This document shows positions 1 to 64,000 of a stretch of 64,000 nt of DNA, one piece after another. A program made the position numbers and the translations under genes. Source of the stretch: Lactarius indigo (Eukaryota; Basidiomycota; Agaricomycetes; Russulales; Russulaceae); contig JAFKAC010000004.1 in assembly GCA_025766275.1 (NCBI GenBank), positions 124,001 to 188,000 of the forward strand, given 5' to 3'. The notes under the pieces were generated by a model, which was not told the origin of the DNA, searched no databases, and was given only the letters and a program-made list of their open reading frames with translations. Each line of letters opens with the position of its first letter. Positions within the stretch are counted from its first letter, which is position 1.

Positions 1-2182
1 AGGCGATGGGGGTCTACCCACATTTTGATCACTTCGTTGTCTTGTTGATGTCTTGGTTGCAGTAAGTTCGGGTTCGCCGCGAAAGTCCGTGCGGTGTTGA
101 GGGTTCTTACGAAGACTTCGGGGGGTAGGACGACGACTTCGCTGTTGTCGCTTTCCCCTTGGTCGTAATCTGGGTGTCTTGAGAGGGCGTCTGCTCTGCC
201 GTTGTTCTTCCCTTTGATGTGATGAATTTCGAAGTCATACTCCGAGAGCTCGAGTACTTCCCTTGCAACTCGTCGGCTAATCTTTTGTGGTGCTTTCCAA
301 TATTGCAGGTTGAGGTGATCCGAGTATATTTTGATCTTGTGTGGGGCTCCCGCGAGCAGCGGTCTCCAATTCCGCAACGCCTTGACTATTGCGAGCAGCT
401 CTAGATCGTAAATGTCGTAGTTTCGCTCTGCTTCCGAAAGTGTGGCTGAGTAGTAGCCTATAGGGTGTCGTTTTCCGTCAGACTTTCGTTGTAATAGTAC
501 GGCTCCCACCGCGTATCCGGAGGCATCAACCTCCAATTCGAACGGGTCTTGAAGGACTGGGTGGGCCAGTACCGGTTCTTCCGTCACCAGGCGCTTGAGG
601 GTGTTGAACGCTTTGTCTTCTTCGTCGGTCCATCTCCATTCTTCGTCTTTTCGCGTCAGCTTGGTGAGTGGTTTTGCGTGGTTTGCAAATCCGCGGATGA
701 AGAGTCGGTAAAAGTTGCAAAAGCCAAGGAACGAGCGGACGTCTTTGACTTTTGTTGGCGTTGGCCAGTCTTTGATTCCTTGAACTTTTACGGGGTCCAT
801 TCGGGTCACCCCCCTCTCAAGGATTACCCCCAGGTAATCCATCCGCGGCTGGTGGAAGAGACATTTTTCGAGTTTGAAGTAGAGATCGTGTTCTCGTGCG
901 ACGCTGAGGACGTCCCGTACCGCATTGATGTGGGCTGCCAAATCATGGTCAAAATGCGTGGCAATTCCGATATCATCCATGTAGACACGTATCGTAGTTC
1001 CCAGACGCTCGTGTTTTGCAATCGTGTCACGATAGATGTGGTTCATCATTGCCTGAAAGGTTGCGGGGGAGTTGGTCAGACCGAAGAACATGACGGTGGG
1101 CTCGAAGAGGCCGAATTTGGTCTTGAACGCTGCCTTCTCCTGGTCACCATCACGGATGCGGATGTTGTTGTATCCCCAGCGGATGTCGAGCTTCGTATAA
1201 ATATGGGCGTTACTGAGGTTGAGAATGAGGTCTTGAATGAGCGGTAGCGGGTACTGATTGTGGATAGTGTGGGAGTTGATCACCCAATAGTCCTGTACTG
1301 GGCGTAGTTTTCCGTCCTTCTTTTTGATAAAGAAGAAAGACGAGGCATACAGGGAAATAGAAGGGCGTAGGTAGCCCTGTTTCAATTTCTCGTCGAGGAA
1401 ATCTTTTAACTCGTCTTCTTCTTTTTGTGTCATCGGGTATATCTTGCAGTCGATCGCCGCTGGCGCTGATGGTTTGAAGTCGATGGCGTGATCCCACGGC
1501 CGTGACGGAGGGAAACGATGCGAGGCCTGCTCATTGAATAGCGTGTTAAATTCGGCGTATACTGGGGGTAACACGGCTGCTGTTTGCTGTTGTTTCGCGG
1601 ATATGGCCAACTCTGTCGAAGTGGTGGCTCGCGCGAAGGTTGACTCGTTCTCCAATTCTCGGACGATTGCTTCCTTCTCTGCTACGATTAAGGCCCGTAT
1701 TGTGGGCATTGTGAGTAATTCCTCGGTAGTGGCCAGAACTACCGGTTGCATATCCGGATGCATGGTTGCTGTCGCCCAACTGATTGTAGGTTCGAAAGCG
1801 CTTAGCCATGGATAACCTAGTACCATGTCTTCGCTGCCGAGATCGGTTACCAAGAAGGTCATCTTCTTGATCTGTCCACGTGTTTTCACTTCAAGGTTAA
1901 CATAATGAGTGATTAACCCAGCTTTGTTTTCCGTATTATCTATATTCCATATTTTGCGAGGGGTTTCTAGTGGCCGTATCGGGACTCCCGCCCGGGCCGC
2001 CATTCCTGGTTTGATGAAGTTATCAGTGGCTCCGGAGTCCACCAGTGCGTTTGTTTCAGTCGTTCGGTAATTCGTATTGACAGTTACTGGAATTCGCAGA
2101 GATCGGTAGCGCGTTGTCACAATTACAGAATTACATTGTAAGGCCCTCACCCAGACTGACGGGTTCAGGCGCTCTGAAAACC
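1..2182 (-). CDS. pol: Gypsy-A1 pol (protease, reverse transcriptase, partial RNase H)
   Basis: An open frame runs from the gag stop region to the left edge with no stop codon seen. In order it encodes a retropepsin (VDSGA, near 2028-2042), RT fingers (FIKKKDGKLRPVQDY), the RT active site YMDD (973-984), then the RNase H motif EVDASGYA and the TDH-like SDHLN block. Integrase is outside the window. The frame lies -1 relative to gag and starts in the gag/pol overlap, so expression would need -1 frameshifting at 2177-2183. One odd residue: the conserved QDYR arginine is Trp, explained by a C-to-T change at a CpG (g to a at 1286 on the plus strand). Family assignment to Ty3/gypsy is firm; activity is not shown. 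Confidence 0.9.
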
Positions 2183-4240
2183 CTCTTTTCCCCACAAGTC
2201 TTGAAGTATGAGGTCTTTCACCTCATCCGTGCTGTTGGCCACTTGCGTTAGCCATTCCTTCGCCTGTTCTCCCGCCGTTTTAGCCGCCTTGATGTGTGGT
2301 GCAGGCGTCGCGCTGGGCGCTGGCGTGGCATACCCCGGCAGCGATGGTTCATATTGTGATACAGGTCCTGGGGACCCCGGCCATTGTGGTGGCCAGGCAG
2401 TCTCCGTCATTCTGCTACTGGACGGGGGGTTCTGCCATTGTCTCTGCTGTCGAGGGTGCGGGCAGTTTCGTGAGAGATGTCCTGGTGCGTGACAATTATA
2501 ACACAGGACGTTCCTTAGGTCCCTCCTAGACCCGCCCCTTCCTCGTCCTCGAGCTCCAGGGCCTCCCCGTGGTGGGAAAGGCGGTGCCGGCCAATCATGA
2601 TGAGGTAATTTGTTGAAGTCGATCTCTTCTGATCCGGCTAGCCGTACCTTGGCTCGGTCCGCAGAAGTGTCCATGGCCCATGGGTTGGTTTGGGGTAGGT
2701 TCTGCGGCAACGCCCATCCTGCATTGCCGGTTTGCTTCTTCGGCTGGGTAGTCGTACTCTTGTACTCGTTGAGTCTTGCTTTGAGGTGAATATAGTTCTT
2801 CTGTCGCTTGAGGACAGCCCTCTTCCAATCGTCGAACGTTATAGGCTCATCGAACTGGAACGCGTTTTTGAACAGCTCCTTGGGCAAACCCGACGTGAAC
2901 AAGTCGATGGTTTGTGGTTCGTTGAGATGGTAATGAGCTTTCCGTGCTAGCTGTTCGAAGTCGTTGACGTACTTGTCGATATCCTCTCCCATCATTTTGA
3001 AGCCTTTTCGTAGTATGGCTTGTGCCTGCTCTCTCTCCAACGTGTTTTCGAATCGCTGACTGAACCCGTCAGCTATGGCGTCCCACAGGCCTCGAGTGTA
3101 GGGACTGATTCCTCGTTGTATTTGTCAATTGAGCCAATTCAGGAAGGATAGTACCCATTCGCTGACTGCTCCTCCCTTGATGTATGAAAGGAATAGGAGG
3201 CATCTCCTATAGTCGTTGCACATAATGGGGGCGTCTAGATTCATGCCCCAATACACATGCCACTGTGTGAGAAATTGGTCGACTTTAAGTCGGTCTCCGT
3301 CAAAGATTGAAGGTGGCTCGCCGGTTAGTTTCTCGCTGGGGTGTCCTCCGCCCCCGGTGCCTCCTCCATCAGCGCCGCCTCCACCTCCACCTCCTCCACC
3401 TCCTCCACCGCCAGGCGGGGCATGAGGTGGTCCTCTTGGTGGCTCGGTTCTTCGTAGGTCGAACGGGATGCCTCCCCCTGGCGGTGGCGGCGGGTCTTCT
3501 CCCGGTCCTCCCACCCCTGGGGGTAACTCCATTGTTGGTCGTCGTCCAGACGGAGGGTCTCCTCTGTCTGACCCTATCGCTCTGAAGATCGCGGCATCGT
3601 CTGTGGTCATACGTACTCCTGTCTCTGGGTTGATGGGCATAATGATGTCTCTGGCTTCGTCGCGTACTACGCGTGCTTCTTCCATCGCGACTTCTTCCAT
3701 TGCTCGCGTTATCGTTGCCATAATGGCTGGCGATCGGATGTGAATTGGTTCTGGTTCGGTAATGTGTGCAGACTCAGCTCGTTCTACGAGGAGATCTTGT
3801 ATAGCTCCTCCGCTTGTTTCCGTCTGATCCGGTTCTCGTCCTTCGCTTTCTTCGTGGCTTTGTCCGCTTTCACTTTCTTCAGATACTACTTCTCTGGTCG
3901 AGTGCTCTCGTTCTTGCCCGTCGATGGGGCCCCACTCTGATCTAGTATTAAGTTCTCGCGCGTCAATGTCGCAGCGATATCGAGGTCCGGTTGGTCGTAT
4001 AGCGTCCCACTGGGAGTCTATGGGGTTCCACGCAACTTCTACCCAACACAGGTGGTCAAAATTGAACTCAACTGGACGGAACCTGCTGGGTCCGTTGAAC
4101 TCCACGAAGTATCCGGTTTCTTCTTGTCGTTCCCTCCAACTGGCAGCTTGTAAAAAGCGCGTGGGGACGTTACGCTCTCCTCTTCTTTGGAGCGAATAAG
4201 GACGGAAGCTCGTCCACTGGTCTCTTGTTGTTACGGCCAC
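2165..4240 (-). pseudogene. gag: Gypsy-A1 gag, broken by one nonsense codon
   Basis: Capsid-nucleocapsid polyprotein. The N-terminal half is acidic and followed by Pro- and Gly-rich low-complexity stretches (a long Gly run near 3380-3420). The capsid-like part follows, then a zinc knuckle of form C-x2-C-x4-H-x4-C (CYNCHAPGHLSRNC) before the stop at 2165-2167. A TGA at 3125-3127 interrupts the frame; Gypsy-A2 has CGA (Arg) at the same place, and the frame is otherwise continuous. The start is uncertain: no convincing ATG lies near 4240, where the frame opens with a GTG, so a non-ATG start or a spliced leader is possible. Confidence 0.85.
2177..2183 (-). promoter_or_regulatory. Candidate -1 ribosomal frameshift site in Gypsy-A gag
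   Basis: On the minus strand the heptamer GGGTTTT sits in the gag frame as G-GGT-TTT, nine bases before the gag TGA. This fits the canonical X-XXY-YYZ slippery pattern. Pol continues in the -1 frame without a stop. The same heptamer and spacing occur in Gypsy-A2 (near 11328-11334). The role is inferred from frame relations; no downstream pseudoknot was modelled. Confidence 0.7.
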
Positions 4241-4246
4241 GATGGT

Positions 4247-4257
4247 ATCTTGGTCTT
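4247..4257 (-). promoter_or_regulatory. Putative primer-binding site of Gypsy-A1
   Basis: Two bases (TT) after the LTR end, the element reads AAGACCAAGAT. This is exactly complementary to ATCTTGGTCTT, the downstream arm of the LTR hairpin at 4477-4503. No tRNA-type TGG site is present. This resembles the self-primed Tf1/sushi mechanism, in which the mRNA 5' end anneals to the binding site. Gypsy-A2 conserves both elements. Confidence 0.6.
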
Positions 4258-4259
4258 AA

Positions 4260-4763
4260 TGTAACGTCATCACGACGTTAGCTCGACTAGAGCTCGGATG
4301 GCGGTAACGACTTAGCGGTATATCGGTTGTCTACTTGAAGATGCGGAGGTCCAAGCCCTTGCCTTGGTGAATACACGGAGGTACACTGGCAAGCTCGTGA
4401 TGTTCTTGTGATGAAATTGAGCAACTTAGATAAGAGAGAAAGGAACAAGAAGGAAGAAGGCAAGTGACGATTCAAGAAGACCAAGATGGCGTATCTTGGT
4501 CTTCACAAGACATCTTAAATACAAGTCGAGCAGGCTTTGAAGCGCTGCTATGAGTCACAGTAAGGTAGCGTCCAACGTATCGCAGAAACAACTCGAACCC
4601 TAATACTACTAGTACCTGTACTAGTGGCGTCGGTCATCAGTCAGCTATCGTACTCGTATCACCTATCGCACCACCGTATCACCGTAGGTAAGTCCGCAAC
4701 TAATCTACCTTACCGCCGTAGTTGCAACCGGTACAGTAAGGGTAAACGGATCGAAACGTAACA
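4260..4763 (-). repeat. Gypsy-A1 5' LTR (504 bp)
   Basis: Bounded by TGTAACG and CGTAACA on the plus strand, with the internal region on the left. A second copy of the family is at 37527-38652, with a nested insertion. In element sense it has a TATA-like TATTTAAG near 4512 and, about 35 nt later, a hairpin with perfect 11-nt arms (4477-4503). Confidence 0.88.
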
Positions 4764-5274
4764 CTCTGCTTCGGCATCGCTACACGTTCAGGGAGCAGGT
4801 CAATCGTCCTCTGACCCAATCCCTTCACCCCGTTTTGCATCTCCTACTCCGACAGTAGCTTCGGAGCATTCTTACCATTCGGCGCACTCTTCCTCCAACG
4901 AGACACTCGTTGACGACCCCCAAGCACCCCCTGTAGTTTATCAGCAAGAAATCTTTGCTGGTGAAGAAGTCCACTACAGGTTCTCTCTAGACGGCGAACC
5001 ACAAAACGACGCGGAAGCATACGTCCACGCCATCTACTACGACAGAGATTTCCGTTTCGCCCTCTTAGAACTTCACGGAGCATTTGGCCTTGTTGCAGGC
5101 ACTCCTTTCACCGTCCCTCAGCTGATCGCTTTTGCGGCAGCATTAGTCCCCGAACTTTCTCCTCCCCCATCCGCCCACTCCCACGATAGCTCCCAAAGGG
5201 AAACAGAGAGCAGCGCAAGCTCAAGCTCAGTATCCCACAGGAGTGACGTCCAAGTACAGAACGATCCTCTCTAA
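4764..5274 (+). CDS. Gypsy-B1 leader frame (ORF0, 5' truncated)
   Basis: An open frame without an ATG, ending at TAA 5272-5274. It encodes a Ser/Pro-rich start and then a conserved block containing VVYQQE, FAGEEVHYRFSL and YYDRDFRFALLELHGAFGLVAG. I recall similar sequence as the N-terminus of gag polyproteins in other mushroom gypsy elements. Gag continues in the +1 frame, and the switch lies near a run of five C's (about 5163). The same arrangement occurs in Gypsy-B2 (23604-24275). It may be the true gag N-terminus reached by splicing or frameshifting, or a shared old frameshift. Confidence 0.55.
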
Positions 5275-5410
5275 AGAAGAAAAAGAGTGGATCAAGAACT
5301 TCGACAACTGGGACGACTTCGACGAAGACGAACAGCTTCGCCTCATCGAAGACAGACGGGAGTCGATTAAAAAGTACGAGGAAAGAAAAAGACAGGACGA
5401 ATTAGATAAG

Positions 5411-6637
5411 ATGTCCGCCGCCGCCGCCGCTCCACCTACACCCACAGTCCCTGCTCCGCCCCCAACTCTCAACGACTGCTTGCGCCTAATAAGCGATCTA
5501 GGCCAAGTAGTCGGCATACTCACACAAAAGGTCACGGACTTGACCGCACAGGTTTCAGCAACCGCGGCCAAGCCCAGCCCGAAACACAAGGAAGTAGTGG
5601 CCCGTCCCAAAGCATGGGATGGGAAAGGCAACTCTACAGATGCCCGTCACTTCCTTGCCGCCTTCCATAATTGGGCAGGCTCACAGCAGGACGCTATGAA
5701 CACCTGGGACCCGGCCCAGGGCATGTACTTCCGGGCAGAAGACCGCTGGATAATGGCGGTTCTTAACCTCATGGAAGGGGAGGCCAAGTCATGGGCTCTC
5801 CCCTATCTCGAACAACTTCAGTCCAACAATATCCCGTTCGGTGGCTCTTGGGACGATTTCGTCAAAGAGTTTAACCGACGGTTTTCGCCCCTCGATACCA
5901 CAGAAACGGCGAGGGAGCAGCTGAAGAAGACAAAACAGGGCCGCGGATCGGTTGCAGAGTACCGATCCGTGTTCGAACAATACTCTGGACAGACTGGATG
6001 GTCAAAAGCAGACCTCCGCACCCGCTTTTACGACGGTCTTTCGGACCGCGTAAAAGACGCTCTTGCCTTGACGGACAAGGCCCATGTCAACTTCGACGAC
6101 CTCAAGCAGGTCTCACAATCGCTGGATCAGCGACTGAGACAGAGGGACTCGGAGAAGAAGGGCAGTTCGTCCAGCCAGTCGATCTTGCCTGCAGGCAAGC
6201 CGTCCGATCCAGACGCGATGCAAGTCGACGCATCACGTCAGCAGGGATCCGGCACGAGCAAGCCCGCATCCGGCGGAAAGACCCGGCAGGATTATCAAAA
6301 ACACATGCAAGGCAAGTGTTACGGGTGTGGTTCTAAGGACCACTCAAAGAAGGATGGAAACCACGAACGCGACGTGTGCCACCATTGTCAAAAGGTCGGA
6401 CATAGGGCACCCGTCTGCATGCTCAAATTTATGGGGAAACCTGCCAAAGCGAAAGCTGCGGCCAGTAGTGAGGAGACCCCCTCCCAACCTTCTTCCAGTC
6501 AGTCGGCGGCTTCCACCGCCCAATCAAGTACTTCCGCACCGCCCAAAGCCAATACGTCCCAGGCAGACGTGGCAAAGTTATTGGCGGCGCTCACAGCCCA
6601 ACAAGAGCAAATCAACGCTCTTAAGGCGGCTTTTTAG
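5411..6637 (+). CDS. gag: Gypsy-B1 gag
   Basis: Gag polyprotein; 408 codons from the first ATG, though the frame is open further upstream (a GTG at 5243 and beyond). An Ala/Pro-rich start and a heptad-like segment (residues about 30-50) precede a retrotransposon capsid domain (RFLAAF-type DARHFLAAFHNW, then FVKEFNRRFSPLDTTETA and the YDGLSDRVKDAL block). Two zinc knuckles follow, the second CHHCQKVGHRAPVC. It ends with a Gln-rich tail (LLAALTAQQEQINALKAAF). The product should package element RNA in virus-like particles. This frame is intact. Confidence 0.88.
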   Translation: MSAAAAAPPTPTVPAPPPTLNDCLRLISDLGQVVGILTQKVTDLTAQVSATAAKPSPKHKEVVARPKAWDGKGNSTDARHFLAAFHNWAGSQQDAMNTWDPAQGMYFRAEDRWIMAVLNLMEGEAKSWALPYLEQLQSNNIPFGGSWDDFVKEFNRRFSPLDTTETAREQLKKTKQGRGSVAEYRSVFEQYSGQTGWSKADLRTRFYDGLSDRVKDALALTDKAHVNFDDLKQVSQSLDQRLRQRDSEKKGSSSSQSILPAGKPSDPDAMQVDASRQQGSGTSKPASGGKTRQDYQKHMQGKCYGCGSKDHSKKDGNHERDVCHHCQKVGHRAPVCMLKFMGKPAKAKAAASSEETPSQPSSSQSAASTAQSSTSAPPKANTSQADVAKLLAALTAQQEQINALKAAF

Positions 6638-6849
6638 ATCCAGGGGTAGTCATAGCTGCGGACTCCCCCTGTAAAACAGATACGGTTGACTCGGCTTCAT
6701 GTAGTTGTAAGATATGCCTACGATCTCGCCTCGTTTCGGACTCGGACCAATCTGTAATTCCTACGTACCATTCTGTTTCTGCCTGTAAAGTTGATAGTAG
6801 TGATGTCTCGGCTTCCTGTTCTGATTCTACATCTACATCTGCCTCGGAG

Positions 6850-9800
6850 ATGAACAATAGTATTAGTGTTCCGATTGCTCCACAAATTGTAGCAGCGCCG
6901 CAAGTGATGATTTCTGATGCAGCGCTTTCTTCATGTATTATTCCCGAAACAAAAGATAGCAGATCTCATTTTCATATTTCTGTTGAATTACAAGGACGTC
7001 ATCGTACTGTAAAAGTAGCAGCCATGGTAGACTCCGGAGCAACCTCGTTGTTCCTGGACAAAAAGTACGCTGACCGCCACAAGATGTTGCAAGTTCCGTT
7101 GGAGCATCCCATTACCCTCTACAATATAGATGGGACGCTCAATGAAGCCGGCAGTATTACCCATAAAGTAACACTCGTTCTTAAAGTCGGTCCTAGTGCA
7201 GAAAAGTTCGACTTTATGGTCACTTCACTAGGCCCAGAACGAGTCATACTGGGACTGCCTTGGCTTAGACATCGGAACCCGCACATAAATTGGCAGGAAG
7301 GCACTATGCGTCTCAACTCCAGCGCTGAAATAGCCGCACCGGAGATAGAGATAGAGGTGACGCGCATTATGGCGAACCGTATGGAACGCCGCCGTCTCCT
7401 TGCGGAGAAAGTGTTGGACACAGTCTCTGACGAAGTTTTCTGTTTGGCTGGTTTCACGTACTCTCAGCAGATTGCGGAGAAAGCGATAACCTCCAAACCT
7501 AAGAAAACCTTCGAAGAGATGGTCCCTGAACACTATCGTGACTTCGCAAAAGTTTTCTCTGAGGAAGAATCCCAGAGACTCCCTGAGCATCAACCATGGG
7601 ACCACGCCATAGACCTCGAACCAGATGCAGTCAAGCACTGGAAGGTCAAGACGTACCCCATGTCACCCAGTGAGCAAGTGGAATTGGATAAATTCTTAGA
7701 CGAACACATAGGGAAAGGATATTTAGTGCCATCTAAGTCACCAATGGCATCCCCCGTGTTCTTCATAAAGAAAAAGGACGGCAAGCTCCGTCTCGTCCAA
7801 GACTATCGGCGTCTTAACAAAATCACCATTAAGAACTGATATCCACTCCCGCTCGCTGCCGACATTATTAATAGGCTTAAGGGGGCTCAATACTTCACTA
7901 AATTCGACGTTCGATGGGGATACCATAATATCCGCATCAAAGAAGGCGATGAATGGAAAGGTGCTATTGTCACCAATAGGGGTCTATACGAGCCGAAAGT
8001 CATGTACTTCGGCATGACTAATAGCCCTGCTACTTTCCAAGCCTTAATGAACGCCGTCTTTGCTGATCTTATCGCACAAGGAGAGGTCGCTGTATACATG
8101 GATGACATTCTCATCTATAGCAATAACCTTAAGCACCATCGCAAAATCGTACGCGAGGTGCTGACACGGTTAGAGCAATACGACCTTTATCTCAAACCGG
8201 AAAAGTGCGATTTTGAGAAGCAAGAAATGGAGTATCTTGGGATGATTATCCGTCCCGGAGAAGTGCAGATGGACCCTGGCAAGGTCTCTGCAGTAAAGGA
8301 GTGGCCAACCCCGACTACGCTCAAAGAAGTAAGAGCATTTATCGGGTTCGCCAATTTCTATAGAAGGTTCATTAAAGACTTCGCGGCCATCGCCCGCCCC
8401 CTTCATGACCTTACTAAGAAAGACACTCCTTGGATATGGCAGTCTGAACAGCAGAAAGCCTTTGACCTGTTGAAGGAACGATTCGTACAAGAACCTATTC
8501 TTAAGGTTTACGATCCGAACCTTCCAACCAGAGTCGAGGTGGATGCTTCAGGATTTGCTACCGGCGGTATTTTAACTCAGAAGTACCCGGATGGTCTCTG
8601 GCACCCTATTGCGTATCGCTCACAGTCCATGAGCAAAGAAGAACGCAATTATGAGATCTATGACAGAGAAATGCTCGGCTTAATCCGTGCCTTAGAGGAT
8701 TGGAGACATTTCCTTGAAGGTATCTCTTTTGAAGTGATCACCGACCATAAGAATATGGAATGGTGGGCAACCATGAAAAACTTAAATAGGCGCCAAGCTA
8801 GATGGGCCCTATTCTTAAGTCGGTTCGCCTTTAAAATCACTTACAAAAAGGGAGAATCTATGCAAGCCGACGCATTAAGTCGTTTCTCACGAGACCAAGT
8901 CCGAGATTCTGAAGATAACCGCCAGGTCCAGGTGTTAAAACCTGAGCATTTCCTAGCTGCCGCTAAAGCGCACTTCATCCCCGAAACAGACTCCCTAGGG
9001 AGTCGCATTAAGCTCGCATCGATTAGAGAAGCTGAAGTCATAGAGGGTCTTAAAAGTATATCTAAGACCGCTCCTAAAGCTCTCACCGATGGCATCTTAA
9101 TGTGGGAAGAAGAAGATGGTTTCGTCTACCACCGGGGTAAATTATATGTCCCAAACGATCGTACCCTTCGTAGGGATGTGGTAAAGTCTTGCCACGATTC
9201 GGTCACTACCGGACACCCTGGGAAGAATGGAACCATAGAGCTAGTCAGTCGCTATTATTGGTGGCCGCGCATGTCAGGCTTTATCGCCTCATACGTAGAA
9301 GGATGTGATCGATGCCAACGTTACCGCAAAGATCTACACCCAAAAGCAACTATTCAGCCGCAAGAAGTTCCTGAGGGACCATGGCAGATAGTAGGAATCG
9401 ATCTAATCGGTCCACTGCCCATGTCACGTGGGAAGGATATGATCTTAAATATCGTAGATCATTATACCAAACAGATCCATCTGTTCCCAGTGACCTCTCA
9501 GATTACGGCTGATGGGGTGGCATCCATCTACTTTGAACAAATCTTCCCCCTGCATGGGATCCCTCGCAAAGTCATTAGCGATAGGGGACCCCAGTTTGCA
9601 GCGCGAAGCATGCGAGCCCTTTATAAGCGACTCGGAATAGACGCAGGTCTTACTACAGCCTATCACCCTCAAGCTAATGGACAGGTTGAGCGCAAAAATC
9701 AAGAAGTTGAAATATATTTGCGCATGTTCATTAGCAAGAGACAGGATGATTGGGCAGACCTGCTTCCTACAGCAGAATTCGTAGTCAATAGTAGACTCAA

Positions 9801-10521
9801 CTCAGCTACGGGTCATACACCCTTTGAGCTACTATACGGCTTCACGCCGGACTTCACCATTCCTGCTGGTAGACCCACAGGTATTCCACAGCTCGACAAG
9901 CGCCTTCAGCACTTAGTTTCCGCTCGCAAGGATGCAGAGGCGGCTCTACGCCTAAGTAAAAGGCGAATGCAGACAGACGTTGAACAAAGGACTAAGCCAT
10001 ATTCCTTCAACGTTGGGGATAAAGTCTGGTTGCAAGCTAAGCAAATAAAGATACATCAACAGTCGTCCAAATTGGGACCAAAACAATTAGGCCCATTTGA
10101 AGTCACTAAAGTCATAAGTGACGTCGACTATAAGCTTGCACTACCCCCTGCATTATGGATCCATGATGTATTTCATGTAGACCGTCTTTCTCCTTACAAA
10201 GGAAACGAAGTCAATGGGCTCACGCCTCCACCACCCGATCCAATAACGGTCAAGGGAGAAGAAGAGTATGAAGTTGACCATATAAGAGATTCTAAACTCT
10301 TTGGTCGTACTCTTAAATACCTTGTCCGCTGGAAAGGATATGGTGAGGGTGAGGACACTTGGGAACCGGCTAAAAACTTAGCGCATGCCCCTGATGCGGT
10401 TAAGGAATTCCATTCCTCAAACCCGGGCGCGCCTAGAAAAATAGCGGCTCTTATTTACGCGTCCTTGCCTTGGCAAGCTCATCATGTGGATACATTGGCC
10501 AACGCGGACGTCGACCCTTAA
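6850..10521 (+). pseudogene. pol: Gypsy-B1 pol with one in-frame stop in RT
   Basis: 1224 codons from ATG to final stop, the same length as intact Gypsy-B2 pol. It has the protease (VDSGA), RT (YMDD), RNase H, H2C2 zinc finger, DDE integrase and C-terminal chromodomain. The frame is open except for TGA at 7837-7839, where Gypsy-B2 has CGA (KNRYPLPL region of RT). This truncates the protein at residue 329, before the polymerase active site. The change is a C-to-T at a CpG. The frame is also open upstream of the ATG to the gag stop (6635-6637), as expected for -1 frameshifting. Confidence 0.92.
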
Positions 10522-10533
10522 GGAGGGGGGTGA

Positions 10534-11309
10534 TGTCATGGACGCTTTATTTTCGCCTTATTTTTCCGTATTTTTACGGATTTATTTGGTGGAAATATGA
10601 GACTCCAACGCTGCGCTCAAACATCCAAGCCCTTATCATTAGATATGATAAGATGGTTAGTCACGTGACGCCAACATGTGCACCCACAAGCACGTGACCC
10701 TAGGATAGTAACTTCCTTATCAGATGTTACCTCTTAAGGGCACTTTCCTTATTAGTACTATAGTTTCTATTGGACGATAAGCAGGGAATGTTCTAGATAG
10801 TTCTAGATTACATTGTTATAGGGTTGTGACTCATAGATAAGGACACGTCATTGTTCTGTCAGCGTTAATGACTGTGCATCAGTCAGCACAATAAGATAAC
10901 GCTATTATTAGACACGACGCGTCAGCGCCTGACTCATTACTATTACACATACCTTTAGTAATAAGGTTCCGTAGTAATTCGAACTCAGCCGCAGCATAGT
11001 ATATAAACCCTCATGTAGCGTCCTGAGTGGAACCAACTTGTCCTCTTGGTTCTCCACTCAGGTGCGTATCATCTCCTGTATTCCCTTACTTCTCCAATAT
11101 TAACTTGTCCTCTTGGTTCTCCACTCAGCGTGCCACTGCGTGATCACCTTGCCTTTGGTCTTGTATAAAGACCTCACGTGTGCATACCCTCCGCAGTGAC
11201 TGTACGTTCGGCGCGTGACTTGTCTCCGTGCTAGGCTTGAGCGTGTTCCCAGTTCAGTTCACTTACACCCTTCCTTGGTCTAGTTGTCGCGATAAGTCAT
11301 ACCGCTACA
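10534..11309 (+). repeat. Gypsy-B1 3' LTR (776 bp)
   Basis: Starts TGTCATGG and ends CCGCTACA, preceded by the purine-rich tract AAGGAGGGGGGTGA. It is colinear with the Gypsy-B2 LTRs with scattered substitutions, so B1 is older than B2. It has a TATATAAA box and the duplicated ~27-bp transcript-start motif. Confidence 0.92.
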
Positions 11310-12070
11310 GACGGGTTCAGGCGTTCTGAAAACCCTCTTTTCCCCACAGGTCTTGAAGTATGAGGTCCTTTACCTCATCCGTGCTATTGGCCACCTGCGT
11401 CAGCCATTCCTTTGCTTGTTCTCCTGCCGTTTTTGCCACATTGATTTGTGGTGTGGGCGTTGCGCTGGGCGCGGGCGTTGCGTACCCTGGCAGCGACGGT
11501 TCGTACTGAGATGTGGGGTTCGGAGACCCCGGCCACTGCGGTGGCCAGGCGGTTTCGGTCATTCTGCTACTGGAGGGGGCATTCTGCCACTGTCTCTGCT
11601 GTCGCGGGTATGGACAATTTTGTGAGAGATGCCCCAGGGCATTGCAATTATAGCACAGGACGTTCCTTAAGTCCCGTCAGGATCCCCCTCTCCCTCGTCC
11701 CCGCGCTCCGGGTCCTCCTCTTGGTGGGAAGGGGGGCGCAGACCAGTCGCGATGGGGTAGTTTATTGAAGTCGATGTCTTCCGATCCTGCAAGTCACACC
11801 TTGGCACGGTCTGCCGAGGTATCCATGGCCCACGGATTTGTCTGTGGTAAGTTCTGTGGGAGCGCCCATCCTGCGTTGCCGCTTTGCTTCTTCGGCTGTG
11901 GAGGGGTATTTTTGTACTCGTTGAGCCTCGCCTTGAGGTGTATGTAGTTCTTCTGCCTTTTGAGGATGGCTCTCTTCCAATCGTCGAACGTGACAGGGTC
12001 GTCGAATTGGAATGCGTTCTTGAACAGCTCCTTAGGTAACCCCGACGTGAAGAGGTCGATGGTTTGTGGT
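11310..12070 (-). mobile_element. Gypsy-A2, left fragment (gag C-terminus)
   Basis: Minus-strand sequence matching Gypsy-A1 2158-2933: the end of gag with the zinc-knuckle region and the GGGTTTT slip site. It is cut on the left by the Gypsy-B1 LTR and on the right by the KDZ TIR. Its continuation is at 35603. The missing pol and 3' LTR should lie left of the window, beyond the B1 left LTR. Confidence 0.9.
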
Positions 12071-12358
12071 CAGCCAATGATCTGCCATGACTTTCATAAC
12101 TCATGGGCCATCCGATGGGAAGAACCCCTCATAACTCATGGGCCAACTGACGTCGGCCGACGCACAAAATTCTTCTGGAATTCATGGGCCACCCGATGTC
12201 AGTTCCGAAGTAGGAATTGCTAAAGGAAGTAGCAATATTTCCTTTCATAATGGAAGAATCAGATTTCCGGGTCATTTCCCGAAACAGATGAATAAACACC
12301 CATTCATTTCCTGAAATGGAGGGATCATGACCCATGTTACTTCCTGAAATGGGGGTAC
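12071..12358 (+). repeat. KDZ left terminal inverted repeat
   Basis: Matches the reverse complement of 35314-35602 over about 288 bp with only scattered mismatches by eye. The tips read CAGCCAATGATC on the left and CACATAATGATC on the right, so both start CA. The repeat holds three spaced copies of a CATGGGCCA motif and the palindrome GACGTCGGCCGACG, which are candidate transposase contacts. Confidence 0.93.
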
Positions 12359-12389
12359 CTATACAGATGCCCAGAATCCAGTCAGGAGA

Positions 12390-14080
12390 GATCTCACAGA
12401 AGGTGGGCCTCATGGAAGCTTACTTTCCCATCATGGGAAACTCAACAGAAGCTCTTATTCCCAGGATGGAAGCTATGACGGAAAGTAAGTTTCCCATGAT
12501 GGTAGACTTCATGGAAACTCAGTTTCCCGTGATGGGATACTCAGTTTCTGTGAAGTGCTCCGTAATGGGACAATCATGAGAACGATCACAGAAACAGTTT
12601 CCCGTGACAGGAAAAGTCACAGAAGGACAGTTTCCCGCGATGGGAAACTACATGGAACCACATTTTCCTGTAACAGAAAGATTCATGGAAACACGGTGTC
12701 ATGTCACAGGAACAGTAACGGAAACTCGCTTTCTCGTGACGGGAATATTTATGGAAACTTCATTGCCCGTCACAGGTTAAGTCATGGAAACCAAGGTTCC
12801 CGTTACAGAAATACTCACGGAAACATATCTTCCCGTGACGGAAAGACTCACGGAAACCTATCTTCCCGTGACGGAAAGACTCACGGAAACCTATCTTCCC
12901 GTCACAGGAAGGTTCATGGAAACTCAGTCTCCCGTCACGGGTTAAGTCACGGAATCTAAGGTTCCCGTGACGGAAAGGCTCACGGAAACATATATTCCCG
13001 TCACGGGAAGATTCACGGAAACATATCTTCCCGTGACGGAAAGTCTCACGGAAACATATCTTCCCATCACAGGAAGGTTCACGGAAACTCAGTCTCCCAT
13101 CACGGGTTAAGTCACGGAAACTAAGGTTCCCGTGATGGAAAGGCTCACGGAAACATATATTCCCGTCACGGGAAGATTCACGGAAACATATCTTCCCGTG
13201 ATGGAAAGTCTCACGGAAATATATCTTCCCGTCACAGGAAGGTTCACGGAAATTCAATCTCCCGTCACAAGTTAAGTCACGGAAACTGAGGTTCCTGTGA
13301 CGGAAAGTCTCATGGGAACATATCTTCCCGTCACGGGAAGGTTCACGGAAATTCAATCTCCCGTCACAGGTTAAGTCATGGAAACTGAGGTTCCCGTGAC
13401 GGAAAGTCTCACGGGAACATATCTTCCCATCACGGGAAGGCTCACGGAAATTCAATCTCCCGTCACAGGTTAAGTCACGGAAACTGAGGTTCCTGTGACG
13501 GAAAGTCTCACGGGAACATATCTTCCCATCACGGGAAGGTTCACGGAAATTCAGTCTCCCATTACGGGTTAAGTCACGGAAACTGAGGTTCCCGTGACGG
13601 AAAGACTCACGGAAACATCTCTTCCTATAACGGGAAGATTCAAGGCAATTCAATTTCCTGCCATGGGAAAAGTCACGGAAACTGAGTTGTCCTCAACGGA
13701 AATATTTACAGAAACATATCATCCAGTGACAGGAATATACACGGAAACTAAGTTACCCATCATAGGAAACATGACTGAACCTGAGCTTCCTGTCACAGGA
13801 AATATCACAACAACTGAGCTTTCCGTGATGTGAAACTTCACAGCAAATGATATTACAGTGATGGAAAACCTCGTGGAAACTGAGTGTCCCACCACAGGAA
13901 TATTCACAGAAACTCACTTCCTATTACTGGAATATTCACGGAAACTGGGTCTCTCATAATGGGACAATTCACGGAAAGTGAGGTTGCCATCATAAGATAT
14001 TTCACAGAGAGTGAATTTCCTGTCACGCAAAATTCACTGAAGCTGAGGTTCCCTGTGCAGGCGCCTCACTGAAACTCAAG
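12390..14080 (+). repeat. Left sub-terminal array of 33-bp repeats with higher-order structure
   Basis: Tandem, partly palindromic units of about 33 bp alternate CACGGAAAC-type and TTCCCGTGACGG-type half sites. Two units are perfect adjacent copies near 12829-12895. The marker GTTAAGTCA recurs at about 12776, 12941, 13105, 13271, 13370, 13470 and 13568. Spacing is about 165 bp (five units) and then about 99 bp (three units). Edges are degenerate. Because 33 is a multiple of three, long repetitive open frames arise on both strands; I do not regard these as genes. Sequence from 14081 to 14399 shows no gene. Confidence 0.88.
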
Positions 14081-14399
14081 TTCCCATTATCGGAGACATC
14101 ATGGAAGGTACTCCCTTTACTGTAAGACAGTCTACAGCTCTCCATTTTCATATAGACTCCCATATATTGGAAGATGATGTACATGAATCAGTCTTTCTCA
14201 AATGGACAAGCAAATATTCATATGGTTTCCAGAATGGATAATTCAACAACCACAGGTTATTAAATTTCTACAAAGGTATCACTGTATCACTAATTGCCTC
14301 TCTGAAGGTATGTTGGATCCAGTCCACCGGAACCCCTGCCAATATCTACATTCCTTTATAATGATCAGATCACACAGTATATGTCTTTACTGTGCTTAC

Positions 14400-16332
14400 T
14401 TACCTGGCTTTATCTGTCATCTTGACCACTCGCTTGACTCGTCCTTGCTGGGGCTTGGGCACACCAGGGTTGTTATATGGCACAGATCCCACTGGAGGTC
14501 CTGTCTCAGTCCTTGGATGTTTCCGAAATGTTTCCGCCCTTGATATGCTCAATGGAGGAGGATGCAATGATTTGCTAGTGGCTATAAAATAGTATGCATG
14601 AGTTTGTATGGCCATAAGAGAAATGGTAAGCTGCTCACTAGGAGCAGATGTCTGTTCAGCCTCCCTATTTCTACTGAGGGCAGATGAAGATGGCGATGGT
14701 GGAAGAGGTGGGGTCACAGTTGGAGATTGTAAACCATTGATTTCATTTGAGAAGTCTTCCTCTTCACTGCTAGTGTCTGACTCAGACTCATTGGAATCTG
14801 AGCATCTCTGTGTCTGCTGTGGATTCTGTATCCGCTGTGGATTCTGTATCTGCTTCGGATTCTGGATCCGCTGTACAGCCTGATCTCTATCAGTAAGTAG
14901 CTCACAGGATGAGTTCCAGATCAATGGAATTAATCCTTCTTTCTCGCGTTGCCTCCAGTGGTCTAGCAGCCTGAACACCTGAACTATACGGAGCTTTGAT
15001 GGATCCACCCATGGAAATCCAGTTGGGAAGCATTCCTCCTCAATCCATGCAGCTGGATCACTGCAAACTTTGCTCCAAGGGATAGTTGCTTTCTTCCTAC
15101 CAGAGATGAATCCTAACTCATATGTGTTATCATAGAACTGTAAAGGGAATATCCTTAACTCACTGATATGAGCATTACAATAATCCCTAAGAGCTGACTG
15201 AACGACCTTTGCTGAATAGCCATCATCTAGGGTAATGGAAGGAATTTCAGGTTCCCCATCTGAATCCACAACAATCTTCACTTTGTTCTTGAGTGTCTTT
15301 GAATGTTCCGCAGGGATAACTTGGTCATGCTCTATACTATGAATATGAGATAATGTTGATGGATGTGTGGAAATGTGACAAACCGGGTCCAAAGCACTTC
15401 CGGCTGTATTTCATCCACTCCTGCCAGACCATGGCATTTCTCCAGTCTGGGCAGAAGTCCGAAAAGGACATTCCATCATCCAGAACCCTGTTCCAGTCAT
15501 CCCTACAAATATGTGGCAATGTAAAGGTAGTGCTGCAGCTGGATACATCTTAGGAAGACTTACATTGAAGCTCTTGGGTTTCCGTCCTTGTCTGCATAAG
15601 CCACCAGAACAATTGAGCGCATTCCACATGTCTTGAATAGCTGTGTTTGGAAGTCCCTAACTATCTGGCCACGGAAAGCTGCTTGAGCCATTCTAACAAG
15701 GTGTATTATGTGTGTGGATCATGAATACATGGGTGGAAACTCACTTGGCTTGGATATCCCTTGGGGGTCTGTCCTCTGACCACTCCTTTGCAAGTTCGAC
15801 ATATGGTTCTTGTTCCTCTGTAGTCAGCTGTTTCCAAAGCATTGTTGTTGCATCCTGGAGAGCTCCTAAGAATGCCTGAGATCCAGGAACACCACCGGAA
15901 ATCCTCTGTGCAAGTTCCATAATCTCTTCCTTGTTCTCATGGTAGAATGCATTCCGGGCTGACCACTTCCGAGTAAACTTGATAAGTTGACGATGAGGAC
16001 GGGAATAGTGATTGTAAAACCAGGTTCTGATTTTCTGGAGCCATATGTATCAGTGAGCCTTTACATGGATTAACTCTCAATGCACATACCCTTTTAGCCT
16101 CCTTTTTATCAAAGCCAGTATTTGGAGGCCTAAGGGCATACAGGTCTCCCATAGCCCTCTCAAGGATAGTCTTCCGTGTCTCTGTATCAGCCTTTTGGAA
16201 CTCTTCCACATACCCCTTCAAGATGGTGGCATCCTGACGGGTTAGGGAAAAACCTTTGTCTGAGGCATGGATAGATGGAGAAGAGATCTCAGACTCCCCA
16301 GCTGAGCTCCCGGATAGATGGTCGGATTGCAT
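14400..16332 (-). CDS. KDZ cargo protein with HMG-box-like conserved region (570 aa, 5 exons)
   Basis: Exons (minus) 16332-16090, 16034-15745, 15692-15564, 15502-15384 and 15331-14400. All four introns are 52-61 nt GT-AG and the phases close to a single frame of 571 codons. The N-terminus (residues 1-80) is Ser-rich and then helical. A conserved block follows with WFYNHYSRP, KWSARNAFYHENK, WKQLTTEEQEPYVELAKEWSED and FKTCGMRSIVLVAY. Its W..L..EE...Y...A..W pattern recalls an HMG box, and I have seen this arrangement in many basidiomycete hypothetical proteins. Residues about 330-400 (WNRVLDDGMSF, WQEWMKYSRKCFG) also look conserved. The C-terminus has QNP repeats, a Ser/Glu-rich acidic stretch and a basic tail. 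A DNA-binding or accessory role in transposition is inference only. The gene is intact. Confidence 0.75.
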
Positions 16333-16689
16333 AGCTATGATATTAGGACGTAAGAATGTGTGGGAGATGTATATGGTGTTTGTCGAATTGTACCACATAT
16401 GGTGAGCCTTAAATAGACTGGCTAGTGTCTTTGAGTTCCAGTTCCGTGAATGCTGGATTTGCAGATGATTTAGGAAACATGTCTGGGGGTATCACATTGA
16501 AACAATATGTCTGTTGTGTGAGATATATGTGAAACCACTTATTTTGATATGTGCTTCATGTTTAGTTTCAATGCAGGTAGATGACAGCAGACGGGTGTAT
16601 CTACAGATGTAGCAAGGGGGTAACATTTCCTGGGATGGAAGCGATATATCCATGGACAGAGATGATGTCTGTGAATGGAAGTGATCTTT

Positions 16690-16945
16690 CCGTGGACGGA
16701 AATGATCCTTCTATTGGTGGATGCGATCCATCCATAGATGGACGAAATCCATCCGTAGACAGATGCAATCCATCCATAGACGGATGCAATCCATCCGTCG
16801 ACGGACGCAATCCATCCGTCGACGGATGCAATCCATCCGTCGACGGATGCAATCCATCCGTAGACGGATGCGAGCCATCCATAGACGGATGCGAGCCATA
16901 CGTAGACGGATACAATCCATCCGTAGACGGATGTAATCCTTCCTT
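16690..16945 (+). repeat. 21-bp palindromic minisatellite
   Basis: About twelve tandem units of 21 bp with consensus GACGGATGCAATCCATCCGTC. Each unit is an inverted repeat (8-bp arms, 5-bp loop). Looser 24-bp-spaced GATGGAAGTGAT units continue to about 17100. The whole gene-free stretch 16333-17274 lies between two minus-strand cargo genes. The repetitive open frames across it, in several phases, follow from the 21-bp period and are not supported as genes. Confidence 0.88.
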
Positions 16946-17274
16946 AGATGAGACGGAAGTGAACTTACTGTGGAAGGAAGTGATATGTTACGGATTAGAA
17001 CTGATACTTGAATGGAAGTGATACGCCCTCAGATGGAAGTGATGTTTCACCGGATGGAAGTGATACTTCCTGAGACGGAAGTGATGCTTCCTTGTACAAT
17101 AGAATGTGCTTCCTCTGATGGCGGAAACATTTGCCATGGGATCCATTCGTAACCTTAGTTCTGTATGGCTCACCCGTCCACACATATGTATGAGGTATTT
17201 ACTGGTACATAGAAAGTGTGCGAGCTCTTTTTGAATACATGTGTGTTTCTCAGTACAGACTCCTTGTAACTACG

Positions 17275-18694
17275 TCACTTGTCCCGGCCGCTGGTCTTGT
17301 AAATCCCATCCCTAATATATGAGATATCAGAATAGAGGTCCATTACGACGCCCATGAGTATCGTGCATCTCTCCATGAGATCCCCAGAGTGATCGGATGG
17401 GTCAAGCGAAAGCAGCCCCCTGTAGGCAGCAGGGAAATGGCGCCCAGATGCGACATGCGGATATGGTGCCCTGGCCACCTATGGGAGAGTGTAAATGTCA
17501 GGAAACCGCAATCCACAAGACACCACTCACATATGCAACAGGTATAAGATTACTCTCAGGAATACTTATGATTTCCTCTTCCGGCGGACTGGAATCGGTA
17601 TCCATCTTCTCCCCACTGTGAGAACCTTCCACCGACCGTGGGCTATCAGGAATGCGTGCTGTAGGAGGGGCTGTAACATCCTGTATGTCGATGGGAATGG
17701 GTATAGCGCTCCGTTCCTGTATTGGACTATCTGGTAGCTCAAGGGCTTCGTGGACCTGCGATCTGTCAAGAACGGTCACTGCCTCAGGTCTATCAGTTAC
17801 ATCGTCCTCGTGGAGTACGGGTTCTGTGTGTACGACTTCCTGCAAGATGTCGCCAGCGCCCTCTTCCGCCGGACCTGTAGAACCATGAGATTCTTGCATA
17901 GTTGGAGCCGTTCCGGGACTGCGCGCGGTTTCCTGTGACCCGTCGGAAATGGCTGCGACGCCAAGGGTGGATGTTGTCTGGGTGTATGTGACTCAAAATA
18001 ACTCGCCATGAACGTGTGCCATCTTGGGACTTACAATGCTCTGAGCTATGTCAAGGACATCAGCTATCTCTGGATCCGCGGCTTCCTGTAGCTCACAGGA
18101 AGGTCCTGCAGCGTGTGGAACTGGAGTAACCCGCAATGGGTCAGTGGCGGGTTCCGTCTCAGATGCAGGTGCATCCGGGGTGGTATCCTGCCTCAGTGTT
18201 GCCTTTCGCCTATGGAGGAAGGCAGTACGGCGGGCATGGTGAGTTGGTGGAGACGGATCGGACTCAGTGGGCTCCACTAGTATTGTCGCTGACACATCCA
18301 TTGTGTTCTGCGGTAAATGAGAGTTGTTTGCGATGGAGGGGAAGATGGGGCATACCACTGGCGAAGGCAAGGAAGGTGCTACGGAAGTTTCGATTGTAGC
18401 AGGAGGCACAGCAGTAGCCGGACTGCGCTTCTTGAGGAAGCGGTAGCATGTGGAAGGCCGCACCTCTACTGTGGAAGATGGTGTGGCCTGTCCGGGTTCT
18501 GAAGGATGGCCAGATGATATGGTAGAGAGTGGGGGTCCATGCCCGGATGGATCGCCCTCAGTGGAATGCTGTCCGGATTGCACACGGGAAGGGGGAGGGC
18601 GTGGAGGCATCTTTCCAACGTATGCCCATTGACCTGGAAGCCCCTGTTTCAGTATAAATAATTTACCAACTAGGGTCGGACCTGTATGCGACAT
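17275..18694 (-). CDS. KDZ cargo protein, Pro/Ser/Thr-rich, 436 aa, 3 exons
   Basis: Exons (minus) 18694-18035, 17977-17531 and 17478-17275 join in phase through 57- and 52-nt GT-AG introns to give 437 codons. The product is low complexity and probably disordered: a basic, Pro-rich N-terminal half (MPPRPPPS, FLKKRSP, FLHRRKATLRQD), then an acidic Ser/Pro/Glu-rich middle. The C-terminus looks more ordered (MERCTILMGVVMDLYSDI). I recognise no domain. It shares an upstream region with the divergent gene at 19136. The start could instead be the Met codon near 18611. Function unknown. Confidence 0.6.
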
Positions 18695-19135
18695 TCTCTA
18701 CTGATCTATGGGCTGTAGGTGATTCTACAGTGGTGGGTTTCGAAATACGCGTCGACCATGTCATCAAAAATGTCTTCTGATACATTTCTAGCAGACCTAT
18801 ACAATATGACGCTAGTTTACTAGGGCCTCGACTCTGCACTCCAGGCCTTGGATTGCCGATAGGCTTCTGAATGATGCAAGACATCAATAGTTGACACACG
18901 AGGCGAGGCCATGTGATCAGTAATGTCCGAAATTCGGATAAGTTGTCTGAAACTGTTGGATGCCATCGGGTTCCATCGGGTTCCATCGGGTTCCATCGGG
19001 TTCCATCGGGTCCTATCTAGCTCCATTCGGAAACTGGTCGTCGGGCATGGGAGGCTTCCCACGAGCAACGGAAAATACTGCGTGTCCGTCCCCCCCTCCC
19101 TGTAGTCCGTTTCCACACATTCCCTCGCTTCCACT
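18695..19135. promoter_or_regulatory. Shared upstream region of two divergent KDZ cargo genes
   Basis: 441 bp between head-to-head gene starts. It contains an 11-bp tandem repeat (TTCCATCGGGT, about four to five copies at 18962-19012). A bidirectional promoter role is inferred from the layout only. Confidence 0.45.
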
Positions 19136-20991
19136 ATGCCCCCACAGCACAGGATATATGTGGACAAACTTACTGCAGATGAAAAAGCACTGATGGGCAC
19201 TGCTATCCGCTTCGACCTTGCGCTCAGGTATAGGGAGAAGAATATCGAATCTGTGGACGACGATTGGTACAGGACGTGCATTGCTTCGGAATTGGTAAGT
19301 GCTAGTATCCCTTAATATATTGAACTGCACGCTAATTTGATGTTTTCACTATATAGGACGATGTAAATGAGATATTTGGGAAGTACTCAGACGGAACGAC
19401 GGAGCCGCGTATGCACCCGATAATCACATATGTTGCTGAAGAATGGGATAGCGCTGCGGACAGTTCCAGGGTGCCGGATATCGCTGCACTCAAGCTCGAA
19501 GACGTCTCCAAGCTATGCGACGACGGTGCAGCGAATAATCCGTCGTGGAATAGCCAGCTTAATATGAAGACGCTTAATACACTCATTGGGCTTCTGAATC
19601 CCTCGGATCGGTGGTGGCTTCCAGCTCTGCGTTCGGATGTGGATGATATTCCAGGTATGTTACACATCTTCCTCTCACTCCCGAAACAGCTATTCCCATT
19701 TTCCAGACGCTCCCCATGTAACGCCACCTAAGGCAGGGTCCAAAGCATCTGGAAAGCGTCCCGCGCCACCCCCTCCTGATACGGGTTCTGACAGTGGTGC
19801 AGAGCCCTCCGGCCCAGTTCCTGCATCCGTTCAGGATGCTACCACGGTCAATGAGGATGTTGAGATGCAAGAGGATGATGGGGGAGAAACGCCGCGCAAG
19901 CCGAAGAAGGCCACAAAGCGTGTCGCAGTCCAGTCCCCCACAGCAGCCCATCGTACTACCTGCCGCCGGCGCACAACTACTGGCGCAGGCGACGTCCCTT
20001 CTTCTCCAGAGCCCGAGCCCATGGAACTCGTTCCCGTGCACCCAGTCCCCATGGAACCAGTGTCCGGTGTCCCTCCGCACGCTGCTGTTCCCACGCGCAC
20101 AAAACCCGTTAATGTGACCATTGTGAGTTCTGATGAGGCTGAGGATCTGCAGGGATCTCGTCGATCTCGTCGACGACGTCTAAGTATCATTGACGATTCC
20201 GCCTCGGAACTGGAAACTGGGCCGCCGGATCCGGTAAGTCCCTCATGGCTCTATTCCTGTTTCCATACTCACAGTGTGCTACAGCGCGCATGTGGCCCTT
20301 GCAAGGCTGCAAACCACAAATGCAAGCCACAACCCGCCGGGAGGAAGGGAACAGCATGCAGGTGGTGTACGAAGCGGAGGCACAAGTGTGTCCCCCGCCC
20401 TCAGTGGGTGGCGACAGGGAAGGAGGACGGGAAAGGGAAGAAAAAACAATCACTCGGTGCGTTCCCATTTGTCTGATATCATTGTATTATGCTAACGGAC
20501 CCACAGACGAAGTCGTGCAGAGGTTGGACGACATGTCCAACACTCAAGAGGCCCATATTGCGGCCATGCGCGACTTCGTGCACAATACGGACGTCATCCT
20601 ACGTGCCCTGTGTACCCAAGGACCAGGTAATGTTAATATGTCGACCCTATGCCTCCGGACGCCTGCTGTTCCGCTTTTCACGGAACCTGGACCGTCCACA
20701 CCCAGCGCGTCCTCTGTTGCCAGTGGCACCCCCTCAACAGTTTCCAGCATGGGGCTTGGTTGTATGATGATCAGCAATGCGGGTGTCGCTGGCCCTTCCG
20801 AAGTCCCACCCGACCGCCCACAGGCCCCAGGTACGTCGTAACTCGCATCCACATTTCCCGGATGCATATTCATATTTTCCGCCTTCCTAGCATCTCGCCA
20901 GAGTCTCCGGAATCGCTCAAGCCGTGCGGGAACCTCTAGTGGAGCACAGTCGAGGGTCGGGTCGCGCCAATCGTCTTGCGGACGTACCTAG
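19136..20991 (+). CDS. KDZ cargo protein with Zn2Cys6-like cluster (526 aa, 6 exons)
   Basis: Exons 19136-19294, 19357-19654, 19707-20233, 20285-20456, 20507-20830 and 20891-20991 join in one frame of 527 codons through 50-62 nt GT-AG introns. Residues 1-150 are a compact Trp- and Asp-containing domain I do not recognise (IYVDKLTADEKALMGTAIRF; NPSDRWWLPALRSDVDDIP). A disordered Pro/Arg-rich linker follows. The cysteine cluster has spacing C-x2-C-x6-C-x11-C-x2-C-x6-C, with basic residues inside (CKAANHKC, CTKRRHKC). A helix that may be a coiled coil comes next (DEVVQRLDDMSNTQEAHI). The spacing fits the fungal binuclear zinc cluster, so DNA binding is plausible, but similar clusters occur in uncharacterised basidiomycete proteins. 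The last intron is the least certain; without it the frame ends at 20841. Confidence 0.72.
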
Positions 20992-21977
20992 ATGCTGGAA
21001 TATCATATAACGCTTGTCTTACCTACTTTTGTCTTGTATTACCCCATCTATAGTATGTTATATATCTTCAAGGCTCTGATGCTCACATCTGTATGCATAT
21101 TATATTGCTTATACATGTCGCAGGTTATGTCCGGGACGTTTCCGAAGCGTTCCAAGCATGGGACGTATGCAATATATATATGAGGATCACGAGCACATCA
21201 CGGGATACCGGCGCATGTATCCGGGAGTCACGGGCGCGTCACAGGACGTTTCCGGCATGGTTTCCGTCAAAGGTTTCCGGTACGCTCACAACAGTATCGT
21301 CCCGGAATTCGTATGCATAATATATCACTTCTGTGTGTCGCGGGTGACATATGGGACGTTTCCGAAGCTTTCCAAGCATTGCACATATGGATTACGCATG
21401 TGGGGATCACGAGCACATCATGGAATACTGTCGCATGTCACAGGATGTTTCTGGCAAGGTTTCCAGGATCAATATGGGACAGTCCTGAAACAATCTGCCC
21501 ATGCCCCATATTGGGTACATACACAGGAGTCACAGGTGCACTGTAAGAGGTTCCTATAGCCTTCCTAACATGCTCCATACACGCTCCATACAATGGATGC
21601 ATACACAGATCATTGGCATATGCAGGTCATGGGTACATCACGAGCAAGATCATGGAACGTCTTGAAACATTCCGGAAACGCAGAACTTCTCTGTGTGGGG
21701 GTTCGGACTATTCAAGCAGTGACACACATTCCGTATCTGTTGCATGCAGGAAACATGTGAGTAGGCCGTGGTCACATGTTTTGGAATATGGACTGGCATG
21801 TGTAGTATGATTGGAATGACAGACAGTGTCCTGGCTGGAGGGGTATGAGCTGCGTTGTGACATCTCTAATCATTATCTACCTAGACAGTAGGTTGTAGCA
21901 TGGATTTGCTTAAGTACCACATGTATAGTATTATGTCCATCCACCCCCCTATTACCTCACCCCACATCTAACCTCGC
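20992..21977. repeat. Diverged tandem repeats inside the KDZ element
   Basis: Two or more imperfect copies of a roughly 220-bp unit; compare 21117-21336 with 21337-21560. They share GGGACGTTTCCGAAGC and GATCACGAGCACATCA. The TTTCCG half-site matches the flavour of both sub-terminal arrays. No gene is supported here; open frames in the stretch are short and change phase between copies. Confidence 0.6.
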
Positions 21978-22292
21978 ATGTCTGACATCCAGAAGGCATC
22001 AAAAGAGAAGGATATTGATATGTCCATAAAGGATGTCCATCTTACCTTTACCAGGACCTATACTGGGGTTTCCGATCCAGAAGATGATGCTTCATCTGGT
22101 CTGGAATCCTTTGATGAAGATGATATGTATGGATCGGACAATGGAGATGACATCATTTGCAATATTCCCGACACAGATGAAGAATCACAGGAACTTGAAC
22201 ATTCCTTGGATAGGGTATGTCCTCCACCCCACTCCCGACTTTCGGAGATCTCATGTGTTATCCAGCTCAATGAGCTCATTAATGCTTCCCAG

Positions 22293-23066
22293 TGTCACGG
22301 ACGCTCTATTTTTGCCTTATTTTTCCGTATTTTTACGGATTTATTTGGTGAAGATATGAGACTCCAACGCTGTGTCAAACATCCAAGTCCTTATCATTAG
22401 ATATGATAAGATGGTTAGTCACGTGACGCCAACATGTGCACCCTAAGCACGTGACCCTGGGATAGTAACTTCCTTATTAGATGTTACCTCTTTAGGTCAC
22501 TTTCCTCATTAGTATGGTAGTTTCTCATTGGACGATAAGCAGGGAAGGTTCTAGATAGTTCTAGACTACGTTGTCATAGGGTTGTGACTCATAGATAAGG
22601 ACACGTCATCGTTCTGTCAGCGTTAATGACTGTGCATCAGTCAGCACCGTAAGATAACGCTATTATTAGACACGACGCGTCAGCGTCTGACTCATTACTA
22701 TTACACTCACCTTTAGTAACAAGGTTCAGTAGTAATTCGAACTCAGCCGCAGCATAGTATATAAACCCCCATGTAGCGTCCTGAGTGGAACCAACTTGTC
22801 CTCTTGGTTCTCCACTCAGGTGCGCATTTCCTTTGTACTTCCCTTACTTCTCCAATGTTAACTTGTCCTCTTGGTTCTCCACTCAGCGTGCCACAGCGTG
22901 ATCACCTGACCTTTGGACTTGTATAAAGTCCTCAAGTGGGTCTACTCTCCGTTGTGACTGTACGTTCGGCGCGTGACTTGTCTCCGCGCTAGGCTTGGGT
23001 GTGCTACCGATTCAGTTCACTTACCTCACCTTGGTCTAGTTGTACGCGATAAGTCATACCGCTACA
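22293..23066 (+). repeat. Gypsy-B2 5' LTR (774 bp)
   Basis: TGTCACGG to CGCTACA, with TATATAAA at 22758-22765. A 27-bp segment starting AACTTGTCCT is present twice (22793-22819, 22860-22886), each ending in CAG. The first is followed by GTGCGC, so the pair frames a possible 67-nt intron. Confidence 0.96.
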
Positions 23067-23078
23067 TTAGGACAAGTT
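22758..23078 (+). promoter_or_regulatory. Gypsy-B2 TATA box, start hairpin and primer-binding site
   Basis: TATATAAA at 22758 is followed, 35 nt after its first base, by AACTTGTCCT (22793-22802). That sequence sits in the loop of a hairpin whose arms are CTGAGTGGAACC and GGTTCTCCACTCAG. Two bases (TT) after the LTR end, 23069-23078 reads AGGACAAGTT, the exact 10-nt complement. This suggests the transcript 5' end primes reverse transcription, as in Tf1. No tRNA-type site was seen. Confidence 0.6.
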
Positions 23079-23603
23079 CTTTCTTCACACGCCCCTTCTT
23101 TCTTACCGGCGTTTTCCTATTTCCTTTCTAGGTGGTTGACGACCACAAGTCCCTTGTGTCACACACCTCACTCTTTGCCTGTGGACCTTCGTACGCAGAA
23201 TCTGCGCTATCTTGGTACAACTCTAGTGTCCGTAAAGTCGGCATAGATTGTGCTTGCCTATAGGCGTTCTATCTGGTCATCAGTAGAACGCTTAGGTACT
23301 GCTTGCAGAACTGGTCACCACGCCAGATAAGCTGCAAGTGGAAGAGAAGCCTGCCAGGCCTAGCCTGCGACAGCTGTACGCGAAGTAAACAGAAAAGTTT
23401 GAGAGCGCTTCGGCATGAGAGGCAGCCAATAGGTCGAGGAGACTGCGGCAGACAGCCTTGTGTTCTTGCACAAATCCATTTCCCCATTCCTGAGTGTTCC
23501 GTTATCGCCGCAGCCTCGCGCAGTGTGAAACACCACTGTGTATTGGTCTTGCTTGATCGGACTCTCCAATCACCTTCGACTTAGCGTTTCGCGGTCGTCG
23601 TAA

Positions 23604-24275
23604 CACGTCGTCACATATTACCACCTCCCCATTTTCAAACTGCCTCGCATATTTGCGAACGTTCGTCAGCGTCTTCGACGTATCTTTCGGAGGAGACAGG
23701 AAACAGTACTCCCTGTCCCAGCGCCCCCATCGCCCCCGCGATCATATTTTACCCCAAATTTAGCCTCTGCTTCGGCATCGCTGCACGTTCAGGGAGCAGG
23801 TCATTCGTCCTCTGACCCAATCCCTTCACCCCGATTCGCATCTCCTACTCCGACAGTAGCCTCGGAGCACTCTTACCATTCGGCGTACTCCTCCTCCAAC
23901 GAGACACTCGTTGACGACCCCCAAGCACCCCCTGTAGTCTATCAGCAAGAAGTCTTTGCTGGTGAAGAAGTCCACTACAGGTTCTCTTTAGAAGGCGAAC
24001 CACAGAACGACGCGGAAGCATACGTCCGCGCCATCTATTACGATAGAGATTTCCGTTTCGCCCTTCTCGAACTTCACGGAGCATTTGGCCTAGTCGCAGG
24101 CACTCCTTTCACCGTCCCTGAGCTGATCGCCTTCGCGGCAGCACTAGTCCCCGAACTTTCTCCTCCCCCATCCGTCCACTCCCACGATAGCTCCCAAAGG
24201 GAAACAGAGAGCAGCACAAGCTCAAGCTCAGTATCCCACAGGAGTAACGTCCAAGTACAGAACAATCCTCTCTAA
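23604..24275 (+). CDS. Gypsy-B2 leader frame (ORF0) without ATG
   Basis: About 223 codons open between TAA 23601-23603 and TAA 24273-24275, with no Met. An Arg-rich start and a Ser/Pro region precede a conserved block (FAGEEVHYRFSLEGEP; YYDRDFRFALLELHGAFGLVAG). Gag lies in the +1 frame, and its frame is open back through the APKGKQRAAQAQAQYPTG segment, so the two frames overlap near 24165-24275. Substitutions between B1 and B2 here largely preserve the encoded protein. Entry could be by a spliced ATG exon; I could not locate one. Confidence 0.5.
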   Translation, partial: HVVTYYHLPIFKLPRIFANVRQRLRRIFRRRQETVLPVPAPPSPPRSYFTPNLASASASLHVQGAGHSSSDPIPSPRFASPTPTVASEHSYHSAYSSSNETLVDDPQAPPVVYQQEVFAGEEVHYRFSLEGEPQNDAEAYVRAIYYDRDFRFALLELHGAFGLVAGTPFTVPELIAFAAALVPELSPPPSVHSHDSSQRETESSTSSSSVSHRSNVQVQNNPL

Positions 24276-24411
24276 AGAAGAAAAAGAGTGGATTAAGAAC
24301 TTCGACAACTGGGACGACTTCGACGAAGACGAACAGCTTCGCCTTATCGAAGACAGACGGGAGTCGATAAAAAAGTACGAGGAAAGAAAAAGACAAGACG
24401 AGCTAGATAGG

Positions 24412-25638
24412 ATGTCCGCCGCCGCCGCCGCTCCACCTACTCCCACAGCCCCTGCTCCGCCCCCAACTCTTAACGACTGCCTTCGCCTTATCAGCGATCT
24501 AGGCCAGGTAGTCGGTATACTTACACAAAAGGTCACGGACTTGACCGCACAGGTTTCAGCAACCGTGGCCAAGCCCAGTACCAAGCATAAGGAAGTAGTG
24601 GCCCGTCCCAAAGCATGGGATGGGAAAGGCAACTCTACAGATGCCCGTCACTTCCTTGCAGCCTTCCATAATTGGGCAGGCTCACAGCAGGACGCTATGA
24701 ACACCTGGGACCCGGCCCAGGGCATGTACTTCCGGGCAGAAGACCGCTGGATTATGGCGGTTCTTAACCTTATGGAAGGGGAAGCCAAGTCATGGGCTCT
24801 CCCTTACCTTGAACAACTTCAGTCCAACAATATTCCGTTTGGTAGCTCTTGGGACGAATTCGTCAAAGAGTTTAACCGACGGTTTTCGCCCCTCGATACA
24901 ACAGAAACAGCGAGGGAGCAGCTGAAGAAGACAAAACAGGGCCGCGGATCGGTTGCAGAGTACCGGTCCGTGTTCGAACAATACTCTGGACAGACTGGAT
25001 GGTCCAAAGCAGACCTCCGCACCCGCTTCTACGACGGTCTCTCAGACCGCGTAAAAGACGCCTTAGCCTTGACGGACAAGGCCCACGTCGACTTTGACGA
25101 CCTCAAACAGGTCTCACAATCGCTAGATCAGCGACTGAGACAGAGGGACTCAGAGAAGAAGGGCGGTTCGTCCAGCCAGTCGATCTTGCCTGCAGGCAAG
25201 CCGTCCGATCCCGACGCGATGCAAGTTGACGCATCACGACAGCAGGGATCCGGCACGAGCAAGCCCGCATCCGGCGGAAAGACCCGGCAAGACTATCAAA
25301 AACACATGCAAGGCAAGTGTTACGGGTGTGGTTCAAAGGACCACTCAAAGAAGGATGGAAAGCACGAACACGACGTGTGCCACCATTGTCAAAAGGTCGG
25401 ACATAGGGCACCCGTCTGCATGCTCAAATTCATGGGGAAACCCGCCAAAGCCAAAGCTGCGGCCAGTAGTGAGGAGACCCCCTCCCAACCTTCTTCCAGT
25501 CAGTCGGCGGCTTCAACCGCCCAAACAAGCAATTCCGCACCGCCCAAAGCCAATACGTCCCAGGCAGACGTGGCAAAGTTATTGGCGGCGCTCACAGCCC
25601 AACAAGAGCAAATCAATGCTCTCAAGGCGGCTTTTTAG
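24412..25638 (+). CDS. gag: Gypsy-B2 gag
   Basis: 408 codons from the first ATG; the frame is open upstream. It has an Ala/Pro-rich start, the capsid domain (RFLAAF-like DARHFLAAFHNWAGSQQD; FVKEFNRRFSPLDTTETA; RTRFYDGLSDRVKDAL) and a Ser-rich linker. Paired zinc knuckles follow (CYGCGSKDHSKKDG and CHHCQKVGHRAPVC), then a Gln/Ala-rich end. It should form the particle shell and bind element RNA. TAG at 25636-25638 ends it in the string GCTTTTTAG, where pol continues in the -1 frame. Confidence 0.92.
   Translation: MSAAAAAPPTPTAPAPPPTLNDCLRLISDLGQVVGILTQKVTDLTAQVSATVAKPSTKHKEVVARPKAWDGKGNSTDARHFLAAFHNWAGSQQDAMNTWDPAQGMYFRAEDRWIMAVLNLMEGEAKSWALPYLEQLQSNNIPFGSSWDEFVKEFNRRFSPLDTTETAREQLKKTKQGRGSVAEYRSVFEQYSGQTGWSKADLRTRFYDGLSDRVKDALALTDKAHVDFDDLKQVSQSLDQRLRQRDSEKKGGSSSQSILPAGKPSDPDAMQVDASRQQGSGTSKPASGGKTRQDYQKHMQGKCYGCGSKDHSKKDGKHEHDVCHHCQKVGHRAPVCMLKFMGKPAKAKAAASSEETPSQPSSSQSAASTAQTSNSAPPKANTSQADVAKLLAALTAQQEQINALKAAF
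25630..25638 (+). promoter_or_regulatory. Possible -1 frameshift at the Gypsy-B gag stop
   Basis: Gag ends GCT TTT TAG. Slipping one base back at TTT reads TTA and continues about 70 codons without a stop to the first pol ATG at 25851. The -1 frame is also open across this 212-bp gap in Gypsy-B1 (site 6629-6637) despite several substitutions. The string is not a canonical heptamer; slippage with a stop codon in the A site is the proposed route. Confidence 0.5.
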
Positions 25639-25850
25639 ATCCAGGGGTAGTCAGAGCTGCGGACTCCCCCTGTAAAACAGATACGGTTGACTCGGCCTTA
25701 TGTAGTTGTAAGATATGCCTACGATCTCGCCTCGTTTCGGACTCGGACCAATCTGTAATTCCTACGCACCACTTTGTTTCTGCCTGTAATGTTGATAGTA
25801 GTGATGACTCGGCTTCCTGTTCTGATTCTACATCTACATCTGCCTCGGAG

Positions 25851-28800
25851 ATGAACAATAGTATTAGTGTTCCGATTGCTCCACAATTTGTAGCAGCGCC
25901 GCAAGTGATGATTTCTGATGCAGCGCTTTCTTCATGTATTATTCCCGAAACAAAAGATAGCAGATCTCATTTTCATATTTCTGTTGAATTACAAGGATGT
26001 CATCGTACTGTAAAAGTAGCAGCCATGGTAGACTCCGGAGCAACTTCGTTGTTCCTGGACAAAAAGTACGCTGACCGCCACAAGATGTTGCAGGTTCCGC
26101 TAGAGCATCCCATTACTCTATACAATATAGACGGGACACTCAATGAAGCAGGCAGTATCACCCATAAAGTAACACTCGTCCTGAAAGTCGGCCCTAGTGC
26201 AGAAAAATTCGACTTTATGGTCACTTCACTAGGCCCAGAACGAGTTATATTGGGACTGCCCTGGTTAAGACATCGGAACCCGCACATAAATTGGCAGGAA
26301 GGCACTATGCGTCTCAACTCCAGCGCTGAAATAGCTGCACCGGAGATAGAGATAGAGGTGACGCGCATTATGGCGAACCGAATGGAACGCCGCCGTCTCC
26401 TTGCGGAGAAAGTGTTGGATACAGTTTCAGACCAGGTTTTCTGTTTAGCTGGTTTCACGTACTCTCAGCAGATTGCAGAGAAAGCGATAACCTCTAAACC
26501 TAAGAAAACCTTCGAAGAAATGGTCCCTGAACACTATCGTGACTTCGCAAAAGTTTTCTCTGAGGAGGAATCCCAGAGACTCCCTGAGCACCAACCATGG
26601 GACCACGCCATAGACCTTGAACCAAACGCAGTTAAACATTGGAAGGTCAAGACGTACCCCATGTCACCCAGCGAGCAAGTAGAATTGGACAAATTCTTAG
26701 ATGAACATATAGGGAAAGGATATTTAGTGCCATCTAAGTCACCTATGGCATCCCCTGTATTCTTTATCAAGAAAAAAGACGGCAAGCTCCGTCTGGTCCA
26801 AGACTATCGGCGTCTTAATAAAATTACCATTAAGAACCGATACCCACTTCCACTCGCTGCCGACATAATTAACAGGCTTAAGGGAGCTCAATACTTCACG
26901 AAATTCGACGTTCGATGGGGATATCATAACATCCGCATCAAAGAAGGCGACGAATGGAAAGGTGCTATTGTCACCAATAGAGGTCTATACGAGCCTAAAG
27001 TCATGTACTTCGGCATGACTAATAGCCCCGCCACTTTCCAAGCCTTAATGAACGCCGTCTTTGCCGATCTTATCGCACAGGGAGAGGTCGCCGTATACAT
27101 GGATGATATTCTCATCTATAGCAATAACCTTAAACACCATCGCAAGATAGTGCGCGAAGTGTTAACAAGGTTAGAGCAATACGACCTCTATCTCAAACCT
27201 GAGAAGTGCGATTTTGAAAAGCAAGAAATGGAGTATTTAGGGATGATTATCCGTCCCGGAGAAGTGCAGATGGACCCTGGCAAGGTCTCTGCAGTAAAGG
27301 AGTGGCCAACCCCGACTACGCTCAAAGAAGTAAGAGCATTTATCGGGTTCGCCAATTTCTATAGAAGGTTCATTAAGGATTTCGCGGCCATTGCCCGACC
27401 CCTTCATGACCTTACTAAGAAAGACACTCCTTGGATATGGCAGTCTGAACAGCAGAAAGCCTTTGACCTGTTGAAGGAACGTTTCGTACAAGAACCTATT
27501 CTTAAGGTTTACGATCCGAACCTCCCAACTAGAGTTGAGGTTGATGCTTCAGGATTTGCTACTGGCGGTATTCTAACTCAGAAATACCCGGACGGTCTCT
27601 GGCACCCCATTGCGTATCGCTCACAGTCTATGAGCAAAGAAGAACGCAATTACGAGATTTACGACAGAGAAATGCTCGGCTTAATCCGGGCCTTAGAGGA
27701 TTGGAGACATTTCCTCGAAGGCATTTCCTTTGAAGTGATCACCGACCATAAGAATATGGAATGGTGGGCAACCATGAAGGACTTAAACAGACGCCAAGCT
27801 AGATGGGCGTTATTCTTAAGTCGGTTTGCCTTCAAAATCACTTATAAGAAAGGAGAATCCATGCAAGCCGATGCATTAAGTCGTTTCTCACGAGACCAAA
27901 TCCGAGATTCTGAAGATAACCGCCAGGTTCAGGTATTAAAACCTGAGCACTTCCTCGCTGCCGCTAAAGCGCACTTCGTCCCCGAAATAGATTCCTTAGG
28001 GAGTCGCATTAAGCTCGCATCTATTAGAGAAGCTGAAGTCATAGAGGGTCTTAAAAGTATATCCAAGACCGCTCCTAAAGCTCTCACAGATGGCGTCTTA
28101 ATGTGGGAAGAAGAAGATGGGTTCATTTACCACCGGGGTAAATTATACGTCCCAAATGATCGGGCCCTTCGCAGAGACGTAGTAAAGTCCTGCCACGACT
28201 CGGTCACTACCGGACACCCTGGAAAGAATGGAACCATAGAGCTAGTTAGTCGCTACTATTGGTGGCCACGCATGTCAGGCTTCATTGCCTCATACGTAGA
28301 AGGATGCGATCGATGCCAACGTTATCGCAAAGATCTGCACCCCAAAGCAACCATTCAGCCGCAAGAAGTCCCTGAGGGACCTTGGCAGATAGTAGGGATC
28401 GATCTAATCGGTCCACTGCCTATGTCACGTGGAAAAGATATGATCTTAAACATCGTAGATCATTATACCAAACAGATTCATCTGTTTCCAGTGACTTCTC
28501 AGATTACGGCTGATGGGGTGGCATCCATCTACTTTGAGCAAGTCTTCCCTCTGCACGGGATCCCTCGCAAAGTCATAAGCGATAGAGGACCCCAATTTGC
28601 AGCGCGAAGTATGCGTGCCCTTTATAAGCGACTCGGAATAGACGCAGGTCTCACTACAGCCTATCACCCTCAAGCTAATGGACAGGTTGAGCGCAAAAAT
28701 CAAGAAGTTGAAATATACTTGCGCATGTTCATTAGCAAGAGACAGGATGATTGGGCAGACCTGCTTCCTACCGCAGAATTCGTAGTCAATAGTAGACTCA

Positions 28801-29522
28801 ACTCAACCACGGGTCACACCCCCTTTGAGCTACTATACGGCTTCACGCCGGACTTCACAATTCCTGCTGGTAGACCTACGGGTATTCCATTGCTCGATAA
28901 GCGCCTTCAGCACTTAGTTTCCGCACGTAAGGATGCAGAAGCGGCTCTACGCCTAAGTAAAAGGCGAATGCAGACAGACGTTGAACAAAGGACTAAGCCA
29001 TACTCCTTTAACGTCGGGGATAAAGTCTGGTTGCAAGCTAAGCAGATAAAGATACATCAGCAGTCGTCCAAATTGGGACCTAAGCAACTAGGCCCATTTG
29101 AAGTCACTAAAGTCATCAGTGACGTCGACTACAAGCTTGCACTACCCCCTGCATTACGGATCCATGATGTATTTCATGTAGATCGCCTCTCTCCTTACAA
29201 AGGAAACGAAGTCAATGGGCTTACGCCTCCACCACCCGATCCAGTAACGGTCGAGGGAGAAGAAGAGTATGAAGTTGACCACATAAGAGATTCTAAACTC
29301 TTTGGTCGTACTCTTAAATACCTCGTCCGTTGGAAAGGATATGGTGAGGGTGAGGACACTTGGGAACCAGCTAAGAATCTAGCGCATGCCCCCGACGCGG
29401 TTAAGGAATTCCATTCCTCAAACCCGGGCGCACCTAGAAAAATAGCGGCTCTAATTTACGCGTCCTTACCTTGGCAAGCTCATCATGTGGATACATTGGC
29501 CAACGTGGACGTCGACCCTTAA
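25851..29522 (+). CDS. pol: Gypsy-B2 pol (protease-RT-RNase H-integrase-chromodomain)
   Basis: 1223 aa from the first ATG, uninterrupted. Retropepsin VDSGA lies at about residues 60-64. RT has FIKKKDGKLRLVQDYRRLN and YMDD at 416-419. RNase H motifs are VEVDASGFA (about 564) and TDHKNMEWW. Integrase has an H2C2 finger (HDSVTTGHPGKNG to CDRCQRY) and a catalytic triad D851, D911, E947 with 35 residues between the last two. A chromodomain lies at about 1137-1190 (YEVDHIRDSKLFGRTLKYLVRWKGYG, WEPAKNL). The chromodomain assigns it to the chromoviruses, whose integrases are known to target marked chromatin. All catalytic residues look intact. Confidence 0.97.
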   Translation: MNNSISVPIAPQFVAAPQVMISDAALSSCIIPETKDSRSHFHISVELQGCHRTVKVAAMVDSGATSLFLDKKYADRHKMLQVPLEHPITLYNIDGTLNEAGSITHKVTLVLKVGPSAEKFDFMVTSLGPERVILGLPWLRHRNPHINWQEGTMRLNSSAEIAAPEIEIEVTRIMANRMERRRLLAEKVLDTVSDQVFCLAGFTYSQQIAEKAITSKPKKTFEEMVPEHYRDFAKVFSEEESQRLPEHQPWDHAIDLEPNAVKHWKVKTYPMSPSEQVELDKFLDEHIGKGYLVPSKSPMASPVFFIKKKDGKLRLVQDYRRLNKITIKNRYPLPLAADIINRLKGAQYFTKFDVRWGYHNIRIKEGDEWKGAIVTNRGLYEPKVMYFGMTNSPATFQALMNAVFADLIAQGEVAVYMDDILIYSNNLKHHRKIVREVLTRLEQYDLYLKPEKCDFEKQEMEYLGMIIRPGEVQMDPGKVSAVKEWPTPTTLKEVRAFIGFANFYRRFIKDFAAIARPLHDLTKKDTPWIWQSEQQKAFDLLKERFVQEPILKVYDPNLPTRVEVDASGFATGGILTQKYPDGLWHPIAYRSQSMSKEERNYEIYDREMLGLIRALEDWRHFLEGISFEVITDHKNMEWWATMKDLNRRQARWALFLSRFAFKITYKKGESMQADALSRFSRDQIRDSEDNRQVQVLKPEHFLAAAKAHFVPEIDSLGSRIKLASIREAEVIEGLKSISKTAPKALTDGVLMWEEEDGFIYHRGKLYVPNDRALRRDVVKSCHDSVTTGHPGKNGTIELVSRYYWWPRMSGFIASYVEGCDRCQRYRKDLHPKATIQPQEVPEGPWQIVGIDLIGPLPMSRGKDMILNIVDHYTKQIHLFPVTSQITADGVASIYFEQVFPLHGIPRKVISDRGPQFAARSMRALYKRLGIDAGLTTAYHPQANGQVERKNQEVEIYLRMFISKRQDDWADLLPTAEFVVNSRLNSTTGHTPFELLYGFTPDFTIPAGRPTGIPLLDKRLQHLVSARKDAEAALRLSKRRMQTDVEQRTKPYSFNVGDKVWLQAKQIKIHQQSSKLGPKQLGPFEVTKVISDVDYKLALPPALRIHDVFHVDRLSPYKGNEVNGLTPPPPDPVTVEGEEEYEVDHIRDSKLFGRTLKYLVRWKGYGEGEDTWEPAKNLAHAPDAVKEFHSSNPGAPRKIAALIYASLPWQAHHVDTLANVDVDP

Positions 29523-29534
29523 GGAGGGGGGTGA

Positions 29535-30308
29535 TGTCACGGACGCTCTATTTTTGCCTTATTTTTCCGTATTTTTACGGATTTATTTGGTGAAGATATG
29601 AGACTCCAACGCTGTGTCAAACATCCAAGTCCTTATCATTAGATATGATAAGATGGTTAGTCACGTGACGCCAACATGTGCACCCTAAGCACGTGACCCT
29701 GGGATAGTAACTTCCTTATTAGATGTTACCTCTTTAGGTCACTTTCCTCATTAGTATGGTAGTTTCTCATTGGACGATAAGCAGGGAAGGTTCTAGATAG
29801 TTCTAGACTACGTTGTCATAGGGTTGTGACTCATAGATAAGGACACGTCATCGTTCTGTCAGCGTTAATGACTGTGCATCAGTCAGCACCGTAAGATAAC
29901 GCTATTATTAGACACGACGCGTCAGCGTCTGACTCATTACTATTACACTCACCTTTAGTAACAAGGTTCAGTAGTAATTCGAACTCAGCCGCAGCATAGT
30001 ATATAAACCCCCATGTAGCGTCCTGAGTGGAACCAACTTGTCCTCTTGGTTCTCCACTCAGGTGCGCATTTCCTTTGTACTTCCCTTACTTCTCCAATGT
30101 TAACTTGTCCTCTTGGTTCTCCACTCAGCGTGCCACAGCGTGATCACCTGACCTTTGGACTTGTATAAAGTCCTCAAGTGGGTCTACTCTCCGTTGTGAC
30201 TGTACGTTCGGCGCGTGACTTGTCTCCGCGCTAGGCTTGGGTGTGCTACCGATTCAGTTCACTTACCTCACCTTGGTCTAGTTGTACGCGATAAGTCATA
30301 CCGCTACA
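29535..30308 (+). repeat. Gypsy-B2 3' LTR (774 bp)
   Basis: Same length and, by eye, the same sequence as the 5' LTR. It is preceded by the polypurine-like tract AAGGAGGGGGGTGA (29521-29534) and followed by TSD CCCAG. Confidence 0.96.
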
Positions 30309-30784
30309 CCCAGAGTCTGTGTGTCGACCTTGAGAACATCTATATTCTGGCAGTGGAATTGTACAATATTTGGAACAGGGGAGATGTGTCTGAGCATGAT
30401 TCCCAGCAGAGTTCAGATCCCTTGTCTGTCCTGCATAGGTCAGATATACTAGAGGTGGAGGCACATGGTATGGATATCGAAGCGGAAGTAGAAGGAGCCT
30501 CCACTGGCAGATTTAGTAAATAATGATATGCAGGATGCAATGGCCCACATCTGATAATCCAGTATGCATTGTTCGGATATTGTAGAACTCCGGATGGCCT
30601 AGAATACTATGGAACCGCTGATTTGTATGATCCCTGATGTACACTCTACAAGGGCACATCTGTAGAATATTCCGCAACTCATTTCTGCAGTATGCACAGG
30701 GTATTTAAGACATCATCCAAATCATACAAAGACACCCAGCTTCATCATCTCTATACATATTCCCTATCCACTGCTATACAGGAA

Positions 30785-33700
30785 ATGCCTCGCACTCGTG
30801 ATGTTATCATTCCTGAAACTGTTGAAGGCATTGAGGAGGTCATCATCAAGCACACCAAATCGAAGCGTGGTACAATCCGGACAACGGAAAAGGTTGTTCC
30901 CGTTGTCCATCCACAGAAGGAGCGATCCGGACAGCCTTCACGGGCACGCCAGAAGGATGCACACCCGCAGATTCCATCAGCTAGTGCCAAAGGTTCTGGG
31001 AGGCCTCTCCACATCCCTGGAGACCCACAGATGGACCCATACATGGAAGAGCAACAGTATGACTTCCACAATACAGAAGAGGATGGTCAGCTACAACCCG
31101 ACTCAACAGCCACCCAACAGGCCACTGTATGTCTCACATTTATTCATATCATGTAGCTATCCTGATCAGATGTAGACTCCAATGAAACAGTGGGTGGAGC
31201 TCAGGGATAGATATCTCCATGTTCTCCTGGAGATGGAAGGTCGGGGAAGATCTGACAAGTGTTCCATGTGCAGCAAGAAACCTGAAATAAAGTGTCTGGA
31301 TTGCTTTGGACCACTGTTGTTTTGCAAGGACTGCTGTCTTGAAGCTCACAGGAACTCCCCATTTCACAGACCACTACTATGGAATGCAACCCACTACACT
31401 CCAGTAACTCTGCACTCCCTCGGATTTGTATTGTGCATCGGGCATGGTGGTATGCCATGTCCACGAACAGTTGAGGTAGTTATGGACACACATATCTTGC
31501 AATGTCTTGTAGTGCTCATATTACCTTAGGGAATCAGAGCTGCACAAGCAGTCTCCACTAGTAGAAAGAGGAGTTCCGGGAAGAGACGTGCCCACTCAGC
31601 ATCTCTTGCATCTGTTTCCGAGGGTCCTGATTCTCCGGATAATTCTGGCCAACTTCCTACACCTCGCGAGACTCCACAGCCAGAAGGCCCATCCACTAAT
31701 CCGGATATCTCTGACAGACTCTTTGACTCCCTGGATATGTCTCCAGATTCTAATGACAGTGATTCCAGCAGAGTGCGGACAGCGGACTCTGGTAATCCAC
31801 TGTTCACTGTTGTTGACAGAAGTGGAATCTTCGACATGGAGGTAGTATTCTGCATTTGCCCAGGAATGGACAATATTGGCGAGCAGCTTCTCCAATCCGG
31901 GCTATTTCCATCCACATTCCGGCAAATAGAAACATTATTCACATTCACAGTATTGGAGGACTTCATTCTGGATAACCTGGAATGCAAGACCACAGCCCAG
32001 CAGTATTATTCAAAGCTGCAAAGCATGACAAGCAAGATGTTTCCCAACAATGTGCAAGTATGTCTTCATCCATACATACACACACTCCCATCCACCCACA
32101 TCCAGATCTAATAAATGTTTACAGAACCGTTACAAGCAACTTCTGAGAGCATCTCGCCAGTGGCGTGACCTCAAGGGCAGGATGGAAAGTGGGCTTGGAC
32201 ATCAGTCAGAAGGAGAGAGCTGTCCGGATGGAGCCATGGCAATATTCTGCCCTGCATGCCCACAGCCTGGAATCAATCTTCCTAAGGATTGGAAGACACT
32301 ATATCCTCCGTATGTCATTTATGAACTGGCATCTCCACATACTCATACTCCCCATTGAAGTGACCAGCTTATCCGGACATTTATCATGGACGGAAACTTT
32401 TCCGCAGAACACATGCGCCATAGATCCAGGGACAAGGATGTTGCATTATCAGCAGGAATGGCATTCATGGCCAACCCTGATTCCTACAAGGCTCATCTCC
32501 AGTGCGGAAAAGAAATAGCCCAAGTATGTGATGTCTTCCTTACCCGGATCCTTTTATCTAATGGCCTTATAGCCCAGCACATGTAATACCTACAGAGCCA
32601 TTGAACAGGCAAATTCTAGTAGGACACACCTTGATGTCACAGGGATTGGTGCAACTGCCTGCTGCCATGGGTTCTTTGTTCCAACATCTGTGGTGGATTT
32701 CCAGAAAGGAGAGAGGTATGCATGTTCTCTTGGAATCCCTATATCCGGAAGTGATGTACCATTTCCGATAGGCAAATCAATATGGACTACAGCATATGCA
32801 AAGCACTCTCATACAATATGGAGGACATCCCTGTGGCTCTTGTCATGTATGACATCATGTGCCAATATAGAGTCCACTTCCAGGAGAGGGTCAAATGCAG
32901 TCCGGAACTCTCACTACCAAGCTCACTGACACTCCGGATGGGAATTGGACTGTTCCATATCCATGGGCACCAGGATTCTTGCTTGCCAAGGTTTTCTCCC
33001 AGCTACATTCCAGGAGCAAAGCAGGTTGATGGAGAAATAATCGAGACCTTGTGGGCACCCCTGAATAATATCTCTCGCAGCATCCGAGGGATGTCCTTGG
33101 ACCATAGGCAGGAGGTATTGGATTCCCACATCAATTACTCCAACTGGAAGAAGCTGGTTAGGATTGGTATGTATTATCCATCCGGACTATCCCATATGTT
33201 AATACAACACTAATGACACTTGTATGTGAAAGTCCCATCACTACTAAAGCGGTGGAAGCAACTGGACTCTGGCTTGGATGCCAGTGCAAAGGCATATAAG
33301 GCACTCAATCAACACTTCAAGCATAAATCTGAACAATGGCTGAAGGATGATGAGGGTGCTCAACAGGAGAGACAAAAAACCCCATCTTCCATGGATATCT
33401 ATGACACTGTGAAGGAAAAGGGTGTGTGGTCTGAATCTGAAATCTTCCACCCATAATTGATGAATGTCTCCAGCCCCATCTCGGGCTGCTATCCAGCGAC
33501 AGCTTACTGAGGAAGAGAGCAGGGACCATTCCATCCAGGGTGAGACATCTTGGATTTCATGTGGGCTTAAGATACAGGAATTACAGTATGTCCACAAGGA
33601 TCCTTCCTAACTCATTGAATAATGACCTACCCAGACTTGCAATCCGCTATCAGCTCCGGAGTCAGGGATCAAGGCTCACTATAGAAGATTCACAAGTCCT

Positions 33701-34724
33701 TGAGAATAAGCGCAATCGCATACAGAAGCTTATTGATATGTTTGAGCACCAGGCAGACACCTTCCTACACCATCATCAGGATACAGATGATGTTCCTGTA
33801 TGGTCTATGGGGGACTATGCTGAATATGACAATGTGGATGACATAGATGGCTCCGGAAATCCTGGCCTTGGACCTTCTGGCCATTACCATGGCGCCCCAA
33901 CTTCTGATGGCTCGGGAATGGAAAGTTCCAATGTTGAGGACATTCCCCTCCTTCTTCCGTCATCCCTCGGATGGGAGTGGTGTTCAAGCCGCGGTATCAA
34001 GTCTCTTGCAATGAAGGAAGCTAAGCTACGCTATGCTCAGGCAAATGATTCCATCCACAGGATCCGCCTTGCTTTAGGATTCAAGTCTGCACTCTTCCGA
34101 ACACAAGTGCGGGATGCCCGTACACAAAAGACAAAGACCCGTGCATGGACTGCAGTTCATGGTGTTGATAGCACAGTCCATGAGCATGCCCGGAACTATT
34201 GCATGGCACGGGATGCATACCTCAGGGTCCAGGAAGAATCCGGAGACTTTCCGGAATTACCACCCCTCCACCCCACAGATCTTTGCATCAGCACAACCAT
34301 CCTTGGAGCAGCACAGGTGGGACAATGCAATAAACAGCTCCCATGGATATGGAGCTTTGGGGTCTCTGAAAGGCATGATGGAACTTGGATGGATGAGTGT
34401 AGGCCAACATCCATTGCCATATGATGAATGCTTACAGATATTTCAGTTAACCAAGTTCATTGGCTTCGTGCAAAAGCTCAGTTTGAGAGGTGGAAGGAAG
34501 AACAACACAGTATTCATAATGAAGCCATATGGATTCCGGCTTACTTTCATTCCAAGGCGGAGCATTGGAAGACCAGGATGGATATGGCAGCACAGGTGCT
34601 GCTTCCTGGCCATGAAGCATATGCATCTTGCCAAGCACATGCATGGGAGGAACTATCTAGGAGTTCTGTAAAGGCACTAATCCCAATCACCTCTTCTCCA
34701 TTAAAACATTTAGAGACTATGTAA
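30785..34724 (+). CDS. KDZ transposase, intact, 11 exons, 1132 aa
   Basis: Exons 30785-31126, 31176-31475, 31530-32057, 32125-32309, 32361-32523, 32573-32715, 32772-33166, 33233-33421, 33474-33585, 33635-34398 and 34447-34724. Ten GT-AG introns of 48-67 nt close the phase exactly (1133 codons). A basic linker is followed by a CxC2-type zinc module (residues 115-180: CSMC, CLDC, CKDCC, H172, PFH). FCPACPQPGINLP follows at about 431-443. The RNase H-fold core has likely catalytic residues D462 (MDGNFSAEH), D581 (YDIMCQY) and E642 or E645 (DGEIIETLW), and the family's HIHGHQDSC block. A C-terminal helical part carries VHWLRAKAQFERW. One oddity: family members usually read CaRHG where this has CCHG, one residue shorter. 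The start may alternatively be 30692. Confidence 0.93.
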
Positions 34725-35313
34725 AGGTGTATCCTAGTTCTGATCTATTCCCATAAACTGTAAATCAATGATATCACTCCACTTATTTCATGTATCACAA
34801 TGGAAGGCAATCTCTACATTACAGGAATTACAAGGGAAGTGATGCTTCCATCATAGATAACTCATGGAAGTTGGTTATTATGTTATTTCTTGGATTCCAG
34901 AAAGCTACTGAAGGTGATTTTGGTAAGTTAAACGGAAAGCTAAGACTTCCACTCCTGGAAGTGACACAAGTTTTGATTCCTCCATTTCTGGAAATAATAT
35001 GTGTTAGGATTTCTGTTCAGGAAACACATGTATTGATTTCCGCATTTCGGGAAAATGACACAGGTGTTAAGGTTTCCGTTTGGGAAATGATAGGGTTTTG
35101 ATTCCCCATTTCCGGAAATGATTTGGGTTTTGATTTCCTGTTTCCGGAAATGATACGGGTTTTTATTTCCCCATTTCCGGAAATGATACGGGTTTTGATT
35201 TCCCCGTTTCCGGAAATAATTTGGGTTTTGATTCTCCCGAAATGGGAGAATGACATGGGTCCATCTCAGGAAATAACACAGGTGTTAAATCTTATGTTCT
35301 GAGAATGGGTTTT
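34725..35313 (+). repeat. Right sub-terminal array with TTTCCGGAAA palindromes
   Basis: Downstream of the transposase. Regular units of 32-33 bp carry TTTCCGGAAATGATACGGG-like motifs at 35109, 35141, 35174 and 35207. Looser GGAAATGA/GGAAATAA units run from about 34860. The period matches that of the left array. No gene is present. Confidence 0.85.
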
Positions 35314-35602
35314 GGTACTCCCATTTCAGGAAATAACATGGGTCATGATTCCTCCATTTCAGGAAATAAATGAGTGTTTATTCATCTGTTTCGGGAAATG
35401 ACCCGGAAATCTGATTCTTCCATTATAGAAGGAAACATTGCTACTTCCTTTAGCAATTCCTACATCGGAACTGACGTCGGGTGGCCCATGAATTCCGGAA
35501 GAATTTTGTGTGTCGGCCGACGTCGGTTGGCCCATGAGTTATGAGGGGTTCTTCCCGTTGGATGGCCCATGAGTTATGAAAGTTATGGCAGATCATTATG
35601 TG
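35314..35602 (-). repeat. KDZ right terminal inverted repeat
   Basis: Inverse of 12071-12358, ending ...GATCATTATGTG, and followed immediately by TTGTGGT and the resumed Gypsy-A2 gag. Confidence 0.93.
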
Positions 35603-37507
35603 TTGTGGTTCGTTGAGGCAGTAATGAGCCTTCCATGCTAGCTGTTCGAAGTCATTGATGTACTTGTCAATGTCCTCTCCCGTCATTTTGAAGCCCTTTC
35701 TTAATATGGCTTGTGCTTGTTCCCTTTCCAATGTGTCTTTGAATCGTTGGCTGAAGCCATCTGCTATGGCTTCCCATAATCCTCTTGTGTAGGGACTGAT
35801 CCCTTGTTGTATTTGTCGATTGAGCCAGTTCAGGAAGGACAGGACCCATTTGCTAACTGCTCCTCCCTTGATGTAAGACAGGAATAGGAGGCATCTCCTA
35901 TAGTCGTTTCGCATGATGGGGGCATCTAAGTTCATGCCCCAGTAGACGTGCCACTGTGTGAGGAACTGGTCTACTTTGAGTCTGTCGCCGTCAAAAATAG
36001 AAGGTGGCTCGCTGGTGAGTTTCTCATTATGATGTCCTCCTCCTCCGGCGTCCCATCTGTTGATAAGTGACCCTTGCGCACTTAGCGGCTCATACGGACC
36101 AGACTTACAGATATGGACTGCTGTAGATTAATTAGGACCGCTTTAGATTAGATTTGATTTGATCTGTACAATCTAGAACTTCTATGACATCACTGTACAA
36201 TGACATCATATGGACTACTCCGGACTCTTCATTGTACTCCTTCCTTTGTTCTCTTTCTAGCGTTATCTTTATTGTGATGTCACTATGATATCATCTTAGT
36301 CTGGAGCCTCTTTGTTTTGCGCTCCTTGTTCTCCATTAGCACACTCCCTTGTGTAGAACAACGTCTCTTGTATTTGTGTGACTCTATGTTACTTCTCTTG
36401 TAGTAGTGTCACTCCCCTGTATAGTATAAGTAGTAGGCTTGTACGCTCCTGGTCCACATCAGTTCCTCACTGTTGTGTGCCAGGTATGTTCCCTCTTCTC
36501 CAATGTATTATCAGTTCCTCACTGTTGTGTGCCAGACTTCATCTCTGCTTCACTCTGCTAGACTTCCCTGTTGCTGCTTCCAGCCACCCTGATATATCTC
36601 ACTACAGTCTTCTTGTCACTGTGAGTATATCCTTCTTGTGTGCTGTTCATCACCATCCGCCTCCACCTCCTCCTCCACCGCCACCAGGTGGTCCGGCAGG
36701 CGGTCCTCTTGGTGGTTCAGTTCTTCATAAGTCGAATGGGATACCCCCTCCCAGTGGTGGCGGCGGATCTCCACTAGGCCCTCCCACGCCCGGGGGAAGG
36801 TCCAACGCAGGTTGTCGTCCTGATGGAGGATCTCCTCTGTCGGATCCTATGGCCCGAAAGATGGCTGCGTCGTCTGCGGTCATTTGTATTCCTGTTTCTG
36901 GGTTGATGGGCATGAGAATATCTCTCACTTCGGCCCGTATCGCTCGTGCTTCTTCAATGGCGACTTCTTCCATTGCTTGCGTTAGTGTTGCCATGAGAGC
37001 TGGCGATCGGATGTGAATTGGCTCAGGTTCTGTAATGTGTGTGGACTCAGCTCGTTCGATAAGGAGATCTTGTATTGCTCCCCCACTGGTCTCAGTTTGA
37101 TCTGGCTCTCGTCCTTCACTCTCTCCTTGGCTTTGCTCATTTTCTTCTGATACCACTTCTCCGATGGAATGTTCTTGTGCTTGCCCGTCAATAGGGCCCC
37201 AATCAGCTCGATTATTGAGTTCTCGTGCGTCAATGTCGCAATGATATCTAGGTCCTGCTGGTCGTATGACGTCCCACTGGGAATCTATGGGGTTCCACGT
37301 AACTTCTGTCCAACACAGGTGGTCGAAGTTAAACTCAACTGGGCGGAACCTAGTAGGTCCGTTAAATTCTACGAAGTATCCGGTTTCTTCTTCTCATTCC
37401 CTCCAACTGGCAGCTTGTAAAAATCGCGTGGGGACGTTGCGGTCTCCTCTTCTTGGGAGCGAATAAGGACGAAAGCTCGTCCACTGATCTCTTGTTGTTA
37501 CGGCCAC
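35603..37507 (-). pseudogene. gag: Gypsy-A2 gag, disrupted
   Basis: Homologous to Gypsy-A1 gag but cut by the KDZ element at 35603 and by a solo LTR at 36058-36652. A TGA at 37394-37396 replaces the CGA of Gypsy-A1, again a CpG transition. At the site where A1 has its own TGA (3125-3127), A2 keeps CGA, so the two copies were inactivated independently. Confidence 0.85.
36058..36652 (+). mobile_element. Solo LTR-C (595 bp)
   Basis: Starts TGTTGATAAG and ends GTTCATCA, flanked by the perfect 5-bp duplication CCATC (36053-36057, 36653-36657), inside Gypsy-A2 gag. It has TATAAG near 36425. A duplicated 25-bp segment (36459-36483, 36511-36535) ends in CCAG; the first copy is followed by GTATGT. 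Only the LTR remains, consistent with LTR-LTR recombination. Confidence 0.9.
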
Positions 37508-37526
37508 GATGGTATCTTGGTCTTAA

Positions 37527-38652
37527 TGTAACGTCGCCACAATGTTAGCTCAACTTGAGCACAGATAGCGGTAACAACTTAGCAATATATCGGTTTGCTG
37601 ACTTGAAGACACGGAGGTCCAAGCCCTTGTCTAGTGAATACGCGAAGGTACACCGGCAAGTAGATATCTTGGTCACAAACGGAGTCGGACAGCCTTTGAA
37701 AGCGAAAGATGAAGAGAGAGAAGACAAGAGAAGAGAAAACAAGTGACGATTCAAGAAGACCAAGATGGCGTATCTTGGTCTTCACAAGACAGTTTAAATA
37801 CACAAGTCGAGCAGGCTTAGAAGCGCTGCTATGAGTCACAGTAAGTAGCGTCCAACGTATCGCAGAAACATCGCAAAACTAATACTACTAGTACCTGTAC
37901 TAGTATTGAGTCATTCAGGCACTGCTCAGTCAGCCATCGTACCGTATCACCTATCACACTGCCTGTTATGATCCGACGCTTCGGACCTAAGTCACAGTAT
38001 GTCTCCACCCTGCCTTCCCCCTTCTGTACTATACCTTGTTACCAAAGGAGCTACTGTTACTAGTGGCACTGTTTCTTTGATCCGAACTTCTGTTTACTCC
38101 GTTTAGTCTCTTTGATATTGTATGGACTTGTGTTCATGTTGTTTGGAACCCTGTCCTATATAAACCTGTACCATAGACCGTAGGAAGCCAGACTTGGCTT
38201 CGTTTGCAATCTAGCAACCTTGCCTCCGTACTTTGGTGTGACCTCGCCTTGTCCCTCTCTTCTTGTGCATCCCCTACCTCAGTCCCTAACCAGGACACTT
38301 CGAAGTCTTTGCAGTTGAACTATATCAACGCGTTACACCTGTTATACTCTGTGCACTAGCAAGATCAAGTGTAGAGAAGTGTTAGACACTTCGGACGAGG
38401 AGTCCTACATTACAGAGTAGTGCTGCACCTTGTGCCACACTTTTATCACTCGTATTTCATAGCAATAAGACAACAGAGGTCTTCGCTTGATACTTGTGTG
38501 ATTCAGAACCTTTAGAACCCACGCCCCTGCTAGGGCGTAACACTGCCATATCACCGTAAGTAAGTCCGCAACTAATCTACCTTACCGCCGTAGTTGCAAC
38601 CGGTACAGTAAGGATTCCGAGTCGTACAGTCCATACGGGTCGAAACGTGACA
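37527..38652 (-). repeat. Gypsy-A2 5' LTR, interrupted by LTR-D
   Basis: Matches the Gypsy-A1 LTR at both ends (TGTAACGTC; CGAAACGTGACA). It is about 542 bp once the 579-bp LTR-D and its duplication are removed. The 11-nt-arm hairpin is conserved near 37754-37780, and the priming site is next to the LTR (near 37514-37524). Confidence 0.88.
37964..38542 (+). mobile_element. Solo LTR-D (579 bp)
   Basis: TGTTATGATC to GGCGTAACA, flanked by perfect CTGCC duplications (37959-37963, 38543-38547), inside the Gypsy-A2 LTR. Excluding it restores colinearity with the Gypsy-A1 LTR. TATATAAA lies at 38157-38164, with a GAAGCCA/TGGCTTC hairpin at 38184-38201. Confidence 0.92.
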
Positions 38653-39515
38653 GTCCACTTGTGACATCCTCCCTCTTGCCTCACAGCTCCCTCGAGTGCC
38701 CCGCTCTCCATGTGCCACTACTCCTCTACTGAGCCAAGAGCGAATCTTGTGTTCTTCTGTCATCGAGCATCTCTTCTCCACACCCTCTCAGCCCCTAGTC
38801 TCTGCCTACGTCATGACCCCCTGTCAAGTGACAGTGAGTCATCACACATGCAGGCGTTGTGCAAACCCGCGCAATTCCTTCGCACTCAGCCTCAATTCAT
38901 AGTTTCGTACTTACTTGGACATCCGGTCCGTTGTCCCGATTCCCCTCCCAGTTGTACCCTCGTCCACGGACCCATTATCTCGTCGCCCTGCGGAAGCAGA
39001 GCATAAAATTTCCTACTGTACAGTTCTATACCATAGAGCTATATATCGTCTTACTTTCGTAGAGTAACACCTCAGCTTTGCCATCCTATCGTGCGCAGAA
39101 GCTGAGCGTTGTCTATTCATGCAGACACCACCGTGCACTCGTTACACTAACACACTATATTTATTTCCCTTATTACAGTCCTATACGCGTCCATACCTCT
39201 TTGAGACTCTGCCGAGCTTCGGTGTGTCAATGCCACCTTGAATGCCTGTTGGAACTCTGACATGGCATCCCCCCGGCAGGTGACGGATAGGGTGACAATA
39301 CCAAATTTGGTAGTCGAACACTGATAACAGTCAATATCCAGCATCCCAAGTGTTTCCACTATTTTTTTTATCAGATTGTCTGTTATATGCCTTCGCAGAG
39401 TAGAGATCCTCTTTTATTTGACAATACATGTGAAAATGTAGGCTACAGAAACATCTGCCGAAGTTGAGGTGCATTGGTCAGCCAAATTAGCACCCCGCCG
39501 AGGTTAGGTGAGGGG
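38653..39515. other. Unassigned sequence between Gypsy-A2 and the copia region
   Basis: No gene supported. The open frames are short, and the one on the minus strand at 39147-39359 has no recognisable domain or splice context. This may be host flank or relic DNA. Confidence 0.4.
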
Positions 39516-40096
39516 ATAGTAGTGTGGCACTTGCAACTGACAGCCTGAGCTAGGCGATCCGCATGCCTGATAGTCACGCAGAGTCTGTTGCATTTCGGCA
39601 CGCTCGACCCGGCCGACTCGAATTCACATCAAAACATTACCGCCGTGATAATGTGTGGCGGCTCAACATCCATTACCGCTGTATCCATTTCCATTCAAAC
39701 GTCTCCAGTTCCATAGGGGTCGTTCCCCCTTTTCTCCTCATTCTCGCTCCATCTTTTATGTTTATTAGACTCCTGTTTCACATCCCATATGGCTCGTGCG
39801 TCTTTATGTCTCTTTACTGTACTTTATTCTTGTTTCTGTTAAAAATTTATCTACATTGTATTAAAGCGCACTCGTATGTACTCCAAATGATTATCCAGTT
39901 CTCTTCCATTGATCCTCTCGTGTGCCTCTGAACTCCTCTCCAAAGCAAGCTTCACCTTGCCTTTGCTCATCTTCGCTTGTCTTCTACCTCATCAACTTCG
40001 CGCTTTTCTCGTTGCCAATCGAACCAGCCCTTCAGATCTCATCACCTGACCGGCCCACTTAGCCAGATCACCCCTATCGCCCGACCTTTACACCAA

Positions 40097-40108
40097 GGTT
40101 ATGGGCCC
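40097..40108 (+). promoter_or_regulatory. Putative half-tRNA primer-binding site of the copia element
   Basis: GGTTATGGGCCC begins just after the LTR. It resembles the complement of the initiator tRNA-Met anticodon stem-loop, the half-tRNA primer described for Drosophila copia, with one mismatch as I recall that tRNA. Inference from position and similarity. Confidence 0.45.
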
Positions 40109-40198
40109 TGCCACTGCAATTTAAATCCGACATTACCGAGAAAATCATCAGCGTGTACCTTTTCATTATCTGAAACCTCGCTTATCGTATTTGTCATC

Positions 40199-43100
40199 AT
40201 GAGCAAAGATTACAAGCTTACCATCGTCAAACTGGCCACCGATGGATCCAACTGGGTCACCTTTAGAGACCGCATGGTCTGGGCGTTCAATAACCAAAGA
40301 TGGTCCGAACATCTCACCAGCACCACGGTCCCCACGACTTGGACGCCAATCAATAGTGTCCCCCCTCAGGAACGCTGGGACGCGGAAGAAGCCGCCGCCA
40401 AGAATTTGATTGCGGCATCAGTGCCCAATTATGTCTTCAACCGAATCAAGACTAAAACTAATACAAAAGATATCTGGGACGCTGTCAAAGAAATATTCCA
40501 GAAAAGATCCAAGATGATCGCCGTCGACCTGGGCCGGAAACTCTCGGGCACCAAATTAGGCGAAGATGAAGACGCTTGTGCCCATCTGACTCATCTCTTA
40601 GATATGCGAGAGCAGCTCGCTTCTATGGGGGCCACCAAGACCGACGATGAATTCGCATCCATCATCCTCGGCTCACTCCCCCCCTCCTATGAATCCCTCA
40701 TCAATTCCATTAATTCAGCAGCCGATCAAGTGGACGAATCAGTCACACCTGATCGGGTAATCCGATTGGTCACCGATCAGTATGATCAGTGCGTCATCCA
40801 GAAAGGCAAGACTAACAGCCCAGAAGAGGCCTTCTTAGCCAATGGACAGAAATGCAACAAGCGCAACGTAGAGTGCCACAACTGCCACAGGCTCGGCCAC
40901 TTCAAATCCGATTGCTGGGCCAAGGGAGGCGACAAAGAGGGCCAATGCCTGCCTCGAAGAGACAACAACTCAAGCTACAGCAACTACAATAACTCAGGCG
41001 ACAATCGCAACAATCACGGCAATCGCAACAATCACAACGGCAATAACAACAACCGAAATAACAGGAACAGGAACATCAACTGTTCTGACAACGCAAACTC
41101 GGCCAGCAATGACATCGAAGCTTGGGCTGCAATTGAGGAGATCGACAACGACTCCACTTCCCCCACTCCACAGGCCTCTGCGTACAGCGTGGGGCCACCT
41201 ATCCATCATCCCCCCATCGAGATCGAACTCTACAACTCCGGGGCGTCTTGGCACATGTCTCCTTTCCATCACCGTTTCATTAACTATCGATCTATCCCTC
41301 CTCGCACCATTACCGCCGCTAACAAACGTATTTTCTATGCGATAGGTACCGGGGACTTACAGATCGACGTCCCCAACGGGAACGTCACCACTCCTGTCCT
41401 ACTCTGTGACACCCTCCACACACCTGAAATGGCGCTTACTATTGTCTCTGTCGGCCGCATCACTGGAGCTGGGTACTCTGTATCTTTCGAGCGACAATCC
41501 TGCAAGATCAAGAACAGATCTGGCAACACCATAGGCAACATTCCTGCTAGCTCTAACGGCCTATACAAGGTCGAACACTCTTACTTGGCTGCTAGCTTTG
41601 GTTCTCCTATCGAGCAAGTTGACATCCACACCCTTCATCGTCGCCTCGGTCACATCTCAGCTGACGCTATTCGCTCACTCATTCGCAACAACGCCATCGA
41701 AGGCATACAACTCATCGACGACGGTTCACCTATCATCTGTGACTCTTGTCAATATGCTAAGCTCACTCGGAAGGCTATTCGAGCTGAGTGCGAAGCTCCA
41801 CCAGCTCAGCACTTCGGGGTGGAAGTCCACTCTGACCTCTGGGGACCTTTGCCAACCACTAGTCTCGGGGGCCGCCACTACTATGTCACATTCACCGACG
41901 ACCACACTCGCTTTACTCGGGTCGATATCTTGCGCACTAAAGATCAAACACTCGATGCCTATCGCGCCTTCTCGGCTTGGGCTCGCACTCAGCACGGCGC
42001 CAAAATCAAAGCACTTAGATCAGACCGCAGCAGTGAGTATACCGGCCGCGAGTTCACTCGCTTCCTTCAGGACGAAGGAACCAAACGTCGCCTTACCACC
42101 CACGACACCCCGCAGCACAACGGAGTCGCGGAATCGCTTAACCGCAGGCTTCTAGAACGTGTACGGGCTATCCTCCACCACTCTGGCTTGCCCAAAACTC
42201 TCTGGGCTGAAGCCCTTTAATTCGCAGTCTGGCTCAAGAACCGCACATCTACTTGGGCTCTAGGCAACAATACAATGCCCTATGAAATGCTCTACAGCAA
42301 CAAACCGAACATCTCCGGTGTCCCTGAATGGGGACAAACTGTCTGGGTTCACTCTGGCACCGGCTCTAAGCTCGACACGCACGGAATTGAAGCGCACTGG
42401 GTTGGTTATGATGCGGACAGCACGCATGCACACCGCGTCTACTGGCCCAACAAGAACTCTATCTCAGTCGAGCGTAATATCAAGTTCACCTCTCCTCTTG
42501 CAGTCATCAACATCAGTCAGCCTTGCATCATCCCCGCGCCACAACCAGCTGCGGCGCAAGCACCACCCGCTGGACCTCAAGCACCACCAGCGCCTCAAGC
42601 GCCCCACCCTTTTCCTCCTACCACACCACCAGTACCTATTCAACTGGTACCGTTCACACCTCAACAACAACAACTTCCCGAAGAAGCAAGCTGGGAAATT
42701 TTGCCTCAAGTCCCAGGCAGAATGCCCTTGTATCGGTCACCTTCGGCTCTCACCCCTCTCACACCATCCACCACCTCATCGGTTCCACCTCAAGAAGAAG
42801 AAACATCAACCAAGCAGCGGCAACAAGTGCTGCCACCTGCCAAGGGCAAGGCAAAAACCAAGGAACCTCAAGAACCAACGCGCAAGTCATCGCGCATCCC
42901 CAAACCAACATTCAAAGTCACTGGGCTCTTCACCGAAGGAGCTCAACCCAAAGCCGAAGAAGAACAGCCAAGCGCAGCAGCCCGGAAGTGGTTCCACCCG
43001 GACTGGCCCAGAGACGATGGTGCAAGCACGTATGCGGCTGACAATTTCACTCCAGAGTACGCCTTCCTTGCGGAAAGCGAGGAACTTATGGAAGCCGCTC

Positions 43101-44674
43101 TCAACGATTCACAAGACGATCCCAAGACACTCTCTCAAGCGCAATCTCGCTCCGATTGGCCTAAGTGGCAGGAGGCGATGGATCGCGAAATCGCAACCCT
43201 CGAAGAAGCCAGGACTTGGTCAACAGTCCCCAGACCCGCCGGCAAGAACATCGTTGGCAGCAAGTGGGTTTTCCACATCAAACGGAAGGCCGACGGTTCT
43301 ATCGAGAAGTACAAGGTGCGCCTCGTAGCACGCGGATTCACGCAGAAATTCGGCATTGATTACTTCGACACTTTCTCCCCAGTCACGCGGCTCGCAAGCT
43401 TCCGCACTATTCTCGCCATCGCCGCTCGCAACGACTGGGATATCGACACATTCGACTTCAACGGTGCTTACCTTAACGGAGAGTTAGATGACGACAAAGA
43501 CATCTATATGCAAGCACCCCCTGGATACGATACTCAGGGGGAGTCAGTCAAACACCTTCGCAAGTCGCTTTACGGACTTAAGCAAGCTGGCCGCAAATGG
43601 TATGATACCCTGCACCGTGCCCTTATGGACTTGGGATTCGGCGTCAACAACGCTGATCCCAGCGTCTTTTCCATCCACGACAAAAATCATCTCACTATCC
43701 TCGCAGTCCACATTGATGACTGCATGATTACAGGAAGCTCTGATGAGCTCATTCGCTACTACAAGAGGGTGCTCAATTCCCGTTATTCTCTCACCGATCT
43801 GGGTCCCATCCATTGGCTCCTCAGCATCAAAATCATCCGTGACCGCAAGTCGCGCACCATCTCACTCTCACAGACTTCATACATCAACACCATCCTCTCT
43901 CGCTTTTCCCTCAGCGACGCTAAACCCGTCGCCACCCCTATCATTCCCGGGGCGTCTTACAGCAAATCTGACGCACCCTCTGACGCCACCAAAGCAGCTC
44001 ACATGAAGAAAGTCCCTTACTGCAAGGCCGTCGGCAGCCTCATGTACGCTGCCGTTGCCACTCGCCCCGACATCACTTTTGCCATCTCTACTCTATCCCA
44101 ATTCCTCAGCAATCCGGGCGAGATCCACTGGGAAGGCGTGAAGTGTGTCTTCCGCTATCTCGCCAGCACTAAACATCATTCCCTTACCTTCGGCAACGAA
44201 CGCCACGACCTTCTGGGATTCACTGACGCAGATGGCACATCCCAGGACCACCGCCATGCGATATCTGGCTTCACATTTCTCATCGACGGCGGAGCGGTCG
44301 CATGGGCTTCCCGGAAACAAGAAATCATCACCCTATCCACCGCTGAGGCCAAATACATCGCCGCAACTCACGCAGCCAAGGAATGCATCTGGCTCAGGAG
44401 ACTTACTGAGCCATTCTTCGGCACATCTCTTTCCCCCACTCCTCTCCATTGCGACAACCAGGCCGCGCTTCATCTTGCCACTCAAGACAACTACCACGCG
44501 CGCACCAAACACATCGACATATGCTTTCATTTCATTCGCCAAACCATTTCTGACGGGCTCATCGACATCAAGTATTGCCCGACTGAAGACATGACCACGG
44601 ACATCCTCACCAAGCCGCTAGCGAAGTTCAAGGTCGCGTTTCACTTGCAGAACCTCGGACTCCGTCGAGCATGA
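40199..44674 (+). pseudogene. Copia gag-pol polyprotein, inactivated
   Basis: A single frame of about 1490 codons from ATG 40199. Gag of UBN2/copia type (MSKDYKLTIVKLATDGSNW) carries the knuckle CHNCHRLGHFKSDC and an Asn-rich stretch. The protease reads NSGAS instead of DSGAS (AAC at 41234-41236). Integrase has an HHCC finger (HRRLGH, CDSCQYAK) and core (HSDLWGPL; RSDRSSEY, where GG is expected). A TAA at 42218-42220 lies between integrase and RT. The RT motif is HIDD; RNase H reads FTDADG and the C-terminus has KHIDI. The stop and the lost Asp make it inactive. Confidence 0.92.
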
Positions 44675-44681
44675 GGGGGAG

Positions 44682-45191
44682 TGTTGCATTTCGGCACGCT
44701 CGACCCAGCTGACTCGAATTCACATCAAAACATTACCGCCGCGATAATGCGCGGCGGCTCAACATCCATTACCGCCATATCCATTTCCATTCAAACGTCT
44801 CCAGTTCCATAGGGGTTGTTCCCCCTTTTCTCCTTATTCTCGCTCCGTCTTTTATGTTTATTAGACTCCTGTTTCACATCCCATATGGCTCGTGCGTCTT
44901 TATGTCTCTTTACTGTACTTTATTCTTGTTTCTGTTAAAAATTTATCTACATTGTATTAAAGCGCACTCGTATGTACTCCAAATGATTATCCAGTTCTCT
45001 TCCATTGATCCTCTCGTGTGCCTCTGAACTCCTCTCCAAAGCAAGCTTCGCCTTGCCTTTGCTCATCTTCGCTTGTCTTCTACCTCATCAACTTCGCGCT
45101 TTTCTCGTTGCCAATCGAACCGGCCCTTCAGATCTCATCACCTGACCGGCCCACTTAGCCGGATCACCCCTATCGCCCGACCTTTACACCA
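44682..45191 (+). repeat. Copia 3' LTR (510 bp)
   Basis: TGTTGCATTT to TTTACACCA, preceded by the purine tract GAGGGGGAG and followed by GAGTC. Same length as the 5' LTR (39586-40095). Confidence 0.94.
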
Positions 45192-45902
45192 GAGTCCCCG
45201 TGTCATGATACTTGGGCTGTTAATGCATCACTTTGAGAGACGATACAGAAACAATGAGAGATCTGTTGCCCAAGAATGGCAGGAAAATCTCTCCAACGCC
45301 ATCACTGAGAGCGTATCGCCTGAGTGGGTCAGTAGCTGGTCAGGTGACCGGTTTTCCGAAGGGGCCGGTTCAGTCGGTCGGCAAGCGAGAGCGAGAAGTA
45401 GGAGATGGTAGAAGATAAGCACGGCGACGAACAAAGACGAAACAAAGATCGCTTTGGAAAGGGAAAGACTGAGCGAGTTGGAGGCACACGAGAGAAAGGA
45501 AAGGAAAAACTGGATAGTAGTTCGAGTACATACGAGCGCAAGTACGAGAGCATTTTTATACAGTTTAACTACGTTTTTACGAAATAAAAACTTTGAAAGT
45601 CGCCAGAATGGTTGAAAAGCCGAGACTGAAGAGACGAGGAGGGATAAGTGTGTCCCTATCAGACCGTATCCGTGGCAGAATAGAGTCGGAAACAAACAAA
45701 AAAGGGAAATGACAAATCGTATAACTTAACAAAACAGAATGCTCTTGAGTCCAAAGTCTCCGGCGGATGTCTTGCTGTCCGGGCGCGGACTCGGGTCTAC
45801 CCCCTAAGTCCCGCTGCACCGATTCGGGTCAGCTGGGTTCAGCGTGCCGAAAATGCAACACTGAACTCATCTGTTCCAAGTCAATTTGGTGTAACTTACC
45901 AT

Positions 45903-46860
45903 TCAACAAGCACCATGTAAATTGCTAGCGAGTCCTGGCGCCCGGCGCTTCTCGGGGATCGCATGAGGATCATCGAGATGAGGGTGCACAAAAACTTGAC
46001 TAAAAATGCTAGATACAAGAGACAAGCACGTCAGTGGACTGCGGATTAGTCCCAGACGTGGTTGGAAAGTTCCACAGGCCGTGTGGCATGTGCATACCGA
46101 AGTCGGCGGCGGGTGCGGGTCCGCATCCGGCTTGGAAGCGGAGAATATCGTCACCGGCAGCGGAGTGGGCGGATGCAGCGGAGGCGAGTCGGACGCGCGA
46201 TGGATGCGCGAGGCGAGCAGCGGCCACTTGGTGAGCAGCGAGAGGCGCATCGCGGACACGAACTCCTGGGTCTGTACGGCTGTGAGCGTCAGCAGTGGCG
46301 GTGTGCGAAGAAAGACTTTTTTACGCACATCTCGGATACTGAGGTATGTCTTCACGCCCCAGACGCTGGCAGCACCACCCGCGACGACGAGCGCTGTGGC
46401 GATGCTAAACGCTTTGAGCGAGTATAGAGCGCTGTTGAAGCCATCCTCTTGCGCTATGCGGGAGGAAGCCGCAGCAGAGCTGCTTGCTTCCACTGAGGGA
46501 GTCGCCTTTGTTGATGCAGGCGTCGGGGCCGGTGCTGCACGAGGCGGCGGTGCGGTTGAAGGCACACCGCGTGTTGGCGCTCGCCTCACAGGCGGTGCAG
46601 AGGTCACCATTGAAGAAGATACGCTATTGCTGAGCGCAGACGTACGTACGCGCTGTCGGCGGAGCAGAACGAGGGGTACGGCGAGAGCTACCGTCGTGAC
46701 AGCGAGCTAAAGAGACATTCCGCCTTCATTTTCGCTTGAACAGCCAAACTTACTTACCATTGTAGACCGGAATCCATGGAGAAACGTATTTTCTGTTGTC
46801 TTTTTGTGGGGGCTCAGATCGAGCATCTGATGGTTCAGAACCAGAGCTCGAGTCCGACAT
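45903..46860 (-). CDS. TMEM242-like small membrane protein (about 276 aa, 3 exons)
   Basis: Exons (minus) 46860-46758, 46687-46329 and 46271-45903 join in frame through 70- and 57-nt GT-AG introns. After an acidic start comes a short hydrophobic segment (ALAVPLVLLRRQR), then a Pro/Ala-rich linker. The conserved core follows: ALYSLKAFSIATALVVAGGAASVWGVKTYLSIRD, then TQEFVSAMRLSLL and SRIHR. The pattern (aromatic-Lys, Gly-rich membrane helix, V/W, EF...M) resembles TMEM242/DUF1358, a mitochondrial membrane family linked to complex assembly in animals. The assignment is from memory of the pattern. The C-terminal ~70 residues look unlike a conserved protein and may reflect a missed intron or an earlier stop. 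Confidence 0.5.
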
Positions 46861-48889
46861 GTCGAGAACAAGAAAGAACAACACCGGAAAAGACGGGCCG
46901 GAATCCGTCAATCGCCGCATCCTTGGTTGTATCATCGCCGCATCTATACTAGTAAAAATTGTCTCAAGGATTATTCAGTACTCGGGTCTAGCCTCGGTTT
47001 GTACTTTCCGGGCTGTATATCGTCACGAGTCGTCCACTACGAAGTCTTGAGGCGACAAACTACAGTATATTCCGACGAAAAGTAGGCGTGCATCAGCAAA
47101 TAAAAATAAAAATTTTATGTGCTTACCAAAATCGAAAGAGCTTACGGAGATGATAATCGGATTCGGACTTATCTTGAAATAACAATTGCTTGTATTGGGC
47201 CATGATTCCGAATGGACTATTATATGTGGCATATAAGTGCTTATGATTCTTGTGGTCACATGCAGCCCAGCTGTAAGTGCTTGTAATTCCTGTGAAAGTC
47301 TCATGGCCAAGTTGTAAGTACATACAATGTTTGGACGGCTCTTGTGGCTGCATGATATGCGCATATCATTTCTGGCTAACCCTCATGGCCAAGTTATAAT
47401 TGCATGCAATTTCTGGATGGCTCGTGGCTGGGTTATATGCACACACTTGTGCGCACATACAATTTCAGGAGCCGGCAAAACCTGCACTCCCAACTGTGGG
47501 ACAGGTTCACTTACCTGTGATGACACACCCAGTCCTCTCCTGCGGTTGTCTTTTTCTCAATTGGATTCAAACTCTTCGCATTGTAAGGCTAGCTTGGGCT
47601 CTGGGCCTGAAATTGACTACTTCTGCCTGTTTCGGCTGTGCTCACTCACCGAATCCTTCACCACTGCAGCCACCTAGATTCCAAGTCAAGTCGTTGCCGC
47701 TAAGTGATTTCGACTTGGATTTCGACCACCTTCATACACTAATACCCAGCCCTAATCCATCATCTCTGCCTTGTCGCTCTCTGATTTGTTGTCCTCTGCT
47801 GCGCATCAAACCACCTCGTCGGCTCCCTTGGCCACCTTCAAGATGCCATTGGAGAATGCACAGATCGTCGCACCTGTCACTGGACTCAGGAGGGGGTGGT
47901 ATTTTTGTGCGTCATCATATCTTGTTTCCTTTTGTTTGTATGGCCTCTTGATTCAGCCCCAGCTTGAACGGCACGATCAGCTCAACACACACAAGCCCCA
48001 CCCCCTTCCACACTGCCGGGTCCTCCTTCTCCAACCTCGGCGACCCATACGAGTCCGCGCCCTCCTCCCCGCTTGCCCGCTCATGGTCCTCGTCCCTGTC
48101 GGCACCCCAACTTTGCTCCGGGCTCTTCTTTCCCTCACTTCCCTCCCCCTTAACCCCTGTGCGGAATCTGCTCCGCTTCGAACTCACACGGTGATACCCC
48201 AAACTGCCGGTAGACGGTTCGTAGAGCAGCTTGAGACAGTCGGGTTCGGGAGGCGTGAAGCCGTGCTGCCGGTCGTGCAGGCCTTCGCGGGTATCGCAAC
48301 TTCGCACAGGGAATCGCCTCGGTCGGGGACGCGTCGCACAACGATTGTTAAGGGTGCGCGAGAGTGCGGGGCGCTCGAGAAAGCGCGGAAGGTAACTAGA
48401 TAGACTAAGAAGACTGTCTGCACTACCGGGCGTGCAGGTCACCGCGGAACTTGTGACTTCGTATAGTGGTCGGCCGATTCGGGGGAAACGTCGCACTAAA
48501 GTGCCGAAGGGTGCGCGAGGATGTGGCACTCGGGAGAGCGCGGCGAGCGAAGAGTACTGGAACCCTCAGTGCTCTAAGCTCTGAGGGAAAGCGGACTAAG
48601 ATTGGCTTGTTTTTGAAAGGGGTAGTTACAGGATGTTCATATACATGGAATCAGAGATATAGATCTAAATGTAGGGTAGACCCTAGGGAGCCACCAAGTG
48701 AGGTCGCAAAGCGAAAGGAAAGGAATGGGCCGATGCCCGAGCTCGGCCGAAGCGCGGGAAAGTTGGTCCGCCAAGTGGGCCAATGCCCGAGATTGGCCGA
48801 AGCACGAGAAAGTACTGAAATGCGCAAAATAAGTAATTTACCTGGCCAGCCACGTGCTGGGCGTATCAACGGACTCGTCTCCCAACAGT
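46861..48889. other. About 2 kb without a confident gene
   Basis: Contains imperfect ~90-bp repeats with CATGGCCAAGTT and TGCATGATATGC-like units (47200-47470). A diverged pair of GTCGCAC...GGGTGCGCGAG segments lies at about 48330 and 48489. A plus-strand open frame at 47771-48403 has no domain I recognise and overlaps a long frame on the other strand; I do not call it. Confidence 0.4.
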
Positions 48890-48996
48890 GCAGCCAGGGC
48901 CACCCCGAACCCGTATTCTACAGCAACCGTGCCACTTGTTATGTGAGCGTGGAGCCATCACAGCACGAGGTGGTGGCGGATTGTGACAGGCACTTC
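48890..48996 (+). pseudogene. Fragment of a TOM70 TPR exon
   Basis: Encodes HPEPVFYSNRATCYVSVEP followed by QHEVVADCDRHF. It matches the TPR of the mitochondrial import receptor Tom70 (EPVFYSNRAACYVN...DCD). Only one repeat is present; flanking sequence on both sides is unrelated. It is a stray duplicated exon rather than a gene. Confidence 0.6.
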
Positions 48997-49535
48997 TATT
49001 CAAGTATAATAATGTTGTGTACGTTACAGATGAACTTTTGGTGTAGCGGTAATACTCGTCACAATCTCAAGTCATTATGTCAGCACTCACGTTCAGACCG
49101 CATGTTCAATTCTGTCCAAATCCAGTTTATTATGTACCCTTAGTTGTATTATGAAATATGAGATGAGAGGTCAGCCGACTTGGCAAGCAAGGTGATCAAA
49201 CAATAATTAAGATAGTGCCAAGAGCAAAAAGAGAAAAGTCCGGTACAGTACACTGTAATTTTTCTAACTAGCTACCCTCTGAATTATAATCAATTGTAAG
49301 CACATACAACCCGTGTGAAGAGTTTTAGTTTATACAATCCACAAAAGCGATTACCATTCATGGGCATAGTTGCCAAACGATTTCAAAACCATCGAACGAC
49401 CACAATCGCTTTCGGCGATTTGTAATCCCGGACCTGCTCAGACCGCTTATGGTGATTATAAGCGGTTATAACTACTTGTCAACCTTTTTTTTATTTGCTG
49501 ATGTGATAACCGCATGATAATCACGACAATGGTTG
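48997..49535. other. Intergenic, AT-richer, no gene seen
   Basis: Nothing coding is supported. It includes short palindromic stretches around AAGCGGTTATAA (about 49450) and the presumed 3' flank of the large minus-strand gene. Confidence 0.4.
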
Positions 49536-52500
49536 CTAGATAGTATCGTAGTGCGATTGAAGGGGCATCAATGAGCCTCGTGGCTTTCTCAGCGACTCCG
49601 CAATTCCCAAGAATGTCTCCGCGAGATGCACCTTCCGGAAGTCAGCATTATTTATTTGCGTAGGATGCGTCAGTACTCGTACTCACAGTATCGAGGGCTG
49701 TATGGAAAGACGAAGGAATTCTTGCTGCTGTGGGTAACAAGGGATCTGGGGGTGCTCTGTTCTGTATTCCGAGAGCGATGTGCACCATTCTACGGAGAGT
49801 AGAGACCGAGGAATTTTGGCCACTGGAAAATTTTCGACTACTGTAAGAATTTCGCCCAAAGAAAGTATATACAAAAAAAACTTGCCTAATCAAGTTGTCA
49901 GCGAGCCATTAACCTCAACAGAAAGCGAGACTCACCTATTAGAACTAGAAGACGTCGATTCCCAGTGGCCAAAGAAAACAGCATGAAAAGAAAGCGGTTT
50001 TCTGACCTACCCATCAGCGATCCGTTAACAAAAGCGGGGAACAACCCACCCATGCTGAATGGCGGAGCGACAGAGATCTACGATGGCCTTGTCCGATATC
50101 GAAGATTCCCCGTCTGAGAGGAAAACCATGACAGGTGTTCTACAAATTGTAAAGGTGTGTACAATTAAACAGACAAAAGCGGAAATCAGAATGCGAACCT
50201 TTCTGTGCTCCAGTTGTCTATCATGATGGCTTTGCTGGCTTCGATCGCTGCCGCGAAGTTTGTGCCGCTTCCGGTCGTCTTATCTAGGATGCTATCTAAG
50301 AGTTGGTCTGGGGTGCTCGTGAAATCATTGACAACTGCATTTTTCGCGGTGTCGTCGAACAAGATAATGCTGTATGCATCACGTCGTGCGCCGGTTGCTT
50401 GTTGCCTCGAGGTGCCAGTGACAGCGGCGTGGCGGGCAGACCAGAAGCTGTATAGCGCCGAATAAACAGCGCCGAGCCTGTTGTTGGCTTTCTTCCGGAT
50501 TCGGTACGTTGCGGGCGCATCTGATTGGGGTTGACGGTCATGATTTGACATAGAACTAGATCTAGAATGAAGACATAAGATACTCGCATAGCGCTAGGAA
50601 GACGGCATCGCTTAACCTGTCAATGACGAATATCCTATGGTACGTTCGATTCATTTAGCATTCTCGCCAACGAAGCTAGATTAGTAGGCATACACATGGA
50701 AGGCTTGCAGCTCAGCGGGAGTTTCGCACGAAAACATATGCCCATCATTGGATATGTAACCGAGTCCATCGGCAGGGTCGTTAGTACTCTTAGGAGGATG
50801 AAACATGGGCAGCAAGCAGTATGAAGGCCGTGCAAGTGCAGCATCCGTCGCCGAGTGTTCGGAGCCTATTAAATGAGACGTAGGTAGCGACTCGGAACGT
50901 GTGGAAATAAATATGCTTTCTGGCGTACCTGGGCACATTGCATCGCTGCGGAATCCATCAATAACTTGGTTCAAACGTAGGACATGTTAATCACAAACCA
51001 TTTGGCAAAGTCGCCTTGCTCGTTGCGGGTATATGGGTCTGCGTTCGAGTCTCAGCATTCGCACATTTGAAAGAAAGGTGGACTCGTAACCTTTGAAGCC
51101 TGCGAGAGAAGACGATATTTTAGCCTAGAACGGATCCCGGAAAAATACGACGCGTAACGAACCCATCCGGCGCCAGTAAAGGCTGTGAGTGATCGCATCC
51201 TTGGGTCTGTCCGGATCGGGAGCCATCCTGCCATTGATGTGCTGCACTTCAGCACCGTCGCAAAAACCATTCTCCCCGGCGCAGCAGTAGTCAATATGGA
51301 CGTGTCTGCCCATTGACGAGCAGACGAGGTTGCACATCATGGGTGCTCCCTCGTCATCAGAGGAAAACTTGCGACCTCCCAATTCGAGACTCACACCGTC
51401 TGGACCATCGACAGCCCAGCGACTCTGCGTCATGGAGCCGTGACTTGTTCTATGTTCCTTCTGGGAATGTCCTTTAAACATGATAAGTGTGGGTCCGCCG
51501 GTTGTAAGTGACCTGAGATGACTCCTTACCAAGAGGAAGAGTACAGAAATAACCACAATTCGTGCAGCTTGAAGATTTCGATTTACCACGCCAACACAAA
51601 ATACCACGAAAACAACGCACCGTGCTTCGCAGAAATGAGACTCTTTCTTATCCCTGCTATGGGTGTGTCCTCCCTCATGTGCCATCAGCCCCGGTGGGAT
51701 AATCTGCACACACTGCATCCGGTTTGCAACTGGGCGAGGTTGGGCGTCAACACGTGCATCATGCATCCCTCGAAATCAAAGCAGACCTTGTGTATACTAC
51801 AAATTGTTTCAAGTTACAGCCGCGTTGTAAAAGATCTATTCGCACTCACTCTGGTGTACCGGAACGTTTCATGCTTGCCCGTAAAAGTAGCTTCCATGGA
51901 CTGGGGCGACGTGTCAATCTGGCAGATTCCCGGGGCCGCACAAAGCTTTGAACACGAATGCGCTTCTCTGGTCGCACGAAACAGAGTTTTACACTGTACC
52001 CGTCTAGAATAGGGGATAAATATACTGACCCACACAAGTGGTGCGTTCCCGGAACGAGCCCGTGAAGGTGGGGCTGATTACAAGGTCTTTTGCAGAGCTT
52101 GCACGTCACCGGGCAGAGACTCGCATCGCAGGAATGTGATTTGTGTTCTTGGTCGCTTAAGAAAGGAAATTGGTCGCGAACTGAGAAATATCAAAGACGG
52201 GACGTGCCTGGGAATACTGCATCTTTCGTGACAAGAGAACGCTTTCCCACCCACTAATACTATGTCCTTGAGAGCACAGGGCTGACGAAATGACGTACTC
52301 ATAAGCAAGTAATACCCTCCATAACAGATGGAACCGTACCTCGCCACACATATGTACGAGTGCGGAACACATATGCTTGTCTTTAGCATGCCCCTTAACC
52401 TGACATCTTCTAAGTTTGAGTTGAAACAAAGCCGCCCCTGCCCACCTTCGTGCAATATTTTAGGCAGCCTCGCCTTCCCGACAACTTGCAAGGGTCGCCA

Positions 52501-55500
52501 CAGAGATGAGCCCTGACAGCACAGCTATATGCCAATGAGAAGTTGAAGTATCAGGACATCCATCCTACATACGCATGCTTCCCGGGATGTCCGGCGCTAC
52601 AGTACCGTTAGCTGACAGTAAATGAAAGAGCACAGAGAACGTACGCTATGCCGCAGAGTTTCGTAAAATCCCCGCAAAATTCGCAGTTGTACACACACTT
52701 GTGAGTCGTCCGGCAGCTGTGTTCGCCCTCGTGCGGCCGACTACGAACGCAGAGGAGATGACATGATGCGCATTGAGCCTTGCAGAGTTGGCCGTTAGTC
52801 TTCATCTCAATGATTAAGTTGTCGAATCGTCTGCGTAGGCCCTCAATGGCAGCATGTCCACCTTGGAACCTCTCCAGATTTGAGTCTAGCCAACGCCGGA
52901 CATGGTTGACTCGCGAGTTGATCAGCCCGTTTAGGTAAGAAGCGAGTCCTTCTATCCACTCAGAGTCGGGCATGGATTGTCGCGGTGTTTCAAAAGACTC
53001 CAATAGAGAAGAATGATACTTCTCAATCTCGTTTGGTTGGAGTTGCTCGCGTTCAGAAACAGCAAAGCGTGCCGGGGTGTAGTCCCATTCCACTGGGAGG
53101 CCGGTGTCAAAGTTCTACGTAGTGGGTCAGATATTTCGTCCGTAATTCGGTTTGTCAGTACGGACCTTCAGGGGTTCGGAGTCCGGACCAATCCCGGAAT
53201 ACCCCGTAGCTACCGCAAACGGAAGGAGGGGAGAGAGTGATTTAGCACGATGCTCGGCCATGGTACCTGTTGTGAGTATGAATAGAATTTACCGATAGAC
53301 GCGAAGAGACGGACGGGAAAGCGCTCCCCAGTCACTAGCCTGGAGGTAGATGCCACGAACATTGGCATTGATAATAGTAAAAATAGAGGGCGCGTACTTT
53401 CAACTTTGCCATAAGGGTCTTGATCGTGTGAAGGAATTCTCTCGCAGCCGGATGCGAGACCTTCTGTAGGTCGAGCTGCATTTTGAGTGTCGCGAACAAC
53501 TCGTAGAAGTCTCTAGTAGACTCCATCACAGGCCATGGTATGATGTCTAATTTCCCTCCGTGGAGGCGAGAGATAAAATTGGCGTCTTGCTCTTGCTGCA
53601 CGATCTGCTGGAGCCCGAGAAAAAACCTACGAACGGCGACTTGAGCGGGAAGTCACAATGGATCGTACGAATTACTGACTCGCGAGCGATTTCAATTTTA
53701 TCAGCTTCCACGACATCCTGCGAGCGAGGTCAAATGGCATGGCGGCAATCGTCTCCAGGCACTCACCTCGATGGCTATGACAAGCTTTGACTGGAAGAGG
53801 GTCGGGTTGGCCGCAGGGTCTAAGAATGACGAACTGGACTGGAATGGCTGGAACAGCCCACTGATATCTCGGCTAAATGCGAAATTGTTGCGGAAGAGGA
53901 CCTGTGGGCCTTCAGAAAAGGAGATCTCAGCTAAGCTGTGACTTGCTCACGAGATTCGATATTGCCGCGTTAAATAACACCAGAAGAGTATCCTCTTGAG
54001 ACCTTTCAATGCTATCCACTCCTGTAAGGAGATCAGTCACGACGCGAGTTGTACTTGGGATCATCGGGACAACCTATGAACTCGAGCGCCACGATGAGTT
54101 CGTCGTCGGTGGGTGTCGCTGACATCCATACGCCTTCTGTGAACACAATTCAGCAATTTACGCGTCATATACTGCGCAGCTGTACCTGTTGTCCGCTTGG
54201 GACTCTCATCAAATAAAGTATCCACAAGATGGTTTAGCGAAAAGCTCTTCCCTACGGATTGTGGGCCCATCGATGATACGACCTTTACGGGCTGCATGGA
54301 ATCAGTATTTTTGAGCGCGTGGGACAGACGACCACCCGAGAACATACCTTCAAGGCCAAGTACGACTGGAAGATGGACTCGTACCAACCGAACGACAATC
54401 TGTCCACTATTTGGTTGACCTCGGCATCGGGTAGTGACCTTTCAAGCTCCGCAGAAAGGACACCATTCACTAAAGGAACAAACCGGTTCTCGCGACAAAC
54501 GGCAATATGGATAGGAATGAGGCAAAGGAGGTCGACGAGCCACTCCCCGACGCGGTAGCGAGACACCTTCCAGTCCGACTTCAAGAGCACGGTATCTAAG
54601 AATGACCTGAATTGTGCTGTAGTGACCCGAATGCTGCGCAACTCATCTCCCGTGGGCTTTAGTGTCGTCACTTCAAACATATGCGTTAGATGATAGAAGT
54701 AAGAAGCAAAAGGCCGCGTGTGATGATCAGTGATAAATGCCAACGTCTTCCGCTGCCGTTCGCTGCGCGACGTGATAGTACTGCGCCTCACGGCTGCGAG
54801 AACGGGGAAGTGTGTCCAAACCTCAGCATGACAGTCGAGTATACTGTTGTTCCGAGTGTGGCGCGTGCCGCTGTCCCAGGGATATTTGCCTCCCCTCTCT
54901 TTCAATGTGAACTCTGTGACCTTCTTTGTGATGTCGATGACGACGGATTTCACGGCTTGGGAATCGGTATCGAGACCAAGGAAAAAGACGCGTCCTCGGC
55001 TGACCATCGATGTCAAGACTGCGCTCTCAAGAGGAAACTCGGGAACGTCTAAGGCAATCGCCCCAGTAGAGCCAAATGTCTCGCAATGATATGCAGTGAG
55101 TGACGGTCCGGAGTCATGGGTGTGATGAACAAAGAAGTAGGAACCATCTGGTGAGGAGTATATGGCGTTAGGGAGCGATTGGAGTTGAATGGACGCCGGT
55201 CTGGAGTTGTTGTTAAGCAACACATGATCGCGCCTATCAAATAATGAACAACGAACGAACCTAAATTCCAACGTAACAAAGGAAAAGATCCGCGCCTGGG
55301 AACTGGAGTCTACCAACGCGACTTCCTCACTTCCGCAAACGAACGTCATTAGAAGAATCGAAATCTCCGGTTGGCTATAGCAAGGGGCTAGATCGATGAC
55401 GCTCCCCTGCCCCTGTAGCGTCTCGAAAGTCTCATCGAACGCGAACACGTGGAGCTGTAACTGAATGGGCCGCACATCAGAAATCATTACTAAACGACCA

Positions 55501-58500
55501 ACAACACCGCAGTACCTTCGTCGACGCGCAGACGGCCAATACTCGCTTCGCTTCATCAAAGGAAAACAGGACTTTCTGTCCTAGTTTATCACGGTTGAGA
55601 CTTTTGATCGACTTTCCCGGCTGAATAGCCATATCCAACACTGGTAGACGCTCGAGAAAGACGGAGAATCTTTCCGAGCTAGCCAAGACGAGGAGGAGCT
55701 TTTGGTCCTCTAGGAGCTGATAAAAGCTGAGAAAGTATCATGAGATAAAACAACGGTGATCAACGGGGTATATTCGCACGAAAGTTCCGCCCGGAGTGGT
55801 AAATGGAACGACGACGACAAGCGGTCGTTGATCGTAGGAGTCGGAATATATTTAGCATCCAGCTGCATGTTGTGCCTGTCATCGTCCGTCAAGTCCATTA
55901 GGTGAACCCGGAGCTTAATTTGGGGCGGTTGGAGTCCTTCTCGGCGACCAGTAAGTTTATAGCCTAGACCCAGAGCACCTTAGTTCGTAATTTCCATGGA
56001 CCACCAACAGATGACAGACACACCCACGATGCGATACTTCTCCTTCTCTACGTCAATGCGGTCAACGTAAACAGTACTACCTACAATCAACCTCAGCTCT
56101 CAAAAGGATGAGTTAAACTCACGAATTTTGCCGCTCTGCCGACTTTTTATTGATTTCACGAACGAACTTTACGAGCGCGTCGTGCAAGGCCTTCTTTTCC
56201 TCTTCCTCGACTTCGACTTGAATGCGCCTTCTGCGAATTTCCTGCTGCATCGTCAGAACTGCGTGCGTCATCTCGTGTACCACTGCGTCTATCGAGTGCG
56301 ATAGCTCTCTTTGCGCAAGGGTCTTAGCACTCCGCACCGCAAATCGCAAATCTTCATCTTCGGTGCTCTCGAGTCGTTCCAGAAATCGCGAATCGAGCAT
56401 ATTGGCGGCAGCGGTATTTATTCGGTTCTTAAATGACTCCATCCCTCTGGAACTGGACAAGGACGAGACAAAGTGGGCCATGCTGGACTCTTTGGCGCTT
56501 CCACGGGCTTCCTCAAGGAGCCCCAATGCACGCTGATGGTCATGTTCGATAAAGAGAGCCTGGGCCAAAGCGGAGCATGTTTCTGGACGCAGGTGTCCGT
56601 GCTTCTCTTGAAGGTGCCACAACGAGATGACGTCGAACTTCAAAGTTTTGAAGTTCGGGCTCTTCTTCAGTACACCGTCAAAGTTGGCGTTTTTTACATG
56701 GTTTTGAAAGATGCCCTCGAACTCCGGGTAAAGCGTGCGAATGTCGGAAATATTCACAGAGTCTAGCAAAATTATGAGCTATGATGTAAAAGCGGTGGGT
56801 CGAAGGCGTCCCTACTTTCAACCCCCAGCTTGGCATTACCGTGGACTCGCATGCCGAAAGAGAGGTCATCACGACCCAACGACCTGCAGTATAAGTACCA
56901 TCTTCATTAACCGAGGTATTGATACGACCTACGGGAAGATGGTCGACACGTGGTCGACAATTTCCTCACGCAGCACACATCGTAACGAGCCTCCAGTATT
57001 GGCAATGTCTTGAGCGACGGCACTTTTCTTCCACGTCAGCTCTCGCATAAAGGAATCACGAATGTCCAGTTGCGTAATACGCCACTGTTTGCATTGCTCG
57101 GGAAAGAGATCTGATAAAGCTACGCCGACCAGTGTTTGCACTGTATCCTCGTCAAGATCATCTGACAGAACAAGCGCATTGCCTTTCCTGTTGAGATTGT
57201 GAAAGCGTGTCTCAAGAGGTTTTTATACTAGGGCTTACAGCAATTGCGACAGTTTCACCTGATTGTATGAGCGTCGGATGATCGCCTCCGTTCTGACCCG
57301 AAGAGGGATACAAACGGCCGTCAAAAGGCCCTGTACGGTTTCTCCAGGAAGGAGCCGAGGAACGAGGATAGAGGGGTCAACCTCACAATCAGGAGGGACC
57401 TCGCACGACACAATGATACGCGAATTCATCTGTGAAGTTTCAGAGATCGACCGAAGGACGTCAGTGTCGGCGTCACCTGAAATCCAGGACGCGAAACTGG
57501 GTTCTCCTCTTGTTTGTATGTCTTGGCAACCCCAAACTTAAACACCCTACCCGAGCCGCCAATATCTATATCCACAGACTCGGTGTCGCCATCCTCATCA
57601 CCCCAGACTATTGATGCGGAGTAATCGGAGGACAACAGTGCGACGACTTGATCGCACATTTTCGTGAGGTACCTAGCCACAAAACTGTTATAGATGAGAG
57701 AAGCAAGTTATCAAATGATGTTCACCGCATGAATGTCACTCTGTGGCGGCGCACGGAGGATGCTGCTGAGTCATTCCAGGTTGAGTCTTCGGGCCAATAG
57801 ATGACGTAGTGACGCTCATCTGTTGGTTGCATCTCGCTAGCGCTGAGGATGTATAGACCCGAGGAGAGGGACTGTTGGTCACCACCAACGTCACTTGGCG
57901 CGAGTAATAAACGAGCTCTGAGAGCGATGAGAAGTACAGGAGATACGCAAAAACAAATTACACACAATTCCCTATCAACCGCGCCAAGAGACTGCAACAG
58001 GCGCACGATCTCATCTTTGCATCCGTATATACCTAGAGGCTTGATTGCGAGCCGATCGAGTGCCTTTAAATCGATTTTGGTGATGGACGCATAGGCCCCG
58101 GGGGAAATCGCATTGATGAAGCGCTGGAGAGAGTCTTGAGCGACAGCTACTTTATCGACGTTGTGCCAGATGAGCGTCGTGAGGCCATCCCTTCAAGAAG
58201 GTGAAGGGTCCTTACCATATCCATCGCTCCCAGATTCACTGATGAGGTCGAGGAGACGGTACATGCCCTTGACTTGGTCTGCCAAGTCAACAGGAGTCGG
58301 TGCAGGATTATCATTGTTTTTCGCGCGATTACGGTCTCCGTCTGCACAGTTTTTCATCCGTGATTACAGTCGAAGTTGGAACGCTCATCCAAATACCTCG
58401 AGTGTGAGAGGATCCCTGCATTCCGAAATATTGCTTAACGTCTCCATTGGGAGGCGCAGAATGCGAGTCTGTAATGTCCAGAGTAAATAGATTAGAACAA

Positions 58501-58609
58501 CGCAACACTGCCCGAGTTCGGATAATGCAAGTGACGTACTAATGACGTCATGAGTTTCCCACGAATACTTGGCTTGAGTATCGATTACAGGGGGGTCGCT
58601 AGTTGACAT
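49536..58609 (-). CDS. GBP/VLIG-like large GTPase with Cys-rich region and C-terminal vWA domain
   Basis: A ~9-kb gene with many short introns; segments checked by eye splice in phase. In order: an N-terminal part near 58609-55900 with a helical segment at 56119-56769; a region at 55480-54400 leading into WLVDLLCLIPIHIAV; and a GTPase with P-loop GPQSVGKS (about 54245-54270) and EGVWMSATPTDDEL (intron 54137-54185), VDSIERSQEDTLLVLFNAAISNL and HGGKLDIIPWPV. Helices follow (SEWIEGLASYLNGLINSRV), then a large Cys/His-rich zone (52750-51150; CASCHLLCVRSR). The vWA domain has MIDAS VIDRSSSMS (about 50560-50650) and GSGTNFAAAI, then AETFLGIAESLRKPRG and TAG at 49536-49538. I recall the same architecture in other mushroom genomes. 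The fold matches interferon-inducible and very large GTPases; the fungal role is unknown. The start is uncertain: an ATG at 58725 is possible but needs a 29-nt intron. Confidence 0.82.
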
Positions 58610-59363
58610 GATCACTGTCAAGCCACAAACGACAAAAACTTACCAGTGATACCAAAAGGAACAGAATCCGTAGGCAGGGAACGGTCCAAGAGGTTAGGCG
58701 GTGAGGGTGATGTATTTGGATCCATGAGGGTAAGCGAGAGGGTAAGCGAACGAAGGCGGGGACACGCTTGCAGAGCCACGAGATTTAAAGTGTCCTCAGA
58801 CGTTCATGATCGGTTCGAATGGAAGATTCTCTGGCGGCAAGATAAGGATAACACGGGGCGGACACCAAGTTTCGCCCATGTGTCAACGAGTGGGGGCAAT
58901 ATCACGAACAGGACTCAGAGACCCCCGATTTCGTGTTTGGGGGGCTCAAGTCAGGCGTAAGCCTATTACGAAGAGATTGTGCATTGGTTCTAAAATGGCA
59001 TCATTAATTTTTCCAAAAGGGCACAGTTAAGGATCCATCAAGTATCCGGGAACCAGGTGGTTGTCAGGCCCGTGGCGGGCCTTTCAATCAACCTCTCCGA
59101 TTCTGTCCTGTGCCCACGTGAGGTGGTTATATTAGTGCCACACCAATCCATTCTGGCTTCGAAACTTAGAAGCTGTCAATAAATCAAATGGAAGGATCGT
59201 GATACTGCGGCGTACAACCACAACTGTACATTCCTCAGCTGCCCAGATTTTCAATTGATTGTCATGACTTACTTCGGTGCAACCCCATCAAGATGGTTAT
59301 AGTTCTAGGCCTATCTTCGTATATCTCAAGTTTCCGTGACCGTTGTGATGTCATTCATCACTA
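58610..59363. other. Upstream flank of the GTPase gene
   Basis: Includes a possible alternative first exon (MDPNTSPSPPNLLDRS, from 58725 on the minus strand). Otherwise nothing recognisable as coding. Confidence 0.4.
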
Positions 59364-59636
59364 GTGTGGCACTTGAGACTGACAACTAGGCGATCCGCAT
59401 GCCTTGTAGTTGCGCAGGGTCTCCGTGTCATGATACTTGGGCTGTTAATGAATTATTTTGAGAAACGATACAGAAACAATGAGAGATTTGTTGCCCAAGA
59501 ATGCCAGGGAAATCTCCCGAACACCATCACTAAGAGCGTATCGCCTGAGTGGGTCAGTAGCTGGTCAGGTGACGAGTTTTCCGAAGGGGCGAGTTCAGTC
59601 GGTCGGCAAGCGAGAGCGCGAAGTACACGGCCAAAC
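59364..59636 (-). repeat. Truncated second copy of LTR-E
   Basis: Closely matches 39516-39585 joined to 45192-45415, with no copia element at the corresponding site (near 59420), so it is a paralogous empty site. Similarity stops near GCGAAGTA (59625-59632). Confidence 0.8.
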
Positions 59637-60085
59637 GGTGAAACCGTCCTGAGGTTGCCCTGGCCAAAAACTACCGCGTTTTCGATCAGATTCGCTTTGT
59701 AATTAGTGAATGCAACCAACGCAGTTTTGATATTGTAATACCTATGGTCTGACTTCGAATTGAACATCACATGGGGACCGGGTCGACCCGAGGATCTACC
59801 ATTTTCAGCAGGTGCTTTACATCGAGTCGTGCCTACATCAGCAAGACACAATCTTACTAGACATTCCTATTGCGACTAAAATGACTAGATTTACCTAGCG
59901 TTACTAGCACTTGTCATTCTAGTAACACTAGAGATCTTGAGGGTATTCTAGTACTTATAGTAAGCGTTCTAGTATTTATAGTAAGAATTCTAGTAATACT
60001 AGTTTCACGGTCTATTGCTATGTAACTTTAGAGTTTCTAGTAATTCTGTTTTAAACTCTAGCCACGCTAGGCCACGCTAGTAATA
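59637..60085. other. CTAG-rich patch, no gene
   Basis: From about 59875 to 60110 the tetramer CTAG occurs some 15 times, often as TTCTAGTA or GCTAGTA. No coding frame is supported. Confidence 0.5.
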
Positions 60086-60349
60086 TTACGATCTATCACT
60101 AGCTGTCACTAGCTCAGCTACCTTGCCGCCCATAACTTTGGCCTTGTCATTGATGCTCTCCAATTTACTGTCAACTACTCTCACGTCATCGTGGACAATG
60201 TGTGTGACCTTCAGGACCTCTACAAGCGCCATTAGGGCCTCCTCTTGCGCCAATTGGTCTAGCTTCTCGACCGCATCCCCCAGATCAGTCCTCCTGTTAC
60301 ACTTGTACTGGGCATAGTGTCCGACTTGGACGGTACTGTGGGAACACAA
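60086..60349 (-). pseudogene. Fragment like the N-terminal linker of fungal NACHT/NLR proteins
   Basis: A short frame includes AVEKLDQLAQEEALMALVEV and LKVTHIVHDDVRVVDSKLE. This heptad-like segment resembles what I know from the region before the NACHT domain in many mushroom NLR proteins. No P-loop follows, and flanking frames are closed, so it is at most a remnant. Confidence 0.35.
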
Positions 60350-61839
60350 TGCCCCAAATCGTCAGCCAACTTACGGGGAGGCAACTACAGCCAAGGCATC
60401 CCCTAGTTGACAAAGGTACTGGCAGCCTTCTATCAAACAGAAGTACTGAGAGGCAGAGAATGGCAGATAAGAGGGGAAAGGGGAATGAGCAGACAGCCCA
60501 AAGGGGTGGCAAACAGCCCAGCTCAAAAGATGAAGGGAACGCCGCAAACAGCAGGTACAATTCCACGAAATCTCAAGCTAAGGAGTTGGGGATACAAGCT
60601 ACCCTACTTATACCTTAGCCATCATAAAGTTCAAACTCAGAAACCCTAATACAACGATCCTAGGGTGAGTAATCGTACAGTAAGAGTGTCATCGAGAATG
60701 TGTAAGTATCAGTCAGCATACAGTCGGTCAACCAATCAGAATAGAGCATCAGTCATCCTTATCGTAACAGTGTAATCGTCTATGAGTAATCCACAGTCAG
60801 CATCAGTCATCAGGTACCACACATCAGTCAGCCAGGCACAAGCTCATCTGGACTCTTCCGGTGCATTCTAGCCAGGTCACATGCCGGGGTCACATGATGG
60901 GCGGTTTTGATATTGCTTTTATCCAGGCCGGTGGAACCTGCAGTTCTGTGTATCATTGCAGAAGGTCCAATGATATCGCGGGCTGGGGCACTCATCTCTT
61001 GATTTGCAGCTTATCTCAGCCTTTTCTTCATCATCCTCTTCTTCCTCATGGGATTGTGTTCGTCGTATTGCTGTTTGTTGAGGTTGTGAGGGCAAAACCG
61101 TAACACCTCCCGTCCGAGTTCTTCAGTAAACTTTCTACATTCAATCCACGGGGATCGAGAGACAACCAATTGGAAACTCCCTTGTAGATCCCCACCTGAG
61201 TTCTTTCGTTGCAATCCCAAAGATCATAAGCATATCGCAAATTTGCAACAGCACACGCCCATGAGTCATAACTACTGTAGCATGCATTTGCTCATGACTA
61301 CGAATTGTTCAGGTGCTATGAGGAAAGGGCATAAGCTGCCATTCCTAACTAACTCACCAGTACAGGTTGATAGGTGTGATAGAATCGTTGTAAGCTCAGG
61401 CTGCTCATCTATGGCAGTGCATCTACCCAGAAAGGCTGTCCTGAACCTATCAATGAAGCAAGAGCGAACGGCAGGGGTGGTGAACGAGCCCATGACGCAG
61501 ATTTGGGTCATTGTACTCGGCAGAGCCCACGTGACAATTTCACGAGCGCATCGGCAAAGCCCACGTGGGCCCATTGTGTGACTTAAGCGCATATAGATGT
61601 ATGGGCCCATGAATATGTATTCTGTATAGGCATCGTATGGGCCAACCAAACACATATAGGGAAACTGCACAAGGTCCATGTATAGGCCCAGGACAAATGG
61701 GGGGTATCTGGCAATGAGCTTGTATTGGCCCAGAATTAAATTGCAATGTCATTGACAATATACACGTATGGGCCCATAGGACTGGCATTTGCTGCTGCCG
61801 ATGCAATTGTAATGGCCCAGGGCAAGCAGGAAAGCTGCC
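60350..61839. other. No confident gene
   Basis: Short frames only. The minus-strand frame at about 61272-61560 (TAFLGRCTAIDEQPELTTILSHL) looks protein-like but has no family I can name and runs into repeat sequence. CAGTCA/GCATCAGTC-type simple repeats lie at 60690-60840. Confidence 0.35.
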
Positions 61840-63495
61840 GAACAAGAGCTTTGTGTAGGCCGATGATGTGCACATAAGACCAAGCTTGTGCTGTTGCCGA
61901 TGATATTGTGATGGCCCATAGCAGGTGGCGACAGCTGCCGAACATATATCTCGTGTGGGCCCATGGCAGCCATGTGTATATTCTGCCAACTAGCTTGTAT
62001 TGGCCTACGATGGTCACTTGTATATTCTGCCGATGAGCTCGCATTGGCCCAATTCAACCTATCATGCATCTGACAATATACATGTCTGGGCCCATAGGAA
62101 GGCATTTGTGCTACTGCCAATTAGCTTGTAATGGCCCACAGTAGGTAGCGACGGCTGCCGAGCATATATCTCGTGTGGGCCCATGGCAGCCATGCGCGTA
62201 TTCTGCCAACTAGCTTGTATTGGCCTACGATGGCCACTTGTATATTCTGCCGATGAGCTCGCATTGGCCCAATTCAACCTATCATGTATCTGACAATATA
62301 CATGTCTGGGCCCATAGGAAGGCATTTGTGCTACTGCCAATTAGCTCGTAATGGCCCGCAGTAGGTAGCGACGGCTGCCGAACATATATCTCGTGTGGGC
62401 CCATGGCAGCCATGTGCGTATTCTGCCAACTAGCTTGTATTGGCCTACGATGGCCACTTGTATATTCTGCCGATGAGCTCGCATTGGCCCAATTCAACCT
62501 ATCATGTATCTGACAATATACATGTCTGGGCCCATAGGAAGGCATTTGTGCTACTGCCAATTAGCTCGTAATGGCCCGCAGTAGGTAGCGATGGCTGCCA
62601 AACATATATCTCGTGTGGGCCCATGGCAGCCATGCGCGTATTCTGCCAACTAGCTTGTATTGGCCTACGATGGCCACTTGTATATTCTGCCGATGAGCTC
62701 GCATTGGCCCAATTCAACCTATCATGTATCTGACAATATACATGTCTGGGCCCATAGGAAGGCATTTGTGCTACTGCCAATTAGCTCGTAATGGCCCGCA
62801 GTAGGTAGCGACGGCTGCCGAACATATATCTCGTGTGGGCCCATGGCAGCCATGTGCGTATTCTGCCAACTAGCTTGTATTGGCCTACGATGGCCACTTG
62901 TATATTCTGCCGATGAGCTCGCATTGGCCCAATTCAACCTATCATGTATCTGACAATATACATGTCTGGGCCCATAGGAAGGCATTTGTGCTACTGCCAA
63001 TTAGCTCGTAATGGCCCACAGTAGGTAGCGACGGCTGCCGAGCATATATCTCGTGTGGGCCCATGGCAGCCATGCGCGTATTCTGCCAACTAGCTTGTAT
63101 TGGCCTACGATGGCCACTTGTATATTCTGCCGACGAGCTCGCACTGGCCCAATTCAACCTATCATGCATCTGACAATATACATGTCTGGGCCCATAGGAA
63201 GGCATTTGTGCTACTGCCAATTAGCTTGTAATGGCCCACAGTAGGTAGCGACGGCTGCCGAGCATATATCTCGTGTGGGCCCATGGCAGCCATGCATGTA
63301 TTCTGCCAACTAGCTTGTATTGGCCTACGATGGCCACTTGTATATTCTGCCGATGAGCTCGCATTCAACCTATCATGTATCTGACAATATGCATGTCTGG
63401 GCCCATAGGAAGGCATTTGTGCTACTGCCGATTAGCTCGTAATGGCCCACAGTAGGTAGCGACGGCTGCTGAACATATATCTCGTGTGGGCCCAT
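61840..63495. repeat. 220-bp tandem satellite (about seven units)
   Basis: The anchor TCGTGTGGGCCCAT recurs at 61951, 62171, 62391, 62611, 62831, 63051 and 63271 (exactly 220 bp apart), and at 63482 after a unit about 9 bp shorter. A more diverged unit lies just upstream (61700-61940). Each unit holds two GGGCCCAT sites and several TGGCC(C/T) motifs in internal subrepeats. The six near-identical 92-residue minus-strand frames rotate phase with the 220-bp period and are not genes. Confidence 0.93.
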
Positions 63496-63568
63496 AATCG
63501 GCATGTATGATTGATGCTGATGAACCTGATTACACTCGCAATAGCCACAGGGTCTACTTGAACTATAG

Positions 63569-64000
63569 TTATGGCATGAGATCATAGCTCTTTCCATCAT
63601 ACATGGTATTTAGAGTCTTCTGGCCGTCATGAAGCCGCACAATTTCCTGCCAAAGCATCTCAAGGACCCTCTCATGTGTCTCACATCTCGATTTCAGGTC
63701 CTCAATCATCTTGTCTTGCCCCTCGCATCTACTTTTCAGAGCCTGGACCTCTTTTTCTAGGTCTCTGACGACACTATTGTTGTCTTCGCCTCGAACTGAC
63801 AGTATGCACGATGAGTGTAAAACCAGATGTAAACTTCAGTGAACACACATGAGATTGCTGGCTCATTGCCTTCCTCCCTGCTTTCATCGGCGTTCTCTTC
63901 TTGGGGCGAAGGCTTGTCCTTTATAAACACTGTCTTGGACTGCTTCCCCTCGTCCCTGACATTTGGCCCATCTCCCTTTGGCGGGTTTGTGTGCTTAGCC
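63569..64000 (-). CDS. 3' end of a gene for a coiled-coil protein (partial)
   Basis: Minus-strand exons from the right edge to 63849 and 63795-63569, joined through a 53-nt GT-AG intron (63796-63848). The product has a charged Lys/Pro/Glu-rich stretch (VRDEGKQSKTVFIKDKPSPQEE), then a heptad-rich segment (VRDLEKEVQALKSRCEGQDK; IEDLKSRCETHERVLEML) and ends MYDGKSYDLMP. The 5' part lies outside. No family recognised beyond the coiled coil. Confidence 0.65.

Follow-up and report, generated by a model that had tools for sequence, protein, structure and literature searches.

A TET-less family of KDZ-superfamily DNA transposons with long terminal inverted repeats in Lactarius indigo

In a stretch of 64,000 nucleotides from the basidiomycete Lactarius indigo (hereafter the window), we identified a complete KDZ transposon that, as judged from its sequence and that of its relatives, very probably belongs to a TET-less family of DNA transposons of the KDZ superfamily that was active recently and that we call F1. 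The element spans positions 12071 to 35602, and both ends coincide with the ends of alignments to independent copies, in agreement with the initial annotation, which had delimited it to the base pair. That annotation had also described inverted ends, a TTGTGGT duplication, a split retroelement gag, a full transposase and the absence of a TET/JBP gene, and all of these are borne out by the analyses below.

The inverted arms (12076–12376 and 35297–35597) are 301 nucleotides long and match at 279 of 301 positions (93%). Together with the outermost five bases, which are unlike in the two arms (CAGCC on the left and CACAT on the right, read inward) and are the same in the other F1 ends read, they form terminal inverted repeats (TIRs) of approximately 306 bp at 12071–12376 on the forward strand and 35297–35602 on the reverse strand. 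The left TIR is present in the copies compared. The 7-bp target site duplication (TSD) TTGTGGT lies at 12064–12070 and 35603–35609. When the flanks of the element were joined with a single TSD, nine of 11 fetched gag paralogues gave a near-full alignment through the junction, and in the remaining two an alignment spans the junction but takes in only a portion of the query. These paralogues, which are uninterrupted at the junction, are paralogous empty sites, and we count them in favor of transposition.

The transposase gene (30785–34724, forward strand) has 11 or 12 modelled exons, and the comparative model encodes 1108 amino acids followed by a stop codon, with no internal stop, although a 72-bp in-frame "intron" at 31551–31622 is doubtful. 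On the same strand, a zinc exon (31176–31475) is followed by a KDZ-associated cysteine cluster, CxC2 (PF18803, within 31623–32057), matched with an E-value of 1.8e-20 and 73.5 bits against a Pfam cut-off of 27, and by the KDZ domain itself (PF18758, within 32772–33166; E-value 1.3e-29, 103.9 bits against a cut-off of 26.6). KDZ transposases are RNase-H-fold DDE enzymes. Acting as such an enzyme, the F1 transposase would cut at the CA..TG ends and insert the element with a 7-bp stagger.

The window copy also contains a nested Ty3/chromovirus-type LTR retrotransposon (22293–30308, forward strand), which was absent from the initial annotation, is not part of the KDZ family and accounts for approximately 8.0 kb of the 23.5 kb. 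Its LTRs (22293–23066 and 29535–30308) are identical and 774 bp each, and it is flanked by a CCCAG duplication (22288–22292 and 30309–30313). Seven other copies read through the site without the retrotransposon, which on this comparison is a later insertion into the window copy, and 23.5 kb can be ruled out as the real family size. Without the insertion the element measures approximately 15.5 kb, and F1 copies that have no large inserts range from 14.6 to 16.2 kb. Another copy (H) carries a different stretch of approximately 6 kb at the same site. The retrotransposon splits a small acidic open reading frame (ORF), and because this ORF is interrupted, the autonomy of the window copy itself is doubtful. 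The window KDZ copy in turn sits in the gag of another retroelement.

There is no match to the TET/JBP family PF12851 inside the element, which rules out a hidden TET gene, and none was found within 25 kb upstream of any of the 26 KDZ matches assigned to F1, F1b and F2. In contrast, a TET gene is found upstream of 36 of the 39 KDZ matches of another clade in this genome (F6), whose transposase domain is approximately 62% identical (58–63%) and in which TET is located between the transposase and a divergent HMG-like gene. The other 90 of the 129 KDZ matches fall outside this clade, and most KDZ matches in the genome thus belong to TET-less groups. Two TET-bearing copies are more than 99% identical to the ends of the compared sequence; element boundaries were not found there, and no long TIR was seen. 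The observed-to-expected CpG ratio of the transposase region is 0.55 in one TET-bearing copy versus 0.36–0.38 in four TET-less copies, a comparison in which each side is a single family and age is a confounder. The two TET-bearing copies, too, differ from each other mostly by CpG transitions.

The HMG-like gene of the element is located on the reverse strand at 14400–16491 and has up to seven modelled exons (14691–16347). Its HMG-like exon (15744–16049) yields a structure model whose top Foldseek matches are HMG boxes (best E-value 0.56), and the Pfam match to HMG_box_2 is below the cut-off (E-value 0.0063). Such a gene lies divergently upstream of KDZ in 107 of the 129 KDZ matches, TET-bearing ones included, and upstream on the same strand in seven; within F6 the divergent arrangement is found in 32 of 39. 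A divergent HMG-domain partner gene is reportedly a feature of KDZ elements. Because it is common to TET-bearing KDZ elements too, the HMG-like gene looks like a core part of the element and not cargo. Its product may bend DNA and thereby assemble the element ends.

In the slot that TET occupies in F6, with the HMG-like gene on one side and the transposase on the other, the element carries a cysteine-rich gene (gamma; 19357–20838, forward strand) that consists of several ORFs and whose 5' exon is not fixed. It encodes the motif C-x2-C-x6-C-x11-C-x2-C-x6-C (20291–20389, forward strand), which we take to have the spacing of a Zn2Cys6 binuclear cluster. The complete gene is kept only in F1 and F2, and the six-cysteine spacing is retained in F2 at 46% identity. 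The pN/pS of gamma is 0.21–0.32 versus 0.65 for an antisense control, values that are uncorrected for CpG bias. The element also has subterminal arrays of 33-bp repeats on the left (12458–13735, forward strand), which holds 14 of the 17 CGG-N12-CCG sites of the window copy, and on the right (35033–35238, forward strand). The arrays of F1 and F2 hold the palindrome CACGGRA-N8-TYCCGTG. A third array, of 21-bp repeats (16719–16948, forward strand), lies beside the HMG-like gene at its 5' end; it contains CGG-N11-CCG (five sites in 16601–17100) and not the N12 spacing, and it was therefore ruled out as the same motif.

We propose that the gamma protein binds the palindrome arrays. The genome might then hold two alternative anti-silencing routes, one in the clade with a TET dioxygenase and the other in the TET-less clade, whose gamma cassette would bind CGG-N12-CCG, a palindrome specific to the family and multiplied in its own subterminal arrays; we offer this larger scheme tentatively and regard it as rather unlikely. 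Among plant elements, VANDAL (VANC) and En/Spm (TnpA) encode a DNA-binding protein that acts on the element's own repeats. Sequence-specific self-recognition by gamma would be convergent with these in logic, the proteins being unrelated, and binding would be methylation-sensitive owing to the CpG that each half-site contains. A rival explanation, to which we give about even chances, is that the arrays and palindromes are functionless minisatellites shared by F1 and F2 through descent only, and that the cysteine motif is not a DNA-binding domain. Consistent with this, F1 and F2 are closely related, gamma has no Pfam match to Zn_clus and no match among PDB sequences, and its fold model is poor (pLDDT 61.7) and gave no relevant match in a fold search. 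Other spacings in F1 are moreover as common or commoner (CGG-N18-CGG, 38–60), and the count of CCG-N3-CGG ties with that of CGG-N12-CCG in copies G and I. However, the repeat units of F1 and F2 differ outside the half-sites yet the half-sites are kept, and the palindrome occurs at 243 sites in 90 Mb genome-wide versus none for a reversed control. It has no site in 13.9 kb around one TET-bearing copy. Two other TET-less KDZ elements, each examined over 2 kb of flank, likewise lacked CGG-N12-CCG there.

The element also carries a proline-rich gene (beta; 17498–18697, reverse strand), whose matches are confined to loci of the F1 and F2 types, and the acidic ORF (delta; 21978–22292, forward strand), located upstream of the transposase. 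In copies B, G, and I the latter is open for approximately 174 codons; it is interrupted by a stop in copies D and E and has a pN/pS of 1.09 that rests on 10 changes. It appears to be a core part of the element because other TET-less KDZ elements share it. The initial annotation had counted at least three other intron-containing genes and a small ORF as multigene cargo; the small ORF was recovered and introns are supported in two of the genes (HMG-like and cysteine-rich), the proline-rich gene being a candidate third. Only the proline-rich and the full cysteine-rich gene seem to be specific to F1 and F2, the HMG-like gene and the acidic ORF being shared with other KDZ elements. That these genes are host-derived cargo, mobilized by the element and useful to the fungus in the manner of a Starship, is very improbable: several genes do travel with the element, but by visual comparison of coordinates the matches to beta and gamma fall within KDZ-type loci or adjacent to the HMG-like gene of such loci, the remaining matches being weak, and the HMG-like gene is associated with KDZ transposases. 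Among the element's own ORFs tested, no Pfam family other than KDZ and CxC2 scored above the cut-off, apart from the sub-threshold HMG match, and metabolic, resistance or effector functions were rejected for want of a family match. The proteins other than the transposase and the HMG-like protein would instead influence how the element itself is expressed or silenced, not host traits.

Family F1 comprises at least 15 closely related copies in the genome, and the search for other insertions suggested in the initial annotation recovered insertions that share their ends and genes with the window copy and have 7-bp TSDs. Of the 15 copies whose two ends were both read, 14 (7/8 and 7/7) have 7-bp TSDs, all of them different and each beside the same 18-base termini; one copy (C) has none. 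Copy G lies within a different KDZ transposase gene, which it interrupts; residues 263–814 are matched to the left of the copy and 816–1104 to its right. The single F2 copy read (C168) has no matching 7-bp flanks. An old, mostly dead family spread by segmental duplication and not by transposition is likewise very improbable. In its favor are the strong CpG decay, the lone stops that copies B, C, D, E, and H have each gained in at least one gene, the missing TSD of copy C and the nearly identical outer flanks of two one-ended copies (C4:97629 and C215:729538). Against it, the differing TSDs and flanks rule out duplication as the sole source of copies, and many of the transposase exons encode identical protein (among the 17 other F1 exons for the KDZ domain with 98% identity or more, 10 match the protein of the window copy at 100%). 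The same termini also bound eight short elements of 1.8–4.9 kb, checked by eye, with no transposase match, which is in part the kind of cargo-free occurrence that had been named as evidence against the element. Because 14 of 26 facing terminus pairs contain the F1 transposase, we read the short elements as candidate non-autonomous relatives.

Compared by described features, F1 shares the KDZ transposase, 7-bp TSDs and CA..TG termini (14 of 15 two-ended copies) with the TET-bearing Kyakuja elements of Agaricomycotina. Kyakuja-1_LB and Kyakuja-2_LB are, however, reported in Kojima 2025 (PMC12730594) as TIR-less and as carrying TET/JBP, whereas F1 has 301-nt arms at 93% and no TET. The same source also gives 8-bp TSDs for Zisupton and the Dileera element Zisupton-1_PGr, of the KDZ superfamily like F1 but unlike its 7 bp, and names VANDAL in the introduction. 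KDZ1–KDZ3 of Cryptococcus resemble F1 in their long TIRs (139–241 bp, in elements of approximately 9–11 kb) but differ in having 8-bp or 4–8-bp TSDs and CxC1 rather than CxC2; the sections consulted of PMC12810828 mention no HMG, further or TET genes. F1 had been presented initially as a distinct KDZ lineage that mobilizes its own gene set. The family-specific, TET-less gene set stands, but TET-lessness alone is not new, because most KDZ matches in this genome are TET-less and no TET gene is mentioned for the long-TIR Cryptococcus elements. The element represents a known kind of transposon in a variant form that lacks TET and has long TIRs.

In this one genome, KDZ families with and without TET are both abundant and share the core pair of HMG-like gene and transposase. 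Comparing methylation, CpG decay and activity between the two kinds of family would therefore put the proposed role of transposon-borne TET to a direct test. In F1, a possible self-recognizing DNA-binding protein would occupy the position held in related elements by a DNA-demethylase-like gene, and the element offers a concrete and cheap test of whether such an element-encoded protein may exist.

The KDZ element at 12071–35602 carries inverted arms at 12076–12376 and 35297–35597 (301 nt, 93% identity in a repeat search of 11500–36200). Its terminal pentamers are unlike, CAGCC on the left and CACAT on the right, and the 7-bp target-site duplication (TSD) TTGTGGT adjoins both ends. Alignments of independent copies begin exactly at 12071 and, where the right end is whole, stop exactly at 35602. 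When the flanks were joined with a single TSD, nine of 11 gag paralogues gave a near-full alignment across the junction; for the other two (loci L059 and L060) the junction was covered by an alignment over part of the query. Because terminal inverted repeats (TIRs), TSD, copy alignment ends and gag paralogues spanning the joined flanks all point the same way, we take both the element and its insertion as genuine. The ends, duplication and split gag of the initial annotation are confirmed to the base by the arms, alignment limits and paralogues.

An LTR retrotransposon is nested at 22293–30308, with LTRs identical at 774 of 774 positions, a CCCAG duplication, and RT, RNase H, integrase and chromodomain. 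It is absent from copies B, C, D, E, F, G and I of the element's family (F1), each of which reads through the site, and copy H has a different stretch of approximately 6 kb there. F1 copies without large inserts are 14.6–16.2 kb long. Just left of the KDZ element, 5147–10518 is probably a second copy of the nested Ty3 family, judging from its ORFs, whose first 40 residues are almost the same as in the nested element. Two long ORFs at 39932–44671 (+) look as though they may belong to another retroelement.

The left TIR has at least 42 matches in the 90.3-Mb assembly, a lower bound since 40 of 154 candidates were scored. Both ends were read in eight F1 copies fetched whole, of which seven are flanked by 7-bp TSDs and copy C has none. 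A further seven copies read at both ends all have them, giving 14 of 15, every one different. This count leaves out copies E and J and four single ends, each with one usable end. Copy G (G000:C267:58055–73545) has landed in a related KDZ element, within its transposase gene, and is flanked by a 7-bp duplication; residues 263–814 of that transposase are matched by the left flank and 816–1104 by the right. Copy D (G000:C288:136618–152812) is mosaic-like, diverging from copy I by up to 16% in middle stretches and by 0.6–2.6% across the transposase region.

The terminal motif CANNNAATGATCTGCCATNA (at most one mismatch) occurs 127 times, versus once for the reversed control, and at least one such terminus lies within 35 kb of all 20 matches to the KDZ transposase domain in F1 and its close relative F1b and of all seven in the sister family F2. 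Among 100 listed hits, 14 of 26 facing pairs enclose an F1 transposase and one an F2 transposase; eight are 1.8–4.9 kb long and three are 16.8, 29.7 and 36.9 kb long without either, and no other KDZ match was found inside these 11 when coordinates were compared by eye. The eight short ones, candidate non-autonomous relatives, correspond in part to the refuting case named in the initial annotation, TIRs that occur elsewhere only at unrelated distances and without cargo. The single F2 copy read (C168:47190–61911) has termini of the F1 kind and a 130-bp inverted repeat; matching 7-bp flanks were not found at it. Relative to the genes its pentamers have changed places, with CACAT on the HMG side and CAGCC on the transposase side (L049/L050).

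Among known KDZ elements, Kyakuja is reported to have CA..TG termini and 7-bp TSDs and to lack TIRs, and Zisupton to have 8-bp TSDs (PMC12730594). Cryptococcus KDZ1–3 are given TIRs of 139–241 bp (PMC12810828), and KDZ elements are described as abundant in Marasmius, with TIR motifs characterised in a supplement (PMC8290104). We classify the present element as a KDZ transposon variant that lacks TET, has long TIRs and has recently multiplied.

The 129 KDZ matches in the genome were grouped by identity to the window copy. An HMG-like gene within 25 kb is divergent and upstream in 107 of them, and upstream on the same strand in seven. A TET gene is found upstream of 36 of the 39 matches of the clade at 58–63% identity, of three of the 64 at 80–89%, and of none of the 26 of F1, F1b and F2; the earlier claim of a complete KDZ element without TET/JBP is supported. 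Two of the three exceptions adjoin a 62% element; at the third, on C112, the TET gene is on the opposite strand at a distance of 24 kb. Delta, an acidic ORF, has 66 matches: 92–100% identical in F1, 67–71% in F2, and 44–59% in other TET-less groups, there over 34–57 residues. By eye many of them sit a short way upstream of a KDZ match, but not all; for those on C13 and C253 no KDZ match is listed close by. The proline-rich gene beta has 30 matches, confined to F1- and F2-type loci; the cysteine-rich gene gamma has 49, at F1, F2 and loci of the 88–89% group (there the cysteine region alone, approximately 43%). The clade split is not perfectly clean, because one gamma (C1:417439) and one delta match (C1:418610) lie 2–3 kb from a 58%-identical KDZ match. 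From the distribution of these five genes we infer that the HMG-like gene is a core part of KDZ elements, that delta is common to TET-less elements, and that beta and gamma occupy the place of TET in the other clade. Of the cargo set first proposed as the element's own, beta and the full-length gamma look specific to F1 and F2; the HMG-like gene and the acidic ORF, the latter shared with other TET-less elements, look like core parts. TET-bearing elements also occur near the window, approximately 5 kb past its right end (G000:C226:192856–198724) and 52 kb before its left end (C226:66577–72445).

Iyer and colleagues reportedly named KDZ in 2014 and mentioned a divergent HMG domain. Comparison of F1 copy I with F2 modelled the transposase in 12 exons (235 synonymous and 144 non-synonymous codon changes) and the HMG-like gene in seven (97 and 82); the method is a guide only, as it also produced shorter antisense segments, and some modelled introns, in frame within open ORFs, are doubtful. 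For the window copy the models yield a transposase of 1108 amino acids ending in a stop, every intron bounded by GT..AG and both PF18758 and CxC2 present, and an HMG-like product of 413 that is stop-free. The HMG-like exon matched HMG_box_2 with an E-value of 0.0063, below the cut-off; the top Foldseek matches of its structure model (pLDDT 75.5) are HMG boxes, with probability up to 0.94 and E-values from 0.56. Among F1 copies pN/pS is 0.40 for the transposase, 0.42 for the HMG-like gene, 0.21–0.32 for gamma, 0.46 and 0.79 for beta and 1.09 for delta (10 changes), against 0.65 for an antisense control. Copies B, C, D, E and H have single stop gains.

C>T or G>A changes make up 373 of 651 singleton differences among F1 copies, and 256 of the 373 fall at CpG, which accounts for 902 of the stretch's 6093 C and G positions. 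In the transposase region, CpG observed/expected is higher in one TET-bearing copy (0.55) than in F2 (0.45) or in four F1 copies (0.36–0.38). This decay is consistent with methylation and deamination of TET-less copies, the TET-bearing comparison being one copy; CpG differences are seen in the TET-bearing family too. In PMC12730594 TET is viewed as countering silencing, and work cited there did not detect hypermutation in Agaricomycotina.

In F1 an array of 33-bp units adjoins the left end, and F2 has an array of 32-bp units; the units differ, and inverted half-sites are common to both. The palindrome CACGGRA-N8-TYCCGTG (up to two substitutions) occurs 26–36 times in each of five F1 copies and 47 times in F2, and was not found in 13.9 kb of a TET-bearing locus, two 2-kb flanks of other KDZ elements or 40 kb of window sequence beyond the element. 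CGG-N12-CCG occurs 17–25 times in F1 and 35 in F2, versus means of 1.2–1.9 in 60 shuffles. Its counts in the TET-bearing locus and in the outer part of the window, 3 and 10, compare with means of 1.25 and 7.7, respectively. In F1 other spacings, such as CGG-N18-CGG, equal or exceed it, as expected in a tandem array; N12 is the top class in F2 only. Exact palindromes number 243 genome-wide, versus none for the reversed control. By eye, 48 of 50 distinct sites listed (first by contig) lie in F1/F2 elements or the TIR-bounded C4:122368–159230; of the others, C1:479604 is near degenerate KDZ fragments and C4:84672 approximately 13 kb from a one-ended copy. The gamma motif C-x2-C-x6-C-x11-C-x2-C-x6-C, a candidate Zn2Cys6 motif by its cysteine spacing only, is retained in F2; Pfam, PDB sequence and fold searches did not support that identity. 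No description of a Zn2Cys6-like KDZ gene was found in the titles and abstract beginnings of the open-licence papers searched, which is not proof of absence. New here are a cassette of beta and gamma that occupies the TET position and the family-specific palindromic arrays, and we hypothesise that cassette and arrays may be functionally linked.
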